The notes under the pieces are model-generated. The model searched no databases and was not told the origin of the DNA. It saw nothing but the letters and a program-made list of their open reading frames with translations. This document shows, piece by piece, positions 1 to 64,000 of a DNA stretch of 64,000 bases. How positions within the stretch are numbered: position 1 is the stretch's first letter; every line of letters starts with the position of its first letter. The stretch is from NCBI RefSeq assembly GCF_014199525.1, contig NZ_JACHNU010000001.1, positions 372,001-436,000 of the forward strand, written 5' to 3'. This DNA comes from Conexibacter arvalis (GTDB lineage Bacteria > Actinomycetota > Thermoleophilia > Solirubrobacterales > Solirubrobacteraceae). Both the position numbers and the translations under genes were made by a program.

Positions 1-190
1 GGATGCTGGCGAAGACCGACGGCCCGTCCATCCGCGGCAGGCACATCCACTCGATGTTGCCGCTCAGCGCGACGAGCGCGCACACCTCGCAGTCCGACAG
101 GAAGCCGTAGTCGGCGATCGGCGGATAGGGGCTCCCGCCGAGCGGGATCTCCTGCGCTGCGGGCTCGGCGGTTGCGACTTCGAACTCCAC
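1..190 (-). CDS. GH15-type glucoamylase/trehalase-like protein, N-terminal fragment
   Basis: Only the first 63 codons are present; the gene runs off the left edge. The reading from a GTG at 190 contains SPYPPIADYGFLSDCEVCAL followed by NIEWMCLPRMDGPSVFASI. This is the hallmark N-terminus of actinobacterial glycoside hydrolase family 15 proteins (glucoamylase or trehalase-like, cytoplasmic). No signal peptide is visible. The GTG start is the first plausible one upstream of the conserved block; an SD-like GAGG lies somewhat far upstream, so the exact start is uncertain. The family assignment is from recognition of the motif; the substrate (trehalose or starch-type glucan) cannot be told from this fragment. 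Confidence 0.75.
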   Translation of the reverse strand, partial: MEFEVATAEPAAQEIPLGGSPYPPIADYGFLSDCEVCALVALSGNIEWMCLPRMDGPSVFASI

Positions 191-314
191 GAGACGAAGA
201 AATGTAGCTGCCTCGCGGGGACGGGCGTATGTCCAAAGGGAGGGGGAGGTTCGTCCGGGCGTGGGGGCGCCGCCGGAGACGGCGCATGCGCGCGCTCGTT
301 CCCGACGTCGCCCG

Positions 315-1709
315 CTACCCCGCGGCCAGCCCGCCGAGCAGGGTGCCGAGCGCGAGGCCGGCGCCCTGGGCGGTCGTCAGCCAGGTCAGCGCCTCGACCG
401 CGTTGCGGGCGGGGACGAGGCGGTCGAGCAGCTCCAGCAGCGCGACGGTGAAGAGCCCGTAGCCGACGCCGGCGAGCGGGAAGGCCAGGCAGAGCGGGGC
501 GAGCGGGTTGCCAGACGCACCGAGCGGCGTCGCGAGCAGACCGGCGGCGTGCGGGGATGCGGTCGTCGGGCTGAGCAGGGAGGCGAGCAGGCCGGCCGGG
601 AGCGCGGTCGCGAGCAGCGCCAGCCCGCCGAGGGCGCGGGCGGCGGGGGCGCCCGCGCGGCGGCTTCGCCCGCTCCACAGCGCGCCGGCCGCGCTGCCGG
701 CCGCGAGCAGCGCGAGCGGCAGCGCGGCGAGCTGCGGCGTCCCGGCGGCCTCGGCGCGGGCCGGCGCGAGCAGCTCGGCGGCGCCGAGCAGCGTGCCGGC
801 GAGCAGGTCGCCGGCCAGCAGCACCTGCATCCCGCGGTTGCCGCGCAGCACCCCGCGCCGCCCACCTGCGCCGCACGGACCGCCTTCACCCGGACCTCTG
901 TCATCCAGGTGTCGCTCTGCAACACCTGGATGACAGAGGTCTCCCCCGTCTCCCCCGACCGCCGGATCGGTGGGCGACGGGGCCGGCCGGGGGAGCGCCG
1001 AGGCCGCACGGGCGAGCAGGAGCGCCCCGGCGAGCGGGCCGAGCGCGAGGAGCGCCGGCGCGACCGCTGGAGCGGCGACGGTCGTCAACAGCGCGGCGAG
1101 CGCGGGGCCTGCGACGCCGCCGAGATCGCCGAGCAGCGCGTTGAGCGCGTGCGCCGTGCGGACGAGCGACGGCCCGGCGACGCGCGGCCACAGCGCTCGC
1201 GCCGCGGCGACCAGCGGCGGGGCACAGGCGCCGGCGAGCGCGGCGAAGACGATCAGCGCGGCGGTCGGCGCGCCCGCCACCCCTGCGTCGCCGCCGGCCG
1301 CCAGTACGCCGACGCCCGCCACCCCTGCGTCGCCGCCGGCCGCCAGCACGGCGCCGCCACCACCCGCACCGGCCGCCGGCATGCCGCCATCGGCCGGCGC
1401 GCCGGGCATGACGACGACACCGGCTGCCGCGGCGAAGGCGGTCAGCGCGAGTGCGTGGAGCAGGGCGAGGGCGAGCAGCGCGGGGCCGCCGCGGCGGTCG
1501 ACGAGACGGCCGCGCAGCGGGGCGAGCGACGCGGAGGCGGCCGTGAAGGCGGCGGCCGTCGCGCCCGCCGTCGGGAACGAACCGGTCGCGCGCTCGGCCG
1601 CGAGCACGATCACCAGCACCAGGCCGCCGAACGACAGCCATCCCAGCGCGCAGGCGCATGCCAGCGCCCGCGCTCCCGGCCGCGCCAGCAGCGCGCCGTA
1701 GACCGACAT
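315..1709 (-). CDS. MFS transporter with repeat-bearing central loop
   Basis: A 464-aa very hydrophobic protein with about 12 predicted membrane segments rich in Ala and Leu, and an MFS-like loop after the second segment (PLRGRLVDRRGG), so most likely a major facilitator exporter of unknown substrate. The ATG at 1709 follows GGAAGGAGA at good spacing. Two oddities lie inside the coding region. One is a 42-bp tandem duplication (1271-1346) encoding LAAGGDAGVAG twice. The other is a perfect 49-bp palindrome (893-941) that encodes the hydrophilic stretch DLCHPGVAERHLDDR in the central cytoplasmic loop. Both keep the frame. The divergence from well-known MFS families makes the substrate unassignable. 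Confidence 0.75.
   Translation of the reverse strand: MSVYGALLARPGARALACACALGWLSFGGLVLVIVLAAERATGSFPTAGATAAAFTAASASLAPLRGRLVDRRGGPALLALALLHALALTAFAAAAGVVVMPGAPADGGMPAAGAGGGGAVLAAGGDAGVAGVGVLAAGGDAGVAGAPTAALIVFAALAGACAPPLVAAARALWPRVAGPSLVRTAHALNALLGDLGGVAGPALAALLTTVAAPAVAPALLALGPLAGALLLARAASALPRPAPSPTDPAVGGDGGDLCHPGVAERHLDDRGPGEGGPCGAGGRRGVLRGNRGMQVLLAGDLLAGTLLGAAELLAPARAEAAGTPQLAALPLALLAAGSAAGALWSGRSRRAGAPAARALGGLALLATALPAGLLASLLSPTTASPHAAGLLATPLGASGNPLAPLCLAFPLAGVGYGLFTVALLELLDRLVPARNAVEALTWLTTAQGAGLALGTLLGGLAAG
893..941. repeat. Perfect 49-bp palindrome (REP-like), copy 1, inside an MFS gene
   Basis: The arms 893-912 and 922-941 are perfectly complementary over 20 bp, with a 9-nt loop. The outer 16 bp, GACCTCTGTCATCCAG, recur at 47926-47974, where the inner part of the arm differs. 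Shared ends with variable centre suggest a dispersed palindromic element that inserted in frame into this coding sequence. Confidence 0.85.
1271..1346. repeat. 42-bp tandem repeat, two copies
   Basis: Two copies offset by exactly 42 bp (starting 1271 and 1313), almost identical over 34 bp, within the MFS gene. The period is a multiple of three, so the reading frame is kept and 14 residues are duplicated. Confidence 0.85.
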
Positions 1710-1728
1710 CGAGGTCTCCTTCCGTCAG

Positions 1729-1748
1729 GCGCCGGCCCGAGCCGGCGC
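1729..1748. promoter_or_regulatory. GC hairpin in the leader of the MFS gene
   Basis: GCGCCGGC-CCGA-GCCGGCGC lies just upstream of the ribosome binding site of the minus-strand MFS gene. It could influence translation. A possible -10 (TAGGAT, complement of 1824-1829) lies further upstream. In the 221-bp gap 1710-1930 nothing else stands out. Confidence 0.35.
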
Positions 1749-1930
1749 GGACACCGAACCGAACCGCCGGCGGGCGGCTACGGCGGCGTCAGGCGGAAGA
1801 AGCTGCGCGCGGTCACGACGACGATCCTACGCCGCCCGCCCCGCGCCGTCGACCGGCCCGGCGGAGGAGCGCAGGCCAGCGGTGCGCGCACGGGGCGGCG
1901 CAGCGGACGCGCCGGGGGCGAGCCGCGCCC

Positions 1931-4216
1931 CTACTCCGTCCGCAACCCCTCGGGGCGCATGGTGCGGCGCAGGGCGGGGAGGCTGGCGGCGGTGACGAGG
2001 AGGACGACGGCGGCGCCGGCGGCGGTCAGGCCGGCGATGCTGCCGAGGTCGAGGCTGACCGGCGCGCCGACCATCCGCAGCAGCGCCGCGCCGAGGCCGG
2101 CGCCAGCGAGCACCGACAGCGCCAGGCCGAGCGCGACGGGGATCGCCGTCTGCCACAGGATCGAGCGGGCGATCGCGCTCTGCGGCGTGCCGAACGCGGC
2201 GAGGACGGCGAGCGGCCGGCGCCGCTCGCGCAGCTGCTCGAGCCCGCCGACGAGCATGCTCGCGCCGATCAGCGCCAGCACCGCCACCGCGCCGGCGAAC
2301 AGCGCCCGCCGCAGGGTGGCGTACTGGCGTCTGTAGCTGCGGTCGCCCATCGTGAAGACGTCGGCGGTCGGGTCGAGTCGCGCGACGGCGTTGCGGACGT
2401 GCTCGATCGCGTCGGGCGTCGTCTCGTCGAGCGTGACCGACGCGAGCAGCGTCCGCGGCGGCACGGCGACGCCCGCGAGCGCGCCGGGCGTCGCGAGCAC
2501 CGGATCGGGGATCGAGCGGACCGCGCCCTGCGCCGGTTCGGTGCCGGGGAAGTCGACGACGCGCGCGTCGCGCGGCACCGTCCACGCGACCGCGTCGCCG
2601 AGCCGCACCCTCGCGCCCGGTCGCAGCGAGGTCATGCCGTCGAGCAGGAAGGCGTCGCCGTCCGCGCAGCGGCCGACCGGGACGACCGCCTGGAGCGTCG
2701 CGCAGTCGGCGACGCGAACGATCTCGGAGGCGGTCCCATGGGACGCCTCCAGCTGCTCGACCGCGAGCGCGCCGCGCACCCCGGCGCTCTCCCGCAGCGC
2801 AGCCGCGAGCCGCTCGGCGCCGCCGCCGAGTCGGCCGCCGCCGTCGTCTGCCAGCCACACGTCGGCGACCGCGTCGCCGCTCGCCTCCCGGCCGGTGACG
2901 TAGTCGCCCTCGACGCCGGAGAAGGTCGTCTGCAGCGCGATCGCACCGGCGACCGCGACGGCGATCCCGCTCACCACGCGCGCGGAGGCGCCGCTGTCGA
3001 GCTGCAGCCGCCGCGTCGCGAGCTGCCACGCGACGCCACCGCCTCCCAGCCGCCGAACGACCGCCTCGACGAGCCACGGCAGCAGCGCCGCGATGCCGAC
3101 GAGCACGAGCACGACGCCGGCGGCGAGCTGTGCCTCCCCGCCCGACCCCGACGCGGCATCGCCCGCGCCGACCAGCGGGAGCAGCAGCAGCGCGCCGGCC
3201 GCCGGCAGCGCGAGCCGCCACCAGAGGCGGCGGCGGCGCGGCGCAGCGCGGCGGACGAGGCCGAGCGGCTCGACCGTGACTCCGCGCAGCGCGACCAGCG
3301 TGACGAGCACCGCGGCGGCGGGGACGCCGAGCGCGACGGCGGCCGCGAGCGGCACGCTCGGCGTGACGTCGGCCGGGAAGACGCTCAGATCCCAGAGCGT
3401 CACGTCGCGCGCCAGACCACGCACGAGCAGGAACAGCAGCCCGCCGAGCAGCAGGCCGAGCAGCGCCGCGACGAGCGCCTCGCCGGCGGCGATCCGGCGC
3501 GTCATCCGCATGTCGGCGCCGAGCAGCCGCAATGCCGCCAGCCGCCGGTCGCGTGCCTCGCCGCCGAAGCGGACGGCGGCGGCGATGAAGACGGCGACCG
3601 GCACCAGCAGCGCCGTCAGCACGACGACCGCGAGCGCCTGCAGGACCGGGTCGAGCCCCTCCGGCTCGACGTCGGCGCCGAAGCGGTCGATGCGACGGGC
3701 GCCGGCATCGGCGAGCGCGTCGCTGCCGAGGTAGAAGGCGAGCTCGGCCGGTCCCGCGAGGCCCTCGTCGCCGATCGTCCCCGCGATCGGGTGCGGCAGC
3801 CGCTCGCGCAGCAGCGCCCCCTCCTTGGAGCGCAGCAGCGTCGCGAGCGCCGGCGAGACGAACAGCTCGCCCGGTCGCGGGAGGCGGTCGAGCCCGGGCG
3901 GGATCGGCGCCTGCGCTCCCTCCGCTCTCAGCAGGCGGCCGCGGAGGTCGCGGTCGCGGAACTCCCAGTTGGCGTCGGCGACCAGCAGCGTGCGATCGCC
4001 CGCCCGCTGACGCGCCTCCTTGGACGCCGCGTCGGCGCGCGCGGCGTCGCGGGCGTCGCGGCCGTCGATCATCCGCGGGACCGACGCGGCGACGAGCAGC
4101 AGCGCGACGCCGAGCGCGACGCCGACCGCGGTCAGCGCGACGCGCGTCAGCGAGCCGCGGCCGCCGCTGCGCGCCAGCCGCGCCCCGATCGCCAGCTCGC
4201 GCGCCCACGCCCTCAC
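1931..4216 (-). CDS. FtsX/MacB-type ABC transporter permease
   Basis: A 761-aa membrane protein with an N-terminal transmembrane helix (VALTAVGVALGVALLLVAAS), a large extracellular region, a block of three or more helices in the middle and three C-terminal helices: the duplicated FtsX (ABC3 permease) architecture. GTG at 4216 is preceded by GGAGG. It lies 70 bp downstream of the ATP-binding subunit and forms an operon with it and a PadR regulator. The family exports peptides, antibiotics or lipoproteins, or acts as a mechanotransmission module; the substrate is unknown. It is related to, but shorter than, the 850-aa permeases in the three cassettes at 30-57 kb. Confidence 0.88.
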   Translation of the reverse strand: MRAWARELAIGARLARSGGRGSLTRVALTAVGVALGVALLLVAASVPRMIDGRDARDAARADAASKEARQRAGDRTLLVADANWEFRDRDLRGRLLRAEGAQAPIPPGLDRLPRPGELFVSPALATLLRSKEGALLRERLPHPIAGTIGDEGLAGPAELAFYLGSDALADAGARRIDRFGADVEPEGLDPVLQALAVVVLTALLVPVAVFIAAAVRFGGEARDRRLAALRLLGADMRMTRRIAAGEALVAALLGLLLGGLLFLLVRGLARDVTLWDLSVFPADVTPSVPLAAAVALGVPAAAVLVTLVALRGVTVEPLGLVRRAAPRRRRLWWRLALPAAGALLLLPLVGAGDAASGSGGEAQLAAGVVLVLVGIAALLPWLVEAVVRRLGGGGVAWQLATRRLQLDSGASARVVSGIAVAVAGAIALQTTFSGVEGDYVTGREASGDAVADVWLADDGGGRLGGGAERLAAALRESAGVRGALAVEQLEASHGTASEIVRVADCATLQAVVPVGRCADGDAFLLDGMTSLRPGARVRLGDAVAWTVPRDARVVDFPGTEPAQGAVRSIPDPVLATPGALAGVAVPPRTLLASVTLDETTPDAIEHVRNAVARLDPTADVFTMGDRSYRRQYATLRRALFAGAVAVLALIGASMLVGGLEQLRERRRPLAVLAAFGTPQSAIARSILWQTAIPVALGLALSVLAGAGLGAALLRMVGAPVSLDLGSIAGLTAAGAAVVLLVTAASLPALRRTMRPEGLRTE

Positions 4217-4286
4217 GAGCCGACCTCCGCCGCGGAGAGGCGGGCCGCGTCGACGGGCGTCACCGGCGCGATCCCGGGGCGCGCCC

Positions 4287-4976
4287 TCACGACGCCACCG
4301 GCGCGGTCGTGCGGGTGCGGCCGTCGCGGACGACGACCTCCCGGTCCGACCAGGCGGCGACGCGCGGCTCGTGCGTGACGAGCACGACCGCGGCGCCGCT
4401 GTCGTGCGCGGCCTCGCGCAGCAGCCGCATCACGTGCTCGCCGTTGAGCGAGTCGAGCGCGCCGGTCGGCTCGTCGGCGAACAGGACGCACGGCTCGGTC
4501 GCGAGGGCGCGGGCGATCGCGACGCGCTGCCCCTGTCCGCCGGAGATCTGGCCGGGCGTCTTGGCGGCCAGCTCGCCGACCTCCAGCCGCTCCAGCCACG
4601 TGCGCGCCCGGCGCTCGGCGTCGCGGCGGGAGGCGCCGTCGAGCCGCAGCGGCAGCGCGACGTTCTCGACGCAGCTCAGCTCCGGCACGAGCTGGCCGAA
4701 CTGGAAGACGAAGCCGAACTCGCCGCGCCGCAGCGCGCTCAGCGCGGCGTCGTCGCAGGCGGTCAGGTCGCGGCCGCGGTAGCTGACCCGGCCCTCGTCG
4801 GGGCGGACGATGCCGGCGAGGCAGTGCAGCAGCGTCGACTTGCCCGAGCCCGACGGGCCCATGACTGCGACCACCTCGCCGGCGGCGACGGCGATCGAGG
4901 CGCCGTCGAGCGCCGTGCTCTGCCCGAACGCCTTGCGCAGACCCTGCGCCGCCAGCAGCGGCTCGGAGGCGCTCAC
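4287..4976 (-). CDS. ABC transporter ATP-binding protein (LolD/MacB type)
   Basis: A 229-aa ATPase. Walker A GPSGSGKST, Q-loop FVFQFGQLVPELS, signature ISGGQGQR, Walker B VLFADEPTGALD and H-loop VLVTHEPR are all intact, so it is a canonical nucleotide-binding domain of the LolD/MacB class. The start is the GTG at 4976, whose last two bases overlap the TGA of the upstream PadR gene, indicating translational coupling. An ATG-initiated longer version would read back through the PadR gene and is rejected. It energises the FtsX permease encoded 70 bp downstream. Confidence 0.9.
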   Translation of the reverse strand: MSASEPLLAAQGLRKAFGQSTALDGASIAVAAGEVVAVMGPSGSGKSTLLHCLAGIVRPDEGRVSYRGRDLTACDDAALSALRRGEFGFVFQFGQLVPELSCVENVALPLRLDGASRRDAERRARTWLERLEVGELAAKTPGQISGGQGQRVAIARALATEPCVLFADEPTGALDSLNGEHVMRLLREAAHDSGAAVVLVTHEPRVAAWSDREVVVRDGRTRTTAPVAS

Positions 4977-5497
4977 GCGACCACCTCGGCCCGCAGCTGG
5001 TCGAGCCGGGCGGCGGTCAGCTCCAGCCAGCGCAGATCGGCCTCCAGGTGGAAGAGCGCGTGGTCGCAGACGAGCTGGTCGGCGAGGTCGCCGGCGGCCT
5101 TGCGGCGCGTCAGCTCGCGCATCAGCTGGAGATGGGCGGCGCGCTGGACGTCGAGCACGTCGCTCGCCGGGCGGTCGGTCAGCAGCGCCAGCACGACCTT
5201 GGCGTAGAGCGTGCTCTGGAGGTAGGGCTCCGGTCTCTCCGGCTGGCCGAGCCAGAGGCCGACGTCGGCGACGCCCGCGTCGGTGATCGCGTAGCGCTTT
5301 CGCTCCGGGCCGCCGCCTGGCTCGATCCCGTCGACCTCGACGAGGCCGTTTCTGAGCAGGCGCGAGAGCGTCGCGTAGACCTGCCCGTAGGCGAGCGGGC
5401 GATCGTGGCCGAAGCGCTCGTCGTAGGTGCGCTTGAGGTCGTAGCCGTGGCGCGGCCCGGCTTCGAGCAGCCCGAGGAAGGTCTTCGCGATCGACAT
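4973..5497 (-). CDS. PadR-family transcriptional regulator
   Basis: 174 aa. The N-terminal winged helix carries the PadR signature (TFLGLLEAGPRHGYDLKRTYDE, then YATLSRLLRNGLVE), with a C-terminal helical dimerisation region. First gene of the PadR-ABC-FtsX operon. Its start codon lies 10 bp from a strong inverted repeat (TATACAC/GTGTATA), which is most simply its own operator, so ligand-relieved autorepression of the transporter operon is expected. Inducer unknown. Confidence 0.9.
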   Translation of the reverse strand: MSIAKTFLGLLEAGPRHGYDLKRTYDERFGHDRPLAYGQVYATLSRLLRNGLVEVDGIEPGGGPERKRYAITDAGVADVGLWLGQPERPEPYLQSTLYAKVVLALLTDRPASDVLDVQRAAHLQLMRELTRRKAAGDLADQLVCDHALFHLEADLRWLELTAARLDQLRAEVVA

Positions 5498-5506
5498 GGG
5501 CGAGCA

Positions 5507-5538
5507 CTATACACGCGGTGTATACCCGGGGTGTATAG
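5507..5538. promoter_or_regulatory. PadR operator, overlapping inverted repeats
   Basis: CTATACAC-GCG-GTGTATAC followed after 5 bp by GTGTATAG. The first two half-sites form an inverted repeat and the outer pair forms a second. The site lies directly upstream of the PadR ATG at 5497 and is the most AT-rich patch in the area. It may also affect the divergent gene at 5614. Confidence 0.7.
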
Positions 5539-5613
5539 ACATTCGCTCGACAGACGCCGTCCGTCACACCAAACCCTTACACCCGAAACAGGCGCGCTTG
5601 CGATACTCGCCGC

Positions 5614-6105
5614 ATGGCCTCGGCGCACCGCCCCACGCTCCGGCTCGTCCCCGCGACGGGCGAGGAGCCGCGTTCGACGCGCTGGTTCTGCGGCCATTGC
5701 GGTGCGCTCAGCGACGTCGTCCCGGCGCCGCCGGCGCGCGTCTGCGGCGACTGCGGGCTCGGCCTGCTGCTGGAGGCGCGCGACGACCTCGTCCCGCAGG
5801 CCGGCGAGTCCTTCCTGATCGTCGACGCCGCGCTCGCCGTCCAGGCGCTGTCGGCCGCGGCCGAGCGGCTGCTCGCCGTCAGGGAGCAGGACGTCGTCGG
5901 CCGGCCGGTCGCCGAGCTGCTGGCGCCGGCCGACGCCGAGGCCGGCGGCCCGACCGGCTTCGCGCACGCGATCCACCTCTCCGCCCGCGGCGACGACGAG
6001 CCGCACCGGGCCACGGTCCGCCCCGCCAACGTCTTCGGCGTGCGGATGAGCGCGCGCGTCGGCCTCTGCGGCCCGCCGCGCGCCTCGCTGGTCGTGCTCG
6101 AGTAG
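5614..6105 (+). CDS. Zinc-ribbon plus PAS-like sensor protein
   Basis: 163 aa. Cys26, Cys29, Cys44 and Cys47 (CGHC and CGDC) form a zinc ribbon. From about residue 63 the sequence resembles a PAS fold (ESFLIVDAALAVQALSAAAERLL followed by DVVGRPVAELLAP). Soluble, with no output domain, so perhaps a partner of another signalling protein. The -10-like GATACT (5602-5607) is exactly 6 nt from the ATG, indicating a leaderless mRNA. The PAS call is moderate and the ligand unknown. Confidence 0.65.
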   Translation: MASAHRPTLRLVPATGEEPRSTRWFCGHCGALSDVVPAPPARVCGDCGLGLLLEARDDLVPQAGESFLIVDAALAVQALSAAAERLLAVREQDVVGRPVAELLAPADAEAGGPTGFAHAIHLSARGDDEPHRATVRPANVFGVRMSARVGLCGPPRASLVVLE

Positions 6106-6130
6106 CGGGCGCGCGCCCGCGGCCTCGCGC

Positions 6131-6775
6131 TCAGCCGCCGATCTGGCGGTAGAGGACCGGCAGGTCCGGATAGCCGCTCGACGCCCAGCCGGAGCGCTGG
6201 AGCGCCGCGATCTGCGCCTCCGGCGCCTGGCCGGCCGTCGTGAGGATCGACTGGACGCCGGCGCTCGCGCGGCCGTAGCCGTCGACGGTGTCCTCGCCCT
6301 TCAGCCACCCGGCGGTCGCGTGCGCGGCGGCGATCGGGTCCGACCAGACCGCTGCGTTCGCGCCGTAGGTGCCCGAGTCGGTCCAGCCGATGTTGAGCCA
6401 GTTGTGGTTGCCCTGCGCCTCGCGCGATCTGGCGGCGGTGCTCGACTGCTCGGCCAGCATCCAGGACGCGATCACCTGCGGATGGAGGCCGGTCTCGGCG
6501 GCGAGCTGGCCGGCGAAGGCCCGCTGGCCGGGCGTCATCAGCGACGAGGCCTTCGCCGACAGCGCCCCGGTCGCGCCGGCGAGCACGTTGCCGAAGCTCG
6601 CCGGCTGCACGCCGGTCGTCGCGCCGGGGCCGGCGAGCGCCGCGGTCGCCAGCGGCTGGCTCGCGACGGCGGTCGCGGCCGTCGCCGGAGCAGGCGGGAG
6701 CGCCGCGCCGCCGTGCAGCGGCGCGATCATCGCCTGGATCTGGCTGATCCGCTGGAGCGCGAGGTCGAGGCTCAT
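6131..6775 (-). CDS. Lysozyme/transglycosylase-like protein
   Basis: 214 aa. The N-terminal segment LALQRISQIQAMIAP resembles openings of flagellum-associated murein hydrolases, followed by an Ala-rich linker. Residues from about 80 (MTPGQRAFAGQLAAETGLHP, then AEQSS and NHNWLNIGW) look like a lysozyme-like fold of the glucosaminidase/transglycosylase type. A Glu in ASWMLAEQSS is a candidate acid. No signal peptide is seen, so export might be flagellar or non-classical. No flagellar genes are in the window. The function is a cautious guess. It is convergent with the preceding zinc-ribbon gene. Confidence 0.5.
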   Translation of the reverse strand: MSLDLALQRISQIQAMIAPLHGGAALPPAPATAATAVASQPLATAALAGPGATTGVQPASFGNVLAGATGALSAKASSLMTPGQRAFAGQLAAETGLHPQVIASWMLAEQSSTAARSREAQGNHNWLNIGWTDSGTYGANAAVWSDPIAAAHATAGWLKGEDTVDGYGRASAGVQSILTTAGQAPEAQIAALQRSGWASSGYPDLPVLYRQIGG

Positions 6776-6863
6776 CTGCTGACCCGGTGATCGGCGGCGG
6801 GGAGGCGGGCTTGAGCGGCGGGCCGGCGCGCGCCGGCCCGCCGACCCGCCGGGCCCGAGCGGC

Positions 6864-7505
6864 CTACGCGGCCACCGGCGTCCACAGCCCGTCGACCTCG
6901 CGCCGCGCCGCCTCCAGGCTCTCGGCGGCGAGGTCGCGCAGCTCGGCCATCGCGGGCGTGACGTCGGCGAGCGTCAGCTCGGCGACGATGAAGCGCGGCT
7001 CCAGGCCGGTCATGCTGAGGCCGTGCGGCAGCCAGGCGCCGGCGTGGTCCCAGCCCTCGCGCGGCGTGCCGAGCCCGTAGCCGCCGCCGCGACTGGCGAG
7101 CACGATCAGCTCGGTCCCTCCGAGCAGGCCGTCGCCGCCCGCCGGATCGGTCGACAGGCCCGGGAAGAGCAGGTGGTCGACCCACGCCTTGACGGTGCTC
7201 GGAGCGCCGAAGTTGTAGAGCGGCAGGCCGAGCAGCACGACGTCGGCCGCCTTCACCTCGTCGACCAGGCGCCGTGACAGCTCGTATGCGGCGGCCTGGG
7301 CGGGGGTGCGCCGCTCGGCGGGGACGGCCCGCGCCGCGAATGCGTCGCCGTCGAGGTGCGGAAGCGGGTCGGCCGCGAGATCGCGATGGACGACGGTGCC
7401 GCCGGGATGCGCGCGCTTCCAGCGCTCGGCGGCGCGCGCGCTCAGCGAACGGCTGATCGAGCGATCGCCCTGGATGCTCGCGTCGAGATGCAGAAGATGG
7501 GCCAT
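6864..7505 (-). CDS. azoR: FMN-dependent NADH azoreductase
   Basis: 213 aa with a flavodoxin-like fold: the N-terminal MAHLLHLDASIQGDRSISRSLS phosphate-loop region, central PLYNFGAPSTVKAWVDHL and ASRGGGYGLG are signatures of AzoR/AcpD-type FMN-dependent NADH:quinone/azo reductases. Probably detoxifies quinones or azo and electrophilic compounds in the cytoplasm. Divergent from a MarR regulator with an operator between them. A minus-strand -10 TACACT (7545-7550) and the SD-like GAGGA before the ATG support this start. Confidence 0.88.
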   Translation of the reverse strand: MAHLLHLDASIQGDRSISRSLSARAAERWKRAHPGGTVVHRDLAADPLPHLDGDAFAARAVPAERRTPAQAAAYELSRRLVDEVKAADVVLLGLPLYNFGAPSTVKAWVDHLLFPGLSTDPAGGDGLLGGTELIVLASRGGGYGLGTPREGWDHAGAWLPHGLSMTGLEPRFIVAELTLADVTPAMAELRDLAAESLEAARREVDGLWTPVAA

Positions 7506-7512
7506 GGTTCCT

Positions 7513-7536
7513 CACAAAACATTTGTGGAGCACAAA
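7513..7536. promoter_or_regulatory. MarR operator between azoR and marR
   Basis: CACAAA-ACA-TTTGTG-GAG-CACAAA: two overlapping perfect inverted repeats that share the central TTTGTG. The site lies between the azoR start and the -10 boxes of both genes (TACACT for azoR at 7545-7550, TACAAT for the regulator at 7571-7576). This is the expected arrangement for a MarR/HxlR-type repressor controlling both itself and a redox enzyme. Confidence 0.75.
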
Positions 7537-7582
7537 CGAGTTGCAGTGTAGAACATGTTTGGCAGCCACCTACAATCGAGCG

Positions 7583-8095
7583 ATGGCGACCGCGCGCACC
7601 ACGCCCCATTCCGTCTCGGCGCTGCTCGACCACCTCGCGCGACTGTCGCGGGTCCACACCGAGGCGACGCTCGACGCGCGCGGCCTGCGCCAGCGCCACC
7701 TCGTCGCGCTGACCGTCCTGCGCGAGCACGCGCCGGCGACGCAGCAGGCGCTCGCCTCCGCGCTCGCGATCGACCGCACCAACCTCGTCGGCCTGCTGAA
7801 CGAGCTGGAGGGCGACGGCTACGTCGAGCGCCGCCGCTCGGCCGAGGACCGCCGCCGCCACATCGTCGAGCTGACGCCGGCCGGGGAGCGCGCGCTGACC
7901 GGCGCCGAGCAGGCGATCGAGCAGGCCGAGGCGGAGATCTTCCACGGCCTCAGCGAGCAGGAGCGCGCGACCCTGCGCGCGCTGCTCCAGCGCGCGACCG
8001 CCGGGCACGTGCTCGACTGCGCCGCCGCGGCCGGCCTGCGCGACCCGGTCGAGACCGCCCGCGACGAGGACGAGGGCGCCGTCCCGGCCGCCTGA
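7583..8095 (+). CDS. MarR-family transcriptional regulator
   Basis: 170 aa with a canonical MarR winged helix (QQALASALAIDRTNLVGLLNELEGDGYVERRRSAEDRRRH) and C-terminal dimerisation helices. The ATG at 7583 is chosen because TACAAT at 7571-7576 sits 6 nt upstream, giving a leaderless mRNA; the open frame extends further upstream but would overlap the operator. Likely represses azoR and itself until a quinone or phenolic ligand, or an oxidised thiol, releases it. Confidence 0.88.
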   Translation: MATARTTPHSVSALLDHLARLSRVHTEATLDARGLRQRHLVALTVLREHAPATQQALASALAIDRTNLVGLLNELEGDGYVERRRSAEDRRRHIVELTPAGERALTGAEQAIEQAEAEIFHGLSEQERATLRALLQRATAGHVLDCAAAAGLRDPVETARDEDEGAVPAA

Positions 8096-8157
8096 GCGGC
8101 GCGCTGCGGGCGGAGCGCCGCAGGCCGGCGCGCGACCTGAGCGCCGGCGCGCCGGCC

Positions 8158-8174
8158 GTCACCCGCCGGGTGAC
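8158..8174. promoter_or_regulatory. 17-bp palindrome upstream of the CapA gene
   Basis: GTCACCC-GCC-GGGTGAC, 31 bp upstream of a -10-like TACGAT (8205-8210). It sits in the -35 area of the CapA promoter, so an operator is possible. It could equally be part of the terminator of the marR gene; no T-run follows. Confidence 0.4.
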
Positions 8175-8217
8175 GCGGCCCTCATAGAGCGCCGACGCGC
8201 CATCTACGATGCACCGA

Positions 8218-8301
8218 ATGGCAAGAGAACGGCGCGGCGCGTCGAATCAGTCGCCGTGTCGAGGGGAACCGCCCGCCGCCGTCGCGCGGCCCACGTCGTG
8301 A
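8218..8301 (+). CDS. Possible leaderless 27-aa leader ORF overlapping the CapA start
   Basis: ATG 8218 lies 7 nt after TACGAT (8205-8210). The frame ends with TGA at 8299-8301, which overlaps an in-frame ATG of the CapA gene as TGATG. It reads MARERRGASNQSPC and so on, with no recognisable motif. Its position suggests a translated leader that couples to CapA, but it may be fortuitous. Confidence 0.25.
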   Translation: MARERRGASNQSPCRGEPPAAVARPTS

Positions 8302-9371
8302 TGCCGTTCGCCGCGGCCGCCGCGCTCGCGCTGCCGCTCGCCGGCTGCGGCGGCGCCGGCGCGGGCGGCCCGGCCGTCGCCTCCGCCGAGCCCGACCCGC
8401 TCGGCAGCGGCCGCTCGGTGACCTTCGCCTTCGGAGGCGACGTCCACTTCGAGGAGGGCCTGCGCACGCGGCTGGACGCCGACCCGCGCACGGCGCTCGA
8501 CCCGCTGCCGCGGCTGCTGCGCGGCGCCGACGTCGCGATGGTCAACCTCGAGACGGCGGTCACGACCGACGGCGGGTGCCCGCAGAGACAGCCGAAGCAG
8601 TTCACCTTCGCGGTCGGCTCGAGCGCCTTCGCGGCGTTGAGAGCGGCCGGCGTGACGGTGACGACGATGGCCAACAACCACGGGCTCGACTGCGGTCGCG
8701 CCGGCCTCGTCCAGTCGCTGGAGGCGGCGAGACGGGCGGGGATGCCGCTGATCGGCGTCGGCGCCGACCGCGACGCCGCGTTCGCGCCGTACCGGACGCG
8801 CGTCAACGGCCAGCGGATCGCGATCGTCGCCGCCTCGCAGGTGCTCGACGACGAGCTGCGAGGCGAATGGATGGTGACCGACGAGCAGCCGGGGATGGCG
8901 ACCGCGCGCGACCTCGGGGGGCTGGTGCGGGCCGTGCGCGAGGCGCGCGCGAGCGCCGACACCGTCGTCGTCTTCCTCCACTGGGGGACCGAGCTGGGCC
9001 AATGCCCCAACCCGAGCCAGCCGCCGCTGGCGAGACTGCTCGCGGCCGCCGGCGCCGACGTCGTCGTCGGCTCCCACGCCCACGTCCTGCTCGGCGCCGG
9101 CTACCAGGGCCGCACGCTCGTCGCCTACGGCCTCGGCAACCTCGCCTTCTACGCGAAGGGAGCGCCGAGAACGACGAGCGGCGTCCTGCTCGTGACCGTG
9201 ACCGGCCGCCGCGTCGACCGCCACCGCTGGCGGCCCGCCGTGATCGAGGACGGCGCGCCGGTGCCGGTGCGCGGCGGCGCGGCCGACGCCGCCCGCGCCG
9301 CGTGGCGGGAGCTGCGCGGCTGCACCGGGCTCGCCGCGCGCCCGAGCGGCGCGTACCTGACAGCGGAGTGA
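8256..9371 (+). CDS. CapA/PgsA-type metallophosphoesterase-like lipoprotein
   Basis: 371 aa. A basic n-region (RGTARRRR), a hydrophobic stretch and the lipobox LAGC (Cys31) predict a lipoprotein. The mature part has the CapA pattern: FAFGGDVHF, VNLETAVT, TMANNHGLDCG, FLHWGTE and VVGSHAHVLLG, i.e. a calcineurin-like metal site. CapA-family proteins act in poly-gamma-glutamate or capsule synthesis and export; here it stands without capBC, so the polymer is unknown. GTG at 8256 is preferred over ATG 8301 because it supplies the signal peptide n-region. It is followed after 29 bp by a secreted glycosidase. Confidence 0.85.
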   Translation: MSRGTARRRRAAHVVMPFAAAAALALPLAGCGGAGAGGPAVASAEPDPLGSGRSVTFAFGGDVHFEEGLRTRLDADPRTALDPLPRLLRGADVAMVNLETAVTTDGGCPQRQPKQFTFAVGSSAFAALRAAGVTVTTMANNHGLDCGRAGLVQSLEAARRAGMPLIGVGADRDAAFAPYRTRVNGQRIAIVAASQVLDDELRGEWMVTDEQPGMATARDLGGLVRAVREARASADTVVVFLHWGTELGQCPNPSQPPLARLLAAAGADVVVGSHAHVLLGAGYQGRTLVAYGLGNLAFYAKGAPRTTSGVLLVTVTGRRVDRHRWRPAVIEDGAPVPVRGGAADAARAAWRELRGCTGLAARPSGAYLTAE

Positions 9372-9400
9372 CCGGACGGCACCGATACGCTGGCACGAGC

Positions 9401-10951
9401 GTGCCCAGCCGTGTCGTCACCGCCCTCGTCGGGCTGTTCGCGCTCGCAGCGGCGCTGCCGCCCATCTCCGGCGCAGCCGCGCGGAGCGCCGCGCCGACCT
9501 TCTCCAACCCCGTGATCGCGGGCCAGTTCGCCGACCCGACGGTGCTGCGCGACGGCGACGTCTACTACCTGTCGGTGACGAGCCGCGCGTGGGCGCCGAT
9601 CTTCCCGCTCTTCCGCTCGAGGGACCTCGTCAACTGGGAGCGGCTGCCGGCCGCGATGGCACGGCCGCCGGCGTGGGCGAGCGCGCCGTTCTGGGCGCCC
9701 GAGCTGGTCCGCTGGGACGGCGAGACGCGGATCTACTTCACCGCCCGCCCGCAGCGCGACATCCACGCGCCGTGCATCGGCGTCGCGCGCGCCGCCTCCC
9801 CCGACGGGCCGTACCGCGACCTCGGCAGACCGCTGCTGTGCCCGCCCGACGGGGCGATCGACGCCTTCGTCGCGCGCGACGAGCACGACAACCCCTACCT
9901 GCTCTATCGCCGCTTCGCCGGTGAGGGCGGCATCTGGGCGCAGCAGCTGAGCGCCGACGGCCTGCGCGTCACCGGCCCCGAGCGCCTGCTGATCGCGGTC
10001 GCGCCCGGGGACGACGGCGTCGTCGAGGGACCGGCCGTGATCGCGCGCGACGGCGCCTTCTTCCTCACGTTCGCGGCGCGCAACTGCTGCAAGCCGCCGT
10101 GCGACTACGTCCAGGCGATCGCCCGCTCCGACCGGCTGCTCGGGCCGTACGTGCGGGCGCCCCGCCTGGCGCTCGCGGGGACGCCGCGCGCTCGCTGCCC
10201 CGGTCACGGCACGCCGGTCGACGATCCGCTCGGCGGCGGCTGGTTCCTCCACCACGCGGTGCTCGCCGACGACCCGGTCAACGCCCGCCGCAACGTCTTC
10301 CTCGAGCCGCTCAGGTGGGGGCTCGACGGCTGGCCGGTGCTCGGCGACGCCGGCAGACCGCTGCTGCGCGCGCCCGGGCCGCCCGGCTTCGCCTTCCGCG
10401 CCCCGCTGCGTCAGACCCCCGACCTGAACGCGCCGTCGCTCGACGTCGGCTGGGAGTGGCCGTGGAACAGACCGGCGCGCGCGAGCCAGCGCGACGGCCG
10501 CATCACGCTCGGCGGCCAGCCGCGCGGCGCGGTGCTCGCGCGACAGGTCGCCGGCAGGATGGTGCGCGCCGAGGTGCGCACGACGGCGCGCGGGTGCGTC
10601 CCGGGCCTCGCCGCCGTCCAGGGCGACGAGCACGCCGGCGAGGCGATCGGCGTCGAGCGGCTCGCCGACGGGCGACTGCGCGCCTGGCGCGGCAGGGCCG
10701 GCGCCGGCGCGGGCCGCACGCTCGCGACGGTGACGCCGCCGGCGGGCGCCGTGCGCGCGACCCCGACGCTCGCGCTGACCGTGCGCGACAGCCGGCTCGT
10801 GCGGCTGTCGGTGCGCGCCGGCGGGCGGACGTACCGCATCGGCGGGGCGTTCGCGACCCCGCCGAAGCGGCGCGTCGTGCGCCTCGCGCTGACCTGCCGC
10901 GGGCCGCGCACGGCGCAGGCGCGCTTCGAGCGGCTGAGGATCTCGGGCTAG
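9401..10951 (+). CDS. Secreted GH43-like glycosidase
   Basis: 516 aa with an N-terminal signal peptide (hydrophobic residues 5-20, cleavage near AAARSAAP). A five-bladed propeller of the GH43 arabinanase/xylosidase type follows: NPVIAGQFADPTVLRDGDVYYL with Asp45 as the likely base, DAFVARDEHDNPYLLYRRF with the pKa-modulating Asp, and VVEGPAVIARDGAFFLTF with the likely acid Glu. The C-terminal part (from about residue 330) looks like a beta-sandwich. Expected to act on extracellular arabinan/xylan-type glycans. GTG at 9401, with TACGCT 9 nt upstream. Probably co-transcribed with the CapA gene 29 bp upstream. Confidence 0.82.
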   Translation: MPSRVVTALVGLFALAAALPPISGAAARSAAPTFSNPVIAGQFADPTVLRDGDVYYLSVTSRAWAPIFPLFRSRDLVNWERLPAAMARPPAWASAPFWAPELVRWDGETRIYFTARPQRDIHAPCIGVARAASPDGPYRDLGRPLLCPPDGAIDAFVARDEHDNPYLLYRRFAGEGGIWAQQLSADGLRVTGPERLLIAVAPGDDGVVEGPAVIARDGAFFLTFAARNCCKPPCDYVQAIARSDRLLGPYVRAPRLALAGTPRARCPGHGTPVDDPLGGGWFLHHAVLADDPVNARRNVFLEPLRWGLDGWPVLGDAGRPLLRAPGPPGFAFRAPLRQTPDLNAPSLDVGWEWPWNRPARASQRDGRITLGGQPRGAVLARQVAGRMVRAEVRTTARGCVPGLAAVQGDEHAGEAIGVERLADGRLRAWRGRAGAGAGRTLATVTPPAGAVRATPTLALTVRDSRLVRLSVRAGGRTYRIGGAFATPPKRRVVRLALTCRGPRTAQARFERLRISG

Positions 10952-11052
10952 TCGGTCGCGCCGCGCGCTCGTCCGGCGTCCGCTCGACGGGGCGCTCGAC
11001 GACGGCCGGACAGCGCGGCGGGCGGCCGGTGCGGCGACGGCTCGGCAGGCTT

Positions 11053-11066
11053 CAGGTCAGCACCTG
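11053..11066. promoter_or_regulatory. Inverted repeat before the WYL regulator
   Basis: CAGGT-CAGC-ACCTG lies 27 bp upstream of the ATG at 11093 and may be the regulator's own operator. The gap 10952-11092 holds nothing else convincing. Confidence 0.35.
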
Positions 11067-11092
11067 TCCTCAATCCCTGCGAGCCTGTCGCC

Positions 11093-12070
11093 ATGCTCGA
11101 GACCTCGGGACGCCTGCTCAGACTGCTGTCGCTGCTGCAGATGCGGCGCGAATGGAGCGGCGCGGAGCTGGCCGACCGACTCGGCGTCACCCCGCGCACG
11201 ATCCGCCGCGACGTCGACAAGCTGCGCGAGCTCGGCTACCCGGTCGACGCGACGCGCGGCGTCGCCGGCGGCTACCGCCTCGGCGCCGGCGCCGAGCTGC
11301 CGCCGCTGCTGCTCGACGACGAGGAGGCGGTCGCCGTCGCGATCGCGCTGCGGACCGCGACCGGCGGCGCGGTGGAGGGGATCGGCGAAAGCTCCGTGCG
11401 GGCGCTCGCGAAGCTCGAGCAGGTGCTGCCGAGACACCTGCGCCGGCGGGTCGGCGCGCTCCAGACCTTCACCGCCGCGCTGCCGATCGCGACCGACGCC
11501 GCCGTCGACCACGAGCTGCTGAGCCTGATCGCGAGCGCCGCCCGCGACCGCGAGCGGCTGCGCTTCTCCTACCGCCGCCACGACGGCGCGAGCGGCCGGC
11601 GGCTGGTCGAGCCGGTCCGGCTCGTGCACGCGGAGCGGCGCTGGTACCTCGTCGCGTGGGATGTCGACCGCGACGACTGGCGGCTGTTCCGCGTCGACCG
11701 GATCGACGGCAGGCCGATGGTCGACCGCCGCTTCGAGCCGCGCGATCCGCCGGCCGAGGACGTCGCCGCCTACGTGCAGCGGCAGGTCGCCAGCGCGCGC
11801 GGGCGGGTTGAGGCGCGCGTGCTGCTGCGCCTGCCGCTCGAGGAGGCCGTCGCGCGCGTGCCGTACCTGTCGGCGTCGCTGACGGCCGTCGACGCGGAGA
11901 GCTGCCTGCTGAGCACCCACTCGGAGTGGTACGGCGGCCTCGCCGTCCACGTCGCCTCGATCGGCTGCGAGTTCGAGGTGCTCGAGCCGCCGGCGTTCGT
12001 CGCCGAGGTCGAACGGCTGGCCGGCGCGTTCGGTCGCGCCGCCGGCGCCGCGCGCGGCGACGGCGGCTGA
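11093..12070 (+). CDS. WYL-domain transcriptional regulator (HTH_11-WYL)
   Basis: 325 aa. Residues 1-60 form a winged helix (LLRLLSLLQMRREWSGAELA, TIRRDVDKLRELGYPVDATRG, GGYRLGAG). The middle carries a WYL domain (RLRFSYRRHDG, VRLVHAERRWYLVAWDVDRDDWRLFRVDRI) and the C-terminus a WCX-type extension. WYL proteins sense nucleic acid or small ligands; in Actinobacteria this exact architecture is widespread. The gene lies 99 bp upstream of the squalene-cyclase-repeat gene in the same direction and may control it. Confidence 0.88.
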   Translation: MLETSGRLLRLLSLLQMRREWSGAELADRLGVTPRTIRRDVDKLRELGYPVDATRGVAGGYRLGAGAELPPLLLDDEEAVAVAIALRTATGGAVEGIGESSVRALAKLEQVLPRHLRRRVGALQTFTAALPIATDAAVDHELLSLIASAARDRERLRFSYRRHDGASGRRLVEPVRLVHAERRWYLVAWDVDRDDWRLFRVDRIDGRPMVDRRFEPRDPPAEDVAAYVQRQVASARGRVEARVLLRLPLEEAVARVPYLSASLTAVDAESCLLSTHSEWYGGLAVHVASIGCEFEVLEPPAFVAEVERLAGAFGRAAGAARGDGG

Positions 12071-12169
12071 GTCGGGCCGGTCCGTCTCGCCGGCGCGGAA
12101 CCCGCCTGCACGACGCATGACGTCCGTTTCGTTCAAGCGCTCCGGTGCGCGGCGCGCGACGATCTCCCC

Positions 12170-13099
12170 ATGATCGATCTCGCCGCAGCCCGCGACTTCA
12201 TGGCCACCCATGCCCGCCTGCTCGACCGGCGGCATCTCGACGTCGTGCTCGGCGGCGGCGCGCCGGCCGCCGTCGCGCTGACCGCGACGCTCGTCGGCTA
12301 CCGCAATCCCGACGGCGGCTTCGGCTGGGCGCTGGAGCCCGACCTGCGCGCCGAGAGCAGCCAGCCGGTCGGGGCGCTTCACGCGCTCGAGCTGCTGGAA
12401 TCGGCGCTCGCCGCGGGGCTCCCTCCTGACCGCGCGAGCGGCGGAACGCCGGTGCCGGCCGAGATCGGCCGCGCGCTGTGCGACTGGCTCGACCGCGTCA
12501 CGCTCGCCGACGGCGGCTTGCCCTTCTCGATCGCGGGCGCCGCCTCTCCCGGAACCGCGCCGTGGTGGGCCGGCGCCGACCCGACCGTCTCCTCGCTCCA
12601 CATCACGGCCGGGATCGCCAGCGCCGCCCACCGCCTCGCCGACCTCGACCCGGGCGTCGCGGCCCACCCGTGGCTGGAGCGCGTCACCGCGTACTGCCTC
12701 GGCGAGATCGGCCAGATGCGCGAGCGCGGGCCGGCGTACCAGCTGCGCTACGTGCTGTGGCTGCTCGACGCCGCGCAGGCGCGCGTCCCCGCCGCGGCCG
12801 CGGAGCTGGAGCGGATCGCGGCGTTCGTGCCGGCCGACGCCGAGCTGCCGGTCGAGGGCGGCGTCGAGGGCGAGCGGCTGCGCGCGCTCGACATCTCGCC
12901 GCTGCCCGGCCGCCCGCTGCGAGCGCTCGCGCCGGCCGACGCCGTCGCCCGCCATCTCGACGACCTCGAGCGCGAGCAGCGGGAGGACGGCGGCTGGACG
13001 GTCGACTTCCCGTCGGCGTCGCCGGCCGGCGCGATCGAGTGGCGCGGGATCGCGACCGTCAGAGCGCTCGCGCTGTTGCGGGCGCACGGTCGTCTCTGA
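12170..13099 (+). CDS. Prenyltransferase/squalene-oxidase repeat protein
   Basis: 309 aa, with alpha/alpha toroid repeats typical of the squalene-hopene cyclase/prenyltransferase clan: NPDGGFGWALEPD, DGGLPFSI and EDGGWTVDFP are QW-like repeats. The DxDD motif of true hopene cyclases is absent, so it is probably not a squalene cyclase. Substrate unknown. The protein is often seen beside WYL regulators, as here. Its end overlaps the convergent hydroxylase gene by 41 bp (13059-13099), so the two transcripts are antisense to each other at their 3' ends. Confidence 0.75.
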   Translation: MIDLAAARDFMATHARLLDRRHLDVVLGGGAPAAVALTATLVGYRNPDGGFGWALEPDLRAESSQPVGALHALELLESALAAGLPPDRASGGTPVPAEIGRALCDWLDRVTLADGGLPFSIAGAASPGTAPWWAGADPTVSSLHITAGIASAAHRLADLDPGVAAHPWLERVTAYCLGEIGQMRERGPAYQLRYVLWLLDAAQARVPAAAAELERIAAFVPADAELPVEGGVEGERLRALDISPLPGRPLRALAPADAVARHLDDLEREQREDGGWTVDFPSASPAGAIEWRGIATVRALALLRAHGRL

Positions 13100-13985
13100 C
13101 CGGTTCCGGCTCCAGCTCGGCGCGCTCGGGTCGCGGTCGCCAGCCCGGTCCGCGGAAGGCGTAGCCGAGGCGGTCGCGCCAGCCGCGCGCCCGCCGCACG
13201 TCGCGCCAGATGTCGACGTACTCGTGGAAGGCGACGCGGACCGGGTTGAACGTGTCGATGTTTCTCGTCAGCCCGTAGCGGACCCGCTCGCCCTCCGGCT
13301 CGAAGGTGCCGAAGAGGCGGTCCCAGACGATCAGGATCCCGCCGTAGTTGCGGTCGAGGTACTGCTGCTGGGAGCCGTGGTGGACACGGTGGTGGCTCGG
13401 GGTGTTGAAGATCCACTCGATCGGGCGCGGCAGTCTCCCGATCGTCTCGGTGTGGAGGCCGAACTGGTACAGCAGGCTCCACGACTGGGCGAGGAAGATC
13501 GTCCACACCTCGAAGCCGGCGAGCGGCATCCAGATCCAGAACAGCCCGACGCCGAACGGCGTCCAGTCCTGCCGCAGCGCGGTCGAGAGGTTGAAGTGCT
13601 GCGAGCTGTGATGGACGACGTGGGTCGCCCAGAAGAAGCGGACGCGGTGGTGGCAGCGATGCCAGATATAGAAGGTGAAGTCGTCGGCAAGGAAGAGCAG
13701 CGCCCAGCCCCACCAGGCGTCGGTCGGGATCCGCAGCGGGGTGAGCGTGAACAGCGCCGCGTAGACGGCGACTATGCCGAGCTTGAAGATCCCAAGGATG
13801 ACGAGGTGGCCGATCCCCATCGCCAGGCTCGTGCGCGTGTCGCGGAGCTCGTAGCCGATCGGCGCGCCCGGGTCTCGCTCGCGCCCGTCCGCGCTCGCCT
13901 CCCGCGCCTCGCGCACGAGCACGGCGAACTCGACCGCCATCGACAGCAGGAAGAACGGAACCGCGGCGAGGAAGACGCCGAGCAC
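13059..13985 (-). CDS. Sterol desaturase/fatty acid hydroxylase superfamily membrane protein
   Basis: 308 aa. Four or so membrane helices and the three histidine clusters of the membrane di-iron family: HRCHH, HHSSQH and HHRVHH. These bind two irons and catalyse O2-dependent hydroxylation or desaturation of a lipid. GTG at 13985 has GGAGG at ideal distance. The promoter region holds two perfect FadR/GntR-type operators (14056-14089), one of which covers the -10-like TATAAC. Control by the GntR gene upstream is therefore likely. Substrate (fatty acid, carotenoid or sterol-like) unknown. Confidence 0.9.
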   Translation of the reverse strand: MLGVFLAAVPFFLLSMAVEFAVLVREAREASADGRERDPGAPIGYELRDTRTSLAMGIGHLVILGIFKLGIVAVYAALFTLTPLRIPTDAWWGWALLFLADDFTFYIWHRCHHRVRFFWATHVVHHSSQHFNLSTALRQDWTPFGVGLFWIWMPLAGFEVWTIFLAQSWSLLYQFGLHTETIGRLPRPIEWIFNTPSHHRVHHGSQQQYLDRNYGGILIVWDRLFGTFEPEGERVRYGLTRNIDTFNPVRVAFHEYVDIWRDVRRARGWRDRLGYAFRGPGWRPRPERAELEPEPVRDDRAPATARAL

Positions 13986-14055
13986 GGCTCACCTCCGGAT
14001 GCGCGCCGGGCGAAGCTGGAGCCCGTCCTCCCGGTCGCACACCTCGCTCCGCACG

Positions 14056-14089
14056 CTGGTTGGACCAGTTGCCGAACTGGTTATACCAG
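14056..14089. promoter_or_regulatory. Two GntR/FadR-type operators before the hydroxylase gene
   Basis: CTGGT-TGG-ACCAG (14056-14068) and CTGGT-TAT-ACCAG (14077-14089) are perfect 13-bp palindromes of the form TGGTnnnACCA, 21 bp apart centre to centre, on one face of the helix. The second contains a minus-strand -10-like TATAAC. This matches the known TGGTnnnACCA-type site of FadR-subfamily GntR proteins. Confidence 0.8.
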
Positions 14090-14168
14090 TGGTGACGAGC
14101 CGCGGCAACCGCCGGCCGCGGCACCACACACCCCGGCCAAATCCCCACATCCGACGGGACAACGCTCG

Positions 14169-14217
14169 TATGAGTGGCGATCAGGGGTCGCAATACGACC
14201 CCAAATCGCCACTCATA
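14169..14217. repeat. 49-bp near-perfect palindrome
   Basis: TATGAGTGGCGAT begins the left arm and ATCGCCACTCATA ends the right arm. Arms of 22 bp pair with a single C/A mismatch around a 5-nt loop. There is no T-run on either strand. It may be a terminator for the minus-strand GntR gene or a dispersed palindromic element different from the copies at 893 and 47926. Confidence 0.75.
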
Positions 14218-14278
14218 CCGCGGTGGTCACGAGGGATGTGGGAGGGGCGCGTGGTGGCGGGGCCGGCGGAGGTGGCGG

Positions 14279-14347
14279 CGCGGGCGCGGGTGGCAGCGCG
14301 GCGCGGGCGCGGGTGGCAGCGCGGCGCGGGCGCGGGTGGCAGTGCGG
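14279..14347. repeat. 23-bp tandem repeat, three copies
   Basis: The core GGGTGGCAG recurs at 14288, 14311 and 14334, exactly 23 bp apart, in a GC-only context. It lies just past the stop of the GntR gene. Confidence 0.8.
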
Positions 14348-14357
14348 GGCAGCCGGC

Positions 14358-15242
14358 TCAGGCCGGCGGCTCGTCGGCTTCGAGCAGCGCGCGGGCGGCG
14401 GACTCGGCGGCGGCGGGGTCGCCGGCGGCGATCGCGTCGCCGAGCGCGTGGAGGCGCACCGGGTCGTCCGGGACGAGCGCGATCGCGAGGCGCGGAAACG
14501 ACGCGAGCGCGGCGAGCAGCGAGTTGAGCGCGAGCCGGTAGGCGAGGTTGCCGGCGCCGACGACGATCTCCCGCCACAACTCGTCGTAGAGCGCGAGCAC
14601 CGTCTCGTCTGCGGCACCGTCGGACGCGCGCTGGTCGGGACGGCCGGCCGCGCGCCGATCGGCGCCGTCAGGCGCGCGCTGGTCGGGACGGCCTGGGGCT
14701 CGCGGGTCGGTACCACTGGACGCGCGCTGGTCGGCGCCGCCGGGGGCGACGGGCGGGCGGGGTTCCGCACCGACCGAGGCGCCGGGGGCGTGCGCGCCCC
14801 CGGCACCCGGCGCGCGTGCCGCGGCGAGCGCGGCAGCGAGCGACGCGATCCGCTCGCGGGCCGCGGCCGGGGCGCGCTCGGCGCAGCGGCGGGCGGCGTC
14901 GGTGCCGATGCAGGCGCGCAGCTCGAGCACCGCGCGCACCAGCTCCTTGGGCGGCAGCTCGCCGGGGTCGTCGATCAGGTCGAGCAGTACCTCCAGGCCG
15001 CCGCGCTCGCGCCAGTCGAGCACGCGCGTCGGGCCGCCCTGGCTGATCTGGACGAGTCCGGCCTGCTCCAGCCGCTTCAGCGCCTCGCGCACCGCGTGGC
15101 GGTTGACGCCGAGCTCCTCGGCGAGCACCCGCTCCGAGGGCACCGCAGCGCCCGGCTCCAGCCGCCCGCTGAGGATCTCCTGCCGCAGCCGCTCGTGGAC
15201 GACGTCTGAGACGCGTCGTGCCTGGATGTCGCCAGCGGCCAT
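14358..15242 (-). CDS. GntR regulator, FadR/FCD subfamily, with a repeat insertion
   Basis: 294 aa. The N-terminal winged helix (RVSDVVHERLRQEILSGRLEPGAAVPSERVLAEELGVNRHAVREALKRLEQAGLV) is classic FadR, followed by an all-helical FCD-type ligand domain (VLELRACIGTDAARRC and on). The FCD region is interrupted around residues 140-205 by a 16-residue repeat insert (PDQRApdGAdrRAaGR, three units) encoded by a 48-bp tandem repeat. ATG 15242; a related operator (15247-15259) lies 5 bp upstream, indicating autoregulation. Two more operators lie before the hydroxylase gene downstream. Acyl-CoA or fatty-acid sensing is plausible but only inferred. Confidence 0.85.
   Translation of the reverse strand: MAAGDIQARRVSDVVHERLRQEILSGRLEPGAAVPSERVLAEELGVNRHAVREALKRLEQAGLVQISQGGPTRVLDWRERGGLEVLLDLIDDPGELPPKELVRAVLELRACIGTDAARRCAERAPAAARERIASLAAALAAARAPGAGGAHAPGASVGAEPRPPVAPGGADQRASSGTDPRAPGRPDQRAPDGADRRAAGRPDQRASDGAADETVLALYDELWREIVVGAGNLAYRLALNSLLAALASFPRLAIALVPDDPVRLHALGDAIAAGDPAAAESAARALLEADEPPA
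14625..14736. repeat. 48-bp tandem repeat, inside the GntR gene
   Basis: CGCGCGCTGGTCGG recurs at 14625, 14673 and 14721, 48 bp apart. It encodes degenerate 16-residue units in the middle of the FCD domain. Confidence 0.8.
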
Positions 15243-15246
15243 CGCA

Positions 15247-15259
15247 CCGGTTGTACCAG
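15247..15259. promoter_or_regulatory. GntR autoregulatory operator
   Basis: CCGGT-TGT-ACCAG, one mismatch from the palindromes at 14056 and 14077, directly upstream of the GntR ATG. Confidence 0.65.
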
Positions 15260-15287
15260 TGCGCGCCGGCCGCGGGTCGCGCCGGCC

Positions 15288-15399
15288 GCAAGCGACGGCC
15301 AAAGCACACGCCGACGACGCGCCGACCGCCGATCGCGCCGGACGCAAGCGACGGCCAAAGCACACGCCGACGACGCGCCGACCGCCGGTCGCGCCGGAC
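15288..15399. repeat. 56-bp tandem duplication between GntR and NTF2-like genes
   Basis: The unit beginning GCAAGCGACGG at 15288 is repeated from 15344 with one substitution (A to G). It fills much of the 277-bp gap 15243-15519. No gene is supported there. Confidence 0.85.
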
Positions 15400-15519
15400 G
15401 GCCGTGCGGGCGGAAGCCGGCGGTCGAGCGCATGTCGGCGGCGCGGGCGCGTCGGCGCAGCGGCGGCGCTCGGCGGGCGGGGCGGCGTCGCGGTCCGGCG
15501 CAACGGGTACCACCGGTCG

Positions 15520-16533
15520 ATGAACCGCCGCCACCGCAACCACCACTCGCCCCACGCCCCCGAGGCGCGCCCGGCCAGCGCGATCGGCGCCAACGCTCGC
15601 GGCTCGACCGCGTTCGGCGCGGTCGCGGGCGGTGCGCTCGCCGTCGGCGCCGCGGCGATCGGCCGGCTCGCGATCGGCCGCCTCGCGATCGGCCGCGCGA
15701 AGGTGAAGCGCCTGGAGATCGACGAGCTGGTCGTCAACCGCGTCCACGCGCCGACCGGGCCGTTCGCCGGACGCGCGGCGTTCGGCGGTCCAGGCGCCGC
15801 CGCGCCCGCTCCCCCGCCACCCGGCGCCCCCACACCGGCGCCGCCCGCCCCGTCCCCGCCACCCGGCGGACCCGCTGCGGGCGGCCACGCCGGCCCGCCT
15901 CCGCCACCCGGCGGACCCGCTGCGGGCGGCCACCCCGGTCCGCCTCCGCCACCCGGCGGACCCGCTGCGGGCGGCCACCCCGGCCCTCCCCCGCCACCCG
16001 GCGGACCCGCTGCGGGCGGCCACCCCGGTCCGCCTCCGCCACCCGGCATCCCGCCTGCGGGCGCCCACCCCGGCGCTCCCGCGCCGCCGCCGGGCGCCCC
16101 GCCTCCGGGCGCCGCCGCGGCCGGTCCCCCGCCGGCACCCGGCGACGCCCAGCTGCGCGACCGCGCGGCGGCGTGGGTGGCCGCGTACGAGCGCGCGTGG
16201 CGGACGGCCGGGACCGAGCCGGTCGCCGATCTGTTCGCCCCCGACGCGACCTACTCGCTCAAGCCGTTCGAGCCGACCCTGACCGGCCACGCGGAGATCA
16301 TGGAGTTCTGGGACGCCGGCCGCGACGGCCCCGGCGAGCCGTTCACGCTGACGAGCGAGCACGTCGCCGCCGAGGGCGACGTCGCGGTGCTGCGGACCGA
16401 GGTCGTCTACGGCGCGCCCGAGCGGCGCTACCGCAACCTCTGGATCGTCCGCTTCGGCCCCGACGGCCGCGCCGTCGCGTTCGAGGAATGGCCGTTCGCG
16501 CCGAGCGGCGGCGACGGGAGCGAGACGGCCTGA
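15520..16533 (+). CDS. Pro/Gly-repeat protein with C-terminal SnoaL/NTF2-like domain
   Basis: 337 aa. Residues 20-75 form the repetitive hydrophobic block AVGAAAIGRLAIGRLAIGRA then LEIDELVVNRV, a motif seen in actinobacterial proteins of unknown function. Residues about 85-210 are a Pro/Gly linker with four near-perfect 15-residue repeats (GGPAAGGHPGPPPPP). From about residue 215 an NTF2-like fold follows (AAAWVAAYERAWRTAGTEPVADLFAPDATY, FWDAGRDGP, YRNLWIVRFGPDGR), as in SnoaL-like small-molecule binding domains. ATG 15520 was chosen because it starts the conserved block; no strong SD. Role unknown. Confidence 0.75.
   Translation: MNRRHRNHHSPHAPEARPASAIGANARGSTAFGAVAGGALAVGAAAIGRLAIGRLAIGRAKVKRLEIDELVVNRVHAPTGPFAGRAAFGGPGAAAPAPPPPGAPTPAPPAPSPPPGGPAAGGHAGPPPPPGGPAAGGHPGPPPPPGGPAAGGHPGPPPPPGGPAAGGHPGPPPPPGIPPAGAHPGAPAPPPGAPPPGAAAAGPPPAPGDAQLRDRAAAWVAAYERAWRTAGTEPVADLFAPDATYSLKPFEPTLTGHAEIMEFWDAGRDGPGEPFTLTSEHVAAEGDVAVLRTEVVYGAPERRYRNLWIVRFGPDGRAVAFEEWPFAPSGGDGSETA
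15859..16059. repeat. 45-bp coding tandem repeat, four and a half copies
   Basis: CCACCCGGCGGACCC recurs at 15859, 15904, 15949 and 15994 with a degenerate fifth unit at 16039. It encodes the 15-residue Pro/Gly repeats. Confidence 0.9.
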
Positions 16534-16565
16534 CGCGGCGCCCCGGCTCCGCCGTCGTTGTTCGC

Positions 16566-16582
16566 CGCGGTCGTTGACCGCG
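16566..16582. promoter_or_regulatory. 17-bp palindrome between NTF2-like and EamA genes
   Basis: CGCGGTC-GTT-GACCGCG, 28 bp upstream of the EamA start. Operator or weak terminator; the sequence does not decide. Confidence 0.35.
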
Positions 16583-16610
16583 CCCGGCGCAACTGCGAGC
16601 TTGGCGGGCG

Positions 16611-17453
16611 ATGACCGCACTGCTGCTCTCGCTCGGCGCGTCGCTCACCTGGGGCGTGGCCGACTTCGGCGCCGGCACCGCCGGCCGCTCGCGCAGCCCG
16701 GTCGCGGTCGCGCTGATGCTGCGCTTCGGCGGCCTCGTGTCGATCGGGCTGGTCGCGCTCGCGCTCGCCGCTCCGTGGGACCCGCCGCGGATGCCGCTGG
16801 CCGTCGGCGCCGGCGTCGCCACGGCGCTCGGCGGCATCGCGCTCGTGCGCGCGCTGGCGATCGGCCCGATGGGGATCACCGCGCCGATCATCGCGACGAG
16901 CGGCATCGTCCCCGCGGTCGTCGGGCTGTTCGGCGGCGCCGGCCTCGGCGCGGTCACGCTGGTCGGACTCGCCGTCGCGTGCGCCGGCGCCGTGCTCGCC
17001 AGCCGAGCACGCGGCCACGGCGGCGAGCGCGCGAACCGGGCGGGCATCGCCGCGGCGGTCGTCACGGCCGTCCTGATCGGATCGGCGCTGCTGCTGATCC
17101 ACGAGGCCTCCAAGGAGGTCGTCGTGACGGCGGTGCTGACGCAGCGGCTGACCGAGGTGACGCTGCTCGCTGCGCTGTTCGCGACCCGCCGAGCGCTGCG
17201 ACGCGAGGCGCCGCTGCGGCCCAGCGCCGCGATCCTCGGCCTCGGCGTCGTCGAGTCGTGCGCGATCACCCTCTACGCGACCGCCGCCGCGCTCGGGCCG
17301 CTGACGCTCGCTGCGATCCTCTCGTCGCTCTACCCGGTCGTCACGGTGGTGCTGGCGCGGACGATCCACCACGAGCGGCTGACGCGGCTGCAGCGGACCG
17401 GCGCGGCGCTGACGCTCGCCGGCGTCGCGCTCGTCGTCGCCGGGACCGCCTGA
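16611..17453 (+). CDS. EamA/DMT-family transporter
   Basis: 280 aa, about ten membrane helices, built as two EamA halves (ALLLSLGASLTWGVADFGAG at the start; VVESCAITLYATAAALGPLTLAAILSSLYPVVTVVLAR in the second half, the typical EamA block). A metabolite exporter/importer of the drug/metabolite superfamily in the inner membrane; substrate unknown. Stands alone, with a palindrome (16566-16582) upstream. Confidence 0.88.
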   Translation: MTALLLSLGASLTWGVADFGAGTAGRSRSPVAVALMLRFGGLVSIGLVALALAAPWDPPRMPLAVGAGVATALGGIALVRALAIGPMGITAPIIATSGIVPAVVGLFGGAGLGAVTLVGLAVACAGAVLASRARGHGGERANRAGIAAAVVTAVLIGSALLLIHEASKEVVVTAVLTQRLTEVTLLAALFATRRALRREAPLRPSAAILGLGVVESCAITLYATAAALGPLTLAAILSSLYPVVTVVLARTIHHERLTRLQRTGAALTLAGVALVVAGTA

Positions 17454-17526
17454 GCACCACCCCGTCCGCCGAGCACCGCCTGCGGACCGGCGCGGGGTAC
17501 CCGGCATCACCCGCACGCGATCGTTG

Positions 17527-17540
17527 TTAGGGTGCCCTAA
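17527..17540. promoter_or_regulatory. Iron-box-like palindrome overlapping -10 and start codon
   Basis: TTAGGGTGCCCTAA, a perfect 14-bp palindrome whose last base is the A of the start ATG. TAGGGT inside it serves as -10 with the start codon 6 nt on. The half-site TTAGG resembles the DtxR/IdeR consensus, although the whole is shorter than a canonical 19-bp iron box. An identical copy is at 62608-62621. Confidence 0.75.
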
Positions 17541-18547
17541 TGCGCTCGATCACCCGAATTCCGCTGCTGGCCCTCGTCGCCGCGCTGCTCGTGACGCTCG
17601 CGGGCTGCGGCTCCGACGACGACAGCGGCGGCAACGCCGCCACCACCACCGCGGCGACCTCGACCGCGACCGCCGGCGCCTTCCCCGTGACGATCGAGAA
17701 CGCGCTCGGGACGGTCGAGATCGAGCAGGCGCCCGAGCGCGTCGTCGCGCTCGACTTCCCGTCGGCCGACGCGGCGCTGGCGCTCGGCGTCAGACCGGTC
17801 GCGATCGCGAGAGTCGACTACGCCGACGACGGCATCCAGCCGTGGACGAAGGAGGCGCTCGGCGGCGAGCGACCGAAGCTGCTGACGACGTCGACCGGCT
17901 ACCCGGTCGAGCAGGTCGCGGCCGAGCGACCGGACCTGATCCTCGCCACGAACGCCTACGGCATCGGCGACGTCTACGACGAGCTGCGGCAGATCGCCCC
18001 GGTCGTCACGTTCGAGACCGGCGAGGGCGAGGACAGCTGGCAGCAGTCGACCGAGCGGATCGGCCGAGCGCTCGGCAGAGCGCAGGAGGCGGCCGACCTG
18101 ATCGCCGAGACCGAGCGGCAGGTCGCCGACGCCCGCAGAGCGAATCCCGACTTCGAGGGCAAGGAGATCGCCTTCTTCAACGCCGTCGACAGAACGGCGT
18201 GGGCGATCAACCGGCACGAGGACTTCTCGATCAAGTTCCTCGCCGACCTCGGCTTCGTCCTCTCCCCGCAGATCGCGAGACTGAGAGGAACGGAGGGCCG
18301 CGCGCAGATCAGCGCCGAGCGCTACGAGCTGCTCGACGCCGACGTCGTGATCGGCACCTCGCCGTCGCCGGCCGAGCTGAGAGCGCTCGCCGCCAACCCG
18401 CTGTTCGAGCGGCTGCCGGCCGTCAGAGCGGGCCGCTACGTCGAGCTGCCGCTGTCGCCGGCGACGTCGATGGCCTTCCCGTCGGCGTTGAGCGTCCAGT
18501 ACGGCCTGCGGGAGATCGTGCCGCTGCTCGAGCAAGCGGCGCGGTAG
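17540..18547 (+). CDS. Iron-siderophore ABC transporter substrate-binding lipoprotein
   Basis: 335 aa. Signal sequence with lipobox LAGC (Cys23), a Thr/Ala linker, then the FecB/FepB fold: FPVTIENALGTVEIEQAPERVVALDFPSADAALALG, PEVxxxRPDLILATN-type loop (QVAAERPDLILATNAYG) and the interlobe helix. It binds ferric siderophore at the cell surface for delivery to a FecCD permease, none of which is encoded here, so the permease must be elsewhere. Expression is likely iron-repressed through the palindrome overlapping its start. Paralog of the gene at 62621. Confidence 0.88.
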   Translation: MRSITRIPLLALVAALLVTLAGCGSDDDSGGNAATTTAATSTATAGAFPVTIENALGTVEIEQAPERVVALDFPSADAALALGVRPVAIARVDYADDGIQPWTKEALGGERPKLLTTSTGYPVEQVAAERPDLILATNAYGIGDVYDELRQIAPVVTFETGEGEDSWQQSTERIGRALGRAQEAADLIAETERQVADARRANPDFEGKEIAFFNAVDRTAWAINRHEDFSIKFLADLGFVLSPQIARLRGTEGRAQISAERYELLDADVVIGTSPSPAELRALAANPLFERLPAVRAGRYVELPLSPATSMAFPSALSVQYGLREIVPLLEQAAR

Positions 18548-18610
18548 CGCCGGCGGCGCCCGCCCCGGCTCAGCCGCCGGGCCGGGCGCCCCGCCTCCTA
18601 TCCTGAGGGG

Positions 18611-21600
18611 GTGTCCTCGCAGTCCCTCCCGGAGGCGCCGCTCGCCGACCTGCGCGCCCGCCTGCCCGAGCTGACGATCCGCGACGAGCACCGCATCAAG
18701 CGGCGCTTCGACCGCCTGCGCGGGATCCACGGCGACGAGGCGCGCGGCGAGGAGCTGCTGAAGATCGCCACCGAGATCGAGCGGGCGGAGGCGAAGGTCG
18801 CCGCGAGGCGGCTGCTCGTCCCCCAGGTCTCCTACCCGCCGCAGCTGCCGGTCAGCGCGCGCAAGGACGAGCTGGCGGAGGCGATCCGCGACAACCAGGT
18901 CGTCGTCGTCGCCGGCGAGACCGGTTCGGGCAAGACGACCCAGCTGCCGAAGATCTGCCTCGAGCTGGGGCGCGGGGTGCGCGGCGCGATCGCCCACACG
19001 CAGCCGCGCCGGCTGGCCGCGCGGACGGTCGCGGAGCGGATCGCCGAGGAGCTGAACGTGCCGCTCGGCGACGCCGTCGGCTACTCGGTCCGCTTCAACG
19101 ACCGCTCCAGCGAGGAGACGCTCGTGCGGCTGGTCACCGACGGCCTGCTGCTGGCGCAGATCCAGCGCGACCCGCTGCTGCGCCGCTACGACACGATCAT
19201 CGTCGACGAGGCGCACGAGCGCAGCCTCAACATCGACTTCCTGCTCGGCTGCATCAAGCGGATCCTGCCGAAGCGGCCGGAGCTGAAGCTGATCGTCACC
19301 TCCGCGACGATCGACCCGCAGCGCTTCTCGGCCCACTTCGACGACGCGCCGATCGTCGAGGTCTCCGGCCGCACCTACCCGGTCGAGGTCCGCTACCGGC
19401 CGCTGGCGGTCGAGCCGCCCGAGGGCGAGGACGGAGACGGCGACGCGCCCGAGCCCGACGACCGCGACCAGGTCGACGCGATCGGCGACGCCGTCCGCGA
19501 GCTGCAGCGCGAAGGCCGCGGCGACGTGCTCGTCTTCCTCTCCGGCGAGCGCGAGATCCGCGACACGGCCGACGCGCTCAGCTCCCGCTTCGGGCAGAGA
19601 ATGGACATCCTGCCGCTCTACGCGCGGCTGGCGACCGCCGAGCAGCAGAAGGTCTTCAGAGCCCATTCGAGACCGCGCGTCGTGCTGGCGACCAACGTCG
19701 CCGAGACGTCGCTGACCGTCCCGGGGATCAGATACGTCGTCGACCCCGGCAGCGCCCGCATCTCCCGCTACAGCGCGCGGCTGAAGGTCCAGCGGCTGCC
19801 GATCGAGCCGGTCTCGCAGGCCTCCGCCGACCAGCGCAAGGGCCGCTGCGGCCGCACCTCCGACGGCATCTGCATCCGCCTCTACTCCGAGGAGCAGTTC
19901 GAGGCCCGCCCGCGCTTCACCGACCCGGAGATCCTGCGCACGAATCTCGCCTCGGTGATCCTGCAGATGGCGGCGCTCGGACTCGGCTCGATCGAGGAGT
20001 TCCCGTTCCTGGAGCCGCCCGACAGACGCCAGGTGCGCGACGGCGTGCTGCTGCTGCAGGAGCTGGGGGCGTTGGCGCCGCCGCGGCGCTCCGACGGCGA
20101 CGGCCGCAGCCGCGAGCTGGGGGCGCTCGACGGCGGCACGCTGACCCCGCTCGGCCGCAAGCTCGCGCAGCTGCCGGTCGACCCGCGGCTGGGCCGGATG
20201 GTGCTGGAGGCCGACCGGCTCGGCTGCGCCAGCGAGGTGATCGTGATCGCGGCGGCGCTGTCGATCCAGGACCCGCGCGAGCGGCCGACCGAGCACCAGG
20301 CGCAGGCCGACCAGTCGCATGCGCGCTTCAAGGACGACCACTCCGACTTCGCCGCCTACCTCAACCTGTGGAGATACGTGCGCGAGCAGCAGCGCGCACT
20401 GTCGAACTCGCAGTTCCGCAAGCGGCTGAAGAGAGAGTTCCTCCACTACCTGCGCGTGCGCGAGTGGCAGGACCTCGCCGGGCAGCTGCGCGAGGCGGCC
20501 AGGAGCGTCGGCGTGAAGCTCAACCAGCAGCACGCCGAGCTGCCGGAGGTCCACAGAGCGATCCTCGCCGGCCTCCTCTCCCACCTCGGCGTGAAGGAGG
20601 CGAGCGCGAGAAGACGGGGCGAGTACCTTGGCGCGCGCGGGGCGAGATTCGCGATCTTCCCGGGCTCGGGCCAGGCGCGCAGACAGCCGCCATGGGTGAT
20701 GGCGGCCGAGCTGGTCGAGACCTCGCGGCTGTGGGGCCGGGTCGTCGCGCGGATCGAGCCCGAGTGGGTCGAGCCGCTCGCCGAGCACCTCGTCAGACGG
20801 ACCCACTCGGAGCCGCGCTGGGAGAAGAAGCGGGCCGAGGTCGTCGCGACCGAGCGGGTGACGCTGTACGGGCTGCCGATCGTCGCGGCGCGGACGGTCT
20901 CCTACGCCAGGATCGACCCGGCGCTCGCGCGCGAGCTGTTCATCCGCCGCGCGCTGGTCGAGGAGGAGTGGCAGACGCGCCACCGCTTCTTCCACGACAA
21001 CCGCGAGCTGATCGAGCGGATCGAGGAACTCGAGCACAGAGCCCGCCGCCGCGACATCCTCGTCGGCGACGACGTCCTGTTCGACTTCTACGACGAGCGG
21101 ATCCCGGCCGAGGTCGTCTCCGGCGCCCACTTCGACAGCTGGTGGAAGCGCGCCCGCCAGCGGGATCCGAGACTGCTGACCTTCACGAGAGAGCTGCTCG
21201 TCGACCGCGACAAGGCCGCCGGCGCGCTCGACGAGCGGGCGCGGCCCGACAGCTGGAGCCAGGGGACGCTGGAGCTGCCGCTCACCTACCACTTCGAGCC
21301 GGGCGCCGACCACGACGGCGTCACCGCGCACGTGCCGCTGTCGGCGCTCGCGGGCCTGAGAGAGCAGGGCTTCGAGTGGCTCGTGCCGGCCTTCCGGCTG
21401 GAGCTGGTGACGGCACTGATCCGCTCGCTGCCGAAGGAGCTGCGGCGGCCGCTCGTGCCGGTCCCCGACGTCGCGGCGCAGATCGTCGGCGCGCTGACGC
21501 CCGAGGACGTCGCCAGAGGCGCGCTGCTCGACACGATCGCGCGGTTGATCGGCAGAGTGCGCGGCGTGCGCGTCGCGCCCGGCGACTTCGACCGCTCGCG

Positions 21601-22621
21601 GCTGCCGGCGTGGCTGCGGATGCGCTTCTCGATCGAGGACGAGCGAGGGAGAGTGCTCGCCGAGGGCGACGACCTCGAGGCGCTGCGGGCGCGCGTGCGG
21701 CCGCGGCTGCAGGCGCAGCTGACGAGACGGGCCGGCTCGTCGCTGGAGAGAACCGGCCTGAGCGCGTGGACGATCGGGACGCTGCCCAGAACGGTCGAGC
21801 TGCCCGGCAGCGGCGGGATCGCGAAGGCCTACCCAGCGCTCGTCGACGAGGGCTCGACGGTCGGCGTGAAGGTGCTCGACACGCCGGCGCAGCAGTGGGC
21901 GGCGATGCACGCCGGCACGCGGCGCCTGCTGCTGCTCTCGGTCCCGCCGGCGACCGTCAGACAGGTGCAGAAGCAGCTCGGGATGGGCGACGCGCTGGCG
22001 CTCGCGGCGGCGCCCCACGGCGGCGCCGGCCCGGCGCTCGACGACGCGCTGCTGGCCGCCGTCGACGGTCTGATGGCCGAGGCCGGCGGTCCGGCGTGGG
22101 ATGCCGCCGGCTTCCAGCGGCTGCGCGACCACGTCGCCGGCGAGCTGTTCGAGCGGACGCTCCAGCTCGCCCGCCAGGTCGCGCGGATCCTCGCGCTGCG
22201 CGGCGAGATCATGGAGCGGATCGCGCAGCTGTCGGCGGCCCAGTTCGAGCCGGTGCGGCTCGACGTCGCCCGCCAGCTCGGCCGGCTCGTCTACCCCGGC
22301 TTCGTCGCCGCGACCGGCGCCGCACGGCTGCCCGACGTCGAGCGCTACCTGCGCGGCGCGCTCCATCGCCTCGAGCGCGTCCCCGACCACCGCGCCGCCG
22401 ACGCCGACCGCATGAAGGCCGTCCACGAGCTGGAGGAGGCCGTCCGCGAGCGGCGCGACAGCTGGCCGCCCGGCCGACCCATGCCGCCGGTGATGTTCGA
22501 GCTGCAGTGGCAGCTGGAGGAGTTGCGCATGAGCCACTTCGCGCAGGGGCTCGGCGTCAGAGGCCAGGTCTCCTCCAAGCGGATCCGCAGACTGCTCGCG
22601 GAGGCGTGGGCGGCGGGGTAG
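18611..22621 (+). CDS. hrpA: ATP-dependent RNA helicase HrpA
   Basis: 1336 aa, the usual HrpA length. Walker A GETGSGKT (residues 102-109), DEAH (199-202), SAT (231-233) and motif VI QRKGRCGRT (408-416) define a DEAH-box helicase. A helicase-associated winged helix/ratchet, an OB-fold region and the large C-terminal DUF3418 follow. HrpA acts on RNA in the cytoplasm (mRNA processing, and in E. coli rescue of stalled or collided ribosomes). GTG 18611 follows TATCCT at 18599-18604 by 6 nt, so a leaderless mRNA is likely. AGA arginine codons are strikingly frequent here. Confidence 0.96.
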   Translation: MSSQSLPEAPLADLRARLPELTIRDEHRIKRRFDRLRGIHGDEARGEELLKIATEIERAEAKVAARRLLVPQVSYPPQLPVSARKDELAEAIRDNQVVVVAGETGSGKTTQLPKICLELGRGVRGAIAHTQPRRLAARTVAERIAEELNVPLGDAVGYSVRFNDRSSEETLVRLVTDGLLLAQIQRDPLLRRYDTIIVDEAHERSLNIDFLLGCIKRILPKRPELKLIVTSATIDPQRFSAHFDDAPIVEVSGRTYPVEVRYRPLAVEPPEGEDGDGDAPEPDDRDQVDAIGDAVRELQREGRGDVLVFLSGEREIRDTADALSSRFGQRMDILPLYARLATAEQQKVFRAHSRPRVVLATNVAETSLTVPGIRYVVDPGSARISRYSARLKVQRLPIEPVSQASADQRKGRCGRTSDGICIRLYSEEQFEARPRFTDPEILRTNLASVILQMAALGLGSIEEFPFLEPPDRRQVRDGVLLLQELGALAPPRRSDGDGRSRELGALDGGTLTPLGRKLAQLPVDPRLGRMVLEADRLGCASEVIVIAAALSIQDPRERPTEHQAQADQSHARFKDDHSDFAAYLNLWRYVREQQRALSNSQFRKRLKREFLHYLRVREWQDLAGQLREAARSVGVKLNQQHAELPEVHRAILAGLLSHLGVKEASARRRGEYLGARGARFAIFPGSGQARRQPPWVMAAELVETSRLWGRVVARIEPEWVEPLAEHLVRRTHSEPRWEKKRAEVVATERVTLYGLPIVAARTVSYARIDPALARELFIRRALVEEEWQTRHRFFHDNRELIERIEELEHRARRRDILVGDDVLFDFYDERIPAEVVSGAHFDSWWKRARQRDPRLLTFTRELLVDRDKAAGALDERARPDSWSQGTLELPLTYHFEPGADHDGVTAHVPLSALAGLREQGFEWLVPAFRLELVTALIRSLPKELRRPLVPVPDVAAQIVGALTPEDVARGALLDTIARLIGRVRGVRVAPGDFDRSRLPAWLRMRFSIEDERGRVLAEGDDLEALRARVRPRLQAQLTRRAGSSLERTGLSAWTIGTLPRTVELPGSGGIAKAYPALVDEGSTVGVKVLDTPAQQWAAMHAGTRRLLLLSVPPATVRQVQKQLGMGDALALAAAPHGGAGPALDDALLAAVDGLMAEAGGPAWDAAGFQRLRDHVAGELFERTLQLARQVARILALRGEIMERIAQLSAAQFEPVRLDVARQLGRLVYPGFVAATGAARLPDVERYLRGALHRLERVPDHRAADADRMKAVHELEEAVRERRDSWPPGRPMPPVMFELQWQLEELRMSHFAQGLGVRGQVSSKRIRRLLAEAWAAG

Positions 22622-22636
22622 GCGGTCAGCTCGCCG

Positions 22637-23875
22637 TCAGCGCCAGAGCCCGCTCAACGGCACCGCCCACAGGCGCTCGCCGAGCGGCACCGTCGCGCGT
22701 CCCGTGCAGAGCACCACTCCACAGACGAAGCGGTCGCCGAGGCGGTCGCGCAGATATCGAAGCCCACGGGTGTCCGACGTGGCGACGGTGGCGGCGGCCT
22801 TGACCTCCACCGCTGCGATCCGACCGTCGGCCGCCTCTACGACGACGTCGACCTCCCGCCCGTCGCGGTCGCGGAAGAAGTAGAGGTCGCTGAGCAGCTC
22901 CTCGCACCATCCCGCCTGACGCACGAGCTCGTTGACCGCGAAGGTCTCGAGCGCCCGACCGCCCAGCGAGCCGTCCGCCACGAGCCGTTCGGCCGACGTC
23001 CCGAGCAGAGAGCAGAGCAGCCCGCTGTCCGTGACGAACAGCTTCGGCGTCTTCACCTCGCGTTGACTGAAGTTCCCCGACCACGGCCGCAGCAGGTGCA
23101 CGAGGAACAGTTGCTGGAGCAGCGCGACGTGCGCACGCGCGGTGTTGGGACTGACGCGCATGTCCCGGCCGAGGCTGTCGAAGTTCGCCAACTCCCCGGA
23201 GCGCGTCGCCACCGTCCGCAGGAGCCGCGGCATCGAGCTCGGATCGGTCTGCGGCGCAACGTCCCGGAGATCCCGGCCGAGCAGCGTCTCGACGTACGCG
23301 CGGAAGTACCCCTGGCGGCGCAGGTCGTTGCGGCCGTAGGCGTCCGGGAAGCCCCCGCGCGCGATCGTCTCGGCGTGCGACGCGAGGCCGGGCGACTGCT
23401 CGTAGAGCTGCGGCGGACGCCCCGCGAACAACTGGTCGATCAGCGTTTGCTCGGTGCCATGCAGCTCGCTCTGAGCGAACGGCCAGAGGCGCAGGTACTC
23501 CGCTCGACCGGGCAGCGCGTCCGCGACGCCGCGCTGGGTGAGCAGATCGGCCGAGCCGGTGATCACGAACTGGCCTGGCGTCGGATCGGCGTCCACCACG
23601 ATCTTCAGCGCCAGCATCAGGTTCGGCGCTCGCTGTATCTCGTCGATGATCGCCGGGCGAGTGACACCCGCCAGGAAACCGTCGGGGTCGCGCAGCGCCT
23701 GTTCACGGACGGTCTGGTCATCGAGTGTCACGTAGGCCCGAAAGCCCCGCCCGTCGAGCAGCGTTCTCGCGAGCGTGCTCTTGCCCGACTGACGCGGGCC
23801 AAGGATGGCGGCGACCCGCGTGTCGGCGAGGATCTCGTCGAGCCGAGGTGTCAGGGCACGCCGGATCAACGCCAT
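22637..23875 (-). CDS. AAA ATPase with DUF4143 domain
   Basis: 412 aa. Walker A GPRQSGKST (26-34) and Walker B AIIDEIQ (75-81) of the AAA_14 group, then sensor region FVITGSADLL, and a C-terminal DUF4143 half ending in a PD-(D/E)XK-like pattern (REVDVVVE with AVEVKA). Family members are common, mobile and poorly understood; nuclease or toxin/defence roles have been proposed. Convergent with hrpA, 15 bp apart. Its promoter (-10 TATTAT, 23885-23890) lies under four 23-bp iterons. AGA codons are scarce compared with hrpA, consistent with horizontal acquisition. Confidence 0.85.
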   Translation of the reverse strand: MALIRRALTPRLDEILADTRVAAILGPRQSGKSTLARTLLDGRGFRAYVTLDDQTVREQALRDPDGFLAGVTRPAIIDEIQRAPNLMLALKIVVDADPTPGQFVITGSADLLTQRGVADALPGRAEYLRLWPFAQSELHGTEQTLIDQLFAGRPPQLYEQSPGLASHAETIARGGFPDAYGRNDLRRQGYFRAYVETLLGRDLRDVAPQTDPSSMPRLLRTVATRSGELANFDSLGRDMRVSPNTARAHVALLQQLFLVHLLRPWSGNFSQREVKTPKLFVTDSGLLCSLLGTSAERLVADGSLGGRALETFAVNELVRQAGWCEELLSDLYFFRDRDGREVDVVVEAADGRIAAVEVKAAATVATSDTRGLRYLRDRLGDRFVCGVVLCTGRATVPLGERLWAVPLSGLWR

Positions 23876-23884
23876 GCCGGCAGC

Positions 23885-23890
23885 ATAATA
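23885..23890 (-). promoter_or_regulatory. -10 box of the AAA/DUF4143 gene
   Basis: TATTAT on the minus strand, 9 nt before the ATG at 23875. One of the few near-consensus -10 elements in this GC-rich window. Confidence 0.6.
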
Positions 23891-23895
23891 CCTCG

Positions 23896-23987
23896 GCTGA
23901 TCTTCAGGCGTCGACCTCGCTGATCTGCAGAACTAAGCCTCGCTGATCTTCAGGTGCGCGGGTCGCTGATCTGCAACTCGCGACCTC
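23896..23987. repeat. Four 23-bp iterons upstream of the AAA/DUF4143 gene
   Basis: GCTGATCTTCAGG or GCTGATCTGCA(G/A) starts at 23896, 23919, 23942 and 23965, exactly 23 bp apart. Each unit ends in TC, and the remainder is variable. Units alternate TTC and TGC versions. CTGAtctTCAG within the core is itself an inverted repeat. The array abuts the -10 of the AAA gene and covers its upstream region, so it looks like a repeated operator. Confidence 0.85.
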
Positions 23988-24036
23988 GCCGCTCCGCGAG
24001 CGCGAAGCGGAGCCGCGGATCGCGCGGTGGACCGGG

Positions 24037-24636
24037 TCAGCTCGTGTGCAGCGTCTCGACCTGCGTCGCGATCACGTTCGGCAGGACGGCGACGCCGGCG
24101 CCGCCGTTGCACTCGACGTAGAGCGTCGTCGGCTCTCTGCTCGTGAAGGCGTCGGCGACGGGGAGCGTGTACTGGCCACCGGCCGCGTAGCCGAACGAGA
24201 TCCGCCCGGAGGCGCCGCCGCCGGAGGTGTGCCAGACGGTGCACTGGGGCGCGGTCGTTCTGCCGAAGTAGACGGTGCCGCCGACCGTGTAGCTGCCGGC
24301 CGGCAGCAGGGCGCCTCTGTCTCTGCCGAGCGCGGTGACCGTCCACGCGTCGCTGGGGCCGCGCGGGCCGGTCGCGCCGGCGGGGCCGGTGGCGCCGGCG
24401 GCGCCGGTCGCGCCGGTCGCGCCGACCGGTCCTGGCGCGCCGCGCGGGCCGGCAGGGCCGGTGCGGCCGCGCAGCGATCTGCGCGCGCTTCTGCTCAGGT
24501 CGGAGGCCGCGAGCGCGCCGGGTCTGACCTGTCTGGATGAGGTGATGAGGTATCTCGAGGCGGCGAGGCCGGTGCCCGTGGTGGCCATCACGAGCGCCAC
24601 GGTCGCCACGACGAGAGCGGGCGATGGTTTGCGCAT
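24037..24636 (-). CDS. Secreted collagen-like (Gly-X-Y) protein
   Basis: 199 aa. N-terminal signal-like segment (ALVVATVALVMATTGTGLAAS), then a DLSRSARRSL region and about eleven Gly-X-Y triplets (GRTGPAGPRGAPGPVGATGA and on), followed by a C-terminal beta-rich domain (residues 100-199) with two Cys that may be disulphide-linked. The opening sequence is typical of many surface proteins in Solirubrobacterales. Likely an extracellular trimer with an unknown ligand. Confidence 0.8.
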   Translation of the reverse strand: MRKPSPALVVATVALVMATTGTGLAASRYLITSSRQVRPGALAASDLSRSARRSLRGRTGPAGPRGAPGPVGATGATGAAGATGPAGATGPRGPSDAWTVTALGRDRGALLPAGSYTVGGTVYFGRTTAPQCTVWHTSGGGASGRISFGYAAGGQYTLPVADAFTSREPTTLYVECNGGAGVAVLPNVIATQVETLHTS

Positions 24637-24774
24637 CGGTCCACTTCAGCGCCGGGGTTCCCCGATGTCCACCTTCCCGGTGCGCCGCCACCCGGATTCC
24701 TACGAACGAGGTCGCGCGGCAGCCGATGCAGCGGGCCACCGCCGCGCAGAGGGCGGCGCGCGCCGAGGCGACGG

Positions 24775-24816
24775 CACCCGCCGGGGAGCGGGACTCTCGT
24801 CCCGTCCCCGGCGGTG
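24775..24816 (-). terminator. Terminator-like hairpin after the secreted-protein operon
   Basis: A long GC stem (CGCCGGGGAGCGGGAC, loop TCTC, GTCCCGTCCCCGGCG, one bulged base) lies about 60 bp past the stop of the minus-strand gene at 24876. No T-run, as is usual in such GC-rich genomes. Confidence 0.6.
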
Positions 24817-24875
24817 CGCTCGCCGCCACGCGTGAGCACGCGCGCCCCGCGTGAGCGCGGCGCGCGCTCAGGCGC

Positions 24876-27668
24876 TCAGCGCCCTCCCGCGATCGCCCGC
24901 GCGGACGCTCGGGCCTGCGCCTTCGCCTTGGCCTTCGCCTTGGCGGACGCATTCGCCGTCGCCTTGGCGGCCTGCGCGCCGCAGCCCCGCGTCGAGAGCC
25001 GCTGGAAGACGCGCGTCAGCCCGCGCGCCTGGGAGCGGAACCCGATCCGCGCCGCCGCGGTGCGCGACTGCTTCGCGCAGAGGTTCTGCGCGGTGCCCAG
25101 CAGCGCCCCTCTGCCGGCGCGGAACGTCATCCGGAACCGCGTGAGTGGGACGTCCGGGATCGTGTTGAATCTCGTCCCGAGCTGGAACGTCCCGGCGGCG
25201 ACGCGGACGATGCCGGTGACGTCGATCGCCACCTGGCCGCGCAGCGCCACCATGATGTCGGGCAGTCTCCGCGCCGGGTTTCTGACGAGGTAGACGTTGC
25301 CCCGCAGCGGCTCTCTCAGCACCGGCGTGATCGCGCTGGCATCGCCGATCAGGCCGGTTCTCCCGCACCGCTCGGCGCGGTAGTCCTCGAGCTCGCACGG
25401 GTTGCGCAGCGCCTCGAGGCGGGCGTTGATCGATCTCGGCAGCAGGACGCTGATCGACTTGCTGTTGGTCTGCCCGACCGGCTGGGTCAGCAGCGCGGTC
25501 AGCGGCGTCGTCCGGTTCAGCTTGGTCTTGCCGCGTGCGCCGACGGTCAGCTTCAGTCTCGCCGTGTAGGGCAGTCTGTCGTAGCCCTTCGCCTGGTAGG
25601 GATGGCTCGGCGTCGCGGTGCCGCCGCCCGTGCCGGTCAGGTTCGTGCCGACGACCTGCCGCTGGCAGCTCGTCGCGTTGAACATGAACTGCGGGCGGTC
25701 GACCCGGACGTCGATCGCGCGCATGTGCAGCGGCACGCCGCCGACGATCGCCGGCAGCGGGTCGCTGGCGATCGTGATCTGCGCCGTCGCGCGGTCGACG
25801 TGGATCGCCCCGCGGACGACGACCGTGCCGAGGTCGAACGGCCCGGCGATCGCCGGCACGACGATCGAGATCCCGAAGGCCCCGCCGCCGTACGCGTCGG
25901 TGAGGTAGAGCCGGCCGGGCAACTGCAGCGGCGCGCCGCCGGTCCCGGTCGCGACCGTGAGCGAGCCGATCCGGCTCTCCTCGCCGCAGGTGCCGGCGTT
26001 CGCCGCCGCCTCGCCGCAGAGCGGGACGTTGCTGATCATGCCGACGACGCCGAGCGGGAAGGCGAACGTCAGCCGGTCGAGATCCTGCTCCCCGTCGGCG
26101 CGGCCGATTGAGATCGCGAACGGCGAGTAGGCGCCGGCCGCCGGGTCGAGCGTGCCGGCGGTGAAGCTCGGCGCGAACAGCCCGGTCGGGCAGCCCTGGT
26201 CGATCGCGAACGACGAGCTGACGTCGCGGACCGCGCCCGACCACGCGGTCAGCTTGGCGGTGGCGGTCTTCTCGCCGCAGCTGTGCGGGTTGACGAGCGG
26301 CGCCCGGTCGCCGCCCTTGAACGTCAGCGACAGGCGCGAGAACGGCAGCTGCGGGTTGTCGACGAAGGTCGTCGTCAGCTGACCGGTCGCCGGGTTCACC
26401 GAGATGTTGCCGCGCAGCTTGATCCGCACGCCGCTGCCGGCGGCGGTCAGGAAGAGGCGGTACATCTCGCCCGAGGCCGGATCGCTCGACTGCTGCGTGC
26501 CCTGGTAGATCCCGCCCGTGAGCGGCTCCTCGAGCAGCGGCGTGTCGAGCGTCACCGTGCCGATCTTCGAAGCGAACGGGCAGGCCTCTCTGTCACGCGA
26601 GTCGAGCCCGAGCTGCGCGTCGGTGCAGGTCTGCAGGCCGTCGGCGACGGGCGGCGAGATCGCCGTCCCCTCCGGCAGCACGACCGTCGCGTCCTTCAGA
26701 TGCGCGGTCGACAGCGTGTCGGCGTCGTCGCTCTGCGGCACGACGATGTCGACCTCGTAGCCCGACGGCGCCCCGGCGACCGAAGACGCCGGTCTGACCT
26801 CGATCGACGGCTCGAACGGGACGGCGTCGCAGCCGGTGACGGCGGGGGTCTGGACCGTCTCTGAGTAGAGCTGCGAACGGACCCACGGCTGCACCATGAG
26901 ATCGAACGACAGCGGATTCCCTGTGCATGACGACGGGTTCGACATGAACGCCTTCCGCGGCGCCCCCGCGAGCGGACCGCCGAAGTACATGTAGTCCTTC
27001 GCACCTCTCGAGCTCAGGATGCCGTCCCAGAGATCGCCGGGACCCTGGTGGTCGGCCGGCACGCCCCAGAAGGTCGCCTCGAAGCGATTGAGGTAGACCG
27101 ACTCAGGCAGTCGCGGCGCGATCACGGTCAGCCCGTAGTCGCCGTCGGAGCGGCCCTCCGCGACCATCTTGACCGGATAGCCGAGCACGGTCGTGCCGAA
27201 GGCCGCCGGCTCGTCCGCCTGCGTCGGAAGGCGGTACAGCCGCCGTGTCCACTGTGGCAGGGCTACTCTCACCCCGGGATAGGCGACGTCGAGCTTGATC
27301 GACCCGACCGCCGCCTCCCGCGGGCACGGATCCGTGTCGGCTCGGCCGCTGATGATCCGGTTGATCGCATCGAACGAGCAGGTCGCGGCGATCGTCGGGT
27401 TGCCGACCAGTCCCGGCGGCAGCGCCGCCCCGGTCTGCTTCGTCCCCAGCAGGGCGACGTTTCTCGCGTCCCGGTTGAGGTCGAGCGTGACCACGACATC
27501 CGGGTGGGCGCCCGCTTGGGTGGTCGACAGCGAGGCCGACTGTCTGCCCGGCTGCAAGCCGTACTCCTCAGCCGCTGCCGGGGCAGCGGCGACAGCGCCG
27601 AGTGCGGCGACCGCTCCGACCGCAAGCGCCATGCGTCTCACGTTGCCACGCATTCGCATCCTCCTCAT
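24876..27668 (-). CDS. Large secreted repeat protein (Thermoleophilia-type)
   Basis: 930 aa with a signal peptide (MALAVGAVAALGAVAAAPAAAEEY). The mature part repeats a unit of about 190 residues centred on motifs like CPFASKIGTVTLDTPLLEEPLTG, CGEESRIGSLTVATG and CGRTGLIGDASAITPVL, each followed by a G-x-(I/V/L)-Y strand; Cys pairs suggest disulphides. The C-terminus is a Lys/Ala tract (AKAKAKAKAQARA). No enzymatic motif. The start overlaps the stop of the upstream gene by 4 bp (ATGA), so the two are co-translated. Probably a cell-surface or matrix protein; function unknown. Confidence 0.8.
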   Translation of the reverse strand: MRRMRMRGNVRRMALAVGAVAALGAVAAAPAAAEEYGLQPGRQSASLSTTQAGAHPDVVVTLDLNRDARNVALLGTKQTGAALPPGLVGNPTIAATCSFDAINRIISGRADTDPCPREAAVGSIKLDVAYPGVRVALPQWTRRLYRLPTQADEPAAFGTTVLGYPVKMVAEGRSDGDYGLTVIAPRLPESVYLNRFEATFWGVPADHQGPGDLWDGILSSRGAKDYMYFGGPLAGAPRKAFMSNPSSCTGNPLSFDLMVQPWVRSQLYSETVQTPAVTGCDAVPFEPSIEVRPASSVAGAPSGYEVDIVVPQSDDADTLSTAHLKDATVVLPEGTAISPPVADGLQTCTDAQLGLDSRDREACPFASKIGTVTLDTPLLEEPLTGGIYQGTQQSSDPASGEMYRLFLTAAGSGVRIKLRGNISVNPATGQLTTTFVDNPQLPFSRLSLTFKGGDRAPLVNPHSCGEKTATAKLTAWSGAVRDVSSSFAIDQGCPTGLFAPSFTAGTLDPAAGAYSPFAISIGRADGEQDLDRLTFAFPLGVVGMISNVPLCGEAAANAGTCGEESRIGSLTVATGTGGAPLQLPGRLYLTDAYGGGAFGISIVVPAIAGPFDLGTVVVRGAIHVDRATAQITIASDPLPAIVGGVPLHMRAIDVRVDRPQFMFNATSCQRQVVGTNLTGTGGGTATPSHPYQAKGYDRLPYTARLKLTVGARGKTKLNRTTPLTALLTQPVGQTNSKSISVLLPRSINARLEALRNPCELEDYRAERCGRTGLIGDASAITPVLREPLRGNVYLVRNPARRLPDIMVALRGQVAIDVTGIVRVAAGTFQLGTRFNTIPDVPLTRFRMTFRAGRGALLGTAQNLCAKQSRTAAARIGFRSQARGLTRVFQRLSTRGCGAQAAKATANASAKAKAKAKAQARASARAIAGGR

Positions 27669-29995
27669 CGCGCGCGCTTGATCGTCGTCTTCACCGTCGC
27701 CGAGACGGCCTTGCCGGAGCGAGGCGCGAACCGCACCCGCACCCGAACCGCCACCTTGCCGTGGCGTGCCAGCAGCTTCCGCACCGGTCTGCGCAACCGC
27801 AGCTTGACGGTGTAGGACCGCCTCGTGGCGGCCGAACGCCGCATCGCGACCGTTCGTGACCCGCTGACGCGCACCGTCCCAGCCGCGCTCGTCGAGATCC
27901 GGATCGTCGCCCCGGTCCTGTCACGACGGACCCGCCGGACGGCCACCCGCGCCGGTGCCGGCTGGAGGTCACTGGGCCCTGAAACGACCTCAGCGGGCCG
28001 GTCGCTGCGCGGCGTGCTCGCCGGTCTCCGCGGCTCGACCGGCGGCTGACAGCCGTCTCCTGCACACGACGGCTCAGGCGTCGTCGCGTAGCCGCCGCCG
28101 ACCCGAACGTCGTAGACGTCGTAGCTCTGGTTGCGGTCGGCCTGATCGAGCCCAGCGGCAGTCACGATGAAGACGTCGTCGCCCGATTCGCTCGCATCAT
28201 GGAACCACGACGGCTTCGGCGTTCTGCCGTCGCTCAGCAGCACCACGCCACGGCCGGCCTCCCACATGTAGACGTCGCGCAGGCCGTTCTGATCCTCGGG
28301 GACGAGCGCCGTTCTCGTGTCGAAGAAGACGCGTCGCCCGTCGGCCGACATCGACCGCTGAGTGACCGTGTGGTTGATCACCGGCTTGGTCGATTCGCCG
28401 TCACCGTTCTCGGTCGTTCCTGCCGAGAACGAGGTCAGGTTCGCATGGGAGGTGTAGGTGACCGCGGCCAGGCACGAGAGGCATCTCGGCGTGCTCGGGA
28501 TTCCGCCGTCGACCGTGAAGCGGTAGACCTGCCCGGTTCCGTTCGTGTCCGGGAAGGCCGGGTCGAGCGGAATCCGCGAGCCGAGCGTCCACACCGCCCC
28601 GTCGGCCGTCGTGCCGACCCACGGTATCTCCTGGGGCACCGTCGGGCGGCTGGGCGCCACCATATGGCTCGTTCCCTGCCCCGAACCGTCGAACGTGGAG
28701 AGCATCAATCTCCGCGCACTCGAACCGTCGACGTCCATCCACAGCACCTGCGCTCCGGCGTCGTCGATGGCGACGATCGGCCCTCTCAGCCCCGGCAGAT
28801 AGGTCAACGTGCCGGTCGCGGCGTCCGCCCGGTAATAGTTCGTCTCGCCGGCCGGGGCAGCCGCAGCACCCGCCGCCAGCGCGTCGTTGCTGGCGAAGAA
28901 GACGCGGCTGCCGTCCGGCGTCGCGACCGCATAGCCATGCGCCAGCCGGCCGACACCAAGGTCCGGTTCATCAAACGGATCAACGATGCCACCTGCTGCC
29001 GGCGTCGTCGGCGCGCCGAGCGCATGCGACAGCAGCCGCGTCCGAGCGCCGTCCTCACGCACGTACAGCTGACGCACCCCGCCGACCGCAGCCGTGAAGA
29101 AGAGCCGGCGACCGTCGCGCGACACGGCGTTGCGCTGCGCCAGCTGGTTTCCGATATCCGATCTGGTCGAGTAGCCCGCCGGGAGTACGCCCGACGTGGG
29201 CACCGTCCCGTCGGGCAGCACGCCGGCCGGGCGGACGACGCCCTCGCGATACTGATAGAGCCCGTCGCCGCTCCGCGTCTGGTCCTGCTGGGTCAGACGC
29301 GCCGCAGAGAGGAAGTAGACCGTCGAGAAATCAGGCGTCCCTCCGAGCACCGCGCCCGGCGACGTGGTCGGGGTCATTCCCGGATCGGGCGCGCTGATCC
29401 ATCGCTCGCTCCCGACCCCGGATGAGATGTACTGCGAGATCCCTCTCACAGGATTGGGCGGTCCCAACGTGACGCCGTTGGTCGAGAACCCGAGCGTCGA
29501 CAGGTCCTGCGACGGCCTCGCGTTCGCCTGGGCGCTCGACAGCGCGTCTGTAACGGCATCGTCCGACGTCATCGACAGCGCCGGGCGGACCGCCCAGCCC
29601 TTCGCGGACCGCTCGCCGAAGTGGTACAGCATCGCGATCCCGCGCTCGTCCTTCGGGCCCATCTGCGCGCTGGCGACGAAGACCAGCTTCTCGCCGTCGG
29701 CGCGTGCGATCACCGGGGCCGGCCGCAGATTCGGATCGACCCCCGCAAACTGCCCACCCGGGTTCTGCCACGAGATCCACTCGTACGCCCGGCAGTCGGG
29801 CAGGTGGGTCGAGCCCTGGGCGGCGCGGATGGCGGCGTTGGGGCAGTCGTCGTCGGCGGCCGCGGCGGGTGCGGCGCTCGCGAGCAGCGCGAGGGCGGCC
29901 GTCCCGCAGAGGGCCGCGGCGCCGCGCAGGCGCAGCGCGCGACCGGCGGCGCGCGCGCTCACCGCGCCACGCGAATTCACGTCGAACGAACCCAT
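27665..29995 (-). CDS. Secreted TolB/WD40-like beta-propeller protein
   Basis: 776 aa. Signal peptide (AAALCGTAALALLASAAPAAAA), then LPDCRAYEWISWQNPGG, a motif typical of secreted proteins of Solirubrobacterales. The body shows propeller blades such as AVSRDGRRLFFTAAVGGVRQLYV, ATPDGSRVFFASND and SMSADGRRVFFDT. The last 100 residues are a basic Ig-like/beta domain rich in Arg and Lys. Overlaps the next gene by 4 bp, and together with it probably makes a surface complex. Expressed from a strong promoter at 30264-30292 through a 43-codon leader ORF. Confidence 0.8.
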   Translation of the reverse strand: MGSFDVNSRGAVSARAAGRALRLRGAAALCGTAALALLASAAPAAAADDDCPNAAIRAAQGSTHLPDCRAYEWISWQNPGGQFAGVDPNLRPAPVIARADGEKLVFVASAQMGPKDERGIAMLYHFGERSAKGWAVRPALSMTSDDAVTDALSSAQANARPSQDLSTLGFSTNGVTLGPPNPVRGISQYISSGVGSERWISAPDPGMTPTTSPGAVLGGTPDFSTVYFLSAARLTQQDQTRSGDGLYQYREGVVRPAGVLPDGTVPTSGVLPAGYSTRSDIGNQLAQRNAVSRDGRRLFFTAAVGGVRQLYVREDGARTRLLSHALGAPTTPAAGGIVDPFDEPDLGVGRLAHGYAVATPDGSRVFFASNDALAAGAAAAPAGETNYYRADAATGTLTYLPGLRGPIVAIDDAGAQVLWMDVDGSSARRLMLSTFDGSGQGTSHMVAPSRPTVPQEIPWVGTTADGAVWTLGSRIPLDPAFPDTNGTGQVYRFTVDGGIPSTPRCLSCLAAVTYTSHANLTSFSAGTTENGDGESTKPVINHTVTQRSMSADGRRVFFDTRTALVPEDQNGLRDVYMWEAGRGVVLLSDGRTPKPSWFHDASESGDDVFIVTAAGLDQADRNQSYDVYDVRVGGGYATTPEPSCAGDGCQPPVEPRRPASTPRSDRPAEVVSGPSDLQPAPARVAVRRVRRDRTGATIRISTSAAGTVRVSGSRTVAMRRSAATRRSYTVKLRLRRPVRKLLARHGKVAVRVRVRFAPRSGKAVSATVKTTIKRAR

Positions 29996-29998
29996 CGC

Positions 29999-30130
29999 TC
30001 AGCGCCCCGCGTGAGACGGACGGACGGACGACGGGTGAAGCGGCAGGTCAGCGCCTGACCTGCGAAGGGCGCGGAAGCCGGCACGGCCGGACCCCGCAGC
30101 ACCGGCCACGCGGGCACGGAGCGTTGGCAT
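29999..30130 (-). CDS. Small 43-aa ORF in the leader of the secreted-protein operon
   Basis: ATG at 30130 is preceded by GAGGAG at 6-nt spacing, the best Shine-Dalgarno in the area. Its TGA lies 3 nt before the ATG of the propeller gene. The peptide (MPTLRARVAGAAGSGRAGFRA and on) is basic with no known motif. A 21-bp palindrome lies inside. It could be a leader peptide for translational coupling, or a real small protein. Confidence 0.4.
   Translation of the reverse strand: MPTLRARVAGAAGSGRAGFRALRRSGADLPLHPSSVRPSHAGR
30043..30063. promoter_or_regulatory. 21-bp palindrome within the leader ORF
   Basis: GCAGGTCAG-CGC-CTGACCTGC, perfect 9-bp arms, 48 nt before the propeller gene start. As RNA it would form a stable hairpin in the leader. 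Confidence 0.45.
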
Positions 30131-30207
30131 GCATCTCTCCTCAGAGAAGGGTTTGAGACGAACGAAGGACTGAGCGCTGACGCTCACCCCGTACTGCGAC
30201 CTCTGCT

Positions 30208-31386
30208 CTACCTCCGGCCCTTCACCGGGAGCTGCCGCGACCCACACGCGGCACGACCCGTCAATTGTACGAAGCTGTTTCGTCGCACGCAACCGGCAAC
30301 CCGGCGCAACGCCTGGCGCGCGCGCAGCGCCGCGAGCAGCGGCGTCGCCGCGGGCCGCAGCGCGTCGAGCGCCGGCGCGATCGCCGCCGCGACGCGCACG
30401 TCCCGCGCGGCGGGCACCGTTGAGTAGAAGGCGGCGATCCCGGCCGTGATCGCCGCGTGCGCGCCACCGCGCCGCAGCGCCGTCGTCGTCGCGACCGACC
30501 GCCGCGCCGCCCGCTCGACCCGTCTCGCCGGCACGGCGCCGCCGCAGCAGTCGACGAGATACGAGCGGCCTGTCACCTCGATGTCGGAGGCCGCGTCGAC
30601 CACGCCGTCGAGCAGCGTGCTGAGCACGCAGACGTCCGGCCAGTAGGCGTCCGCGACCGCCGCCGCGTCGGCGGTGGTCGCAGCGGGATCGGCCGCGGTG
30701 CCCAGCAGCGCGAGGACCGCCAGGTCCGAGACGCCGCCGGCGAGGATCTCCCACCACTCGTAGTCGTCCGCGCCGGGCTGCTGGAGCGCCCATGCCCGCG
30801 CCGGGCCGTAGCCGCCGCTGCGCAGCGCGGCGTGGACATGGCTCTGCGCATGCGCGCACCGGTCGGCGGCGGCCAGGGCGGCCGGTGCGACGGCCGCGGC
30901 CGACGGCAGCGCCGCGAGCCGCTCGCGGCAGGCCGTCGCCAGCTCCCGCAGGTAGCCGCCGTCGCGGGCGGGGAGATCGGCGAGGCGCTCCCCGCCCCGG
31001 TCGGGGGCGCCGAGCGCGACTGCGAGCGCGCGGTGGAGGCGCAGGCCGTCGCGGCGCGGGTCGGTCGACGGCCGCTCGCCGAGCGTGTCGAGGTAGTCGT
31101 ACAGCAGCTGCCAGGCGACGAGCAGCTCGATCGTCGTGCGCTGGTGGACCCGCGGCGCGAGCGTCGCGAACGCGGCCGCCGCCTCCGCGTTCGCCGCCTC
31201 GCCGGCGATCGTCGCGAGCGCGAGCGCGCGCAGCTCGCAGTCGGGGATCGCCGCCGCGCGCCGCGTCCAGCGGGCGATCTCCTCCGCCGCGACGGGGACG
31301 ACCACCGCCTCGTAGCGCACGACCATCGCGAGCGCGGCCGGCAGCGGCGAGCGGAGGGAGCCGAGCCGCGGCACGAGCGCCCTCAC
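30208..31386 (-). CDS. DUF2600 terpene-synthase-like protein, cassette A
   Basis: 392 aa, all-helical, of the DUF2600 family whose characterised Bacillus member YtpB is tetraprenyl-beta-curcumene synthase (class IB terpene synthase). The first metal-binding motif YDYLDTLGE is present (Asp97, Asp100). The second, which reads LDSLVDHERD in cassette C, is LDGVVDAASD here, losing an acidic/His position, so activity may be altered. EWWE and the GGYLRELATACRERLAALP region are conserved. GTG 31386 overlaps the permease stop (GTGA). The C-terminus is about 30 residues longer than in the paralogs and basic, and contains the next operon's promoter. Confidence 0.82.
   Translation of the reverse strand: MRALVPRLGSLRSPLPAALAMVVRYEAVVVPVAAEEIARWTRRAAAIPDCELRALALATIAGEAANAEAAAAFATLAPRVHQRTTIELLVAWQLLYDYLDTLGERPSTDPRRDGLRLHRALAVALGAPDRGGERLADLPARDGGYLRELATACRERLAALPSAAAVAPAALAAADRCAHAQSHVHAALRSGGYGPARAWALQQPGADDYEWWEILAGGVSDLAVLALLGTAADPAATTADAAAVADAYWPDVCVLSTLLDGVVDAASDIEVTGRSYLVDCCGGAVPARRVERAARRSVATTTALRRGGAHAAITAGIAAFYSTVPAARDVRVAAAIAPALDALRPAATPLLAALRARQALRRVAGCVRRNSFVQLTGRAACGSRQLPVKGRR
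30264..30292 (-). promoter_or_regulatory. Sigma-70-type promoter inside the 3' end of the DUF2600-A gene
   Basis: On the minus strand TTGCGT (30287-30292), 17-bp spacer, TACAAT (30264-30269): the best promoter in the window. The spacer contains the inverted repeat ACGAA-GCTGT-TTCGT (30269-30283), a possible operator. It would drive the leader ORF and the two secreted-protein genes, making them independent of cassette A. Confidence 0.7.
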
Positions 31387-33932
31387 CGCTTCCCGAGCGC
31401 CAGCCGCGGCGGCGGGTTCGAGCCGAGGTAGCCGGGGATCGCGGTCGTCGCGATCGCCACCAGCGCGATCGTCGCGCACGCGACGGCCGTCTGCCCCGGC
31501 GACCACGACCACGGCGCCGGGTACCCCGTCGTCTCCTGCAGCCAGCGGCCGAGCAGCAGGTGGCCGAGCGTGCCCGTCACCAGGCCGGCGGCGCAGCCGG
31601 CGAGCAGGATCAGCCCGGTCTCCAGCAGCAGCGCCCGCCAGATCGCGAACCGGCTCCACCCCGCGATCGCGACGGCGGCAAGCTGGGGCCGGCGCTCGCG
31701 GATCGCGGCCGCCATCGCGATCGCGATCGCGATCGCCGCGGCGAGCAGCAGCATCGCCGCGATCTGGCGCAGCCGGGCGAGCCCCGCGCCGGCGACGGCG
31801 TTGGCGTGGTCGAGCCGCTCGGCGGCCGTCTGGGCCTGCAGCCCGCTGACCGGGCCGAGCAGGCGCGCGACGCGGTCGCGGACGACGGCCGCCGGCACGC
31901 CCGGCTCGACGTCGACCTCGAGCGCGCTCGGCGCGGAGGTCGCCCACGCGCGGGCGTAGTCGTCGGCGTTCATCACGATCGCGCCCGGGCCCCAGCCAAG
32001 GTTGGTCGTCGTCGCCGCAACGCGATACCGGCGCGTCCCCGTCGGCGTCGGCAGCTCGATCACCGCGCCGAGGCCGGCGCCCTGCTGGCGCGCGATCGCC
32101 GCGGAGACGGTGACCCACCCGCCGAGCCGCAGCCGCGCGGTCGCGCTCGCCGCGTCGCCGTCGATCAGCTGCGACGGCGGGACCATCACCCGATCCCGCG
32201 CCGGCCGGCCGATCACCCACGCCCGCCGCTCGCCGACGTCGAGCAGCCCGCCGTAGTACTCGCGCACCTCCGCGACGCCCGGCAGGCCGGCGATCTCCTG
32301 CGCCCGCGAGCGGAACGGCTGCAGCGCGAGGTCGTCGCCGTCGTGCGCCACCCACACGTCGGCCGTCGAGACGTACTCGGCGTAGTCCTCGGAGAGCCCG
32401 TCGAGCAGGTTCGTGCGCGCGCCGCCGATCGCGAGCGTCCCGCAGACCGCGACCGCGCACGTCGCCGCCAGCGCGAGCGACCGGACGTTGGCGGCGCGGA
32501 CCGCGCCGAGCGCGACCGCCAGCACGGTCGGCCGGTCGAGGCGCTCGACCTGCTCGGCGACCTTCAGCACGACCGCGAGCGCCGCCGGCACGGCGAGCAC
32601 CGTCGCGACGACGAGCAGCCCGACCGCGATCATCGTCGCCGCCGACCACACCAGCGCGAGCCCCCACGCGAGCGCCGTGAGCGCGACCGCCGCGACGGCC
32701 ATCCACCGCCGCGTCGCCGGCTCGATCCGCTGGCCGACCTGCGCGCCGGCGCGGTGGACCGCGTTGACCGGCCGGCCGCGCCGGAGGTCGAACAGCGGCT
32801 GGGCCGCGGCGAGGCAGGCGACGACCGTCCCGCCGGCGATCGCCGCGGCGAACGCCCACCACGCGAAGCGCATCGTCGTGCCGATCGGGAACGCGAACGC
32901 GAGGTAGGCGGGCGGCTCCAGCGACGCCGACCGCGTCAGCGCGTAGCCCGCCGCGACCCCCGCCAGGGAGGCGACGAGTCCGAGCGCGGCGGCCTGCGAC
33001 AGCGCGACCAGCGCCGCCTGCCCGTCGCCGTAGCCGTGGATGCGCAGGTGCGCCAGCTCGCGGCGGCGGGACGGGACCGTCAGCAGCATCGCGGTCGCCG
33101 TCAGCAGCAGCCCGACGACCGCGGCCACCGCCGCGAACATCACCGTCGCCTGATCGTTGGGCGCGGTCGCGAGCGCCAGCGCGCGCAGCTCCTCGTCGAC
33201 CGCGCCGACGGCGAGCCGGTCGCCGACCAGCCGCTCGATCGCCGCGCGGCTCTCCGGCGCCCGCCCCGGCAGGCTCTTGACGAGGATCTGCGTCACGCGG
33301 CCGTCGAGCCCGCTCAACGCCTGCACCCGCTCCAGCGAGCCGGCGGCGATCCGCCCGTTCGCGAGCGAGCCGATCTCTCTCTCGCCGAGCACGCCGTTGA
33401 CGCGCGTCGCGCGCGCGTGGCCGCGGACCGCGACGGCGACGTCGCGCGCCGCGCCCTCGCCGGCCGGCAGCCCGAGCGCCTCCCCGGCCGCGTTCGCGAG
33501 GTAGACGCCCGGCAGCACGAGCAGCCCCCGCAGCGCGAGCGTCGACCCGATCCCGCCGACCTCGGCGAACGACTCGTCGATGCCGACGAGGTCGACCGCG
33601 GTCGTCCGCGTCCCGTTGCGCAGGACGGCGTGCTGGGCGAGCATCGGCGCCGCCGCGTCGACCGCGTCGATCGCGCGGATCCGCTCGACGAGCGCGGCCG
33701 AGAAGCCGCCGCTGTCGCGCGCGGAGATCTGCACGTCGGCCTTCCCCGCGATCCCGCGGACCATCTCCTTGGCGCTCGCGGTGATGCTCGCGTTCGCGAC
33801 GAGCACCGCGAAGACGAGCGCGACGCCGGTCGCGATCCCCGCGGCGGCGAGCAGCTCCTGCAGCCAATGGCGCTGCAGCCGGGCGCGATAGAGGTTCGCG
33901 AGGACGCTCGCCCGCACCACGGCCGACCTCAC
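31383..33932 (-). CDS. Double-FtsX ABC permease, cassette A
   Basis: 849 aa with about ten membrane helices: one at residues 25-48, an extracellular domain of about 210 residues, six central helices (about 270-505), a second extracellular domain (about 510-720) and three C-terminal helices. The second domain has motifs shared with the other two cassettes: RRAWVIGRPARDRVMVPPSQ and TTNLGWGPGAIVMNADDY. Fused two-half permeases of this kind pair with two ATPase subunits and usually move lipids, lipoproteins or amphiphiles. Overlaps its neighbours by 4 bp on each side. Confidence 0.88.
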   Translation of the reverse strand: MRSAVVRASVLANLYRARLQRHWLQELLAAAGIATGVALVFAVLVANASITASAKEMVRGIAGKADVQISARDSGGFSAALVERIRAIDAVDAAAPMLAQHAVLRNGTRTTAVDLVGIDESFAEVGGIGSTLALRGLLVLPGVYLANAAGEALGLPAGEGAARDVAVAVRGHARATRVNGVLGEREIGSLANGRIAAGSLERVQALSGLDGRVTQILVKSLPGRAPESRAAIERLVGDRLAVGAVDEELRALALATAPNDQATVMFAAVAAVVGLLLTATAMLLTVPSRRRELAHLRIHGYGDGQAALVALSQAAALGLVASLAGVAAGYALTRSASLEPPAYLAFAFPIGTTMRFAWWAFAAAIAGGTVVACLAAAQPLFDLRRGRPVNAVHRAGAQVGQRIEPATRRWMAVAAVALTALAWGLALVWSAATMIAVGLLVVATVLAVPAALAVVLKVAEQVERLDRPTVLAVALGAVRAANVRSLALAATCAVAVCGTLAIGGARTNLLDGLSEDYAEYVSTADVWVAHDGDDLALQPFRSRAQEIAGLPGVAEVREYYGGLLDVGERRAWVIGRPARDRVMVPPSQLIDGDAASATARLRLGGWVTVSAAIARQQGAGLGAVIELPTPTGTRRYRVAATTTNLGWGPGAIVMNADDYARAWATSAPSALEVDVEPGVPAAVVRDRVARLLGPVSGLQAQTAAERLDHANAVAGAGLARLRQIAAMLLLAAAIAIAIAMAAAIRERRPQLAAVAIAGWSRFAIWRALLLETGLILLAGCAAGLVTGTLGHLLLGRWLQETTGYPAPWSWSPGQTAVACATIALVAIATTAIPGYLGSNPPPRLALGKR

Positions 33933-34624
33933 CCCGCCTGTCGCGTCGCGTCGCGCGGCGCCGGGCGCACGACGCCGTCCTCGAGCGTCAGCGCGCGGTC
34001 GGCGAGCGCGATCATCCGCTGGTCGTGGGTCGCCACGAGCACGGCCCGCCGCCGCTCGTGCGCGACGCGCCGCAGCAGCTCGACGAGCGCGCGACCGGCC
34101 TGCGAGTCGAGGCTGCCGGTCGGCTCGTCGGCGAGCACGAGCTGCGGATCGGTGCTGAGCGCTCTGGCGAGCGCGGCGCGCTGACGCTGCCCGGTCGACA
34201 GCTGCTCCGGACGATGGGTGAGACGATCGCCGAGGCCGAGCTCGCGCAGCAGCCGCGTGCCGCGCCGCTGCGCCTCGCTCGGCGCGACGCCCGCCGCCTC
34301 CAGCCGCAGGCCGACGCTGCGGTGAATCGACATCCCCTCGACCAGCTGCGGCTCCTGCGCGACGATCCCGAGCGTGTCGCGGCGCCAGCGCGACGCCCCG
34401 GCGCCGGCGCGCGGGACCGGCTCGCCGTCCCAGGTGACGACGCCGTCGTCGGGCGCCTCGAACCCGGCCGCGACCGACAGCAGCGTCGACTTGCCGGACC
34501 CGCTCGGCCCCACCAGCGCGACGAGCTCGCCGCGCTCGACCGCGAGCGTGACGTCGGCGAGCGCCCGCACCGTCTCCCCGCCGGCCCGGAAGCTGCGGGC
34601 GACGCCCTCCATCCGCAGCGCCAT
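33929..34624 (-). CDS. Canonical ABC ATPase, cassette A
   Basis: 231 aa, LolD/MacB class. Walker A GPSGSGKST, Q-loop IVAQEPQLVEG, signature LSTGQRQR, Walker B LVLADEPTGSLD and H-loop VATHDQ are all intact. ATG 34624 overlaps the stop of the divergent ATPase gene by one base (TGATG). It provides the catalytic NBD of the transporter. Confidence 0.9.
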   Translation of the reverse strand: MALRMEGVARSFRAGGETVRALADVTLAVERGELVALVGPSGSGKSTLLSVAAGFEAPDDGVVTWDGEPVPRAGAGASRWRRDTLGIVAQEPQLVEGMSIHRSVGLRLEAAGVAPSEAQRRGTRLLRELGLGDRLTHRPEQLSTGQRQRAALARALSTDPQLVLADEPTGSLDSQAGRALVELLRRVAHERRRAVLVATHDQRMIALADRALTLEDGVVRPAPRDATRQAG

Positions 34625-35340
34625 CAGGCCGTTCCGGGCCCCGCCCGCCGGGCGTCGAGCGAGACGACCGGGGCCGGCGGCCGCGTCGGCTCGCCGCGCA
34701 GCGCGCCGCGCTGGAGCGTCAGCGCCCGCGCGCCGGCGAAGGCGTGGCCGTCGTGGTCGGTGGCGAGGACGGCGAGCCCCTCCTCGCGCACGAGCGCCCG
34801 CAGCAGCTCCCACAGCCGCTCGCGCTCCGGCTTGGGGCTGCCTGCCGCCGGCTCGTCGAGCAGCACGAGGCGGGGGCGGTTGACGAGCGCCCGGGCGAGC
34901 AGCACGCGGACCCGCTCGGCGTGCGACAGCTGCCACGGCTCGGCGTCGGCGAGCCCGTCGACGCCGCAGCGCATCAGCAGCTCGTCGGCGCGGTCGCGGG
35001 CGCGCCAGCGCGAGGTCAGCCGCAGCGCCGGCCAGGCGACCTGGTCGATCACGCGCTCGCCGGCCGCGGCGATGAACGCCTCGGGGCCGTCGACCGCCCA
35101 CGCGATCCCGGCCTCGCGCCCGAGCGCGACCCGCGGCGGCCCGCCGTCGAAGCGCACGGCGCCCTCGTCGGGGTCGAGCAGCCCCGCGGCGACCTCCAGC
35201 AGCGTCGTGCGGCCGGATCTCGGCGGGCCCCAGACGGCGACGAAGCCGCCGGCGTCGAGCTGCAGCGACGCGTCGTCGAGCCCGATCGCCTTCGCCGAGT
35301 AGCGGTGCGTGACCCGCTCGATGCTCAGGAGCGCGCTCAT
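34624..35340 (-). CDS. Degenerate ABC ATPase, cassette A
   Basis: 238 aa with an ABC fold, but Walker A is GPPRSGRTT (the catalytic Lys is Arg) and the signature is LSHAERVRV instead of LSGGQ. Walker B LVLLDEP and a TDHD H-loop remain. It most likely pairs with the canonical ATPase as an asymmetric NBD dimer under the single fused permease. ATG 35340 overlaps the PadR stop (ATGA). Confidence 0.82.
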   Translation of the reverse strand: MSALLSIERVTHRYSAKAIGLDDASLQLDAGGFVAVWGPPRSGRTTLLEVAAGLLDPDEGAVRFDGGPPRVALGREAGIAWAVDGPEAFIAAAGERVIDQVAWPALRLTSRWRARDRADELLMRCGVDGLADAEPWQLSHAERVRVLLARALVNRPRLVLLDEPAAGSPKPERERLWELLRALVREEGLAVLATDHDGHAFAGARALTLQRGALRGEPTRPPAPVVSLDARRAGPGTA

Positions 35341-35903
35341 CCGACCTGCTCCGCGATCCCGTCGCGGGCGTCCTGGCACCACTGGAGCTCGGCGACGATC
35401 CGCGTCCGCAGGGCGTCGCGCGCGAGCCGCTGCACGAGGTCCGCTCCCGGCTGCGGGCCGCGCAGGCCCTCGGCCGCGGCGCACAGCCGCTCCTCGCACA
35501 GGTCGACGATCCGCAGCATCGTCGCGTGGTCTCCCGCCCGGGTCGAGTGCAGCCGCGTGAGCGCGTCTCTGACGGGCAGGCGCTGCTCGATCGGGCTCAC
35601 CAGCCACGCGCGCCACGCCGCGACGCCCGCGGCGGTCGCGCGATAGCGCGCCGGCTTGCCGGCGTCGGCCGGCATCACGAGCTCGGCGCGGCGCAGCGCC
35701 GCGACATGCTCGTAGGCATGCTGGCGCTGCCACGAGCTGAACACGACGGCGTAGCGCGTGGCGACGGACATCCCGATTGCGTTGCGTGTCATCGGCAACT
35801 CGCTCAGCACGATCTGCGCCAGCACGGCGTTGCGCACCAGCGACTCTCCATGTCCCATCCGCGTGCTCGCACCAGCGTTTTCGACTGTGCGATCGACCTG
35901 CAC
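35337..35903 (-). CDS. PadR-like regulator, cassette A
   Basis: 188 aa. A divergent PadR fold: winged helix AVLAQIVLSELPMTRNAIGM then YEHVAALRRAELVMPADAGKPARYRATAAGVAAWRAWL, and a C-terminal helical half ending ELQWCQDARDGI like the Vir-type C-domain of the other cassettes. GTG 35903 is chosen because TTGAAG-18-TAGGCT places transcription start on it (leaderless). First gene of cassette A and probably its repressor. Confidence 0.7.
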   Translation of the reverse strand: MQVDRTVENAGASTRMGHGESLVRNAVLAQIVLSELPMTRNAIGMSVATRYAVVFSSWQRQHAYEHVAALRRAELVMPADAGKPARYRATAAGVAAWRAWLVSPIEQRLPVRDALTRLHSTRAGDHATMLRIVDLCEERLCAAAEGLRGPQPGADLVQRLARDALRTRIVAELQWCQDARDGIAEQVG

Positions 35904-35909
35904 GGCGCG

Positions 35910-35943
35910 AGCCTAGTCAAACGCTCGTGTTCGCTTCAAGCGA
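35910..35943 (-). promoter_or_regulatory. Cassette A promoter with operator candidate
   Basis: Minus strand TTGAAG (35934-35939), 18 bp, TAGGCT (35910-35915), with start codon 6 nt on. The inverted repeat TCGCTT-C-AAGCGA (35931-35943) overlaps the -35. Confidence 0.6.
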
Positions 35944-36041
35944 CGGTCAATAATCCGCAGTTTAGTGGAACAACGCCAGCGGACGGTTGAATCGCCGACA
36001 TCTGCGGCCCCACGGGCGAAGTGGCCGATCGATCAACGACT

Positions 36042-36122
36042 GTCCAAGTTGGACGTTCACCGAGGACGGTCCAATTTGGACGTTCACCGTGGACGTTCCA
36101 CGCTGGACTTCCACCGTGGACT
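36042..36122. repeat. Three 27-bp tandem units carrying palindromes
   Basis: GTCCAA-G-TTGGAC (36042-36054), GTCCAA-T-TTGGAC (36069-36081) and a degenerate third (36096-36108), each followed by GGACGTTCACCG-like sequence, 27 bp apart. They lie between cassette A and a divergent secreted-protein operon and look like repeated binding sites. Confidence 0.75.
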
Positions 36123-36327
36123 GTGCACGCGCAGATCGAGGTGACAGCCTGAATGCCCGTGGGCATCGGACGATGCGTCGGACGTCACGCCCTTCGACCC
36201 GAGTGCAAACCCACTCGTTCGCGGCCCACCCCAAAGCACTCGGCCGGACGGTTTTCTTCCTCTCCCGTCCGGCCGAGTGCATCAATTGCGGCTACGCTTG
36301 GCCCTTCTCGACGGAGGAGGAGCCCCC

Positions 36328-36792
36328 TTGCCGGATCACTCTCGCCGGCGCCGGATCGTGCGGCCGGTGCTCAGTGCGCTGATCGCGTTCGCGGCCGCGG
36401 CCGCGTTCGCCGCCGCCCCCGCACAGGCGAAGACGATCAAGGTCGTCGAGCGCGCTCGGCTCGGCCTGGTGAGACAGCACGGCTCGACGATCGACCTGCG
36501 CGGCAAGGTGCGCGGAACGTTGAGCGGTCCCGTGCTCGCGCGCTTCAACGTGCGCCTGCTGTCGGTCACGGGATTGGTGACGATCTTCCCCAAGGGCGGC
36601 GGCTCGCTGTCGTTCTCGGTCGCCGGCCGCGCCCGCTCCGCCGCCGTCCGCGCCCGCTTCTCCGGCTCGGTGACCGTCACCGGCGGGACGGGGCGGTGGG
36701 CGGGTGCGCGAGGGCGCGGCAGCTTCGACGGCGTCGTCAACCGGCGGACGTGGGCCGCGACCGCGACCGTCCGCGCGCGCATCTCGACGTGA
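36328..36792 (+). CDS. Small secreted beta-rich protein
   Basis: 154 aa. TTG at 36328 is preceded by GGAGGAGGAG at good distance, which decides the start against an in-frame ATG at 36277. Signal peptide (VLSALIAFAAAAAFAAAPAQA, cleavage before KTIKV). The mature part is short beta strands with GSVTVTGGTGRWAGARGRGSFDGVVN, a pattern found in small secreted actinobacterial proteins of unknown function. Followed by a second secreted protein with GTGA overlap. Confidence 0.7.
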   Translation: MPDHSRRRRIVRPVLSALIAFAAAAAFAAAPAQAKTIKVVERARLGLVRQHGSTIDLRGKVRGTLSGPVLARFNVRLLSVTGLVTIFPKGGGSLSFSVAGRARSAAVRARFSGSVTVTGGTGRWAGARGRGSFDGVVNRRTWAATATVRARIST

Positions 36793-37604
36793 GGGGCCGC
36801 TCGCTGCGCGGACCGACGGTCGCGCTGGCGGCGGCGCTCGCCGTCGCGGCGGTCTTCGCGGCGGCGCCGGCCGACGCCGCGCGCCTCACGGCCGGCCTCG
36901 GCCCGTCAGCCCGGCTGGGGCAGCCGAGCCCGATCCGGCTCGGCCTCGAGATCGACGACCGCCCGGCCACGCTGAAGCGGATCGAGCTGAAGTTCCCGGA
37001 CGGCTTCGGGATCTCGACCAGCGGCCTCGGCATCGCCGCCTGCCGTCCACCCGCGGCCGTGATCAGGGCGATCGTCCTGCCCAACACCGGGGGCCTTGGC
37101 GGCTGCTCGCCGAATGCCGTGATCGGCTTCGGCTCGGCGCTGGCCGACGTGCGCATCGACACGATGACGATCCCGGAGCTGGCGGACGTGACGGTCCTCA
37201 CCGGCTCGGTCAGCGGGGCGCGGAAGCTGAGGCTGATCTACTACATCGACGGCCGCCACCCGTTCGGAGCGCGGCTGGTCTTCGCCGGCACGCTCGCGCA
37301 GGCGCGGCCGCCGTGGGGCGGATCGATCTCGCTCGTGGTGCCGAGCATCCCGACCCTGCCGTCTGGGGCGACGTTGGCGCTGCGCCGCATCCGCGTCTCG
37401 ATCGGCGAGAACGTGACCTATCGCGAGCGCCGGGGCAGACGGCGCGTCGCGTACCGACCCAGAGCGGTCGCGGTCCCGGCCACGTGCCCGCGCCGGGGCT
37501 TCCGCTTCCAGGCGCGCCTCGTCTTCGCCGACGGCTACCGGACGTCGAGCGACGCGGTCGTCCCCTGCCCACGGCGGGCGATGGCGCCCCGGACCCGCGG
37601 GTAG
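36789..37604 (+). CDS. Secreted protein of unknown function
   Basis: 271 aa. GTG 36789 overlaps the previous stop (GTGA). Signal peptide LRGPTVALAAALAVAAVFAAAPADA. The mature domain includes IRLGLEIDDRPATLKRIELKFPDGFGISTSGLGIAAC and CSPNAVIGFGSALADVRID, resembling the repeat unit of the 930-aa secreted protein at 24876 (C-x-x-x-x-x-I-G pattern), so it may be a single-unit relative. Last residues are basic. Confidence 0.7.
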   Translation: MRGRSLRGPTVALAAALAVAAVFAAAPADAARLTAGLGPSARLGQPSPIRLGLEIDDRPATLKRIELKFPDGFGISTSGLGIAACRPPAAVIRAIVLPNTGGLGGCSPNAVIGFGSALADVRIDTMTIPELADVTVLTGSVSGARKLRLIYYIDGRHPFGARLVFAGTLAQARPPWGGSISLVVPSIPTLPSGATLALRRIRVSIGENVTYRERRGRRRVAYRPRAVAVPATCPRRGFRFQARLVFADGYRTSSDAVVPCPRRAMAPRTRG

Positions 37605-37721
37605 CGTGGGGAGAGCCCGAGCGCAGCGGGCCTGACGGGCGCGGCGCGCCCGGCTGGTGATCGCTCCCGGCGGCGCGGGTAAGTCAGGGGAGACCCCCTC
37701 CCCGGCGAAGACGAGGGCTCC

Positions 37722-39434
37722 GTGACCGATCCCAGCAGCCTCAACCCTCAACAGCGCGACGCCGCCCTCGAACGGATGGCGCGCGAGACGTTCGAGATCC
37801 TCGTGATCGGCGGCGGCGTCGTCGGCGCGAGCGCCGCGCTCGACGCGGCGACGCGCGGGCTGTCGGTCGCGCTCGTCGAGGCGCGCGACTTCGCGTCGGG
37901 CACCTCGAGCCGCTCGAGCAAGCTGATCCACGGCGGGCTGCGCTACCTGGAGCAGTTCGAGTTCGGGCTCGTGCGCGAGGCGCTGAGGGAGCGCAGCCTG
38001 CTGCTCAACCGGATCGCACCGCATCTGGTCAAGCCGGTCCCGTTCCTCTATCCGCTGGGCGAGCATGTGTGGGAGCGGGCCTACGTCGGCGCCGGCATGG
38101 TGCTCTACGACGAGATGGCCGGCCACGACGGCGTCCCCAGACACCGCCATCTGACGAAGAGACAGGCGCTGCGGATCGCGCCGGGCCTCAAGCCCGACGC
38201 GCTGATCGGCGGCATCCAGTACTACGACGGCAGAGTCGACGACGCCCGCCACACGCTGACGGTCGTGCGCACCGCCGCCCACTACGGCGCGGCCGTCGCC
38301 AACAACGCGCCGGTCGTCGGCTTCCTGCGCGAGGGCGAGCGCGTCACCGGCGTGAGCGTGCGCGACGTCGCGAGCGACCGGGTGATCGAGGTCCGCGCCC
38401 AGCAGGTCGTCAACGCGACCGGCGTCTGGACCGACGACCTCCAGCACCTCGTCGGCGAGCGCGGCAAGTTCCGCGTGCGCGCCTCCAAGGGCGTCCACCT
38501 CGTCGTGCCGAGAGACCGGATCCAGCTCGACACCGGCCTGATCCTCAGAACGGAGAAGAGCGTCCTGTTCGTGATCCCGTGGGGCCGCCACTGGATCGTC
38601 GGCACGACCGACACCGACTGGGAGCTGCACAAGGCCCACCCGGCCGCCAGCCGCACCGACATCGACTACGTGCTCGAGCATGCCAACAAGGTGCTGTCGC
38701 AGCCGCTCACGCACGAGGACGTCGAGGGCGTCTACGCCGGCCTGCGGCCGCTGCTGGCGGGCGAGTCGGAGTCGACCAGCACGCTCAGCCGCGAGCACAG
38801 CGTCGCGGTCCCGGTGCCGGGCCTCGTCGCCGTCGCCGGCGGCAAGTACACGACCTCGCGCGTGATGGGCAAGGACGCGATCGACGCCGCCGCGCGCGGC
38901 ATCGACCGCCAGGTGCCGCCGTCGGCGACCCACACGACCGAGCTGCTCGGCGCCGACGGCTACCACGCGCTGTGGAACGGCCGCCACCGGCTCGCGCAGG
39001 AGAGCGGCCTCCACGTCGCGCGGATCGAGCACCTGCTCAACCGCTACGGCTCGCGGATCGACGAGCTGCTCGACGTCGTGAGAGAGCGGCCGGAACTGGC
39101 CGAGCCGCTGCCCGGCGCCGACGACTACCTCCAGGTCGAGGTCGTCCACGCCGCCTCCCACGAGGGCGCCCGCCACCTCGACGACGTGCTCGCCCGCCGC
39201 ACGCGGATCTCGATCGAGACCTTCCACCGCGGCGTCGAGACGGCGCAGCGGGCCGCCGAGCTGATGGGCGAGGCGCTCGGCTGGAGCAGAGCGCAGGTCA
39301 GAAGAGAGGTCGAGACCTACCGTGCCCGCGTCGACGCCGAGCGCCGCTCCCAGCAGGAGCCGGACGACGAGGCCGCCGACGAGGTCCGCACCGCCGCGCC
39401 CGACCTGCTGGCCGGCGTCACCGCCGACGTGTGA
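37722..39434 (+). CDS. glpD: Aerobic glycerol-3-phosphate dehydrogenase
   Basis: 570 aa, full length. FAD-binding GxGxxG at Gly30-Gly35 (VIGGGVVGAS), SSRSSKLIHGGLRYLEQ flavin loop and the TTDTDW motif identify GlpD, which oxidises glycerol 3-phosphate to DHAP and passes electrons to quinone at the membrane. The C-terminal helical DAO_C domain is complete. GTG 37722 is the first start before the conserved block. No glpF or glpK next to it. A strong terminator hairpin follows. Confidence 0.95.
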   Translation: MTDPSSLNPQQRDAALERMARETFEILVIGGGVVGASAALDAATRGLSVALVEARDFASGTSSRSSKLIHGGLRYLEQFEFGLVREALRERSLLLNRIAPHLVKPVPFLYPLGEHVWERAYVGAGMVLYDEMAGHDGVPRHRHLTKRQALRIAPGLKPDALIGGIQYYDGRVDDARHTLTVVRTAAHYGAAVANNAPVVGFLREGERVTGVSVRDVASDRVIEVRAQQVVNATGVWTDDLQHLVGERGKFRVRASKGVHLVVPRDRIQLDTGLILRTEKSVLFVIPWGRHWIVGTTDTDWELHKAHPAASRTDIDYVLEHANKVLSQPLTHEDVEGVYAGLRPLLAGESESTSTLSREHSVAVPVPGLVAVAGGKYTTSRVMGKDAIDAAARGIDRQVPPSATHTTELLGADGYHALWNGRHRLAQESGLHVARIEHLLNRYGSRIDELLDVVRERPELAEPLPGADDYLQVEVVHAASHEGARHLDDVLARRTRISIETFHRGVETAQRAAELMGEALGWSRAQVRREVETYRARVDAERRSQQEPDDEAADEVRTAAPDLLAGVTADV

Positions 39435-39452
39435 GGGGCGGGCGGTGAGCGT

Positions 39453-39486
39453 TCCCCGGCACCGAGGGGGAGTCCGGTGCCGGGGA
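39453..39486 (+). terminator. glpD terminator hairpin
   Basis: TCCCCGGCACCG, 10-nt loop, CGGTGCCGGGGA: perfect 12-bp stem beginning 18 bp after the glpD stop. Confidence 0.75.
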
Positions 39487-39735
39487 TTGCCCGTGCGGTG
39501 ATGCGCGGATCACCTGTCGTGAGGTGCGGCGATCCGCGCGGCCGCCGGTCCGATCCCGGTTGCCCGCAAGGGGAGATCGGGCTCCGGGACCTGGTCGCGA
39601 GCGTGTGCGCTCCGGGCTCGCGGTCGCCGGCGATCACCTGTCCGCAGCCGCACGTCCACCCGTCGGGGGTTCGAGGCGGGCGCGCGATCTGCATGACGGA
39701 GCGCACCTTGCCGATCCCCTCGCCACCTCGCCATA

Positions 39736-39761
39736 TCGAAAATCCAACGTTCGATTTTCGA
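39736..39761. promoter_or_regulatory. Inverted repeat upstream of cassette B promoter
   Basis: TCGAAAATC-N8-GATTTTCGA, perfect arms in a locally AT-rich patch, 23 bp upstream of the -35. Likely operator for the cassette B PadR or an activator site. Confidence 0.65.
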
Positions 39762-39784
39762 GTACTTCGCGTGCTGGTAGTCGG

Positions 39785-39813
39785 TTGCGCGGCTCGGAGG
39801 CGGTGGGTAGGGT
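39785..39813 (+). promoter_or_regulatory. Cassette B promoter
   Basis: TTGCGC (39785-39790), 17-bp spacer, TAGGGT (39808-39813). About 50 nt of untranslated leader before the ATG at 39870. Confidence 0.6.
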
Positions 39814-39869
39814 CGGCGCCTGACCGTAACGGGGTCGTGTTCGGGGGTCGGACCTCTCTGGGGAGTGGA

Positions 39870-40466
39870 ATGGGTCAAGCGCAAGCGAAGCGTGATTGGA
39901 ACCGGGGGGCGCCGTGGAGGGGTGCAGTGCTCGGAACGCTGGTGGAGCGACAGAGCTACCCGTACGAGATCGCCAACCGGCTGAAGCACCTGCTCGGTCC
40001 GGACGCGGGGCTGGAGCCGCCTGATCTCTACCCGATCGTCGCGCGGCTGGAGAGAGACGGACTGATCGAGGTCGTCGAGCGGGTGCGCGAGCCGGGACAG
40101 CGGCAGGCGCGCATCGTCTACCGGGCGACGCCGGCGGGCGCGCGCGCGTTCGACGACTGGATCCGCACGGGGTCGCGGCCTTCTCCGCGGCGGGGGGAGC
40201 TGCTGACGAAGCTCGCGGTCGCGCGGCCCGGCGACATCCCGGCGCTGTTGGAGCAGCTCGCGGAGGCCGAGGAGCATCTGCTCGCGCTGCTCGAGAGCGC
40301 CGACGACCTCGAGCTGGCCTTTCCGGACGGGTCGTGGCAGCAGCTGATAGTCGACGCCCAGCGCGATCACGCGCTGGCGCACTGGCAGGCGGAGCTGCGC
40401 GCGATCGGCAGCATCCGTCGACGGCTGGAGACGTTCGAGGGCCGGGAGCGCGCCCGGTCGCGATGA
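39870..40466 (+). CDS. PadR-family regulator, cassette B
   Basis: 198 aa. PadR winged helix (GAVLGTLVERQSYPYEIANRL, YPIVARLERDGLIEVVERVREPGQRQARIVYRATPAG) and a helical C-domain. ATG 39870 has GGGAG at good distance. Its stop overlaps the next ATG (ATGA). Probable repressor of cassette B. Confidence 0.88.
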   Translation: MGQAQAKRDWNRGAPWRGAVLGTLVERQSYPYEIANRLKHLLGPDAGLEPPDLYPIVARLERDGLIEVVERVREPGQRQARIVYRATPAGARAFDDWIRTGSRPSPRRGELLTKLAVARPGDIPALLEQLAEAEEHLLALLESADDLELAFPDGSWQQLIVDAQRDHALAHWQAELRAIGSIRRRLETFEGRERARSR

Positions 40467-41194
40467 ACGCGCTGCTGTCGCTGGAGGGCGTCACCGTCCG
40501 CTACGCGCCGGAGCTGCGCAATGCGCTCACCGTGCTGTCGTCGGTCGACCTTCAGATCGGCCCGCGCGAGACGGTCGGCGTGCTGGGACTCGAGCGCAGC
40601 GGCAAGTCGACGTTGCTGCGCGTTCTGGCAGGCGCGCTGCCACCCGACGCGGGCGTCGTCAGGTGCGAGGGTCGCGACCTCTACGCGGTTCCCGAGCGTG
40701 AGCGGGCCGAGCTGGTGCGGTCGACGATCGGCTTCGCGGATCCGGCTTCGCTCGCGGCGTCGGGGCGCTACGAGCGGGTCGTCGACCTGGTCGCGCTCGG
40801 TTTGCTCAGCGGCGGCCGGAGCATGCGCGAGGCCGAGATCGCCGCGCGGCGTGCGCTGTCGGCCGCCGGGGCGTCGAGCTGCGCGGAGCACCACCCGGTC
40901 GAGCTGACGCGTGCCGAGCGGGTCCGCGTCGCGGTCGCCCGGGCGTTGGCGCGCCAGCCGCGGGTGCTGCTCGTCGACGAGCCGGCCGCGCTGCCGCAGC
41001 CCGAGGAGGTCGATGCGATCACCCGTCTGCTGCGCAGACTGGCGAGAGAGCGGCAGATCGCGCTCGTCGTCGCCTCCCAGGATCCCGCCGTCGTGCGCGG
41101 CGCCGATCGGGTGGTGCACGTGACCGACGGCGCGTTGAGGACCACGACCCGCCCAGGCGTCGTCGTGCAGCTGCGGCCCGCCAGCGGCGCGTGA
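40463..41194 (+). CDS. Divergent ABC ATPase, cassette B
   Basis: 243 aa. Walker A GLERSGKST keeps its Lys, but the signature is LTRAERVRV, the H-loop His is Gln (VVASQDP), and Walker B is VLLVDEP. Orthologous by position and sequence to the degenerate ATPases of cassettes A and C, each of which lacks a different set of residues. Expected to be the non- or less-catalytic NBD. GTGA overlap with the next gene. Confidence 0.82.
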   Translation: MNALLSLEGVTVRYAPELRNALTVLSSVDLQIGPRETVGVLGLERSGKSTLLRVLAGALPPDAGVVRCEGRDLYAVPERERAELVRSTIGFADPASLAASGRYERVVDLVALGLLSGGRSMREAEIAARRALSAAGASSCAEHHPVELTRAERVRVAVARALARQPRVLLVDEPAALPQPEEVDAITRLLRRLARERQIALVVASQDPAVVRGADRVVHVTDGALRTTTRPGVVVQLRPASGA

Positions 41195-41913
41195 CCGCCG
41201 CCGCGGCCCCGGTCGGCTCCGCGGGACTGGAGCTGCGAGACGTCGTCAAGCACTACCGCGCCGGAACCGAGCTGGTGCGTGCCGTCGACGGCGTCTCGCT
41301 CGCGCTCGCGCCCGGCGAGGTCGTCGCGCTCTACGGACCGAGCGGCGCCGGGAAGACGACGCTGCTGCAGCTCGCTGCCGGTCTGCTGGCTCCTGACGCC
41401 GGCGAGGTGCTGTTCGACGGTCGCCCGGTGCCGACGAGCGGCGAGCGGCACGATCGCCTCCGCCACGAGGTCAGCGTGATCCTGCAGGCCACGCACCTCG
41501 CGCCGCGCGAGAGCGCGCTGGACAACGCGTCCGTGCGGTTGCTCGCCACCGGGCGCAGCTTCCGGGAGGCGCGGCGGCTGGCGCGCCCGTGGCTGGAGCG
41601 CGTCGGGCTGGAGGAGCGTGCCGACCAGCCGGCAGGGCAGCTGTCGATGGGGGAGCGGCAGCGGGTCGCGATCGCGCGAGCGCTGGCGAGCGACCCGCGG
41701 CTGCTGCTCGCCGACGAGCCGACCGCGGCGCTCGACTCGGCGCGCAGCCGCGAGATCCTCCAGCTGCTGGTCGACGTCGGCCACCACCATCGCATCCCCG
41801 TGCTGCTGGTCACGCATGACCCCGCCGCGGTCGACGTCGTCGACCGCGCGCACACGCTGCGCGACGGTTCGCTGCTCGACGGCGTCGACGCGACGCTCCT
41901 GGGGCTCGCATGA
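41191..41913 (+). CDS. Canonical ABC ATPase, cassette B
   Basis: 240 aa. GPSGAGKTT, Q-loop VILQATHLAPRES, signature LSMGERQR, Walker B LLLADEPTAALD, H-loop LVTHDP: complete. LolD/MacB class. Shares LELRDVVKHYRAG opening with the cassette C enzyme (LELRDAVKHYRSG). Start and stop overlap both neighbours by 4 bp. Confidence 0.9.
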   Translation: MTAAAAPVGSAGLELRDVVKHYRAGTELVRAVDGVSLALAPGEVVALYGPSGAGKTTLLQLAAGLLAPDAGEVLFDGRPVPTSGERHDRLRHEVSVILQATHLAPRESALDNASVRLLATGRSFREARRLARPWLERVGLEERADQPAGQLSMGERQRVAIARALASDPRLLLADEPTAALDSARSREILQLLVDVGHHHRIPVLLVTHDPAAVDVVDRAHTLRDGSLLDGVDATLLGLA

Positions 41914-44462
41914 GATCTCCGACGATCCTCGGCGTCCGGCCGACCGTGCTGCTCGGCCTCTATCGGTGGCGGGTGCGCGCGCATCCCGGCAAGGAGCTGC
42001 TCGCCGCGGCCGGGGTCGCGGTCGGCGTGGCGCTGATCTTCGGGGTGCTCGTCGCCAACACGAGCATGACCCGCTCGGCCGGCGATCTCGTGCGCAGCAT
42101 CGTCGGCTCCGCGCAGCTGCAGCTCGCCGCCCGCTCGACCGACGGCATGCCCGCTGGCGTCGCCGACCAGGTCGCCGCGGTGCCGGGGGTGCGCAACGCC
42201 GTGCCGGTGCTGCGCGTGCAGGCGACGCTCGTCGGGCCCGGCGGCCGCCGGCCCGTGCAAGTGATGGGCGTGACGCCCGCGCTCGCCGAGCTCGACGGCA
42301 CGCGCACCCAGGGGTGGGGCAGAGGCGGCCTGCCGCTCGCGCAGGGCTTGACGTTGCCGGCGACCGTCGGCCGTGCCGTCGGTGCCGAACCGGGCGAGCA
42401 CGTCCGGCTGCTGATCGGCGGCGAGGAGCGCGCGGTCGTGGTCGGGACGCTGTTGGGCTCCGACACGATCGGCACGCTCGACGGGATGCCGATCGCGGTC
42501 GCTCCGCTCGCGCTGTTGCAGGTGCTGGCCGGCATGTCGGATCGGATCTCGCAGGTGCTCGTCCAGACCGACCCCGACCGGCTCGCCGAGGCCCGCCGCG
42601 GGCTCGAGCGGGTCGCCGGCGACCGGCTCGACGTGACCGCTGCCGATCACGAGCTGCGGCTGCTCGAGACGACCGCGCGACCGAACGACCTCTCGACCGG
42701 ATTGTTCGCCGCGATCAGCGCGATGGTCGGCTTCCTGCTGGCGTTCAACGCGATCCTGCTGACCGTGCCCGAGCGGCGCCGGTGGATCGCCGAGCTGCGC
42801 ATGCAGGGGTGGGCCGCGCGTCAGATCGTGCTCACGCTGCTGTTCGACGCGCTCGTGCTCGGCCTGCTCGCCTCCGGCCTCGGCGTCCTGCTCGGCATCG
42901 TGCTCTCCCGCACCCTGTTCGATGCGGTGCCGGCCTACCTCGCGTTCGCGTTCCCGCTCGGCACCCAGCAGATGCTGACCGCAGGGGCGGTGCTGGTCGC
43001 GATCGCCGGTGGCGTGCTCGCGACGGTGATCGCGTCGCTGCTCCCCACGCTCGACCTCCGCTCCCCGCGGCCCGACCTCGTGCTCGCCCAGCCCGGCGAG
43101 GCGGGTGAGGCGCTCCGGCCCGCCGTCACGAAGACGCTCGCGCTCGCCGGCTTGGCGACGATCGCGCTCGCCACGCTCCTCGCGATGCTCGCCCCGCCGC
43201 TGACCGTCGCCTCCGGCGTGCTGCTCGCGGCGGCGACGCTGCTGCTGATCCCAGCCGCCTTCGACATCTCGACCCGACTGCTGGCCCGCGCGCTCGCTGG
43301 AGTGCGCCGCTCGGTCCTGCCGCTCGCCGTCGTCGAGCTGCGGGCCGCGGCGACGCGATCGATCGCCGTCGCGTGCGTCGCAGCGCTCGCCGTCTACGGC
43401 TGCGTCGCGATCCAAGGCGCCCGCTCGGATCTGATCCGCGGACTCGATCGCAACTTCGGCGACTACCTCGAGACCGCCGATCTGTGGGTCACGACCGGCG
43501 GCGACGACCTCACGACCAACAGCTTCCGGCTGCCCGCCGGAGCCCTCGCGACGATCGAGCGGCTGCCGCAGGTGAGATCGGTGCGGCGCTACCAGGGCGG
43601 GCTGCTCGACGTCGAGGACCGGCGCCTGTGGGTGATCGCCCGGCCGGCCGAGGACCGCGCGATGGTCCCCGCCTCGCAGCTGCTCGCGGGCGACCTCACC
43701 GCCGCCACCGACCAGCTGCGTGCCGGCGGCGCGGTCGCGATCTCGCAGGCGATCGCCGACGACCGCCAGCTCGCGCTCGGCGACACCCTCGAGCTGCCCA
43801 CCCCGGCCGGCATCGCCCACCTGCGGGTCGCGGCGGTCACGACCAACCTGGGCTGGCCACCCGGCGCCGTGATCCTCAACGCGACCGACTACCGGCATTG
43901 GTGGCGCAGCCACGCCCCGACGGCGCTGCAGATCGACCTCCAGCCCCGTGCCGACCGAGCGCTCGCGGCCCGTGCGGTCCACGCAGCGCTCGGCGACACC
44001 CCGGCGCTGCGGGTCCAGACCGCCGCCGAGCGCACCGCGCAGTACGCGTCGCTGTCGCGCCAGGGGCTGCGGAGCCTCCAGCAGATCGCGACGCTGCTGC
44101 TGATCGCCGCCGGGCTCGCGGTCGCGCTCGCGCTGGCCGCCGCCTTGAGCCAACGCCGACCGCGGCTCGCCTGGCTCAAGGTCGACGGCTTCAGCAGCGG
44201 CCAGCTGTGGCGGTCCGTGCTCGCCGAGAGCACGCTCGTGCTGCTGCTCGGCGGGGTCGCCGGCGGGCTCACCGGCCTCTACGGCCATCTGCTCGCGAGC
44301 CGTTGGCTCCAGATCGCGACCGGCTTCCCGGCGCCCTTCAGCCTCGGCGGGCTCGAAGTAGCCGCCACCGTCGGTCTGCTCGCCGCCATCGCGCTGACGA
44401 CGATCGCGATTCCCGGCTGGCTCGCGGCGCGCGTCCCGCCCCGCGCCACCTTCCAGGGCTAG
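41910..44462 (+). CDS. Double-FtsX ABC permease, cassette B
   Basis: 850 aa, same ten-helix layout as in cassettes A and C. Conserved features: ELLAAAGVAVGVALIFGVLVANTSM as first helix, RRLWVIARPAEDRAMVPASQLLAGD and TTNLGWPPGAVILNATDY in the second extracellular domain, and a C-terminal block ending AIPGWLAARVPPRATFQG. Lengths of 849, 850 and 852 aa and colinear motifs mark the three as close paralogs. Confidence 0.9.
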   Translation: MRSPTILGVRPTVLLGLYRWRVRAHPGKELLAAAGVAVGVALIFGVLVANTSMTRSAGDLVRSIVGSAQLQLAARSTDGMPAGVADQVAAVPGVRNAVPVLRVQATLVGPGGRRPVQVMGVTPALAELDGTRTQGWGRGGLPLAQGLTLPATVGRAVGAEPGEHVRLLIGGEERAVVVGTLLGSDTIGTLDGMPIAVAPLALLQVLAGMSDRISQVLVQTDPDRLAEARRGLERVAGDRLDVTAADHELRLLETTARPNDLSTGLFAAISAMVGFLLAFNAILLTVPERRRWIAELRMQGWAARQIVLTLLFDALVLGLLASGLGVLLGIVLSRTLFDAVPAYLAFAFPLGTQQMLTAGAVLVAIAGGVLATVIASLLPTLDLRSPRPDLVLAQPGEAGEALRPAVTKTLALAGLATIALATLLAMLAPPLTVASGVLLAAATLLLIPAAFDISTRLLARALAGVRRSVLPLAVVELRAAATRSIAVACVAALAVYGCVAIQGARSDLIRGLDRNFGDYLETADLWVTTGGDDLTTNSFRLPAGALATIERLPQVRSVRRYQGGLLDVEDRRLWVIARPAEDRAMVPASQLLAGDLTAATDQLRAGGAVAISQAIADDRQLALGDTLELPTPAGIAHLRVAAVTTNLGWPPGAVILNATDYRHWWRSHAPTALQIDLQPRADRALAARAVHAALGDTPALRVQTAAERTAQYASLSRQGLRSLQQIATLLLIAAGLAVALALAAALSQRRPRLAWLKVDGFSSGQLWRSVLAESTLVLLLGGVAGGLTGLYGHLLASRWLQIATGFPAPFSLGGLEVAATVGLLAAIALTTIAIPGWLAARVPPRATFQG

Positions 44463-44463
44463 C

Positions 44464-45567
44464 GTGCACGGGCGCCATGCTGCGCCCATGCACACAGAAA
44501 CGCAGCCCATCGCCGCCGCGGCGGCCTTCGCGCTCGCCGCTGCCCGCTATTGGAGCGCCGTCTGGCCGCTCGCTGCCTGCGAGATCCGCCGCTGCCACCA
44601 GCTCGCCGCCGCCATCCCCGACCCGCGGCTGCGCGCCGCCGCCCAGGAGAACCTCCGCGACGAGCGCGGCAACCTCGAGGGCGCGGCCGCGTACGCCGTG
44701 CTCGCGGGCCGCGGTCACCGCCGGCCGCTGCTCGAGGCGCTCGTCGGCTTCCAGGCGATCTACGACTACGTCGATACGCTCGTCGAGCACCCCGATCACG
44801 CCGAGCCCACGAGAGCCCGCCGCCTCCACCAGGCGCTCGCCGACGCGGTCAGCCCCGCCACGCCGCCGACGCGCGACTACTACGGCACCGTCCACGCCCC
44901 CGACGGCGGGTACCTGACCGCGCTCGTCAGCCGCTGCCGCAGCGCCGTCGCCCTGCTTCCCGGACACCGGGCCGCCGAGCCGGTCGCCGGCGAGCGCGTC
45001 GCGCGCATGATCGCCTACCAGGTCCACAACCACACCGAGCAGACCGACCGGACGGCGCTCGCCGCCTGGGGCGCCGCGATCGCACCGCCCGGCAGCGACC
45101 TGCGCTGGTGGGAGAGCGCCGCGGCCGCCGCCAGCAGCCTGGCGGTCTTCGCACTGCTCGCCCACGCCGCCCGCAAGGACCTGACCGGGGCGGCCGCCTC
45201 GGAGATCGCCGAGGCGTACGTCCCCGCCGGGGCGCTGCACGTCCTGCTCGACAGCCTCGCTGACCGCACCGCGGATGAGCGCACCGGCGATCACAGCCTC
45301 GTCAGCCACTACCGCGATCAAGCCGAGACGACCGCCCGCCTCACCGAGCTTGCGACGACTGCGCGCGAGCGCGCGCTCCAGCTCCCCGCCGGCGCCACGC
45401 ACGCGACGATCATCGCCGCGATGGGCTGCTACTACCTCGCCGCCGTCGACGACGCGCCGCGGGCCGCTCCAGCGATCGCGGCCGCGCTCGGCCCTACGGC
45501 AAGGCCGTCGCTGCTGATCCTCCGCGTCCGACGCGCACTCGCCCACCGCTCCGCGCCCGCCCGCTGA
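44464..45567 (+). CDS. DUF2600 terpene-synthase-like protein, cassette B
   Basis: 367 aa from GTG 44464, which follows the permease stop by one base; ATG 44488 is an alternative start. First Asp motif YDYVDTLVE (Asp101, Asp104), second LDSLADRTADERTGDHS (Asp263, Asp267, Asp271), plus RDYYG, GGYLTALVSRCR and LRWWE. These are the positions conserved with YtpB-type tetraprenyl-beta-curcumene synthases. Predicted substrate is a long linear prenyl diphosphate, but no assay supports this here. Confidence 0.82.
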   Translation: MHGRHAAPMHTETQPIAAAAAFALAAARYWSAVWPLAACEIRRCHQLAAAIPDPRLRAAAQENLRDERGNLEGAAAYAVLAGRGHRRPLLEALVGFQAIYDYVDTLVEHPDHAEPTRARRLHQALADAVSPATPPTRDYYGTVHAPDGGYLTALVSRCRSAVALLPGHRAAEPVAGERVARMIAYQVHNHTEQTDRTALAAWGAAIAPPGSDLRWWESAAAAASSLAVFALLAHAARKDLTGAAASEIAEAYVPAGALHVLLDSLADRTADERTGDHSLVSHYRDQAETTARLTELATTARERALQLPAGATHATIIAAMGCYYLAAVDDAPRAAPAIAAALGPTARPSLLILRVRRALAHRSAPAR

Positions 45568-45599
45568 CCGCGGGCGTGCGCCGGCTCATGGACCCGCGC

Positions 45600-46301
45600 C
45601 TACCGCCGGCGCGCGGTGCTCGAGGTCGCCATCGCCCGCGCGAGCTGCTCGGCGTCGAGCGGGGGGACGGGCAGCGGGGTGACCTCGTCGCGGCGGGCGC
45701 GCAGGCCGTCGAGCACGATCGCGAGGAAGCGGCGCCACAGCTCGGGCTCGACCTCGCGCGCGAAATCGAGGACCGTGCCGAGCATCAGCTGGAGCACCGG
45801 CGCGTCGACGCCGCGGACGTCGTGGCGCAGCTGGCCGCTGGCGCGCGCCCGGTCGAACAGCGCGATCACGACCGGCGCCATGCGGTCGCGCGCGTGGTCG
45901 ACGCGGCAGGGGTCGGGCGAGGCGGCGAACAGCAGCTCCTTGAGGCCCCTGTCGCTCGCCTGCTCGACCAGCGCCTGCTCGAGGAACCAGACGAGCCCCT
46001 CCCACGGGTCGTCGTGCGCGAGCCCCTGCTCGGCGATCGCCGCCAGCGCCTCCATCCGGTCGACGAAGAGGGCGTCGATCAGCTCCGCCTTGTCGGAGAA
46101 GCGGCGATAGACGGTGCCGACGCCGACGCCGGCGTGCTGGGCGATGTCGTCCATCGTCACGCCGAGGCCGCGCTCGGCGAAGACCGCGGCGGCCGCGTCG
46201 AGGATGCGGCGGCGGTTGCGCTCGGCGTCGCGCCGCAGCGGGCGCTCCGCCTCGGCCGCCCCGCCGGGGGCGGGGGTGCTCGGTTCGGCCCCGGTGCTCA
46301 C
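45600..46301 (-). CDS. TetR-family regulator
   Basis: 233 aa. N-terminal TetR HTH (RRRILDAAAAVFAERGLGVTMDDIAQHAGVGVGTVYRRFSDKAELIDALF) and a variable ligand domain. GTG 46301 is preferred over a much longer upstream-open frame that would run through the promoter region. Divergent from a DHA2 efflux pump with a clear operator between; likely ligand-relieved repressor of that pump. Confidence 0.9.
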   Translation of the reverse strand: MSTGAEPSTPAPGGAAEAERPLRRDAERNRRRILDAAAAVFAERGLGVTMDDIAQHAGVGVGTVYRRFSDKAELIDALFVDRMEALAAIAEQGLAHDDPWEGLVWFLEQALVEQASDRGLKELLFAASPDPCRVDHARDRMAPVVIALFDRARASGQLRHDVRGVDAPVLQLMLGTVLDFAREVEPELWRRFLAIVLDGLRARRDEVTPLPVPPLDAEQLARAMATSSTARRR

Positions 46302-46317
46302 CCGATCAAACCTACCA

Positions 46318-46351
46318 AAGCGGAGACATGGCCTCCGCTTCGTGCTACATT
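46318..46351. promoter_or_regulatory. TetR operator and efflux pump -10
   Basis: AAGCGGAG-ACATGGC-CTCCGCTT (46318-46340), perfect 8-bp arms, immediately upstream of TACATT (46346-46351), the probable -10 of the DHA2 gene. Binding here would block the -35. Confidence 0.7.
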
Positions 46352-46434
46352 GCTGCGCCGAAGTCGAGACGGTCGCCCATTTCGATGACCGTCCACTTCT
46401 CCTCTCTCCTCTCCACCGGCACGCGGAAAGGCCC

Positions 46435-47904
46435 ATGCCCTCCCCCTCCTCTCCTGTCTCAACCAATCCCCACCACGCGCGCCGCTGGTGGATCCTCGCG
46501 CTGATCGGCGTCGCGCAGCTGATGGTCGTGCTCGACGCGACGATCGTGAACATCGCGCTTCCGTCGGCCCAGAGAGCGCTCGAGTTCTCCGACGCGAACC
46601 GGCAGTGGATCGTCACCGCCTACGCGCTCGCGTTCGGCTCGCTGCTGTTGATCGGCGGCCGCATCGGCGACCTCTTCGGCCGCAAGCAGGTGTTCGTCGT
46701 CGGCCTGATCGGCTTCGCCGTCGCCTCGGCGATCGGCGGCGCGGCGGGCAGCTTCGGCCTGCTCGTCTTCGCCCGCGCGCTGCAGGGCGTCTTCGGCGCG
46801 CTGCTCGCGCCGGCCGCGCTGTCGCTGCTGACGACCACCTTCACCGACCCCGCCGAGCGCGGCAGAGCGTTCGGCATATTCGGCGCGATCGCCGGCTCCG
46901 GCGCCGCGATCGGCCTGCTGCTCGGCGGCATCCTGACCGAGTGGCTGTCGTGGCGCTGGTGCCTCTACGTCAACCTCCTCTTCGCGCTCCCGGCCGCCGC
47001 CGCGGCGCTGTCGCTGCTGCACGCCCAGCGCCACCCCGACAAGCCGCGCGTCGACGTGATCGGCACGCTCGTCTCCGCCGTCGGCCTGTTCGCGCTCGTC
47101 TACGGCTTCGCCGAGGCCGAGCAGGACGGCTGGGGCGCCGGCACGACGATCGCGTTCATCGCCGCCGGCGTCGTGCTGCTGATCGTCTTCGCCTTCCTGC
47201 AGACGTGCAGCCGCAGCCCGCTGCTGCCGCCGCGCGTCGTGCTCGACCGCGACCGCGGCGGGGCGTACCTGCTGCTCGGCGTGATGGGCGTCGGCATGTT
47301 CGGCGTCTTCCTCTTCCTCACGTACTACCTGCAGGCGACGCTCGGCTTCTCGCCGATCGAGAGCGGCCTCGCCTTCCTCCCCGTCAGCGCCGCGATCTCG
47401 ATCGCGGCCGGCCTCGCGACCGCGAAGCTGATGGGCCGCTTCGGCCACAAGCCGCTGATGGTCATCGGCATGGTGCTGTCGGCGGTCGGGCTCGCGATGC
47501 TGGCGCAGGTCAGCGTCGACTCCAGCTACGCGACCGGCGTGCTGCCCGGCCTGCTCGTGCAGGGCGTCGGCTTCGGCCTCGTGATCGCGCCGGCGATGGC
47601 GATCGCCGTCATCGGCGTCGTCCCGCACGAGGCCGGCGTCGCCTCGGCGATGGCCAACACCGCCCAGCAGGTCGGCGGCTCGATCGGCATCGCGCTGCTG
47701 AGCACGCTCGCCGCCAGCGCGACGACCGGCTACGTCGAGGACAACGGCCCGCAGGCGATCGCCGAGGCCGCCGTCCACGGCTACACGACCGCGTTCTGGT
47801 GGTCGGCGGGGATCTTCGCCGTCGGCGCGGTGCTCGCCGCCCTGATGCTGAAGCCCGGCGTCAAGGAGGCCGACCCCGACGCCGCGCCCGCGATGGCGCA
47901 CTGA
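46435..47904 (+). CDS. DHA2-family (EmrB/QacA) drug efflux transporter
   Basis: 489 aa, 14 helices. Motifs LDATIVNIALPSAQRAL (motif D1), GGRIGDLFGRKQVF (motif A) and the C-terminal half are typical of proton-driven multidrug pumps. ATG 46435 follows GGAAAGG. Controlled by the divergent TetR gene. Substrate unknown. A palindromic repeat lies 22 bp after its stop. Confidence 0.92.
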   Translation: MPSPSSPVSTNPHHARRWWILALIGVAQLMVVLDATIVNIALPSAQRALEFSDANRQWIVTAYALAFGSLLLIGGRIGDLFGRKQVFVVGLIGFAVASAIGGAAGSFGLLVFARALQGVFGALLAPAALSLLTTTFTDPAERGRAFGIFGAIAGSGAAIGLLLGGILTEWLSWRWCLYVNLLFALPAAAAALSLLHAQRHPDKPRVDVIGTLVSAVGLFALVYGFAEAEQDGWGAGTTIAFIAAGVVLLIVFAFLQTCSRSPLLPPRVVLDRDRGGAYLLLGVMGVGMFGVFLFLTYYLQATLGFSPIESGLAFLPVSAAISIAAGLATAKLMGRFGHKPLMVIGMVLSAVGLAMLAQVSVDSSYATGVLPGLLVQGVGFGLVIAPAMAIAVIGVVPHEAGVASAMANTAQQVGGSIGIALLSTLAASATTGYVEDNGPQAIAEAAVHGYTTAFWWSAGIFAVGAVLAALMLKPGVKEADPDAAPAMAH

Positions 47905-47925
47905 GCGCGAGCCCGGCCGCCCGGC

Positions 47926-47974
47926 GACCTCTGTCGTCTGGCCGTCGCTCAGCGACGGCTGGATGACAGAGGTC
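47926..47974. repeat. Palindromic repeat, copy 2 (terminator-like)
   Basis: 24-bp arms (47926-47949 and 47951-47974) that pair with three G-U wobbles if transcribed. The ends GACCTCTGTC/GATGACAGAGGTC match copy 1 at 893-941. It lies between the convergent efflux and ArsR genes, where it could act as a bidirectional terminator. Confidence 0.75.
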
Positions 47975-47999
47975 CGCGCGCGGCCGGGGGCCGGCTGGG

Positions 48000-48356
48000 C
48001 TACGGCTCCTCGGCGAGGCGCTTGATCGCGGCGAGGCGGCGGTCCCATGCCGCGGCGACCTCGGACATCCGCCGCGCCGTCGCGTCGAGCCGCTCGGGCC
48101 GGACCCGGTAGCGGACCTCGCGGCCCCGCCGCTCGCGCGCGACGAGGCCGGCCCGGTCGAGCACCACGAGGTGCTTGACGACCGCCGGGCGGCTGACCGG
48201 CAGCCGCGCGGCGAGCGTCGTCGCCGTCCCCTCGCCCTGCTCGGCGAGCGTCCCGAGCAGCCGCCAGCGGGTCGGGTCGGCGAGCGCGGCGAAGACCGCC
48301 GGCGCGGGATCGCCCCCGCCCGCGTCCGGCGCGAGCGGCGCCGCGGGCGCGCTCAT
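48000..48356 (-). CDS. ArsR-family regulator
   Basis: 118 aa. Winged helix AVFAALADPTRWRLLGTLAEQGEGTATTLAARLPVSRPAVVKHLVVLDRAGLV. No metal-binding Cys motif; it belongs to the group that pairs with SRPBCC proteins. ATG 48356 overlaps the stop of the upstream SRPBCC gene (ATGA), so the usual order of the pair is reversed here. Confidence 0.88.
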   Translation of the reverse strand: MSAPAAPLAPDAGGGDPAPAVFAALADPTRWRLLGTLAEQGEGTATTLAARLPVSRPAVVKHLVVLDRAGLVARERRGREVRYRVRPERLDATARRMSEVAAAWDRRLAAIKRLAEEP

Positions 48357-48805
48357 CGCGCCGCCGGCTGCCGCGCGTAGGCGACCAGCTCGTCGAGCTC
48401 CATGCGCCAGCCTTCGACGTTGCCGGCGTGGTGGCGGACGCGCTCCTCCTCGGGGATCGCGAGCGTCGCGAAGCCGCGCTCGACGACCTTCAGCAGCGTC
48501 TCGTCGCCGTCGGCGCGGAGCGAGAACTCGACGAGCGTCGAGTTGCCCTCCGTCGGCGCCCCTTCGCCGCCGGCCAGCATCCAGCGGTAGGAGAAGCGAT
48601 GGGGCGGCTCGACCCGCTCGACGACGCACCGGGTCGTGCCGTGCTCGGCCCACGTCAGCGTCATCGCGCCGCCGGGGTGCAGGTCGATCTCGGCCCCGGC
48701 GTCGCCGAACCACCTGCCGACGTGCTCGGGCTCGGTGACGAGCGCCCACACGCGCTCGACCGGCGCGGCGATCCGCACCTCGCGTTCGATCTGATCGGCA
48801 GCCAT
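48353..48805 (-). CDS. SRPBCC/AHSA1-like protein
   Basis: 150 aa START-fold small-molecule binding or Hsp90-activator-homology domain (EREVRIAAPVERVWALVTEPEHVGRWFGD, ETLLKVVERGF). ATG 48805 has GGAGG 7 nt upstream, which rules out the longer open frame. Co-transcribed with ArsR; ligand unknown. Confidence 0.88.
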   Translation of the reverse strand: MAADQIEREVRIAAPVERVWALVTEPEHVGRWFGDAGAEIDLHPGGAMTLTWAEHGTTRCVVERVEPPHRFSYRWMLAGGEGAPTEGNSTLVEFSLRADGDETLLKVVERGFATLAIPEEERVRHHAGNVEGWRMELDELVAYARQPAAR

Positions 48806-48964
48806 CGGAGAACCTCCGTTCGGAGCGTGAAGTGAAACCACAGGGTTACAGATCGGCCGGACGTCGTGCAACCCTCCGGTTACTCCTCAGACTCCGGCGC
48901 CCGCGCCGCGGCGCGCGGGATCTCCCCGATGCGAGCCCGTCCGGCCCCTCCTAGCGTGCGGGGG

Positions 48965-50407
48965 ATGCACCGTCTCAGGCTCGCCGTCGCCGCGCTCGCG
49001 GCGACCTCCCTCACGCTCCCCGCCGGCGCGCACGCCGCGACGACGATCGGCACCGACCCCGACGCCGTGCTCGCCTCGCAGCTGTTCGGCTGCGCACCCG
49101 ACCCGAGCTGCACGCTCGCGCAGGAGCGGCTCTCCAACGCCGCCCAGCGCGTGCCCGCCGTCGCCGGCAGCGCGCGCGGCGTCGTCGTCGCCTGGCAGCT
49201 GCGCGGCCAGGGCGGCGAGGCGCGGCTGCGCCGCGTCGGCGGCGCAGCGACCGCGCCGGTCCAGCTGCCCGCCGCGGCGGGCACGGTGCAGGTGCCGGCC
49301 CAGCTGCCGGTCCAGGAGGGCGACCTGCTCGCGCTCGACCTGCTCGGCGGCGCGGTCGTCGCCGGCGAGCCGGCCCCCACCGACGGCGACCTCGTCGCGC
49401 GCTGGACGCCTGCGCTCGGCGACGGCGAGGCGCGCGCCGCGACCGCGACCAGCCAGGCGTGGCTGCTGTTCCAGGCCGTGATCGAGCCCGACCGCGACGG
49501 CGACGGTCTCGGCGACGAGTCGCAGGACGCATGCGTCCTCTGCGACGGCGGCGGCGGCGGTGGCGGCGGCGGTGGCGGCGGTGGCGGCGGCGGTGGGACC
49601 GGCGGTGGCGGTGGCGGTGGCGGCGGCACCAGTGGCGGCGGAACGGGCGAGGACCCGCCGGCCGACCGCTACGCGAGCGTCCGCAAGAGCGGCCCGCGCG
49701 TCGCGATCGCCGCGAAGGCGACCGCCACGCGCAAGGGCGTCGCCTCGATCACGCTCACCAACCCCTACGACTTCAAGCTGACCGGCAGGCTCGCCGCCAA
49801 GCACGGCCGGCGCGCCGCCGGCAGCGCCCGCGTCTCGCTCGCCGCGGGCGCGAAGCGGACCGTCGCGGTGCGGCTGTCGAAGGCCGCCGCGCGGACGCTG
49901 ACGCGCAAGCGCGCGCTGAAGCTCGGGGTCGCGGTCACCGTCAGAGCGCCGGTCGGCAGAGCCCGCACGACCAGACGGACGGTCGCGGTCAAGCTCGCCG
50001 CCGCGAGGAGAGCGCCGAGAAGGACGCCCTCGAGAGGCGGCGGGAAGGGCGGCTCGTTCGACGGCACCTACCGCGGCTCCAACGGCTACACGCTCGTCGT
50101 CAGCGGCGGCCTCGTGACCAGCTTCAACGGCGACATCACGCTCTGGTGCACGAAGTCCAAGCGCCAGAAGAGAGTCGCCTTCTCGATGCTCGGCGACGAC
50201 CCCGACCCGAAGGTCGAGGGCAACGGCAGCTTCGCCTGGGAGGCGACGAGAGGGTACGGGATGGTGAAGCTCAGATTCGACGGCCGCATCAGCGGCAGCA
50301 CGGCGAAGGGCAGACTGATGGTCGAGGACACCTCGCCGCTGCTCGGCACCGGCCGCTTCGAGTTCGACTACTGCTTCGCCGGCGACGACTGGGAGCTGAA
50401 GCGCTAG
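48965..50407 (+). CDS. Secreted protein with poly-Gly linker
   Basis: 480 aa. Signal peptide (LAVAALAATSLTLPAGAHAA), an N-terminal domain with one probable disulphide, DRDGDGLGDESQDAC (calcium-binding TSP3-like motif), then nearly 30 Gly with few interruptions (encoded by GGC repeats, 49541-49640), a basic beta domain and a C-terminal domain (FDGTYRGSNGYTLVV, WCTKSKRQKRVAFS). TAGCGT (48952-48957) is 7 nt before ATG 48965, indicating leaderless expression. Surface role likely; function unknown. Confidence 0.75.
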   Translation: MHRLRLAVAALAATSLTLPAGAHAATTIGTDPDAVLASQLFGCAPDPSCTLAQERLSNAAQRVPAVAGSARGVVVAWQLRGQGGEARLRRVGGAATAPVQLPAAAGTVQVPAQLPVQEGDLLALDLLGGAVVAGEPAPTDGDLVARWTPALGDGEARAATATSQAWLLFQAVIEPDRDGDGLGDESQDACVLCDGGGGGGGGGGGGGGGGGTGGGGGGGGGTSGGGTGEDPPADRYASVRKSGPRVAIAAKATATRKGVASITLTNPYDFKLTGRLAAKHGRRAAGSARVSLAAGAKRTVAVRLSKAAARTLTRKRALKLGVAVTVRAPVGRARTTRRTVAVKLAAARRAPRRTPSRGGGKGGSFDGTYRGSNGYTLVVSGGLVTSFNGDITLWCTKSKRQKRVAFSMLGDDPDPKVEGNGSFAWEATRGYGMVKLRFDGRISGSTAKGRLMVEDTSPLLGTGRFEFDYCFAGDDWELKR

Positions 50408-50474
50408 CCGCGACCGGCCGTTCGCGCGGGCGCGCCGCCGTCGCGGCGCGCCCGCGCCGCCGCGGCCCGCGGCT

Positions 50475-50490
50475 GTTCACCGCGGTGAAC
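50475..50490. promoter_or_regulatory. 16-bp perfect palindrome
   Basis: GTTCACCGCGGTGAAC. Its half TTCACCG/CGGTGAA recurs around the cassette C promoter (TCACCG at 50786, CGGTGAAC at 50807), suggesting a shared regulator. Confidence 0.55.
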
Positions 50491-50639
50491 GATTCGCGCG
50501 GGAAACCCTCACGACGCCGCTAGCCGGGCGCCGCCGACGCGGTCAAGATGCGACGCGTCAGATGCGGTGGCGGCGTCCGCGACTTCGCCGGCACCGCACT
50601 CGCTTCGGCCGACCCGATCACGGTCGCACCCCCGACCGC

Positions 50640-50669
50640 GACGCGGCGATCTCCCCCAATCGCCGCGTC
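50640..50669. other. Hairpin 1 of the region before cassette C
   Basis: GACGCGGCGAT, 8-nt loop, ATCGCCGCGTC: perfect 11-bp stem. Confidence 0.55.
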
Positions 50670-50706
50670 CTGCTGATCTCGGCGAAACCGAAGCGGCAAG
50701 GCGCAC

Positions 50707-50749
50707 GCTGCCGGTCCCGGCGAACCCCCAGAACGCCGGGACCGGCAGC
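50707..50749. other. Hairpin 2 of the region before cassette C
   Basis: GCTGCCGGTCCCGGCG, 11-nt loop, CGCCGGGACCGGCAGC: perfect 16-bp stem, terminator-like, about 300 bp after the preceding gene and 32 bp before the cassette C -35. Confidence 0.65.
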
Positions 50750-50780
50750 TCGCCGTCTCCCTCCGCCGCGCCGCACCCGG

Positions 50781-50812
50781 TTGCGTCACCGTGAAATTCT
50801 CCGATACGGTGA
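50781..50812 (+). promoter_or_regulatory. Cassette C promoter with inverted repeat
   Basis: TTGCGT (50781-50786), 16 bp, GATACG (50803-50808). TCACCG (50786-50791) and CGGTGA (50807-50812) form an inverted repeat spanning the core promoter. Confidence 0.5.
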
Positions 50813-50860
50813 ACGCGGTCGTATACAAGGTCGCCGACTTACAGACATTGGGGGACGGGC

Positions 50861-51466
50861 TTGCGGGCTCAGCATGCGCGCGGAGGAAGACAAGGACTGT
50901 CGTCGCCGCCGCCGGTTCAACTGGCGGTGCTCGCGCTGCTGATCGAGCGGCCGACGTACGTCTACGAACTGAGCCAACGCTTCGACGACCGCTTCGGCGA
51001 GCTGCTGCCGGTCGCGACCGGCACCGTCTACAAGGCGGTCGACGGCCTGCTCAAGCGCGGACTGGTCGAGCGGATGGCGGTCGAGGGCGAGGAGGACCGC
51101 CGTCAGCCCAAGCCGCACTACCGCGCGACCGCCGACGGCGCGCGGACGCTGCGGCAGTCGCTCGCCGACGACATGCGCGGCGATCCCTTCCAGGCCGAGA
51201 TGCTGCAGCGGCTGATGTCGGTCAGCGTCCAGGACGCGCGCGCGATGCTCGACCTCGTCGACCGCTACGAGCGCGTCTGCCTGGAGCAGCTCGGGATGCT
51301 GCCGCCCGTGCCGGTCGCCGTCGGCGAGACGCGCACGTCGTTCGCCGCGCTGCGCGGCGAGCTGGTCGCCGAGGAGCGTCGGCTGACGCTGGAGGCGCAG
51401 ATGAAGTGGGTCGCCTACGCCCGCCGGCGCATCGGGGCGGTGAACGGCGGAACCGGGGAGATGTGA
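50861..51466 (+). CDS. PadR-family regulator, cassette C
   Basis: 201 aa from a TTG at 50861, preceded by GGGGGA. PadR winged helix QLAVLALLIERPTYVYELSQRFDDRF, TGTVYKAVDGLLKRGLVERMAVEGEEDRRQPKPHYRATADGA and a helical C-domain ending QMKWVAYARRRIG. Stop overlaps the next ATG by one base (TGATG). Probable repressor of cassette C. Confidence 0.88.
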   Translation: MRAQHARGGRQGLSSPPPVQLAVLALLIERPTYVYELSQRFDDRFGELLPVATGTVYKAVDGLLKRGLVERMAVEGEEDRRQPKPHYRATADGARTLRQSLADDMRGDPFQAEMLQRLMSVSVQDARAMLDLVDRYERVCLEQLGMLPPVPVAVGETRTSFAALRGELVAEERRLTLEAQMKWVAYARRRIGAVNGGTGEM

Positions 51467-52179
51467 TGACGCTGCTGGAGCTGCGCGACGTCACCAAGCG
51501 CTACGCGCTCGGCCGGCTCGAACGGGTCGCGCTGCGCGCGGTCTCACTCGACGTCCACCCCGGCGAGCTGGTCGCCGTCTGGGGGCTGCGCCGCTCCGGC
51601 CGCTCGACGCTCCTGCGGGTCGCCGCCGGGATCGAGCAGCCCGACGAGGGCGTCGTCCGCTTCGACGGCCGCGACCTCGGCGGGCGCGGCCCCGGTCCGC
51701 TCGGCAGCGCGCTCGGCTTCTGCTCGACGCGCTTCGACCAGGCGCACGGCACGACCGTGCTCGACCACGTCGCGATCGGCCGGATCGCGCGCGGCGCCGG
51801 CCGCAACGCCGCCCGCTCGGCGGCGAGCGGCGTGCTGGAGCGGGTCGGCGCCGGCCACTGCATGGGCTTCGACCCGCGCGAGCTGGAGCCGGCCGAGGCG
51901 ATCCGCGCCGGGATCGCGCGGGCGCTCGTGACCGAGCCGCGCCTGCTCGTGCTCGACGAGCCGACCAGCGGCGTCGACCTGCTCGAGCGCGACGCGCTGC
52001 TCGAGCTGCTGCGCTCGCTCGCCGACGACGGGATCGCAGTGCTGGCGGCCGTCGGCGAGGCGGTCGGCGGCGCCGACCGGATGCTGGCGATCGGCGACGG
52101 GCAGCTGCGCGGGGAGACGGTGCCCGAGCATGCTCCCGTCGTGCCGCTGCGCCCGCGTCGCGCGGAGCCCTCGGCGTGA
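51466..52179 (+). CDS. Degenerate ABC ATPase, cassette C
   Basis: 237 aa. Walker A is GLRRSGRST (Lys to Arg), signature LEPAEAIRA, and the H-loop His is missing (AAVGEAVGG); Walker B LLVLDEPTS remains. It is the most eroded of the three degenerate ATPases, but the reading frame and length are kept, which argues for a structural or regulatory role rather than decay. GTGA overlap with the next gene. Confidence 0.82.
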   Translation: MTLLELRDVTKRYALGRLERVALRAVSLDVHPGELVAVWGLRRSGRSTLLRVAAGIEQPDEGVVRFDGRDLGGRGPGPLGSALGFCSTRFDQAHGTTVLDHVAIGRIARGAGRNAARSAASGVLERVGAGHCMGFDPRELEPAEAIRAGIARALVTEPRLLVLDEPTSGVDLLERDALLELLRSLADDGIAVLAAVGEAVGGADRMLAIGDGQLRGETVPEHAPVVPLRPRRAEPSA

Positions 52180-52901
52180 CCGCCGCCCGCCTCGAGCTGC
52201 GCGACGCGGTCAAGCACTACCGGAGCGGAGACGAGGTCGTCCGCGCCGTCGACGGCGTCTCGATGACGGCCGACCCCGGCGAGATGGTCGCGCTGTACGG
52301 GCCGAGCGGATCGGGCAAGAGCACGCTGCTGCTGCTCGCGGCCGGGCTGCTGAGACCGGACGCCGGCACGATCCGCTTCGGCACGCGTGACGTGACGGCG
52401 ATGAGCGACGCCGAGGCGGCCGACTACCAGCGGCGCGAGGTCGGCTTCGTGTCGCAGTCGTTCCACCTGCTGCCGGGCGTCCCCGCGGTCGAGAACGCGG
52501 CCGTCAAGCTGATCGCCGACCGCGTGCCGCTGCGCGCCGCCCGCAGAGCGGCGACCGAGTGGCTCGAGCGCGTCGGGCTCGGCGGGCGGCTCCACCACAC
52601 GCCCGAGCAGCTCTCCGGCGGCGAGCGCCAGCGGGTCGCGATCGCGCGGGCGCTCGCGAACGGGCCGAGCCTGCTGCTGACCGACGAGCCGACCGGCAGC
52701 CTCGACTCCGCGCGCGGCGCCGAGGTGCTGGCGCTGCTGGCGCAGCTCGGGCACGAGCAGGGCGCCGCCGTGCTGATGGTCACCCACGACCCGCGCGCCG
52801 CCGACGTCGCCGACCGCGTGCTGACGCTGCGCGACGGCCGCGTCGTCACGGAGACGACCGCCCCGACGACCGCCGGCCCGCCCGCGCCGGCGCGCCGCTG
52901 A
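52176..52901 (+). CDS. Canonical ABC ATPase, cassette C
   Basis: 241 aa. GPSGSGKST, Q-loop FVSQSFHLLPG, signature LSGGERQR, Walker B LLLTDEPTGSLD and H-loop MVTHDP all complete, LolD/MacB class. GTG 52176. Followed after 6 bp by the permease. Confidence 0.92.
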   Translation: MTAARLELRDAVKHYRSGDEVVRAVDGVSMTADPGEMVALYGPSGSGKSTLLLLAAGLLRPDAGTIRFGTRDVTAMSDAEAADYQRREVGFVSQSFHLLPGVPAVENAAVKLIADRVPLRAARRAATEWLERVGLGGRLHHTPEQLSGGERQRVAIARALANGPSLLLTDEPTGSLDSARGAEVLALLAQLGHEQGAAVLMVTHDPRAADVADRVLTLRDGRVVTETTAPTTAGPPAPARR

Positions 52902-52907
52902 GCGACG

Positions 52908-55466
52908 ATGCGGCTCGAGGCGCTGCTCTACTTCTACGGCCGGCGGCTGCGGACGCAGCCGGTCCAGGAGCTGCTGGCCGGTCTGGGGATCGCGATCGGC
53001 GTCGCGCTGACCTTCGCGGTGCTGGTCGCGAACTCGAGCGTCGCCGGCTCGGCCGAGCAGGTCGCGCGCAGCGTCGTCGGCACCGCCGACCTGCAGGTCG
53101 CGGCGCGCGGCGCGCGCGGCCTCGACGAGCAGCTGCTCGCCGGCGTGCGCGCGACGCCCGGCGTCGTCCACGCGGCGCCGCTGCTGGAGCAGCGCGCGGT
53201 GCTGCGGGGCCCGGGCGGCCGCAGCACGCCAGTCAACCTGGTCGGGATAGACCGCGAGATGGCGGCCTTCTCCGGCCGGCTCGCCGGCACCTTCGTCGCC
53301 GGCGGCCTGCTCGGGGTCGACGGGATCGTGCTGCCGCTCGCCAGCGCGCAGGTGCTCGGGATCGGCCGCGACCACGACGCGATCGTGCGCGACCCGGCCC
53401 GGGTCGACGTCGAGGTCGCCGGGCGCAGCGTGCCGACGACCGTCGCGGCGACGCTCGGCCGCGAGGCCGCCGGCCCGCTCGCGGAGGCGCTCGTCGCGAT
53501 CGTGCCGCTCGAGCGGGCGCAGCGGATGACCGGCCTGGAGGGACGGGTCTCGCGCGTGATAGTCGAGACCGCGCCGGGGCGGGAGGAGGCGGTCCGCGAG
53601 CACCTCGAGTCGCTCGCCGACGACCGCTTCGACGTGACCGCCGCCGACGCCGAGAGCGCGCTGCTGCGCCAGGCACTCGGCCCCGGCGACCAGGCGACCT
53701 CGTTCTTCGCCGCGATCAGCGCGCTGCTCGGCTTCCTGCTCGCCTTCAACGCGATGCTGCTGACCTCGCCGGAGCGCCGGCGGCTGATCGCCGAGCTGCG
53801 GATGCAGGGCTTCCGCGCGCGCCAGCTGGTCGTGCTCGTGCTGTTCCAGGCCGGCGTGCTCGGACTCGTCTCCTCGGCGGTCGGCGTGCTCGGCGGCAGC
53901 GTGCTCGCGCGCGGCGTCTTCGACGACTCGCCCGACTACCTCTCCCCGCCGTTCACGCTCGGGACGGGCACGCTCGTCGGCCCGCTGCCGGTGATCGGCG
54001 CACTCGTGGCGGGGATGCTCGCCTGCGCGCTCGCCTCGGCGCCGCCGCTGCTCGACCTGCGGCGCGGCAGAGCGGTCGACGCCGCGCTGCGCAGCCCCGG
54101 CGTCCCCGGCAACGCGCTCACGAGCCGCACACGCCGCCGGATGCTGTGGACGGCGCTGGGCCTGACCGCGGTCGCGGGAGCGCTGCTGGCGTTCGCGCCG
54201 GAGATCGCGCTGCTCGCCAGCGGCCTGCTCGCGATCGCCACCGTGCTGCTGATCCCGTCGACCTTCGCCGCGGTGCTGACCGCCGCCGAGTGGGTCGTCG
54301 AGCGGGCGCCGGGGCTCGGGCTCGTGACGGTCGCGCTGTTCGCGCTGCGGGCGACGACGCTGCGCTCCCTGGCGCTGGCGGCGACCGGCGGCGTCGCCGT
54401 CTTCGGCTCGGTCACGATCGGCGGCGCGCGCGACGACCTGCTGCGCGGGATCGCGAACTACGCCGACGACTACGTCACGACCGCCGACCTCTGGATCGTC
54501 AACCCGGCCGACAACCAGGGCACGAGCGAGATCCGCCGGCCCGGGATCGTCGAGCGCGTCGCGGCGGTCGACGGCGTGCGCGAGGCCCGCCCGTTCCAGG
54601 GCAGCTTCCTCGACGCCCACGGACGGCGCCTGTGGGTGATCGCGCGACCGTCGGAGGACCCGTCGCTCGTGCCTCGCTCGCAGCTGGTCGACGGCGACCT
54701 GGAGCAGACCGAGCGGCGCCTGCGCGACGGCGGCTGGGTCGTGCTCTCCGACCAGCTCGCCGAGCAGACCGGGACCGGCCCCGGCGGCCGCTTCGCGCTG
54801 CCGACGCCCTCGGGCGGGGTCTCGCTGCGGGTCGCCGCGACGACGACCAACCTCGGCTGGGCCCCCGGCACCGTGATCGTCGGCCGCGACGACTTCGCGC
54901 GCCTGTGGGGCAGCGACGCGCCGACCTCGGTCGAGGTCTCGCTCGAGCCCGGCGCCGACCTGCTGGACACGCGCGCGGCGGTCGAGCGGGCGATCGGCGC
55001 CGACAGCGGCCTGCAGGTGCTGACCGCCGCGGAGCGGATCGAGATCATCAACGCCTCGGCGCGGCAGGGGCTCGACCGCCTCGACCAGATCGCGACGCTG
55101 CTGCTCGTCGCCGCCGTGCTGGCGATGGCGGCAGCGATGAGCGCCGCGATCTGGCAGCGCCGGGTCGCGATCGCGGCGCTGCGGATCCAGAGCTTCACGC
55201 CGCGCCAGCTGTGGGCGCTGCTGCTGATCGAATCCGGCGTCGTGCTCGCCGCCGGCTGCCTCACCGGCGCCGTGCTCGGCCTGCTCGGGCAGGTCGGCGC
55301 CGACCGCTATCTGCGCGTCGCGACCGGCTTCCCCGTGTCGGCCGTGCCGGCCAGCTGGCAGACGGTCGAGGCGTTCACGATCGTCGTCGCGGCGGCGCTC
55401 GCGGTCGTCGCGATCCCGGGTTGGTTCGCCTCGCGCGCCGACCCCAGCCTCGGCCTCCAGGAGTGA
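52908..55466 (+). CDS. Double-FtsX ABC permease, cassette C
   Basis: 852 aa, ten helices, two extracellular domains. First helix ELLAGLGIAIGVALTFAVLVANSSV; second domain RRLWVIARPSEDPSLVPRSQLVDGD and TTNLGWAPGTVIVGRDDF. Same length and layout as the permeases of A and B. Forms the membrane part of the cassette C transporter. Confidence 0.9.
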   Translation: MRLEALLYFYGRRLRTQPVQELLAGLGIAIGVALTFAVLVANSSVAGSAEQVARSVVGTADLQVAARGARGLDEQLLAGVRATPGVVHAAPLLEQRAVLRGPGGRSTPVNLVGIDREMAAFSGRLAGTFVAGGLLGVDGIVLPLASAQVLGIGRDHDAIVRDPARVDVEVAGRSVPTTVAATLGREAAGPLAEALVAIVPLERAQRMTGLEGRVSRVIVETAPGREEAVREHLESLADDRFDVTAADAESALLRQALGPGDQATSFFAAISALLGFLLAFNAMLLTSPERRRLIAELRMQGFRARQLVVLVLFQAGVLGLVSSAVGVLGGSVLARGVFDDSPDYLSPPFTLGTGTLVGPLPVIGALVAGMLACALASAPPLLDLRRGRAVDAALRSPGVPGNALTSRTRRRMLWTALGLTAVAGALLAFAPEIALLASGLLAIATVLLIPSTFAAVLTAAEWVVERAPGLGLVTVALFALRATTLRSLALAATGGVAVFGSVTIGGARDDLLRGIANYADDYVTTADLWIVNPADNQGTSEIRRPGIVERVAAVDGVREARPFQGSFLDAHGRRLWVIARPSEDPSLVPRSQLVDGDLEQTERRLRDGGWVVLSDQLAEQTGTGPGGRFALPTPSGGVSLRVAATTTNLGWAPGTVIVGRDDFARLWGSDAPTSVEVSLEPGADLLDTRAAVERAIGADSGLQVLTAAERIEIINASARQGLDRLDQIATLLLVAAVLAMAAAMSAAIWQRRVAIAALRIQSFTPRQLWALLLIESGVVLAAGCLTGAVLGLLGQVGADRYLRVATGFPVSAVPASWQTVEAFTIVVAAALAVVAIPGWFASRADPSLGLQE

Positions 55467-55470
55467 TCGC

Positions 55471-55492
55471 GGACGGCATCGCGATGCCGTCC
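55471..55492. promoter_or_regulatory. 22-bp perfect palindrome between permease and DUF2600 gene, cassette C
   Basis: GGACGGCAT-CGCG-ATGCCGTCC, 4 bp after the permease stop. A stem here could attenuate or process the transcript, giving the DUF2600 gene a different expression level. Cassettes A and B have no such gap. Confidence 0.6.
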
Positions 55493-55527
55493 TGACCCTG
55501 CTGAAACCTTCCAAGACTTGCCGGTAT

Positions 55528-56616
55528 ATGACCAAACCGGCATGTCCCCCCACGCTGCGCTCGCGCGCGTTCGTCGCGCTCCTCGGCGCGAATGCCCGTT
55601 ACTGGACGACCGTCGCGCCGCTGGCGTGGCGCGAGCTGCGCCGCTGGAAGGAGCGCGCGCAGCTGATCGACGACGCGACCCTGCGCCGTCACGCGCTCGT
55701 CAAGCTGCGCGAGGACGACGGCAACGTCAAGACGACGGTGACGCTGGCGACGCTCGCACCCCGCCGCCAGCGCGCCTGCGTCGTGCGCGCGATCGTCGCA
55801 CTGCAGGTGATGTACGACTACCTCGACGCGGTCAGCGAGGAGCGGTTCGCCGACGGCGCGCGGTGCGGCCGCGACCTCTTCCGCGCCTTCGACGCCGCCT
55901 TCCGCGCCGAGGCCGCGACCGACTACTACCGCGGTCACCCCCGCCGCGACCGCAGCGGCTACCTCGACGCGCTCGCGACCGCCTGCCGCGAGGCGCTGCA
56001 GCTGCTGCCGCGGCTGGCAGCGGTCGCCTCGCTGGCGGCCGCGACCGCAGCCCACTCCGGCCGCGCGCAGGAGCTGAGCCACGCCGCCGCCGACGGCGAG
56101 GTCGAGCCGCTGGCGGAGTGGGCCGGCGCCGGGGCCGACGACGCACCGCTGACGTGGTGGGAGCGGGCCGCCGGCAGCGCCGCCTCGATACTGGCCGTCC
56201 ACGCGCTGATCGCGGCCGCCGGCGATCCGCGCACGACGCGCGCCGACGCCGAGCGGGTCGCGCGCGCCTACCGGCTGGCGGCGACGCTGACGACGCTGCT
56301 CGACAGCCTCGTCGACCACGAGCGCGACCTCGCCCGCGGCGATCACAGCTACGTCTCCTACTACCCCAGCGCGGCGGTGGCGGCCGAACGGATCGCGGCG
56401 ATCGCGCGGCTGACCGCCGACGCGGCCGCCGGCCTGCGGCGCGCGCCCCACCACCTGATGACGGTCGCGGGGATCGCCGCCTTCTACCTGTCGGCGCCCG
56501 GCTCGCGCAGCGCCTTCGCGCTGCCGGCGACCGTCCGCGTGACCGCGGAGCTGCGGCCGCTGATCGTGCCGATCCTGTGGCTCTTCCGCACCTGGCGGCG
56601 GCTGCGCGACGCGTGA
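55528..56616 (+). CDS. DUF2600 terpene-synthase-like protein, cassette C
   Basis: 362 aa. Both Asp motifs are well kept: YDYLDAVSE (Asp97, Asp100) and LDSLVDHERDLARGDHSYVSYY (Asp259, Asp263, Asp267), together with TDYYRGHPRRD, SGYLDALATACREALQLLP and LTWWERAAG. This is the best match of the three to YtpB-like tetraprenyl-beta-curcumene synthases. Soluble or peripheral helical protein. ATG 55528 lacks a clear SD. Predicted to make a long-chain terpene that the co-encoded ABC transporter handles; this is inference from linkage. Confidence 0.85.
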   Translation: MTKPACPPTLRSRAFVALLGANARYWTTVAPLAWRELRRWKERAQLIDDATLRRHALVKLREDDGNVKTTVTLATLAPRRQRACVVRAIVALQVMYDYLDAVSEERFADGARCGRDLFRAFDAAFRAEAATDYYRGHPRRDRSGYLDALATACREALQLLPRLAAVASLAAATAAHSGRAQELSHAAADGEVEPLAEWAGAGADDAPLTWWERAAGSAASILAVHALIAAAGDPRTTRADAERVARAYRLAATLTTLLDSLVDHERDLARGDHSYVSYYPSAAVAAERIAAIARLTADAAAGLRRAPHHLMTVAGIAAFYLSAPGSRSAFALPATVRVTAELRPLIVPILWLFRTWRRLRDA

Positions 56617-56674
56617 GCGCGGCGAGCGCACGACGACCGACCGGCGCGAGGCGGCGCCGGTCGGTCAGCTCCCC

Positions 56675-58210
56675 CTACATGCGGAAGACGCCGTAGCCGA
56701 CGTCGGCCAGCGGGGCGTTGGCGCAGGCGGCCAGGGCGGTGGCGAGGACGTGGCGGGTCTGGCGCGGGTCGATCACGCCGTCGTCCCAGAGGCGGGCGGT
56801 CGCGTAGACCGGTCTGCCCTGGCGCTCGTACTGGTCGCGCAGCTGGGCGCCGACCTCCGGCTGGCCGACCTCGGTCATCACCGCGCCGGCCTGCTCGCCG
56901 CCCATCACCGAGATGCGGGCGTTGGGCCACATCCACAGGAAGCGGGGCGAGTAGGCGCGGCCGCACATGCCGTAGTTGCCGGCGCCGTAGGAGCCGCCGA
57001 CGATCACGGTCAGCTTGGGCACGCGCGCGCAGGAGACGGCGGTGACGAGCTTGGCGCCGTCCTTCGCGATCCCGCCGGCCTCGTAGTCGCGGCCGACCAT
57101 GAAGCCGGCGACGTTCTGGACGAACAGCAGCGGGATCCCGCGGCGGTCGCACAGCTCGACGAAATGGGCGCCCTTCAGCGACGACTCGCTGAACAGCACG
57201 CCGTTGTTGGCGACGATCCCGACCGGATGGCCGTCGACGTGCGCGAAGGCGCAGACGAGCGTCGTGCCGTAGAGCGCCTTGAACTCCTGCAGCTCGCCGC
57301 CGTCGACGATCCGCTCCAGCAGCGCGCGGACGTCGTAGGGGGTGCGGCTGTCGAGCGGGACGAGGTCGAGCAGGCCGTCGGGGTCGTCGGCGTGCGCCGG
57401 CGGCCGCGACGCGATCCGCTCCCACGGCTCCGCGCCCGGCGCGCCCGAGCGCGGCAGCGTCCGCACGATGTCGCGGATCCGCTGCAGCGCGTCGGCGTCG
57501 TCCTCGGCGAGGTGGTCGGCGACGCCGGACGTGCGGGCGTGGACGTCGCCGCCGCCGAGCTCCTCGGCGGTCACCTCCTCGCCGGTCGCCGCCTTCACCA
57601 GCGGCGGGCCGCCGAGGAAGATCGTCCCCTGCTCGCGCACGATCACCGTCTCGTCGCTCATCGCCGGGACGTAGGCGCCGCCGGCGGTGCAGGAGCCCAT
57701 CACCGCGCTGATCTGCGGGATGCCGCGCTTCGACATGTTCGCCTGGTTGAAGAAGATCCGCCCGAAGTGCTCGCGGTCGGGGAAGACCTCGTCCTGCATC
57801 GGCAGGAAGGCGCCGCCGGAGTCGACGAGGTAGACGCACGGCAGCCGGTTCTCGGCCGCGATCTCCTGCGCGCGCAGGTGCTTCTTGACCGTCATCGGGA
57901 AGTAGGTCCCGCCCTTCACCGTCGCGTCGTTGGCGACGACCATGCAGTGGCGGCCGTGGATCAGGCCGATCCCCGCGACGACGCCGGCGCCGGGCGCCGC
58001 GCCGTCGTACATCTCCTCGGCGGCGAGCGGCGCGACCTCCAGGAACGGGGCGCCCGGGTCGCAGAGCCGCTCGACGCGCTCGCGCGCCGGCAGCTTGCCG
58101 CGCGCGACGTGGCGCTCCATCGCCTTCTCGCCGCCGCCGGCGCGGACGCGCGCGAGCCGCGCCTCCAGGTCGGCGATCAGCTCCAGGTGCCCCTCGCGGT
58201 ACCCGCTCAT
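56675..58210 (-). CDS. Methylcrotonyl-CoA carboxylase beta (carboxyltransferase) subunit
   Basis: 511 aa. Carboxyltransferase fold with [41 protein letters not shown] and [22 protein letters not shown], sequence blocks specific to MCC beta. Transfers CO2 from biotin to 3-methylcrotonyl-CoA. ATG 58210 with GGAGGAGG 4 nt upstream. Last gene of the leucine-catabolism operon, 85 bp after the alpha subunit. Confidence 0.93.
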
Positions 58211-58228
58211 CGTGCCTCCTCCCACGCT

Positions 58229-58258
58229 CGGAGAACGAGCCTCCAGGCGAGTTCTCCG
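58229..58258. other. Intercistronic hairpin between carboxylase subunits
   Basis: CGGAGAAC, 14-nt loop, GTTCTCCG in the 85-bp gap, 18 bp upstream of the beta-subunit start. May affect processing or subunit ratio. Confidence 0.45.
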
Positions 58259-58295
58259 GACCGAATCCGAGGCCGCTGGCCGAGCGATTCGGCGC

Positions 58296-60386
58296 TCATC
58301 GCACCTCCTCCGTGCCGTCCGCGTGCACTTCCAGCAACACCGCTCTGAGCGCGACCTTGTCACCTGGGCTGACCGTCAGCCCGGCGACGACGCCGTCGTG
58401 CGGCGCGGTCACCGACAGCTCCATCTTCATCGACTCCATCACGACCAGCACCTCGCCGGCTCTCACCGCGTCGCCGTCGCTGACGTTGACGAGCAGGATC
58501 GTGCCCGGCATCGGCGCGGCGAGCGAGTCGCCGGCGGCGCTGAGGTCGCCGCCGCCGGCGCGCGCCGGCTCCAGCTCCAGCTGCCAGCCGCCGCGGCCGA
58601 TCCAGAGGCGGCCGTCGGCCGCGTCGGCCGCGATCGCGTAGCGGCGCGCGACGCCGTCGACGACGACCTCCAGCGCGCCGTCGTCGGAGCCGGCTCGCCG
58701 TGCGCTCCCGCGCCAGCGGCGGTCGCCGATCAGCACCTCGTCGCCGCGGACGGCCAGCTCGCCGCTGTCGCCGCCGATCCGCACCCGCCGCCGCCACGTC
58801 CCGGTCGAGCCGTCGGAGCGCCAGCCGAGCGGGACGCTCGTGCGCGCGGCGAGCGCCTCGGCGTCGAGCAGCGCAAGCGCGAGCGCCGCCGCCGGCAGCA
58901 GATCCTCCGGCGGCGCGAGCAGCGGGTCGGGCGCGGCCGGCCGGTCGCCCGCGGCGCCGTCGCCGGCGGCCGCAGCGCCCCCGTCGGCCGCACCGGCGCC
59001 CGCCTTCTCCTCGCCGGCCAGCACCCGCTCCAGCAGCCCGGTGTCGAGCGCGCCGGCGCGGACGTCGGCGCGCTCGATCAGCGCGCGCGTGAAGGCGGCG
59101 TTGGTCGTGACGCCGAGCAGCTCCAGCTCGGCGAGCGCGCGCTCCAACCGGCCGAGCGCGGCGGCGCGGTCGGGGCCGTGCGCGATCACCTTCGCGACCA
59201 TCGGGTCGTAGTGGGTCGTCACCGCGACGCCGTCGCCGAGCGCGTCGTCGACGCGGACGCCCTCGCCGCGCGGGGCGCGCCAGCGGCGCACGACGCCGGT
59301 CGAGGGCAGGAAGCCGGCGGCCGGGTCCTCGGCGTAGAGGCGGGCCTCGACGGCGTGACCGCTCGGCGTCAGCGCCTCCTGGCGCAGCGCGAGCGGCTCG
59401 CCGGCGGCGACGCGCAGCTGCTGCTCGACGAGGTCGACGCCGTAGACCAGCTCGGTCACCGGGTGCTCGACCTGCAGGCGCGTGTTCATCTCGAGGAAGA
59501 AGAAGTCGCCGGAGAGCATCCCGGCCCGCTCGCCCGGGACGATCAGCTCGACGGTGCCGGCGCCGACGTAGCCGCACGCCTCCGCCAGCCGCACCGCCGC
59601 CGCGCCCATCTCCGCCCGCCACTCGGGGTCGACGACCGGCGAGGGCGCCTCCTCGACGACCTTCTGGTGGCGGCGCTGCAGCGAGCACTCGCGCTCGCCG
59701 AGGTGGACGGTCGCGCCGTGGCGGTCGGCGAGCACCTGGATCTCGATGTGGCGCGGCCGCTCGAGGTAGCGCTCGACCAGCACGCGCTCGTCGCCGAAGG
59801 CGGCGGCCGCCTCGCGGCGCGCGGCCGCGACGGCCTGCTCCAGCTCGTTGGGGCCGCGCACGACGCGCATCCCCTTCCCGCCGCCGCCGGCGACCGCCTT
59901 CACGACGACCGGGAAGTCGTGCTCGGCGCAGAAGGCGGCGATCTGCTCCAGCGTCAGGTCGGCGCCCTCGATGCCCGGGACGACCGGGACGCCGGCCTCG
60001 CGCGCGAGGCGCTTGGCGCGCGCCTTGTCGCCCATCAGCTCGATCGCCTCCGGCGGCGGGCCGATCCAGGTCAGGCCGGCGTCGGCGACCGCGCGAGCGA
60101 AGTCGGCGCTCTCGGCGAGGAAGCCGTAGCCGGGGTGGACCGAGCGGGCGCCGCTCGTGCGCGCCGCGGCGATCAGCGCGTCGATCGAGAGGTAGGAGTC
60201 GCGCGCCGCGGGCGGGCCGATCCGCACGGCCGCGTCGGCGGCGGCGACATGCGGCGCGGCCGCGTCGGCGTCGCTGAAGACGGCGACCGAGCGCAGCCCG
60301 AGCCGCCGCACCGTGCGGCAGACGCGGACGGCGATCTCGCCGCGGTTGGCGACGAGGACCGGGGAGAGCGCGTCGAGCTCAGCCAC
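58296..60386 (-). CDS. Methylcrotonyl-CoA carboxylase alpha (biotin carboxylase/BCCP) subunit
   Basis: 696 aa. Biotin carboxylase ([24 protein letters not shown]-grasp [32 protein letters not shown]), a middle linker and the C-terminal biotinyl domain with VMESMKM (biotinylated Lys). Carboxylates biotin for the beta subunit. A Gly/Ala-rich insert occurs around residues 460-490. GTG 60386 overlaps the lyase stop by 8 bp. The upstream start is weak, but the conserved block begins at residue 9. Confidence 0.93.
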
Positions 60387-61380
60387 GGGAGGGCTCCTGC
60401 GCGGCGGCGGTCTCCCCCGGCGCGCTCGGCGCCGCGCAGGCCGCGCCGTCACCGCCGGCCCACGCGATCGGACCGGCCGTCAGCAGATGCGAGCCGAGCG
60501 GGCGGCCGAGGACGGCCTGCACGGCACGGGAGGCGTCGAGCAGCGCGTCGAGGTCGACGCCGGTCTCGACGCCCATCTCGTGCAGCATCGAGACGAGGTC
60601 CTCGGAGGCGATGTTGCCGGTGGCGCCCGCCGGCACCGGGCAGCCGCCCAGCTCGCCGAAGCTCGACTCGAACGAGCGGCAGCCGGCCCGCAGCGCGCCG
60701 AGCACGTTCGCGAGCCCCTGGCCGCGCGTGTTGTGGAAGTGGGCGGTCAGCTCGACCTGCTCGCCCAGCTCGCCGACGGCGCGCTCGAAGAACGCCTGCA
60801 CCTGGACGGGGTTGGCCATCCCGGTCGTGTCGCCGAAGCCGACCTCCTCGCAGCCGGCGGCGTGCAGCGCGGCCGCGATCTCCAGCACGCGCTCGACCGC
60901 GACGCGGCCCTCGTACGGGCAGCCGAAGGCGGTCGAGATCGTCCCCTGGCAGCGCAGCCCGGCGGCGCGGGCGCGGTCGAGCACGCGCGCGATCCCGTCG
61001 AGCGACTCGGCGACCGAGCGGTTGACGTTGCGGCGGTTGTGGGTCTCGGAGGCCGACAGGAAGACGTTGACCTCGTCGAAGCGGTCGCGCACCGCGAGCG
61101 CCGCGTCGAGGCCGCGCTCGTTGGGGACGAGGACCGAGACGGAGACGTGGTCGGGCACGTCGATCGCGCCGAGCACCTCGACGGCGTCGGCGAGCTGCGG
61201 GATCACGTCGGCGCGCACGAAGCTCGTCACCTCCAGCCGCGTGAGGCCGGTGCGCGCGAGCCGGTCGATCAGCGCGACCTTGTCGGCGGTCGCGATCACC
61301 TCCGGCTCGTTCTGGAAGCCGTCGCGCGGGCCGACCTCGCGCAGATGGACGCGGTCGGGAAGGCCGTCGGTCCCCGTCAT
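60379..61380 (-). CDS. Hydroxymethylglutaryl-CoA lyase
   Basis: 333 aa TIM barrel. EVGPRDGFQNE metal/catalytic N-terminal motif, TAHFHNTRGQGLAN with metal-binding His residues, and the active-site Cys loop GGCPVPAGATGNIASED identify HMG-CoA lyase, which splits HMG-CoA into acetyl-CoA and acetoacetate, the last step of leucine breakdown. Starts 4 bp after the dehydrogenase stop and overlaps the carboxylase alpha gene. Confidence 0.93.
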   Translation of the reverse strand: MTGTDGLPDRVHLREVGPRDGFQNEPEVIATADKVALIDRLARTGLTRLEVTSFVRADVIPQLADAVEVLGAIDVPDHVSVSVLVPNERGLDAALAVRDRFDEVNVFLSASETHNRRNVNRSVAESLDGIARVLDRARAAGLRCQGTISTAFGCPYEGRVAVERVLEIAAALHAAGCEEVGFGDTTGMANPVQVQAFFERAVGELGEQVELTAHFHNTRGQGLANVLGALRAGCRSFESSFGELGGCPVPAGATGNIASEDLVSMLHEMGVETGVDLDALLDASRAVQAVLGRPLGSHLLTAGPIAWAGGDGAACAAPSAPGETAAAQEPSRG

Positions 61381-61384
61381 CGCG

Positions 61385-62533
61385 TCACGCCCCCAGCGCG
61401 CGGGCGATCACCATCTGCTGGACCTCGTCGGTCCCCTCGCCGATCGTGAGGATCTTCGCGTCGCGGTAGAAGCGGCAGACGGGGTACTCCTCGATGTAGC
61501 CGTAGCCGCCGTGGATCTGGACCGCCTCCTCGGTGGCGCGGACGGCGAGCCGGCCGGTCTTCAGCTTCGCCTGCGCGGCGACGAGCGAGAAGTCGCGTCT
61601 CTGGTCCTTGAGGAAGGCGGCGTGGTAGGTCAGCAGCCGCGCGGCGGCGATCTCGGTCGCGACGTCGGCGAGCTTCGCCTGGATCGCCTGGAACTTCGAG
61701 ATCTGCTGGCCGAACGCCTTGCGCTCCTTCGCGTACTTCAGCGCCTCGTCGAGCGCGCCCTGCGCGAGGCCGACGCCCATCGCCGCGACGCCGATGCGGC
61801 CGATGTCGAGCACGCGCAGGAACTGCTTGAAGCCGTCGCCGCGCGGGCCGACGAGGTTCTCCTCCGGCACGCGGCAGTCGGTGAAGGTGAGCGGGCGCGT
61901 GTCGGAGGCGTTCCAGCCCATCTTGCGGTACGGCGTGCCCTGCTCGTAGCCGGGCGTCCCGTTCGGGACGAGGATGTTCGAGATCTCCTTGCGACCGCGC
62001 TCGTCGGTGCCGGTCTGGGCGGTGATGACGACGCAGCCGGAGATCTCGGTGCCGGCGTTGGTGATGAACTGCTTGGCGCCGTCGACGACCCACTCGCCGC
62101 CGTCGAGCGTCGCGCGCGTCTGCACGTTGCCGGCGTCGGAGCCGGCCTCCGGCTCGGTCAGGCCGAAGGCGCCGAGCAGCTCGCCGGCGGTCAGCTTCGG
62201 CAGCCACTCGGCTCTCTGCTCGGGCGAGCCGAACAGGTAGATCGGCTGGGTGCCGAGCGAGGTGTGGGCGCAGAGCGTGATCGCGACGGAGGAGTCGATC
62301 CGGGCCAGCTCCTCGACGGCGATCGCGTACGCGAGCGTGTCGGCGCCGGCGCCGCCGACCTCCTCGGGGAAGGGGATGCCCATCAGGTTCAGCTCGCCGA
62401 GCCGTCTGACCAGCTCGTACGGGAACGCCTTCGTGCGGTCCAGCTCCTCCGCCACGGGGGCGATCTCCTGCTCGGCGAAGTCGCGGACCGTGCTGCGCAG
62501 CAGCCGGTGGTCGTCGGAGAGGTCGAAGTCCAT
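61385..62533 (-). CDS. Acyl-CoA dehydrogenase (probable isovaleryl-CoA dehydrogenase)
   Basis: 382 aa, full ACAD fold: FAD/substrate blocks GAFGLTEPEAGSD and WVVDGAKQFITNAG, and C-terminal GGYGYIEEYPVCRFYRDAK. The Glu of EEYP sits at the canonical catalytic position, whereas classical isovaleryl-CoA dehydrogenases use a Glu elsewhere; the isovaleryl role therefore rests on the operon. ATG 62533 is chosen over GTG 62542 because TATCGT (62541-62546, minus strand) is 7 nt upstream, giving a leaderless mRNA. First gene of the operon; no methylglutaconyl-CoA hydratase gene is present. Confidence 0.88.
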   Translation of the reverse strand: MDFDLSDDHRLLRSTVRDFAEQEIAPVAEELDRTKAFPYELVRRLGELNLMGIPFPEEVGGAGADTLAYAIAVEELARIDSSVAITLCAHTSLGTQPIYLFGSPEQRAEWLPKLTAGELLGAFGLTEPEAGSDAGNVQTRATLDGGEWVVDGAKQFITNAGTEISGCVVITAQTGTDERGRKEISNILVPNGTPGYEQGTPYRKMGWNASDTRPLTFTDCRVPEENLVGPRGDGFKQFLRVLDIGRIGVAAMGVGLAQGALDEALKYAKERKAFGQQISKFQAIQAKLADVATEIAAARLLTYHAAFLKDQRRDFSLVAAQAKLKTGRLAVRATEEAVQIHGGYGYIEEYPVCRFYRDAKILTIGEGTDEVQQMVIARALGA

Positions 62534-62540
62534 GTCCGAC

Positions 62541-62546
62541 ACGATA
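62541..62546 (-). promoter_or_regulatory. -10 box of the leucine-catabolism operon
   Basis: TATCGT on the minus strand, 7 nt before ATG 62533. The divergent promoter of the siderophore-binding gene lies 60 bp away. Confidence 0.5.
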
Positions 62547-62607
62547 CCGAATGGCGGCTCGGTTTTCGAGCGGTCCCTCGGTGTCGCCGGTTTTCGTCGA
62601 CTGTCTG

Positions 62608-62621
62608 TTAGGGTGCCCTAA
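62608..62621. promoter_or_regulatory. Second iron-box-like palindrome overlapping -10 and start
   Basis: TTAGGGTGCCCTAA, identical to 17527-17540 and in the same position: TAGGGT as -10, ATG 6 nt later, last A of the palindrome being the first base of the start codon. Confidence 0.75.
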
Positions 62622-63673
62622 TGCTCCTGCGCAAGCCTTCCTTCCAGCGCCTCGCCGCGCTGTTCGCCGTGATCGCGGCCACCCTCCTCGCCGCCGGCTG
62701 CGGCGGCGCCGACGACGGCGCGACCGCCACGACGTCGGCCGGCGACGGCGCGAACGCCGGCGGCTTCCCGGCGACCGTCCACCACAAGTTCGGCACGACG
62801 ACCGTCCCGGCCGCGCCCGAGCGGATCGTCTCGGTGGGGCTCACCGAGCACGACACGCTGCTGGCGCTCGGCCATCGGCCGATCGCGATCACCGAGTGGT
62901 ACGGCGACCAGCCGGACGGGATCTGGCCGTGGACCCGCGCCGAGCTGGGCGACGCGAGACCGACCGTCCTGCAGAACAGCGACGGCTTCGAGTTCGAGCG
63001 GATCGCGGAGCTGCGCCCCGACCTGATCGTCGGCACCAACTCGGGCATGAGAGCGAGCGACTACGAGAAGCTGTCGAAGCTGGCGCCGACGATCGCCGCC
63101 GCTCCCGGCAGCACGCCGTACTTCTCGCCGTGGGACGAGCAGGTCGAGCTGATCGCGCAGGCACTCGGGAAGCCGAAGGAGGGAAGACGGCTCGTCGCCG
63201 ACGTCGAGCGCCGCTTCGCCGACGCCGCCGCCGCGCATCCCGAGCTGAGGGGGAAGACCGTCAGCTTCAACCAGAACGCCTTCTCCGACGGTCTTCTCTA
63301 CTCCTACCCCGATGGCCTCAACACCGAGTTCCTGACGCTCCTGGGACTGAGCATCGAGCCGCGCGTGACGGCACTCGCCGACAGAGCGGGCGAGCAGGTC
63401 GGCATCTCCCCCGAGCGGCTCGACGTGATCGACAGCGACATCGTCCTCTTCGCCACCGAGAAGAGCGACGACATCGCCGCGCTGGAGCGCATCCCGACCT
63501 TCGGCAGGCTCCGCTCCGTCGCCGAGCACCGGGTCGTCTTCACCGACGGGACGCTGGCCGGCGCGATCTACTTCATGACCCCGCTCAGCCTCCGCCACGT
63601 CGTCGACCGCCTGCCGCAGGAGCTCGCCCGCGCCGCCGCCGGCAAGGCGCCGCGCGAGATGGTCGGCGGCTGA
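62621..63673 (+). CDS. Iron-siderophore ABC transporter substrate-binding lipoprotein 2
   Basis: 350 aa. Lipobox AAGC (Cys27), a Thr/Ala linker and FecB-type fold (FPATVHHKFGTTTVPAAPERIVSVGLTEHDTLLALG, IAELRPDLIVGTNSG, ITEWYGDQPDGIWPW). Paralog of the gene at 17540. Also without a neighbouring permease. The shared palindrome implies common iron-dependent repression. Confidence 0.88.
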   Translation: MLLRKPSFQRLAALFAVIAATLLAAGCGGADDGATATTSAGDGANAGGFPATVHHKFGTTTVPAAPERIVSVGLTEHDTLLALGHRPIAITEWYGDQPDGIWPWTRAELGDARPTVLQNSDGFEFERIAELRPDLIVGTNSGMRASDYEKLSKLAPTIAAAPGSTPYFSPWDEQVELIAQALGKPKEGRRLVADVERRFADAAAAHPELRGKTVSFNQNAFSDGLLYSYPDGLNTEFLTLLGLSIEPRVTALADRAGEQVGISPERLDVIDSDIVLFATEKSDDIAALERIPTFGRLRSVAEHRVVFTDGTLAGAIYFMTPLSLRHVVDRLPQELARAAAGKAPREMVGG

Positions 63674-63734
63674 GGCCGGCGTGCGGCGCACGCGCCGGGC
63701 GTCCGCGCGCCGGCCCGCCTAGACTGCGGCGGCG

Positions 63735-64000
63735 ATGGCCGCGCGCGATCACCAGCACGACGAGCCGGTCGGCGCCGCCGGCGCCTACGACGCGATGGCC
63801 GAGGCGTACGCGCTCGACGGCGAGGAGAACGCCTACAACGCGCTGTACGAGCGTCCCGCGACGCTCGCGCTGCTGCCGCCGGTGCAGGGCCGCGACGTGC
63901 TCGACGTCGGCTGCGGCGCGGGGCCGCTGTCGGCGCGGCTCGCCGAGGCCGGCGCGCGCGTCACCGGCTTCGACGCGAGCGAGCGGATGGTGGCGCTGGC
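63735..64000 (+). CDS. SAM-dependent methyltransferase, N-terminal fragment
   Basis: The first 88 codons only; it runs off the right edge. MAARDHQHDEPVGAAGAYD, then AYDAMAEAYALDGEENAYNALYERPATLALL and motif I VLDVGCGAGPLS followed by VTGFDASERMV, i.e. a class I methyltransferase of the Methyltransf_11/25 type. TAGACT (63720-63725) lies 9 nt upstream of the ATG. Substrate unknown. Confidence 0.85.
   Translation, partial: MAARDHQHDEPVGAAGAYDAMAEAYALDGEENAYNALYERPATLALLPPVQGRDVLDVGCGAGPLSARLAEAGARVTGFDASERMVAL

What the first reader, a model, noticed from the sequence alone, without database searches (positions are those of the whole stretch)
23896..23987. Four 23-bp iterons controlling an AAA/DUF4143 ATPase
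Exact 23-bp periodicity with alternating TTC and TGC cores, abutting a near-consensus TATTAT -10. Such iterons suggest cooperative binding of a regulator, or autoregulation by the ATPase itself. DUF4143 ATPases are common and mobile, but their control is not described to my knowledge.
Basis: partly seen in the sequence, partly recalled or inferred. Interest (0 to 1): 0.6.

Follow-up and report, generated by a model that had tools for sequence, protein, structure and literature searches.

The report
Self-operator repeats of a defence-candidate ATPase
Four tandem 23-base DNA repeats sit on the promoter of a very common but unstudied bacterial ATPase-nuclease gene; most of its closer relatives carry such repeats with different letters, and those letters change together with the protein's own DNA-reading helix, so the protein very probably recognises and controls its own gene.

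Summary
Four units, TCGCTGATCTkCA plus 10 variable bases, repeat at exactly 23 bp upstream of an AAA_14/DUF4143 gene (22637-23875, minus strand), on its TCGACG-18-TATTAT promoter. This tandem arrangement occurs nowhere else in the 5.2 Mb genome. It is also a family feature. Of 89 homologs in the order, 60% carry 22-23 bp direct repeats just upstream of the start, against 3% of control windows from the same loci; similar arrays occur on plasmids and chromosomes of other phyla. Repeat sequences differ between homologs. An unbiased scan of all protein columns ties those differences to residues 242-247, the start of the winged-helix recognition helix in a confident AlphaFold model. Helices reading x-K-T have TCC in the repeat in 27 of 28 cases, against 18 of 68 otherwise. 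Homologs without direct repeats often carry a large palindrome at the same place. Best reading: a self-operator bound by the protein's own winged helix, most likely autorepression. The protein matches PADLOC candidate PDC-S01, reported as the fourth most common (unvalidated) prokaryotic defence system. I found no description of its regulation. DNA binding and the sign of regulation are inferred, not shown.

The parts
23894..23985 (-). Tandem operator array: four 23-bp units (23894-23916, 23917-23939, 23940-23962, 23963-23985); gene-strand core TG[A/C]AGATCAGC(G/C)GA
23986..23999 (-). possible degenerate fifth unit
   Evidence: chain finder; weak
23909..23914 (-). -35-like hexamer TCGACG, lying between the two promoter-proximal unit cores
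23885..23890 (-). -10-like hexamer TATTAT, 15 bases before the ATG (nearly leaderless)
   Evidence: family-wide TANNNT peak at -13/-12
22637..23875 (-). AAA_14 + winged helix + DUF4143 protein (412 aa), PADLOC PDC-S01
   Evidence: Pfam; PADLOC; AlphaFold
23774..23800 (-). Walker A GPRQSGKST (residues 26-34); Walker B D78/E79 also invariant
   Evidence: alignment
23033..23242 (-). winged-helix domain (about residues 212-281)
   Evidence: AlphaFold secondary structure
23111..23152 (-). recognition helix with its N-cap (residues 242-255, SPNTARAH...), the segment that covaries with the repeat sequence
22799..22948 (-). PD-(D/E)XK-type active-site residues E310, D343, E357, K359, conserved in the alignment
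   Evidence: with strand positions; nuclease superfamily assignment also in PMC12988326

Best explanation
The array is a self-operator. The ATPase's own winged helix binds the 22-23 bp units, probably one monomer per unit and side by side about two helical turns apart. The promoter-proximal unit lies in the spacer between -35 and -10, so filling the array should block RNA polymerase and repress the gene (autorepression). The number of units (3-5) would make the response cooperative. When the protein is titrated, changes nucleotide state or is engaged elsewhere, the gene would be derepressed. Operator and recognition helix diverge together and move between genomes as one unit. Shown here: array, promoter overlap, family-wide occurrence, covariation with the recognition helix, palindromic alternative in other homologs. 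Inferred: physical binding, monomer per unit, cooperativity, repression, trigger.
For: Arrays with lag 21-24 (nearly all 22-23) in 60% of 89 order homologs versus 3.3% of 1834 control windows from the same loci; other lags on the same upstream windows 0-3.4%. 96 array loci: typically 3-5 units, spacing 22 (90 gaps) or 23 (176), rarely 21 or 24. A TANNNT hexamer starts at -13/-12 of the start codon in 33 of 60 loci, so promoters look leaderless and the last unit overlaps the promoter. Blind column scan: S242 and N244 rank first among all protein columns after removal of overall identity, with P243, T245 and R247 also in the top 15. With 96 loci the best 6-residue window is 242-247, r 0.228 against at most 0.173 in 300 permutations. 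AlphaFold (pLDDT 96.4) independently makes 243-255 the recognition helix of a winged helix. Among pairs under 45% identical, sharing at least 4 of 6 helix residues raises repeat similarity more than any of 367 windows; bootstrap interval of the difference 0.75-1.94. x-K-T helices: TCC in 27/28 versus 18/68, Fisher 7e-11. Cross-phylum case: Uliginosibacterium L008 and L038 of the window's order, 39% identical, both DDKT, TCCGGATTGGACG versus TCCGGATTaGTCGG. Homologs without arrays have large inverted repeats at the promoter in 26% versus 1-1.5% in controls; array loci 0%.
Against: No binding or expression data exist. The permutation and Fisher tests do not fully remove shared ancestry; a one-per-cluster subsample keeps the effect (mean difference 1.4) but most draws had too few pairs. 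In a subset of only 26 later-fetched loci the helix did not come out on top. About 40% of order homologs, and most distant ones, show no direct array above threshold. Overlap with a promoter is compatible with activation too. Paralogs in one genome do not have more different repeats than expected, so there is no sign of selection against cross-talk.
Confidence: 0.77

Rival explanations
1. The array is bound by a separate host regulator that controls this gene.
For: Promoter overlap alone would fit any regulator.
Against: Repeat sequence follows the recognition helix of the encoded protein and related repeats travel with related helices across phyla (L008, L164 versus L036-L042). The tandem array is unique in its genome, and the gene stands alone in varied contexts.
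Confidence: 0.09
2. The array is a replication origin or copy-control locus of a plasmid-like or integrated element, the ATPase acting as initiator (as R6K pi or P1 RepA with their iterons).
For: 22-23 bp tandem repeats next to a gene for a winged-helix, AAA-fold protein; the gene is found on many plasmids.
Against: Arrays sit on leaderless-type promoters and most sampled copies come from genome assemblies, many of them clearly chromosomal; Pfam assigns AAA_14/DUF4143 and no Rep family; many homologs use one palindrome instead, which is the form of a repressor site.
Confidence: 0.05
3. The array is a recombination or end sequence of a mobile element that carries only this gene.
For: The site downstream of the helicase is empty in G086 and G084 and holds a deletion relic in G085; plasmid copies are common.
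Against: No second copy of the repeats at the other end or elsewhere in the flanks: 52 matches versus 56 with reversed matrices. The relic is an internal deletion that kept the last 20 codons and two units, not a clean excision.
Confidence: 0.04
4. The array is a chance or slippage tandem repeat without function.
For: Tandem duplications arise easily in GC-rich DNA.
Against: Family-wide occurrence with fixed period and position but changing sequence.
Confidence: 0.01

Closest known systems
PDC-S01 (PADLOC phage-defence candidate; AAA_14 + DUF4143)
   Same: The protein matches model PDLC04790 over residues 2-412, E 8e-150. NAR 2026 gkag225 (PMC12988326) reports an ATPase domain fused to a PD-(D/E)XK member and counts 29,494 bacterial and 9,986 archaeal copies.
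   Different: The passages read describe distribution only; I found no account of operators or autoregulation, and only one paper in the library names DUF4143.
Iteron-controlled replication initiators (R6K pi, P1 RepA; from own knowledge)
   Same: Tandem direct repeats of about two helical turns bound by a winged-helix protein at its own gene, with palindromic repressor sites as the alternative form.
   Different: Different protein family; the arrays here overlap the promoter and no origin function is indicated.
Autoregulated operons such as type II toxin-antitoxin and restriction-modification C-protein operators (own knowledge)
   Same: A potentially harmful gene kept in check by a protein bound on its own promoter.
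   Different: Here one polypeptide would be sensor, repressor and effector; no partner gene is conserved beside it.
STAND / NLR-type ATPases (archaeal PABY2304 2qen, SSO1545 2fna, CED-4, plant NLRs; MalT)
   Same: Nucleotide-binding domain followed by winged helix; best structural matches over residues 1-293: Z 14.7 (rmsd 5.0, 252 aligned) for 2qen, 14.6 for RPP1, 13.1 for 2fna; a MalT-system entry also found by Foldseek.
   Different: Carries a C-terminal PD-(D/E)XK domain; its winged helix appears to read its own gene's operator.

Membership tests
PDC-S01 / AAA_14-DUF4143 | AAA_14 and DUF4143 domains in one protein | tested here: met
   Pfam AAA_14 83.1 bits (cut-off 27), DUF4143 144.8 (28.1); PADLOC PDC-S01 E 8e-150
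PDC-S01 / AAA_14-DUF4143 | intact Walker A/B and PD-(D/E)XK residues | tested here: met
   G26, G31, K32, D78, E79, D343, K359 invariant; E310, E357 at least 90%
PDC-S01 / AAA_14-DUF4143 | anti-phage activity | not testable with these tools
   unvalidated also in the literature read
STAND-type NTPase | NBD followed by winged helix in one chain | tested here: met
   AlphaFold model; matches 2qen, 2fna, CED-4, NLRs over 1-293, (fold resemblance, not proof of descent)
STAND-type NTPase | signal-induced oligomerisation | not testable with these tools
   needs biochemistry
Iteron-dependent replicon (Rep + iterons) | tandem iterons of about 17-23 bp beside the initiator gene | tested here: met
Iteron-dependent replicon (Rep + iterons) | initiator of a known Rep family | tested here: not met
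   only AAA_14 and DUF4143 found
Iteron-dependent replicon (Rep + iterons) | origin activity, AT-rich unwinding region, DnaA boxes | not tested
   no assay or scan done
Autoregulatory operator | binding sites overlap the gene's own promoter | tested here: met
   (promoter predicted, not mapped)
Autoregulatory operator | site sequence covaries with the encoded DNA-reading residues | tested here: met
   with the stated caveats on shared ancestry
Autoregulatory operator | protein binds and changes expression | not testable with these tools
   needs gel shift and reporter fusion
Type II toxin-antitoxin | two-gene operon with separate antitoxin | tested here: not met
   window gene is alone between a convergent helicase and a collagen-repeat gene; no conserved neighbour in the plasmid loci

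The most novel reading that the evidence does not exclude
The operator is more than a switch: the protein-filled array is the resting state that holds an NLR-like ATPase-nuclease inactive on its own gene ('DNA as antitoxin'), and the same repeat code marks kin, so incoming DNA carrying cognate repeats, or phage processes that strip the array, trigger or aim the nuclease. This would make PDC-S01 a one-gene, self-addressed immunity or plasmid-incompatibility system.
Probability: 0.12. Interest if true: 0.9.

Novelty: new variant of a known kind. Interest (0 to 1): 0.7.

Why it matters
AAA_14/DUF4143 (PDC-S01) genes number tens of thousands and are listed among the commonest candidate defence systems, yet their mechanism and regulation are open. 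A self-operator whose letters can be partly read from six residues gives a direct, cheap handle: predicted target DNA for many family members, a recognition code to test, and reporters that would reveal what signal lifts repression. It also gives a sequence mark that can help trace transfers and decay, such as the G085 relic with operator but no gene.

Tried and rejected
First genome pattern used a wrong gap and found nothing. PDB sequence search gave no relative; NCBIfam no family above cut-off; Rfam none over the region, so no known RNA element. Considered CRISPR-like array: rejected, 10-bp variable parts and promoter position. Terminal repeats of a mobile element: no second copy. Selection for orthogonal repeats among paralogs: not supported. 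Rv3179/Rv2008c literature search: titles and abstracts show nothing on regulation (papers not read). Thermus HB27 DUF4143 gene TT_P0211 rises 6.6-fold in the presence of a plasmid when Ago is present (PMC4406477). The HB27 homolog found here (TT_RS11170) has an imperfect palindrome CTGAATGACTATCATTCAA before its start, but the old and new locus tags could not be matched with certainty, so this is only a lead. Archaeal homologs were not examined.

Full report
Observation. One search shows the sequence; searches find four units at exactly 23-bp steps from 23896 on, 12-13 conserved bases followed by 10 variable ones. The alternation TTC/TGC is real. The gene on the minus strand (22637-23875) starts about 20 bases from the first unit, and the only promoter-like pair in the area is TCGACG at 23914-23909 and TATTAT at 23890-23885 with an 18-base spacer. 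The core of unit 1 therefore lies between -35 and -10. In the whole genome the two-unit pattern occurs only here, even with three mismatches. Single 12-mers occur elsewhere; the nine whose surroundings were inspected lie inside long open frames.

The protein. Pfam finds AAA_14 and DUF4143; PADLOC assigns candidate defence system PDC-S01. A 2026 survey (PMC12988326) ranks PDC-S01 fourth among all prokaryotic defence systems and says that most such candidates lack experimental validation. AlphaFold with 76 sequences gives a confident model (mean pLDDT 96.4, pTM 0.94): an ATPase core, a winged helix (helices 212-224, 232-239, 243-255 and strands 259-264, 278-281), and a C-terminal domain with conserved E310, D343, E357 and K359. 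The first 293 residues resemble archaeal ATPases 2qen and 2fna and the NLR group CED-4/RPP1.

Homologs. A scan of 232 genomes of the order with the two-unit pattern hit only two places outside this genome, both directly upstream of homologs of this gene. The order is inferred to be Solirubrobacterales: contig G163:C244 (L055) has the same length (13,318) and the same match as the named Solirubrobacterales record of L006. Reading the upstream DNA of homologs showed that most carry their own tandem repeats with other letters: for example attccgatttcgcaggcccctct five times (L041), actacagatctgccgaccctctc about six times (L045), attttcccaatctgtccctgttg about five times (L052), ggggctccagttgcggaagtaaa four times (L109). 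The window's own genome has a second, 31% identical paralog with a different array (L005). In one search a chain score of 8 or more at lags 21-24 was reached by 60% of 89 order homologs, by 3.3% of 1834 control windows from the same loci, and by 0-3.4% of the same upstream regions at other lags. Across 96 array loci, gaps are 22 (90) or 23 (176), rarely 21 (6) or 24 (8). Arrays are also present in plasmid homologs of Caulobacter, Agrobacterium, Rhizobium, Novosphingobium, Spartinivicinus and Ruminococcus and in Pseudomonadota genomes.

Promoter geometry. In 33 of 60 order loci a TANNNT hexamer starts 13 or 12 bases before the start codon, with almost none at neighbouring positions. That is the place of a -10 element if transcription starts at the start codon. 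Leaderless promoters with the last repeat over the -35/spacer region thus appear to be the rule. Start codons are my estimates from alignment to the query.

Who reads the repeats. Repeat similarity between loci correlates with protein identity (Mantel 0.31, permutation maximum 0.205). After removing overall identity, the two columns most associated with the repeat sequence were S242 and N244, with P243, T245 and R247 also in the top 15. This was computed before the structure was known; the model then placed these residues at the N-terminus of the recognition helix. With 96 loci the best six-residue window was 242-247 (0.228; permutation maximum 0.173). Among 3998 pairs below 45% identity, mean repeat similarity is 2.4 with 0-2 shared helix residues and about 3.9 with 4 or more; window 242 ranks first of 367 by this difference. 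By rank correlation over all degrees of sharing, other windows rank higher, because the effect appears only when most of the helix is shared. Bootstrap over loci gives a difference of 0.75-1.94. A simple code emerges: helices with K244-T245 have TCC in the repeat in 27 of 28 loci, others in 18 of 68 (Fisher 7e-11). Within the KT class, D/E at 243 mostly goes with CCGG, G with CCGA, and H, A or R with CCCA or CCCC. This sub-code was read by eye. These are counts over related sequences, so p-values are optimistic. The 26-locus subset fetched later did not by itself rank the helix first, and one-per-cluster resampling kept the effect but with few usable draws.

Second operator type. Loci without direct arrays have inverted repeats of high score within -85 to +15 in 26% of cases; shuffles and downstream windows give 1-1.5%; array loci give 0%. 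Examples: Moraxella bovis AAACCTAGTTTAATTTAAGAT-ATA-ATCTTAAATTAAACTAGGTTT, and Azotobacter and Pseudomonas mendocina plasmid palindromes ending at the ATG. Two forms of site at the same place suggest that control of the own gene is a general property of the family, with direct repeats in one part of the tree.

Mobility and decay. Downstream of the neighbouring helicase the site is empty in G086 and G084. In G085 it holds the last 20 codons of a DUF4143 gene (GTTLSLSDRIRAIPLSGLWS*) directly beside two 23-bp units: an internal deletion that left the operator. No matching repeats exist elsewhere in the flanks of array loci. The gene is thus gained and lost as a single-gene cassette with its operator; how it moves was not determined.

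Mechanism. Shown: array, promoter overlap (predicted promoter), family-wide conservation of architecture, covariation with the recognition helix. Inferred: binding by the protein, one monomer per unit, cooperative filling and repression. The repression sign rests on geometry. What lifts repression is unknown; nucleotide state, engagement of the nuclease elsewhere, or titration by incoming DNA are candidates.

Known or new. Autoregulation through tandem operators is a known kind. For this very large family I found no description: one paper in the library names DUF4143, three name PDC-S01, and the passages read say nothing on its regulation. The library lacks most subscription journals and preprints, so prior description elsewhere is possible. 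I therefore rate it a new variant of a known kind.

Noticed in passing
L235 (G085:C23), about 4072-4270: Relic of the same gene: last 20 codons of a DUF4143 gene next to two operator units 23 bp apart, downstream of the same helicase; the rest of the gene is deleted.
   Followed up: yes
L005 (G000:C1:796789-798024 and upstream): Second AAA_14/DUF4143 paralog of the same genome with its own array, agtgttgatccgtgcggatcagt about four times, and a different recognition helix (AKTTTIPY).
   Followed up: partly
L036, L037, L039 upstream of the homolog: Orthologs in three genomes sit beside a tRNA-like sequence (gcgcgtagctcagtgggagagcgctcgcttcacacgcgagag...).
   Followed up: no
L163, L251, L252, L193, L180, L021, L133: Large palindromes over the promoter or start codon of homologs that lack direct repeats.
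   Followed up: partly
L250 (Thermus thermophilus HB27 pTT27, TT_RS11170): Homolog with an imperfect palindrome before its start; a DUF4143 gene of this plasmid (TT_P0211) is reported 6.6-fold up when a plasmid is present in Ago-proficient cells (PMC4406477).
   Followed up: partly
L052 upstream region: Spacers between units alternate (cagggt, ctgttg), as if the array grew by 46-bp duplications; the TTC/TGC alternation in the window may have the same cause.
   Followed up: no
window 36038-36121: 27-bp tandem repeat GACGGTCCAAGTTGGACGTTCACCGTG, 3.1 copies.
   Followed up: no
window 24037-24636, minus strand: Small collagen-repeat protein (Pfam PF01391) next to the array.
   Followed up: no

What the first reader, a model, noticed from the sequence alone, without database searches (positions are those of the whole stretch)
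30208..56616. Three paralogous PadR - degenerate ABC - canonical ABC - double FtsX - DUF2600 cassettes
The same five genes in the same order occur three times (A 35903-30208 minus, B 39870-45567 plus, C 50861-56616 plus). Gene ends overlap by 1-4 bp at most junctions. Permeases are 849, 850 and 852 aa with shared motifs (WVIxRPxxDxxxVPxSQ, TTNLGWxPG). DUF2600 is known only as a tetraprenyl-beta-curcumene synthase-type terpene synthase; I know of no described link between it and a LolD/FtsX transporter. The inference is a system that makes a terpene (or terpene-lipid) and extracts or exports it, diversified by triplication.
Basis: partly seen in the sequence, partly recalled or inferred. Interest (0 to 1): 0.92.

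Follow-up and report, generated by a model that had tools for sequence, protein, structure and literature searches.

The report
Terpene synthases paired with lipid extractors
A soil bacterium carries nine copies of a gene set that pairs a terpene-making enzyme with one particular ATP-driven lipid extractor, and relatives swap in other terpene-type enzymes beside the same extractor, which points to a dedicated system for making and moving terpene lipids out of the cell membrane.

Summary
Confirmed: three five-gene cassettes (PadR, degenerate ABC ATPase, canonical ABC ATPase, 10-helix double-FtsX permease, DUF2600) lie as stated, 32-58% identical. They are 3 of 9: every DUF2600 gene of this genome (9 of 9) lies within 2.3 kb of one of 11 paralogous permeases. 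The genus is probably Conexibacter. In 151 genomes of the order, DUF2600 occurs in 18, the permease in 17, both in 14; 58 of 63 DUF2600 hits lie within 3 kb of it. The three permease-only genomes carry other prenyl-diphosphate enzymes beside it: cis-prenyltransferase, polyprenyl synthetase, squalene/phytoene synthase. DUF2600 proteins keep the acidic residues of class IB terpene synthases. The permease model matches YbbP best, an extractor of hydrophobic compounds. Best reading: modular cassettes that make a prenyl lipid and pull it from the membrane as YbbAP does. That synthesis and transport of an isoprenoid go together is well supported; direction, product and acceptor are inferred. I found no description of this link in the papers searched.

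The parts
35337..35903 (-). cassette A PadR-type regulator (start could be 35858)
   Evidence: blastp to B and C PadR E 5.9e-5 / 7.9e-7; no Pfam hit
34624..35340 (-). cassette A degenerate ABC ATPase (ABC1)
   Evidence: Pfam ABC_tran E 1e-17; Walker A R, no canonical H-loop
33929..34624 (-). cassette A canonical ABC ATPase (ABC2)
   Evidence: Pfam ABC_tran E 4.5e-32
31383..33932 (-). cassette A double-FtsX permease, 849 aa
   Evidence: Pfam FtsX E 3.1e-22, MacB_PCD E 4e-8; alignment A1
30208..31386 (-). cassette A DUF2600 (class IB terpene synthase family)
   Evidence: PF10776 E 2.7e-45; acidic motifs
36367..36792 (+). SEC3: secreted 8-stranded barrel (AOC/dirigent type), divergent from cassette A
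   Evidence: AF2 pLDDT 86.5; folds
36750..37604 (+). SEC2: secreted protein often paired with SEC3; no Pfam family found
39870..40466 (+). cassette B PadR regulator
   Evidence: PF03551 E 1e-10
40463..41194 (+). cassette B degenerate ABC ATPase (ABC1)
41191..41913 (+). cassette B canonical ABC ATPase (ABC2)
41910..44462 (+). cassette B double-FtsX permease, 850 aa
44464..45567 (+). cassette B DUF2600 (start could be 44488)
   Evidence: PF10776 E 1.7e-66
50861..51466 (+). cassette C PadR regulator (start could be 50927)
   Evidence: PF03551 E 3e-12
51466..52179 (+). cassette C degenerate ABC ATPase (ABC1)
52176..52901 (+). cassette C canonical ABC ATPase (ABC2)
52908..55466 (+). cassette C double-FtsX permease, 852 aa, ten long helices, two extracytoplasmic domains
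   Evidence: Pfam FtsX E 7.7e-18; AF2 pLDDT 89.7, pTM 0.86; YbbP match
55528..56616 (+). cassette C DUF2600 (class IB terpene synthase family)
   Evidence: PF10776 E 2.9e-57; PDB 5yo8 E 3.3e-20

Best explanation
Each cassette is a prenyl-lipid synthesis-and-extraction unit. The DUF2600 protein, a class IB terpene synthase, converts a long prenyl diphosphate into a membrane-soluble terpene at the inner face of the membrane. In some loci a cis-prenyltransferase lies beside it and may supply the substrate. A type VII ABC machine (one 10-helix permease of YbbP fold plus a canonical and a degenerate ATPase) uses ATP-driven movement of its two extracytoplasmic domains to pull the product from the outer leaflet and present it outside. 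In some loci the acceptor may be a secreted allene-oxide-cyclase/dirigent-type barrel (SEC3) with its partner SEC2. A PadR protein probably regulates the unit. Paralogous units diverged as pairs, so each probably handles a different isoprenoid; in relatives the synthase slot is filled by other prenyl-diphosphate enzymes. Shown by computation: gene order, linkage, enzyme-family swaps, conserved acidic residues, permease fold, synthase-permease co-divergence. Inferred: enzymatic activity, product, outward direction, acceptor role, regulation.
For: Linkage: 9 of 9 in the own genome within 2.3 kb; 58 of 63 DUF2600 hits within 3 kb of this permease (47 co-directional downstream, 5 convergent, 4 co-directional upstream, 2 divergent); from the permease side 52 of 62 places have a prenyl-diphosphate enzyme within 3 kb. 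Co-occurrence in 151 genomes 14 both / 4 DUF2600 only / 3 permease only / 130 neither, Fisher p 1e-13. The 3 permease-only genomes carry cis-prenyltransferase (G096, at 3 of 5 permeases), polyprenyl synthetase (G008, at 3 of 5) or squalene/phytoene synthase (G004, 1 of 1) beside it. All 7 extra PF01255 copies in 12 genomes lie within 3 kb of these loci. Distance matrices of permease and DUF2600 agree: Mantel r 0.56 over 54 pairs, 0.81 over the 9 own pairs. Acidic residues conserved as in class IB enzymes (PMC11234867, passages). Permease model matches YbbP end to end, VIA Z 26.2 and 23.4; YbbAP-TesA extracts hydrophobic compounds (PMC12646458, passages). SEC3 is an AOC/dirigent-type barrel.
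Against: 10 of 62 permeases have no prenyl enzyme within 3 kb, and 2 of 11 in the own genome have none. 5 of 63 DUF2600 hits are not near this permease. SEC3 lies near the listed cassettes in only 16 of 28 cases, and SEC2 is a broader family, found in 15 of 16 genomes, so the acceptor role is weak. ABC1 lacks an intact set of ATPase motifs in 68 of 68, so the ATPase cycle is unclear. The fold match does not set the direction of transport. 7 of 55 DUF2600 proteins have N or E at the first Asp of motif 1.
Confidence: 0.65

Rival explanations
1. BceAB-like target protection: the transporter acts on undecaprenyl diphosphate-type lipids or on antibiotics bound to them, and the prenyl enzymes tune the pool of prenyl diphosphates around the lipid II cycle. 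PadR senses the drug.
For: BceAB is a relative with the same 10-helix layout. Cis-prenyltransferases sit at 7 loci. In B. subtilis, loss of ytpB (tetraprenyl-beta-curcumene synthase) with MenA limitation causes heptaprenyl diphosphate build-up, reported to sensitise to bacitracin, and BceAB was proposed to flip undecaprenyl diphosphate (PMC7038271, passages). Response-regulator-like and histidine-kinase-like genes occur within 5 kb in 5 and 4 of 76 loci (named by eye).
Against: BceB lacks the first extracytoplasmic domain whereas this permease has two. PadR-type genes are the common regulator (60 of 76 loci). Nine paralogues with diverse DUF2600 partners, and swaps to squalene/phytoene synthase, do not fit a single undecaprenyl target. 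The same paper found that heptaprenyl diphosphate accumulation does not inhibit BceAB.
Confidence: 0.15
2. The synthase makes a terpene that stays in the membrane; the transporter does not move it but works on another envelope substrate or hydrolase, the two being co-regulated for membrane remodelling.
For: FtsEX regulates periplasmic amidases (PMC12646458, passages). Secreted proteins occur near many loci, and in L023 an L,D-transpeptidase-family gene lies between permease and DUF2600.
Against: The prenyl-metabolising function is the constant at these loci while enzyme family and orientation change; co-divergence of synthase and permease is better explained by a shared ligand.
Confidence: 0.1
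3. The permease works in the import or recycling direction, scavenging or degrading prenyl lipids.
For: Two permeases without synthase have an MPAB_Lcp (rubber oxygenase family) gene upstream (L027, L094). An inward flip of undecaprenyl diphosphate has been proposed for BceAB.
Against: 58 of 63 DUF2600 hits, a synthetic enzyme family, are near the permease. The passages seen on YbbAP and LolCDE describe outward extraction.
Confidence: 0.05
4. The linkage is only hitchhiking: one old block duplicated many times with no functional tie.
For: Orthologous blocks are shared between genomes, e.g. L026 and L062 at 73% permease and 59% DUF2600 identity.
Against: Orientation and gene order differ while closeness holds, and unrelated prenyl enzymes fill the same slot in other genomes.
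Confidence: 0.03

Closest known systems
E. coli YbbAP-TesA (type VII ABC transporter, PDB 9GE6/9GE7/9GE8)
   Same: One 10-helix permease with two large extracytoplasmic domains (after TM1 and after TM7); best and full-length structural match. Extracts hydrophobic compounds from the inner membrane.
   Different: 12-14% identity. Two different ATPase genes, one degenerate, instead of one YbbA used twice; the partner gene is a cytoplasmic-type prenyl enzyme rather than the periplasmic hydrolase TesA.
Class IB terpene synthases: BalTS and tetraprenyl-beta-curcumene synthase (YtpB, Pfam DUF2600, PDB 5yo8)
   Same: Family membership, sequence match to 5yo8 E 3.3e-20, the six acidic positions.
   Different: Third acidic residue of motif 1 is Glu here, Asp in BalTS; genes are tied to a transporter. 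No such link appears in the papers found.
BceAB (antimicrobial peptide resistance)
   Same: Same 10-helix type VII fold and a prenyl-lipid connection.
   Different: One extracytoplasmic domain and a histidine kinase partner; here two domains and mostly PadR.
LolCDE / MacB
   Same: Permease halves are homologous by profile.
   Different: Two separate 4-helix permeases (LolC/E) or a permease fused to its ATPase (MacB; recalled); here one 10-helix permease with separate ATPases.
HpnN / MmpL RND lipid exporters (recalled)
   Same: Lipid exporters encoded beside lipid biosynthesis genes; three genus-g39 genomes have an MMPL about 2 kb from DUF2600.
   Different: RND transporters, unrelated to ABC type VII.

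Membership tests
Class IB terpene synthase (PF10776) | Profile match above the curated cut-off | tested here: met
   9 of 9 own genes over cut-off
Class IB terpene synthase (PF10776) | Six catalytic acidic residues in DYLDNLXD and DY(F,L,W)IDXXED | tested here: met
   57 hits over 200 bits aligned, weaker hits left out. Motif 1 second Asp and third acidic residue (Glu here) 55 of 55 aligned; first Asp 48 of 55; motif 2 D/E, D, D 57 of 57. Two of 57 do not cover motif 1. All nine own copies carry DYxDxxxE.
Class IB terpene synthase (PF10776) | Cyclisation or elimination of long prenyl diphosphates in vitro | not testable with these tools
   needs enzyme assay
Type VII ABC, YbbP subgroup | 10 TM helices, extracytoplasmic domains between TM1-2 and TM7-8 | tested here: met
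   AF2 model: ten long helices, taken as membrane-spanning from their order and the YbbP match; domains 58-247 and 524-706; 9ge6/9ge7 top hits
Type VII ABC, YbbP subgroup | Two ATPase subunits per permease | tested here: inconclusive
   Two different ATPase genes per cassette; stoichiometry not testable
YbbAP-TesA system | Linked TesA-type hydrolase | not tested
   no dedicated search made
BceAB | Single large extracytoplasmic domain in the permease | tested here: not met
   two domains; BceB has one
LolCDE | Two separate 4-helix permease subunits | tested here: not met
   one ten-helix polypeptide
MacB | ATPase fused to a 4-helix permease | tested here: not met
   separate genes
AOC/dirigent barrel (SEC3) | Eight-stranded AOC-type barrel | tested here: met
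   eight strands; dirigent proteins lead the Foldseek list, best E 7.5e-4; VIA Z 11-14 to DUF3224-like, dirigent, AOC and Diels-Alderase barrels. Pfam Dirigent only sub-threshold, best E 0.029, in 3 of 10. Outer-membrane-type barrels also score 10-11, so the assignment is moderate.

The most novel reading that the evidence does not exclude
A previously undescribed family of dedicated isoprenoid extractors: one type VII ABC lineage has been coupled to four kinds of prenyl-diphosphate enzyme (class IB terpene synthase, cis-prenyltransferase, squalene/phytoene synthase, polyprenyl synthetase with a reductase) and expanded to as many as 9-10 synthase-permease pairs per genome, so that each cell secretes a set of distinct long-chain terpenoids, some received outside by a dirigent-type barrel that shapes or carries them.
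Probability: 0.45. Interest if true: 0.92.

Novelty: new variant of a known kind. Interest (0 to 1): 0.82.

Why it matters
How bacteria move very hydrophobic terpenoids out of the membrane is, as far as I recall, poorly known. Here gene neighbourhoods link one transporter family to one class of chemistry: the enzyme changes, the prenyl substrate class stays. That gives a direct handle for finding terpenoid exporters, for assigning substrates to uncharacterised double-FtsX transporters, and for mining class IB synthases in the order Solirubrobacterales. It also suggests that YbbP-type machines may work on isoprenoids and not only on acyl lipids.

Tried and rejected
The permease searches scored at most 6 or 3 candidates per genome, so permease counts are lower bounds, and 'away from a cassette' means away from the places listed. 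The permease-side count of 65 of 78 mixes in places fetched because of DUF2600; the less biased figures are 52 of 62 (places) and 45 of 55 named loci with a permease score over 300 (from the 62 loci; 7 loci with lower scores set aside; 3 of the 10 misses end at the contig edge). The two sets overlap: several named loci are the same DNA as the unnamed ones. In one search one G008 permease was counted with a polyprenyl synthetase 2.9 kb away that belongs to the next cassette; one search drops it.

A further cyclisation of the product by squalene-hopene cyclase as in B. subtilis was considered: own-genus genomes show only short weak PF13243 matches (G000, G087, G113), while 7 genomes of genus g14 have a full cyclase beside one or two PF00494 genes. 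Set aside for this window.

SEC2/SEC3 as obligate partners was rejected: SEC3 near the listed cassettes in 16 of 28; SEC2 is a wide family. Phage or plasmid origin was not pursued: no tRNA in the window, and the cassettes are spread over contigs C1, C2, C5, C6, C8 (and a lone permease on C11). The reading 'recent triplication' was rejected by protein identities of 32-58%.

Exceptions among DUF2600 hits: L035 is a fragment; L080 ends with its 4.1-kb contig; L078 and L079 do not align over motif 1; L073 is full length with an MMPL 2 kb away. SEC2-like proteins near g39 DUF2600 are very weak (28 bits, L078 only).

The Mantel test does not correct for species relatedness; the own-genome test with 9 pairs avoids that. 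The Fisher test ignores shared ancestry. I corrected one point on rereading: two-component-type genes do occur near a few loci; this is now told under the BceAB rival and did not change its odds.
Full report
What is there. The three cassettes are real and in the stated order and places. Of 12 gene junctions 9 overlap by 1-4 bp, the others have gaps of 1, 6 and 61 bp. Between cassettes, protein identities are 36-58% for ATPases, permease and DUF2600 and 32-36% over partial alignments for PadR. The window lies in a 5.2-Mb genome of 18 contigs. A genome that the tool places in the same genus (G087) has a contig of 6,359,369 bp, the length published for Conexibacter woesei (PMC3035278, passages), so the genus is most likely Conexibacter (inference).

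Nine, not three. The genome has 9 DUF2600 genes and 11 permeases of this family. All 9 DUF2600 genes lie within 2.3 kb of one of the 11. Orientation varies: same direction for five (A, B, C, L022, L026), convergent for three (L023, L024, L025), divergent for one (L021, where the ATPase and PadR genes lie between). In L023 an L,D-transpeptidase-family gene, and in L024 and L025 a cis-prenyltransferase gene, lies between permease and DUF2600. The closeness is therefore not explained by a single copied operon.

Beyond the genus. In 151 genomes of the order, DUF2600 occurs in 18, the permease (E <= 1e-60) in 17, both in 14; Fisher p about 1e-13, ignoring ancestry. In a sample of 396 genomes of the phylum DUF2600 was found only in the own genome, and in 299 genomes of the class the permease was found in 13, all of this order (at most 3 candidates per genome scored). 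I fetched up to 20 kb around every DUF2600 hit and around permeases without one. Six-frame profile searches gave 63 DUF2600 hits (one gene, L068, split in two); 58 lie within 3 kb of this permease: 47 co-directional downstream, 5 convergent, 4 co-directional upstream, 2 divergent. The five others: a fragment (L035), a contig end (L080) and three in genus g39 (L073, L078, L079), where an MMPL-family transporter lies about 2 kb away; L078 and L079 do not align over motif 1.

The enzyme changes, the chemistry stays. The three genomes with permease but no DUF2600 carry other prenyl-diphosphate enzymes next to it. G096 has cis-prenyltransferases (PF01255) 137-171 bp from 3 of its 5 permease places; G008 has polyprenyl synthetases (PF00348) 98-142 bp from 3 of 5, each followed by a second, weaker match (two, the third by phmmer); in the case read (L086) that second match is the C-terminal part of an FAD reductase-type protein; G004 has a squalene/phytoene synthase (PF00494) 104 bp from its one permease. 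G149 has a PF00494 gene directly after a permease (L090). In 12 genomes searched for PF01255 there are 19 hits, 18 near full length and one contig-edge fragment (G064); each genome has one copy with no listed cassette within 5 kb, and all 7 further copies (G000 two, G087 one, G057 one, G096 three) lie within 3 kb of a permease or DUF2600 gene. In L024 the cis-prenyltransferase gene overlaps the permease gene by 4 bp. Counted from the permease side, 52 of 62 places have such an enzyme within 3 kb and 10 do not. Of the permeases without one, L027 (own) and L094 (G113) have an MPAB_Lcp rubber-oxygenase-family gene upstream.

Synthase and permease diverged together. Over 54 pairs the two distance matrices correlate (r 0.56; largest of 2000 permutations 0.16); within the own genome r is 0.81 over 9 pairs, reached by none of 5000 permutations.

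The enzyme. The C protein matches PDB 5yo8, tetraprenyl-beta-curcumene synthase, at E 3.3e-20. Class IB synthases use six Asp in DYLDNLXD and DY(F,L,W)IDXXED (PMC11234867, passages). In 57 aligned DUF2600 sequences (hits over 200 bits) motif 2 keeps its three acidic residues in 57 of 57; motif 1 keeps the second Asp and a Glu at the third acidic position in 55 of 55 and the first Asp in 48 of 55; two sequences do not cover motif 1. Active enzymes are likely; some variants (Asn first) may differ.

The transporter. The AF2 model of permease C (49 sequences, pLDDT 89.7, pTM 0.86) has ten long helices and two extracytoplasmic domains at 58-247 and 524-706. Best matches are E. coli YbbP: Foldseek E 1.4e-18 (9ge6), VIA Z 26.2 (9ge7, 705 residues, rmsd 11.2) and 23.4 (9ge6, 699 residues, rmsd 5.8); BceB follows (Z 22.8 and 19.1), then single halves matched by HrtB, MacB and Lol. 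YbbAP-TesA is reported to extract hydrophobic compounds from the inner membrane by mechanotransmission, with a pocket placed like a lipid site in BceAB (PMC12646458, abstract start and passages). ABC2 keeps Walker A Lys, LSxG, Walker B Glu and H-loop His in 66 of 66; ABC1 has the full set in 0 of 68 (Lys 40, LSxG 16, Glu 37, His 1). An ABC1-ABC2 heterodimer would be an unusual, asymmetric engine (inference).

Outside the cell. Two secreted families recur near the loci: SEC3 (window 36367-36792) and SEC2 (36750-37604), mostly as a pair. SEC3 is predicted as an eight-stranded barrel (pLDDT 86.5) resembling dirigent proteins, allene oxide cyclases and AbyU/PloI4-type cyclases, folds that (recalled) enclose hydrophobic substrates. 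SEC3 lies within 5 kb of a listed cassette in 16 of 28 cases; SEC2 is a wider family. An acceptor or modifying role is a suggestion only. A PadR-type gene occurs in 60 of 76 loci.

Interpretation. The common denominator of these loci is not one enzyme family but one substrate class. The simplest reading is a transporter for isoprenoid lipids made by the neighbouring enzyme, working like YbbAP. A BceAB-like role around undecaprenyl lipids is the main rival; in B. subtilis the ytpB gene has been tied to bacitracin sensitivity through heptaprenyl diphosphate, though that compound did not inhibit BceAB (PMC7038271, passages). Two-component-type genes lie near a few loci (5 and 4 of 76, named by eye).

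Literature. DUF2600 with 'ABC transporter' gave 0 papers; DUF2600 alone 1, an annotation-mining paper seen only as a listing; terpene synthase with FtsX, prenyl and ABC transporter 0; Conexibacter with terpene and ABC transporter 5, seen only as listings; the Solirubrobacterales/terpenoid search held 3,239 papers by two of three terms, of which the 8 listed gave nothing on point. The library holds open-licence papers only, so absence there is weak evidence.

Noticed in passing
window 1931-5497: A further set of a PadR-like gene (by eye), a single ABC ATPase and a double-FtsX permease (761 aa) without DUF2600 or the degenerate ATPase, a different subfamily.
   Followed up: partly
window 24876-29995: Two large secreted proteins (925 and 776 aa) directly downstream of cassette A on the same strand, without clear Pfam families.
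   Followed up: partly
L086:11195-13935: Polyprenyl synthetase followed by a 734-aa protein with an FAD/geranylgeranyl-reductase-type N-terminal part and a polyprenyl-synthetase-like C-terminal part, an unusual fusion, beside the permease.
   Followed up: partly
L027:4905-5801 and L094:5728-6612: MPAB_Lcp (rubber oxygenase family) genes upstream of two permeases that lack a synthase.
   Followed up: partly
L073, L078, L079: Genus g39: DUF2600 about 2 kb from an MMPL-family transporter instead of the ABC permease.
   Followed up: partly
window 45600-47904: TetR regulator divergent from an MFS transporter, between cassettes B and C, as in drug efflux pairs.
   Followed up: partly
L048:10824-11180 and 13 other loci: IclR-type helix-turn-helix proteins recur near cassettes of genus g14 (cluster; one member scanned by Pfam).
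   Followed up: no
L111, L119, L142: Short contigs (3.7-7.0 kb) labelled Sorangium, Glaciihabitans and Ramlibacter carry these permeases and DUF2600; probably mis-binned Solirubrobacterales DNA.
   Followed up: no
G057, G146, G096, G149, G078, G145, G142: Full squalene-hopene cyclase beside one or two PF00494 genes (a hopanoid-type locus) in genus g14; in the three Conexibacter-group genomes only short weak PF13243 matches and no PF00494.
   Followed up: partly
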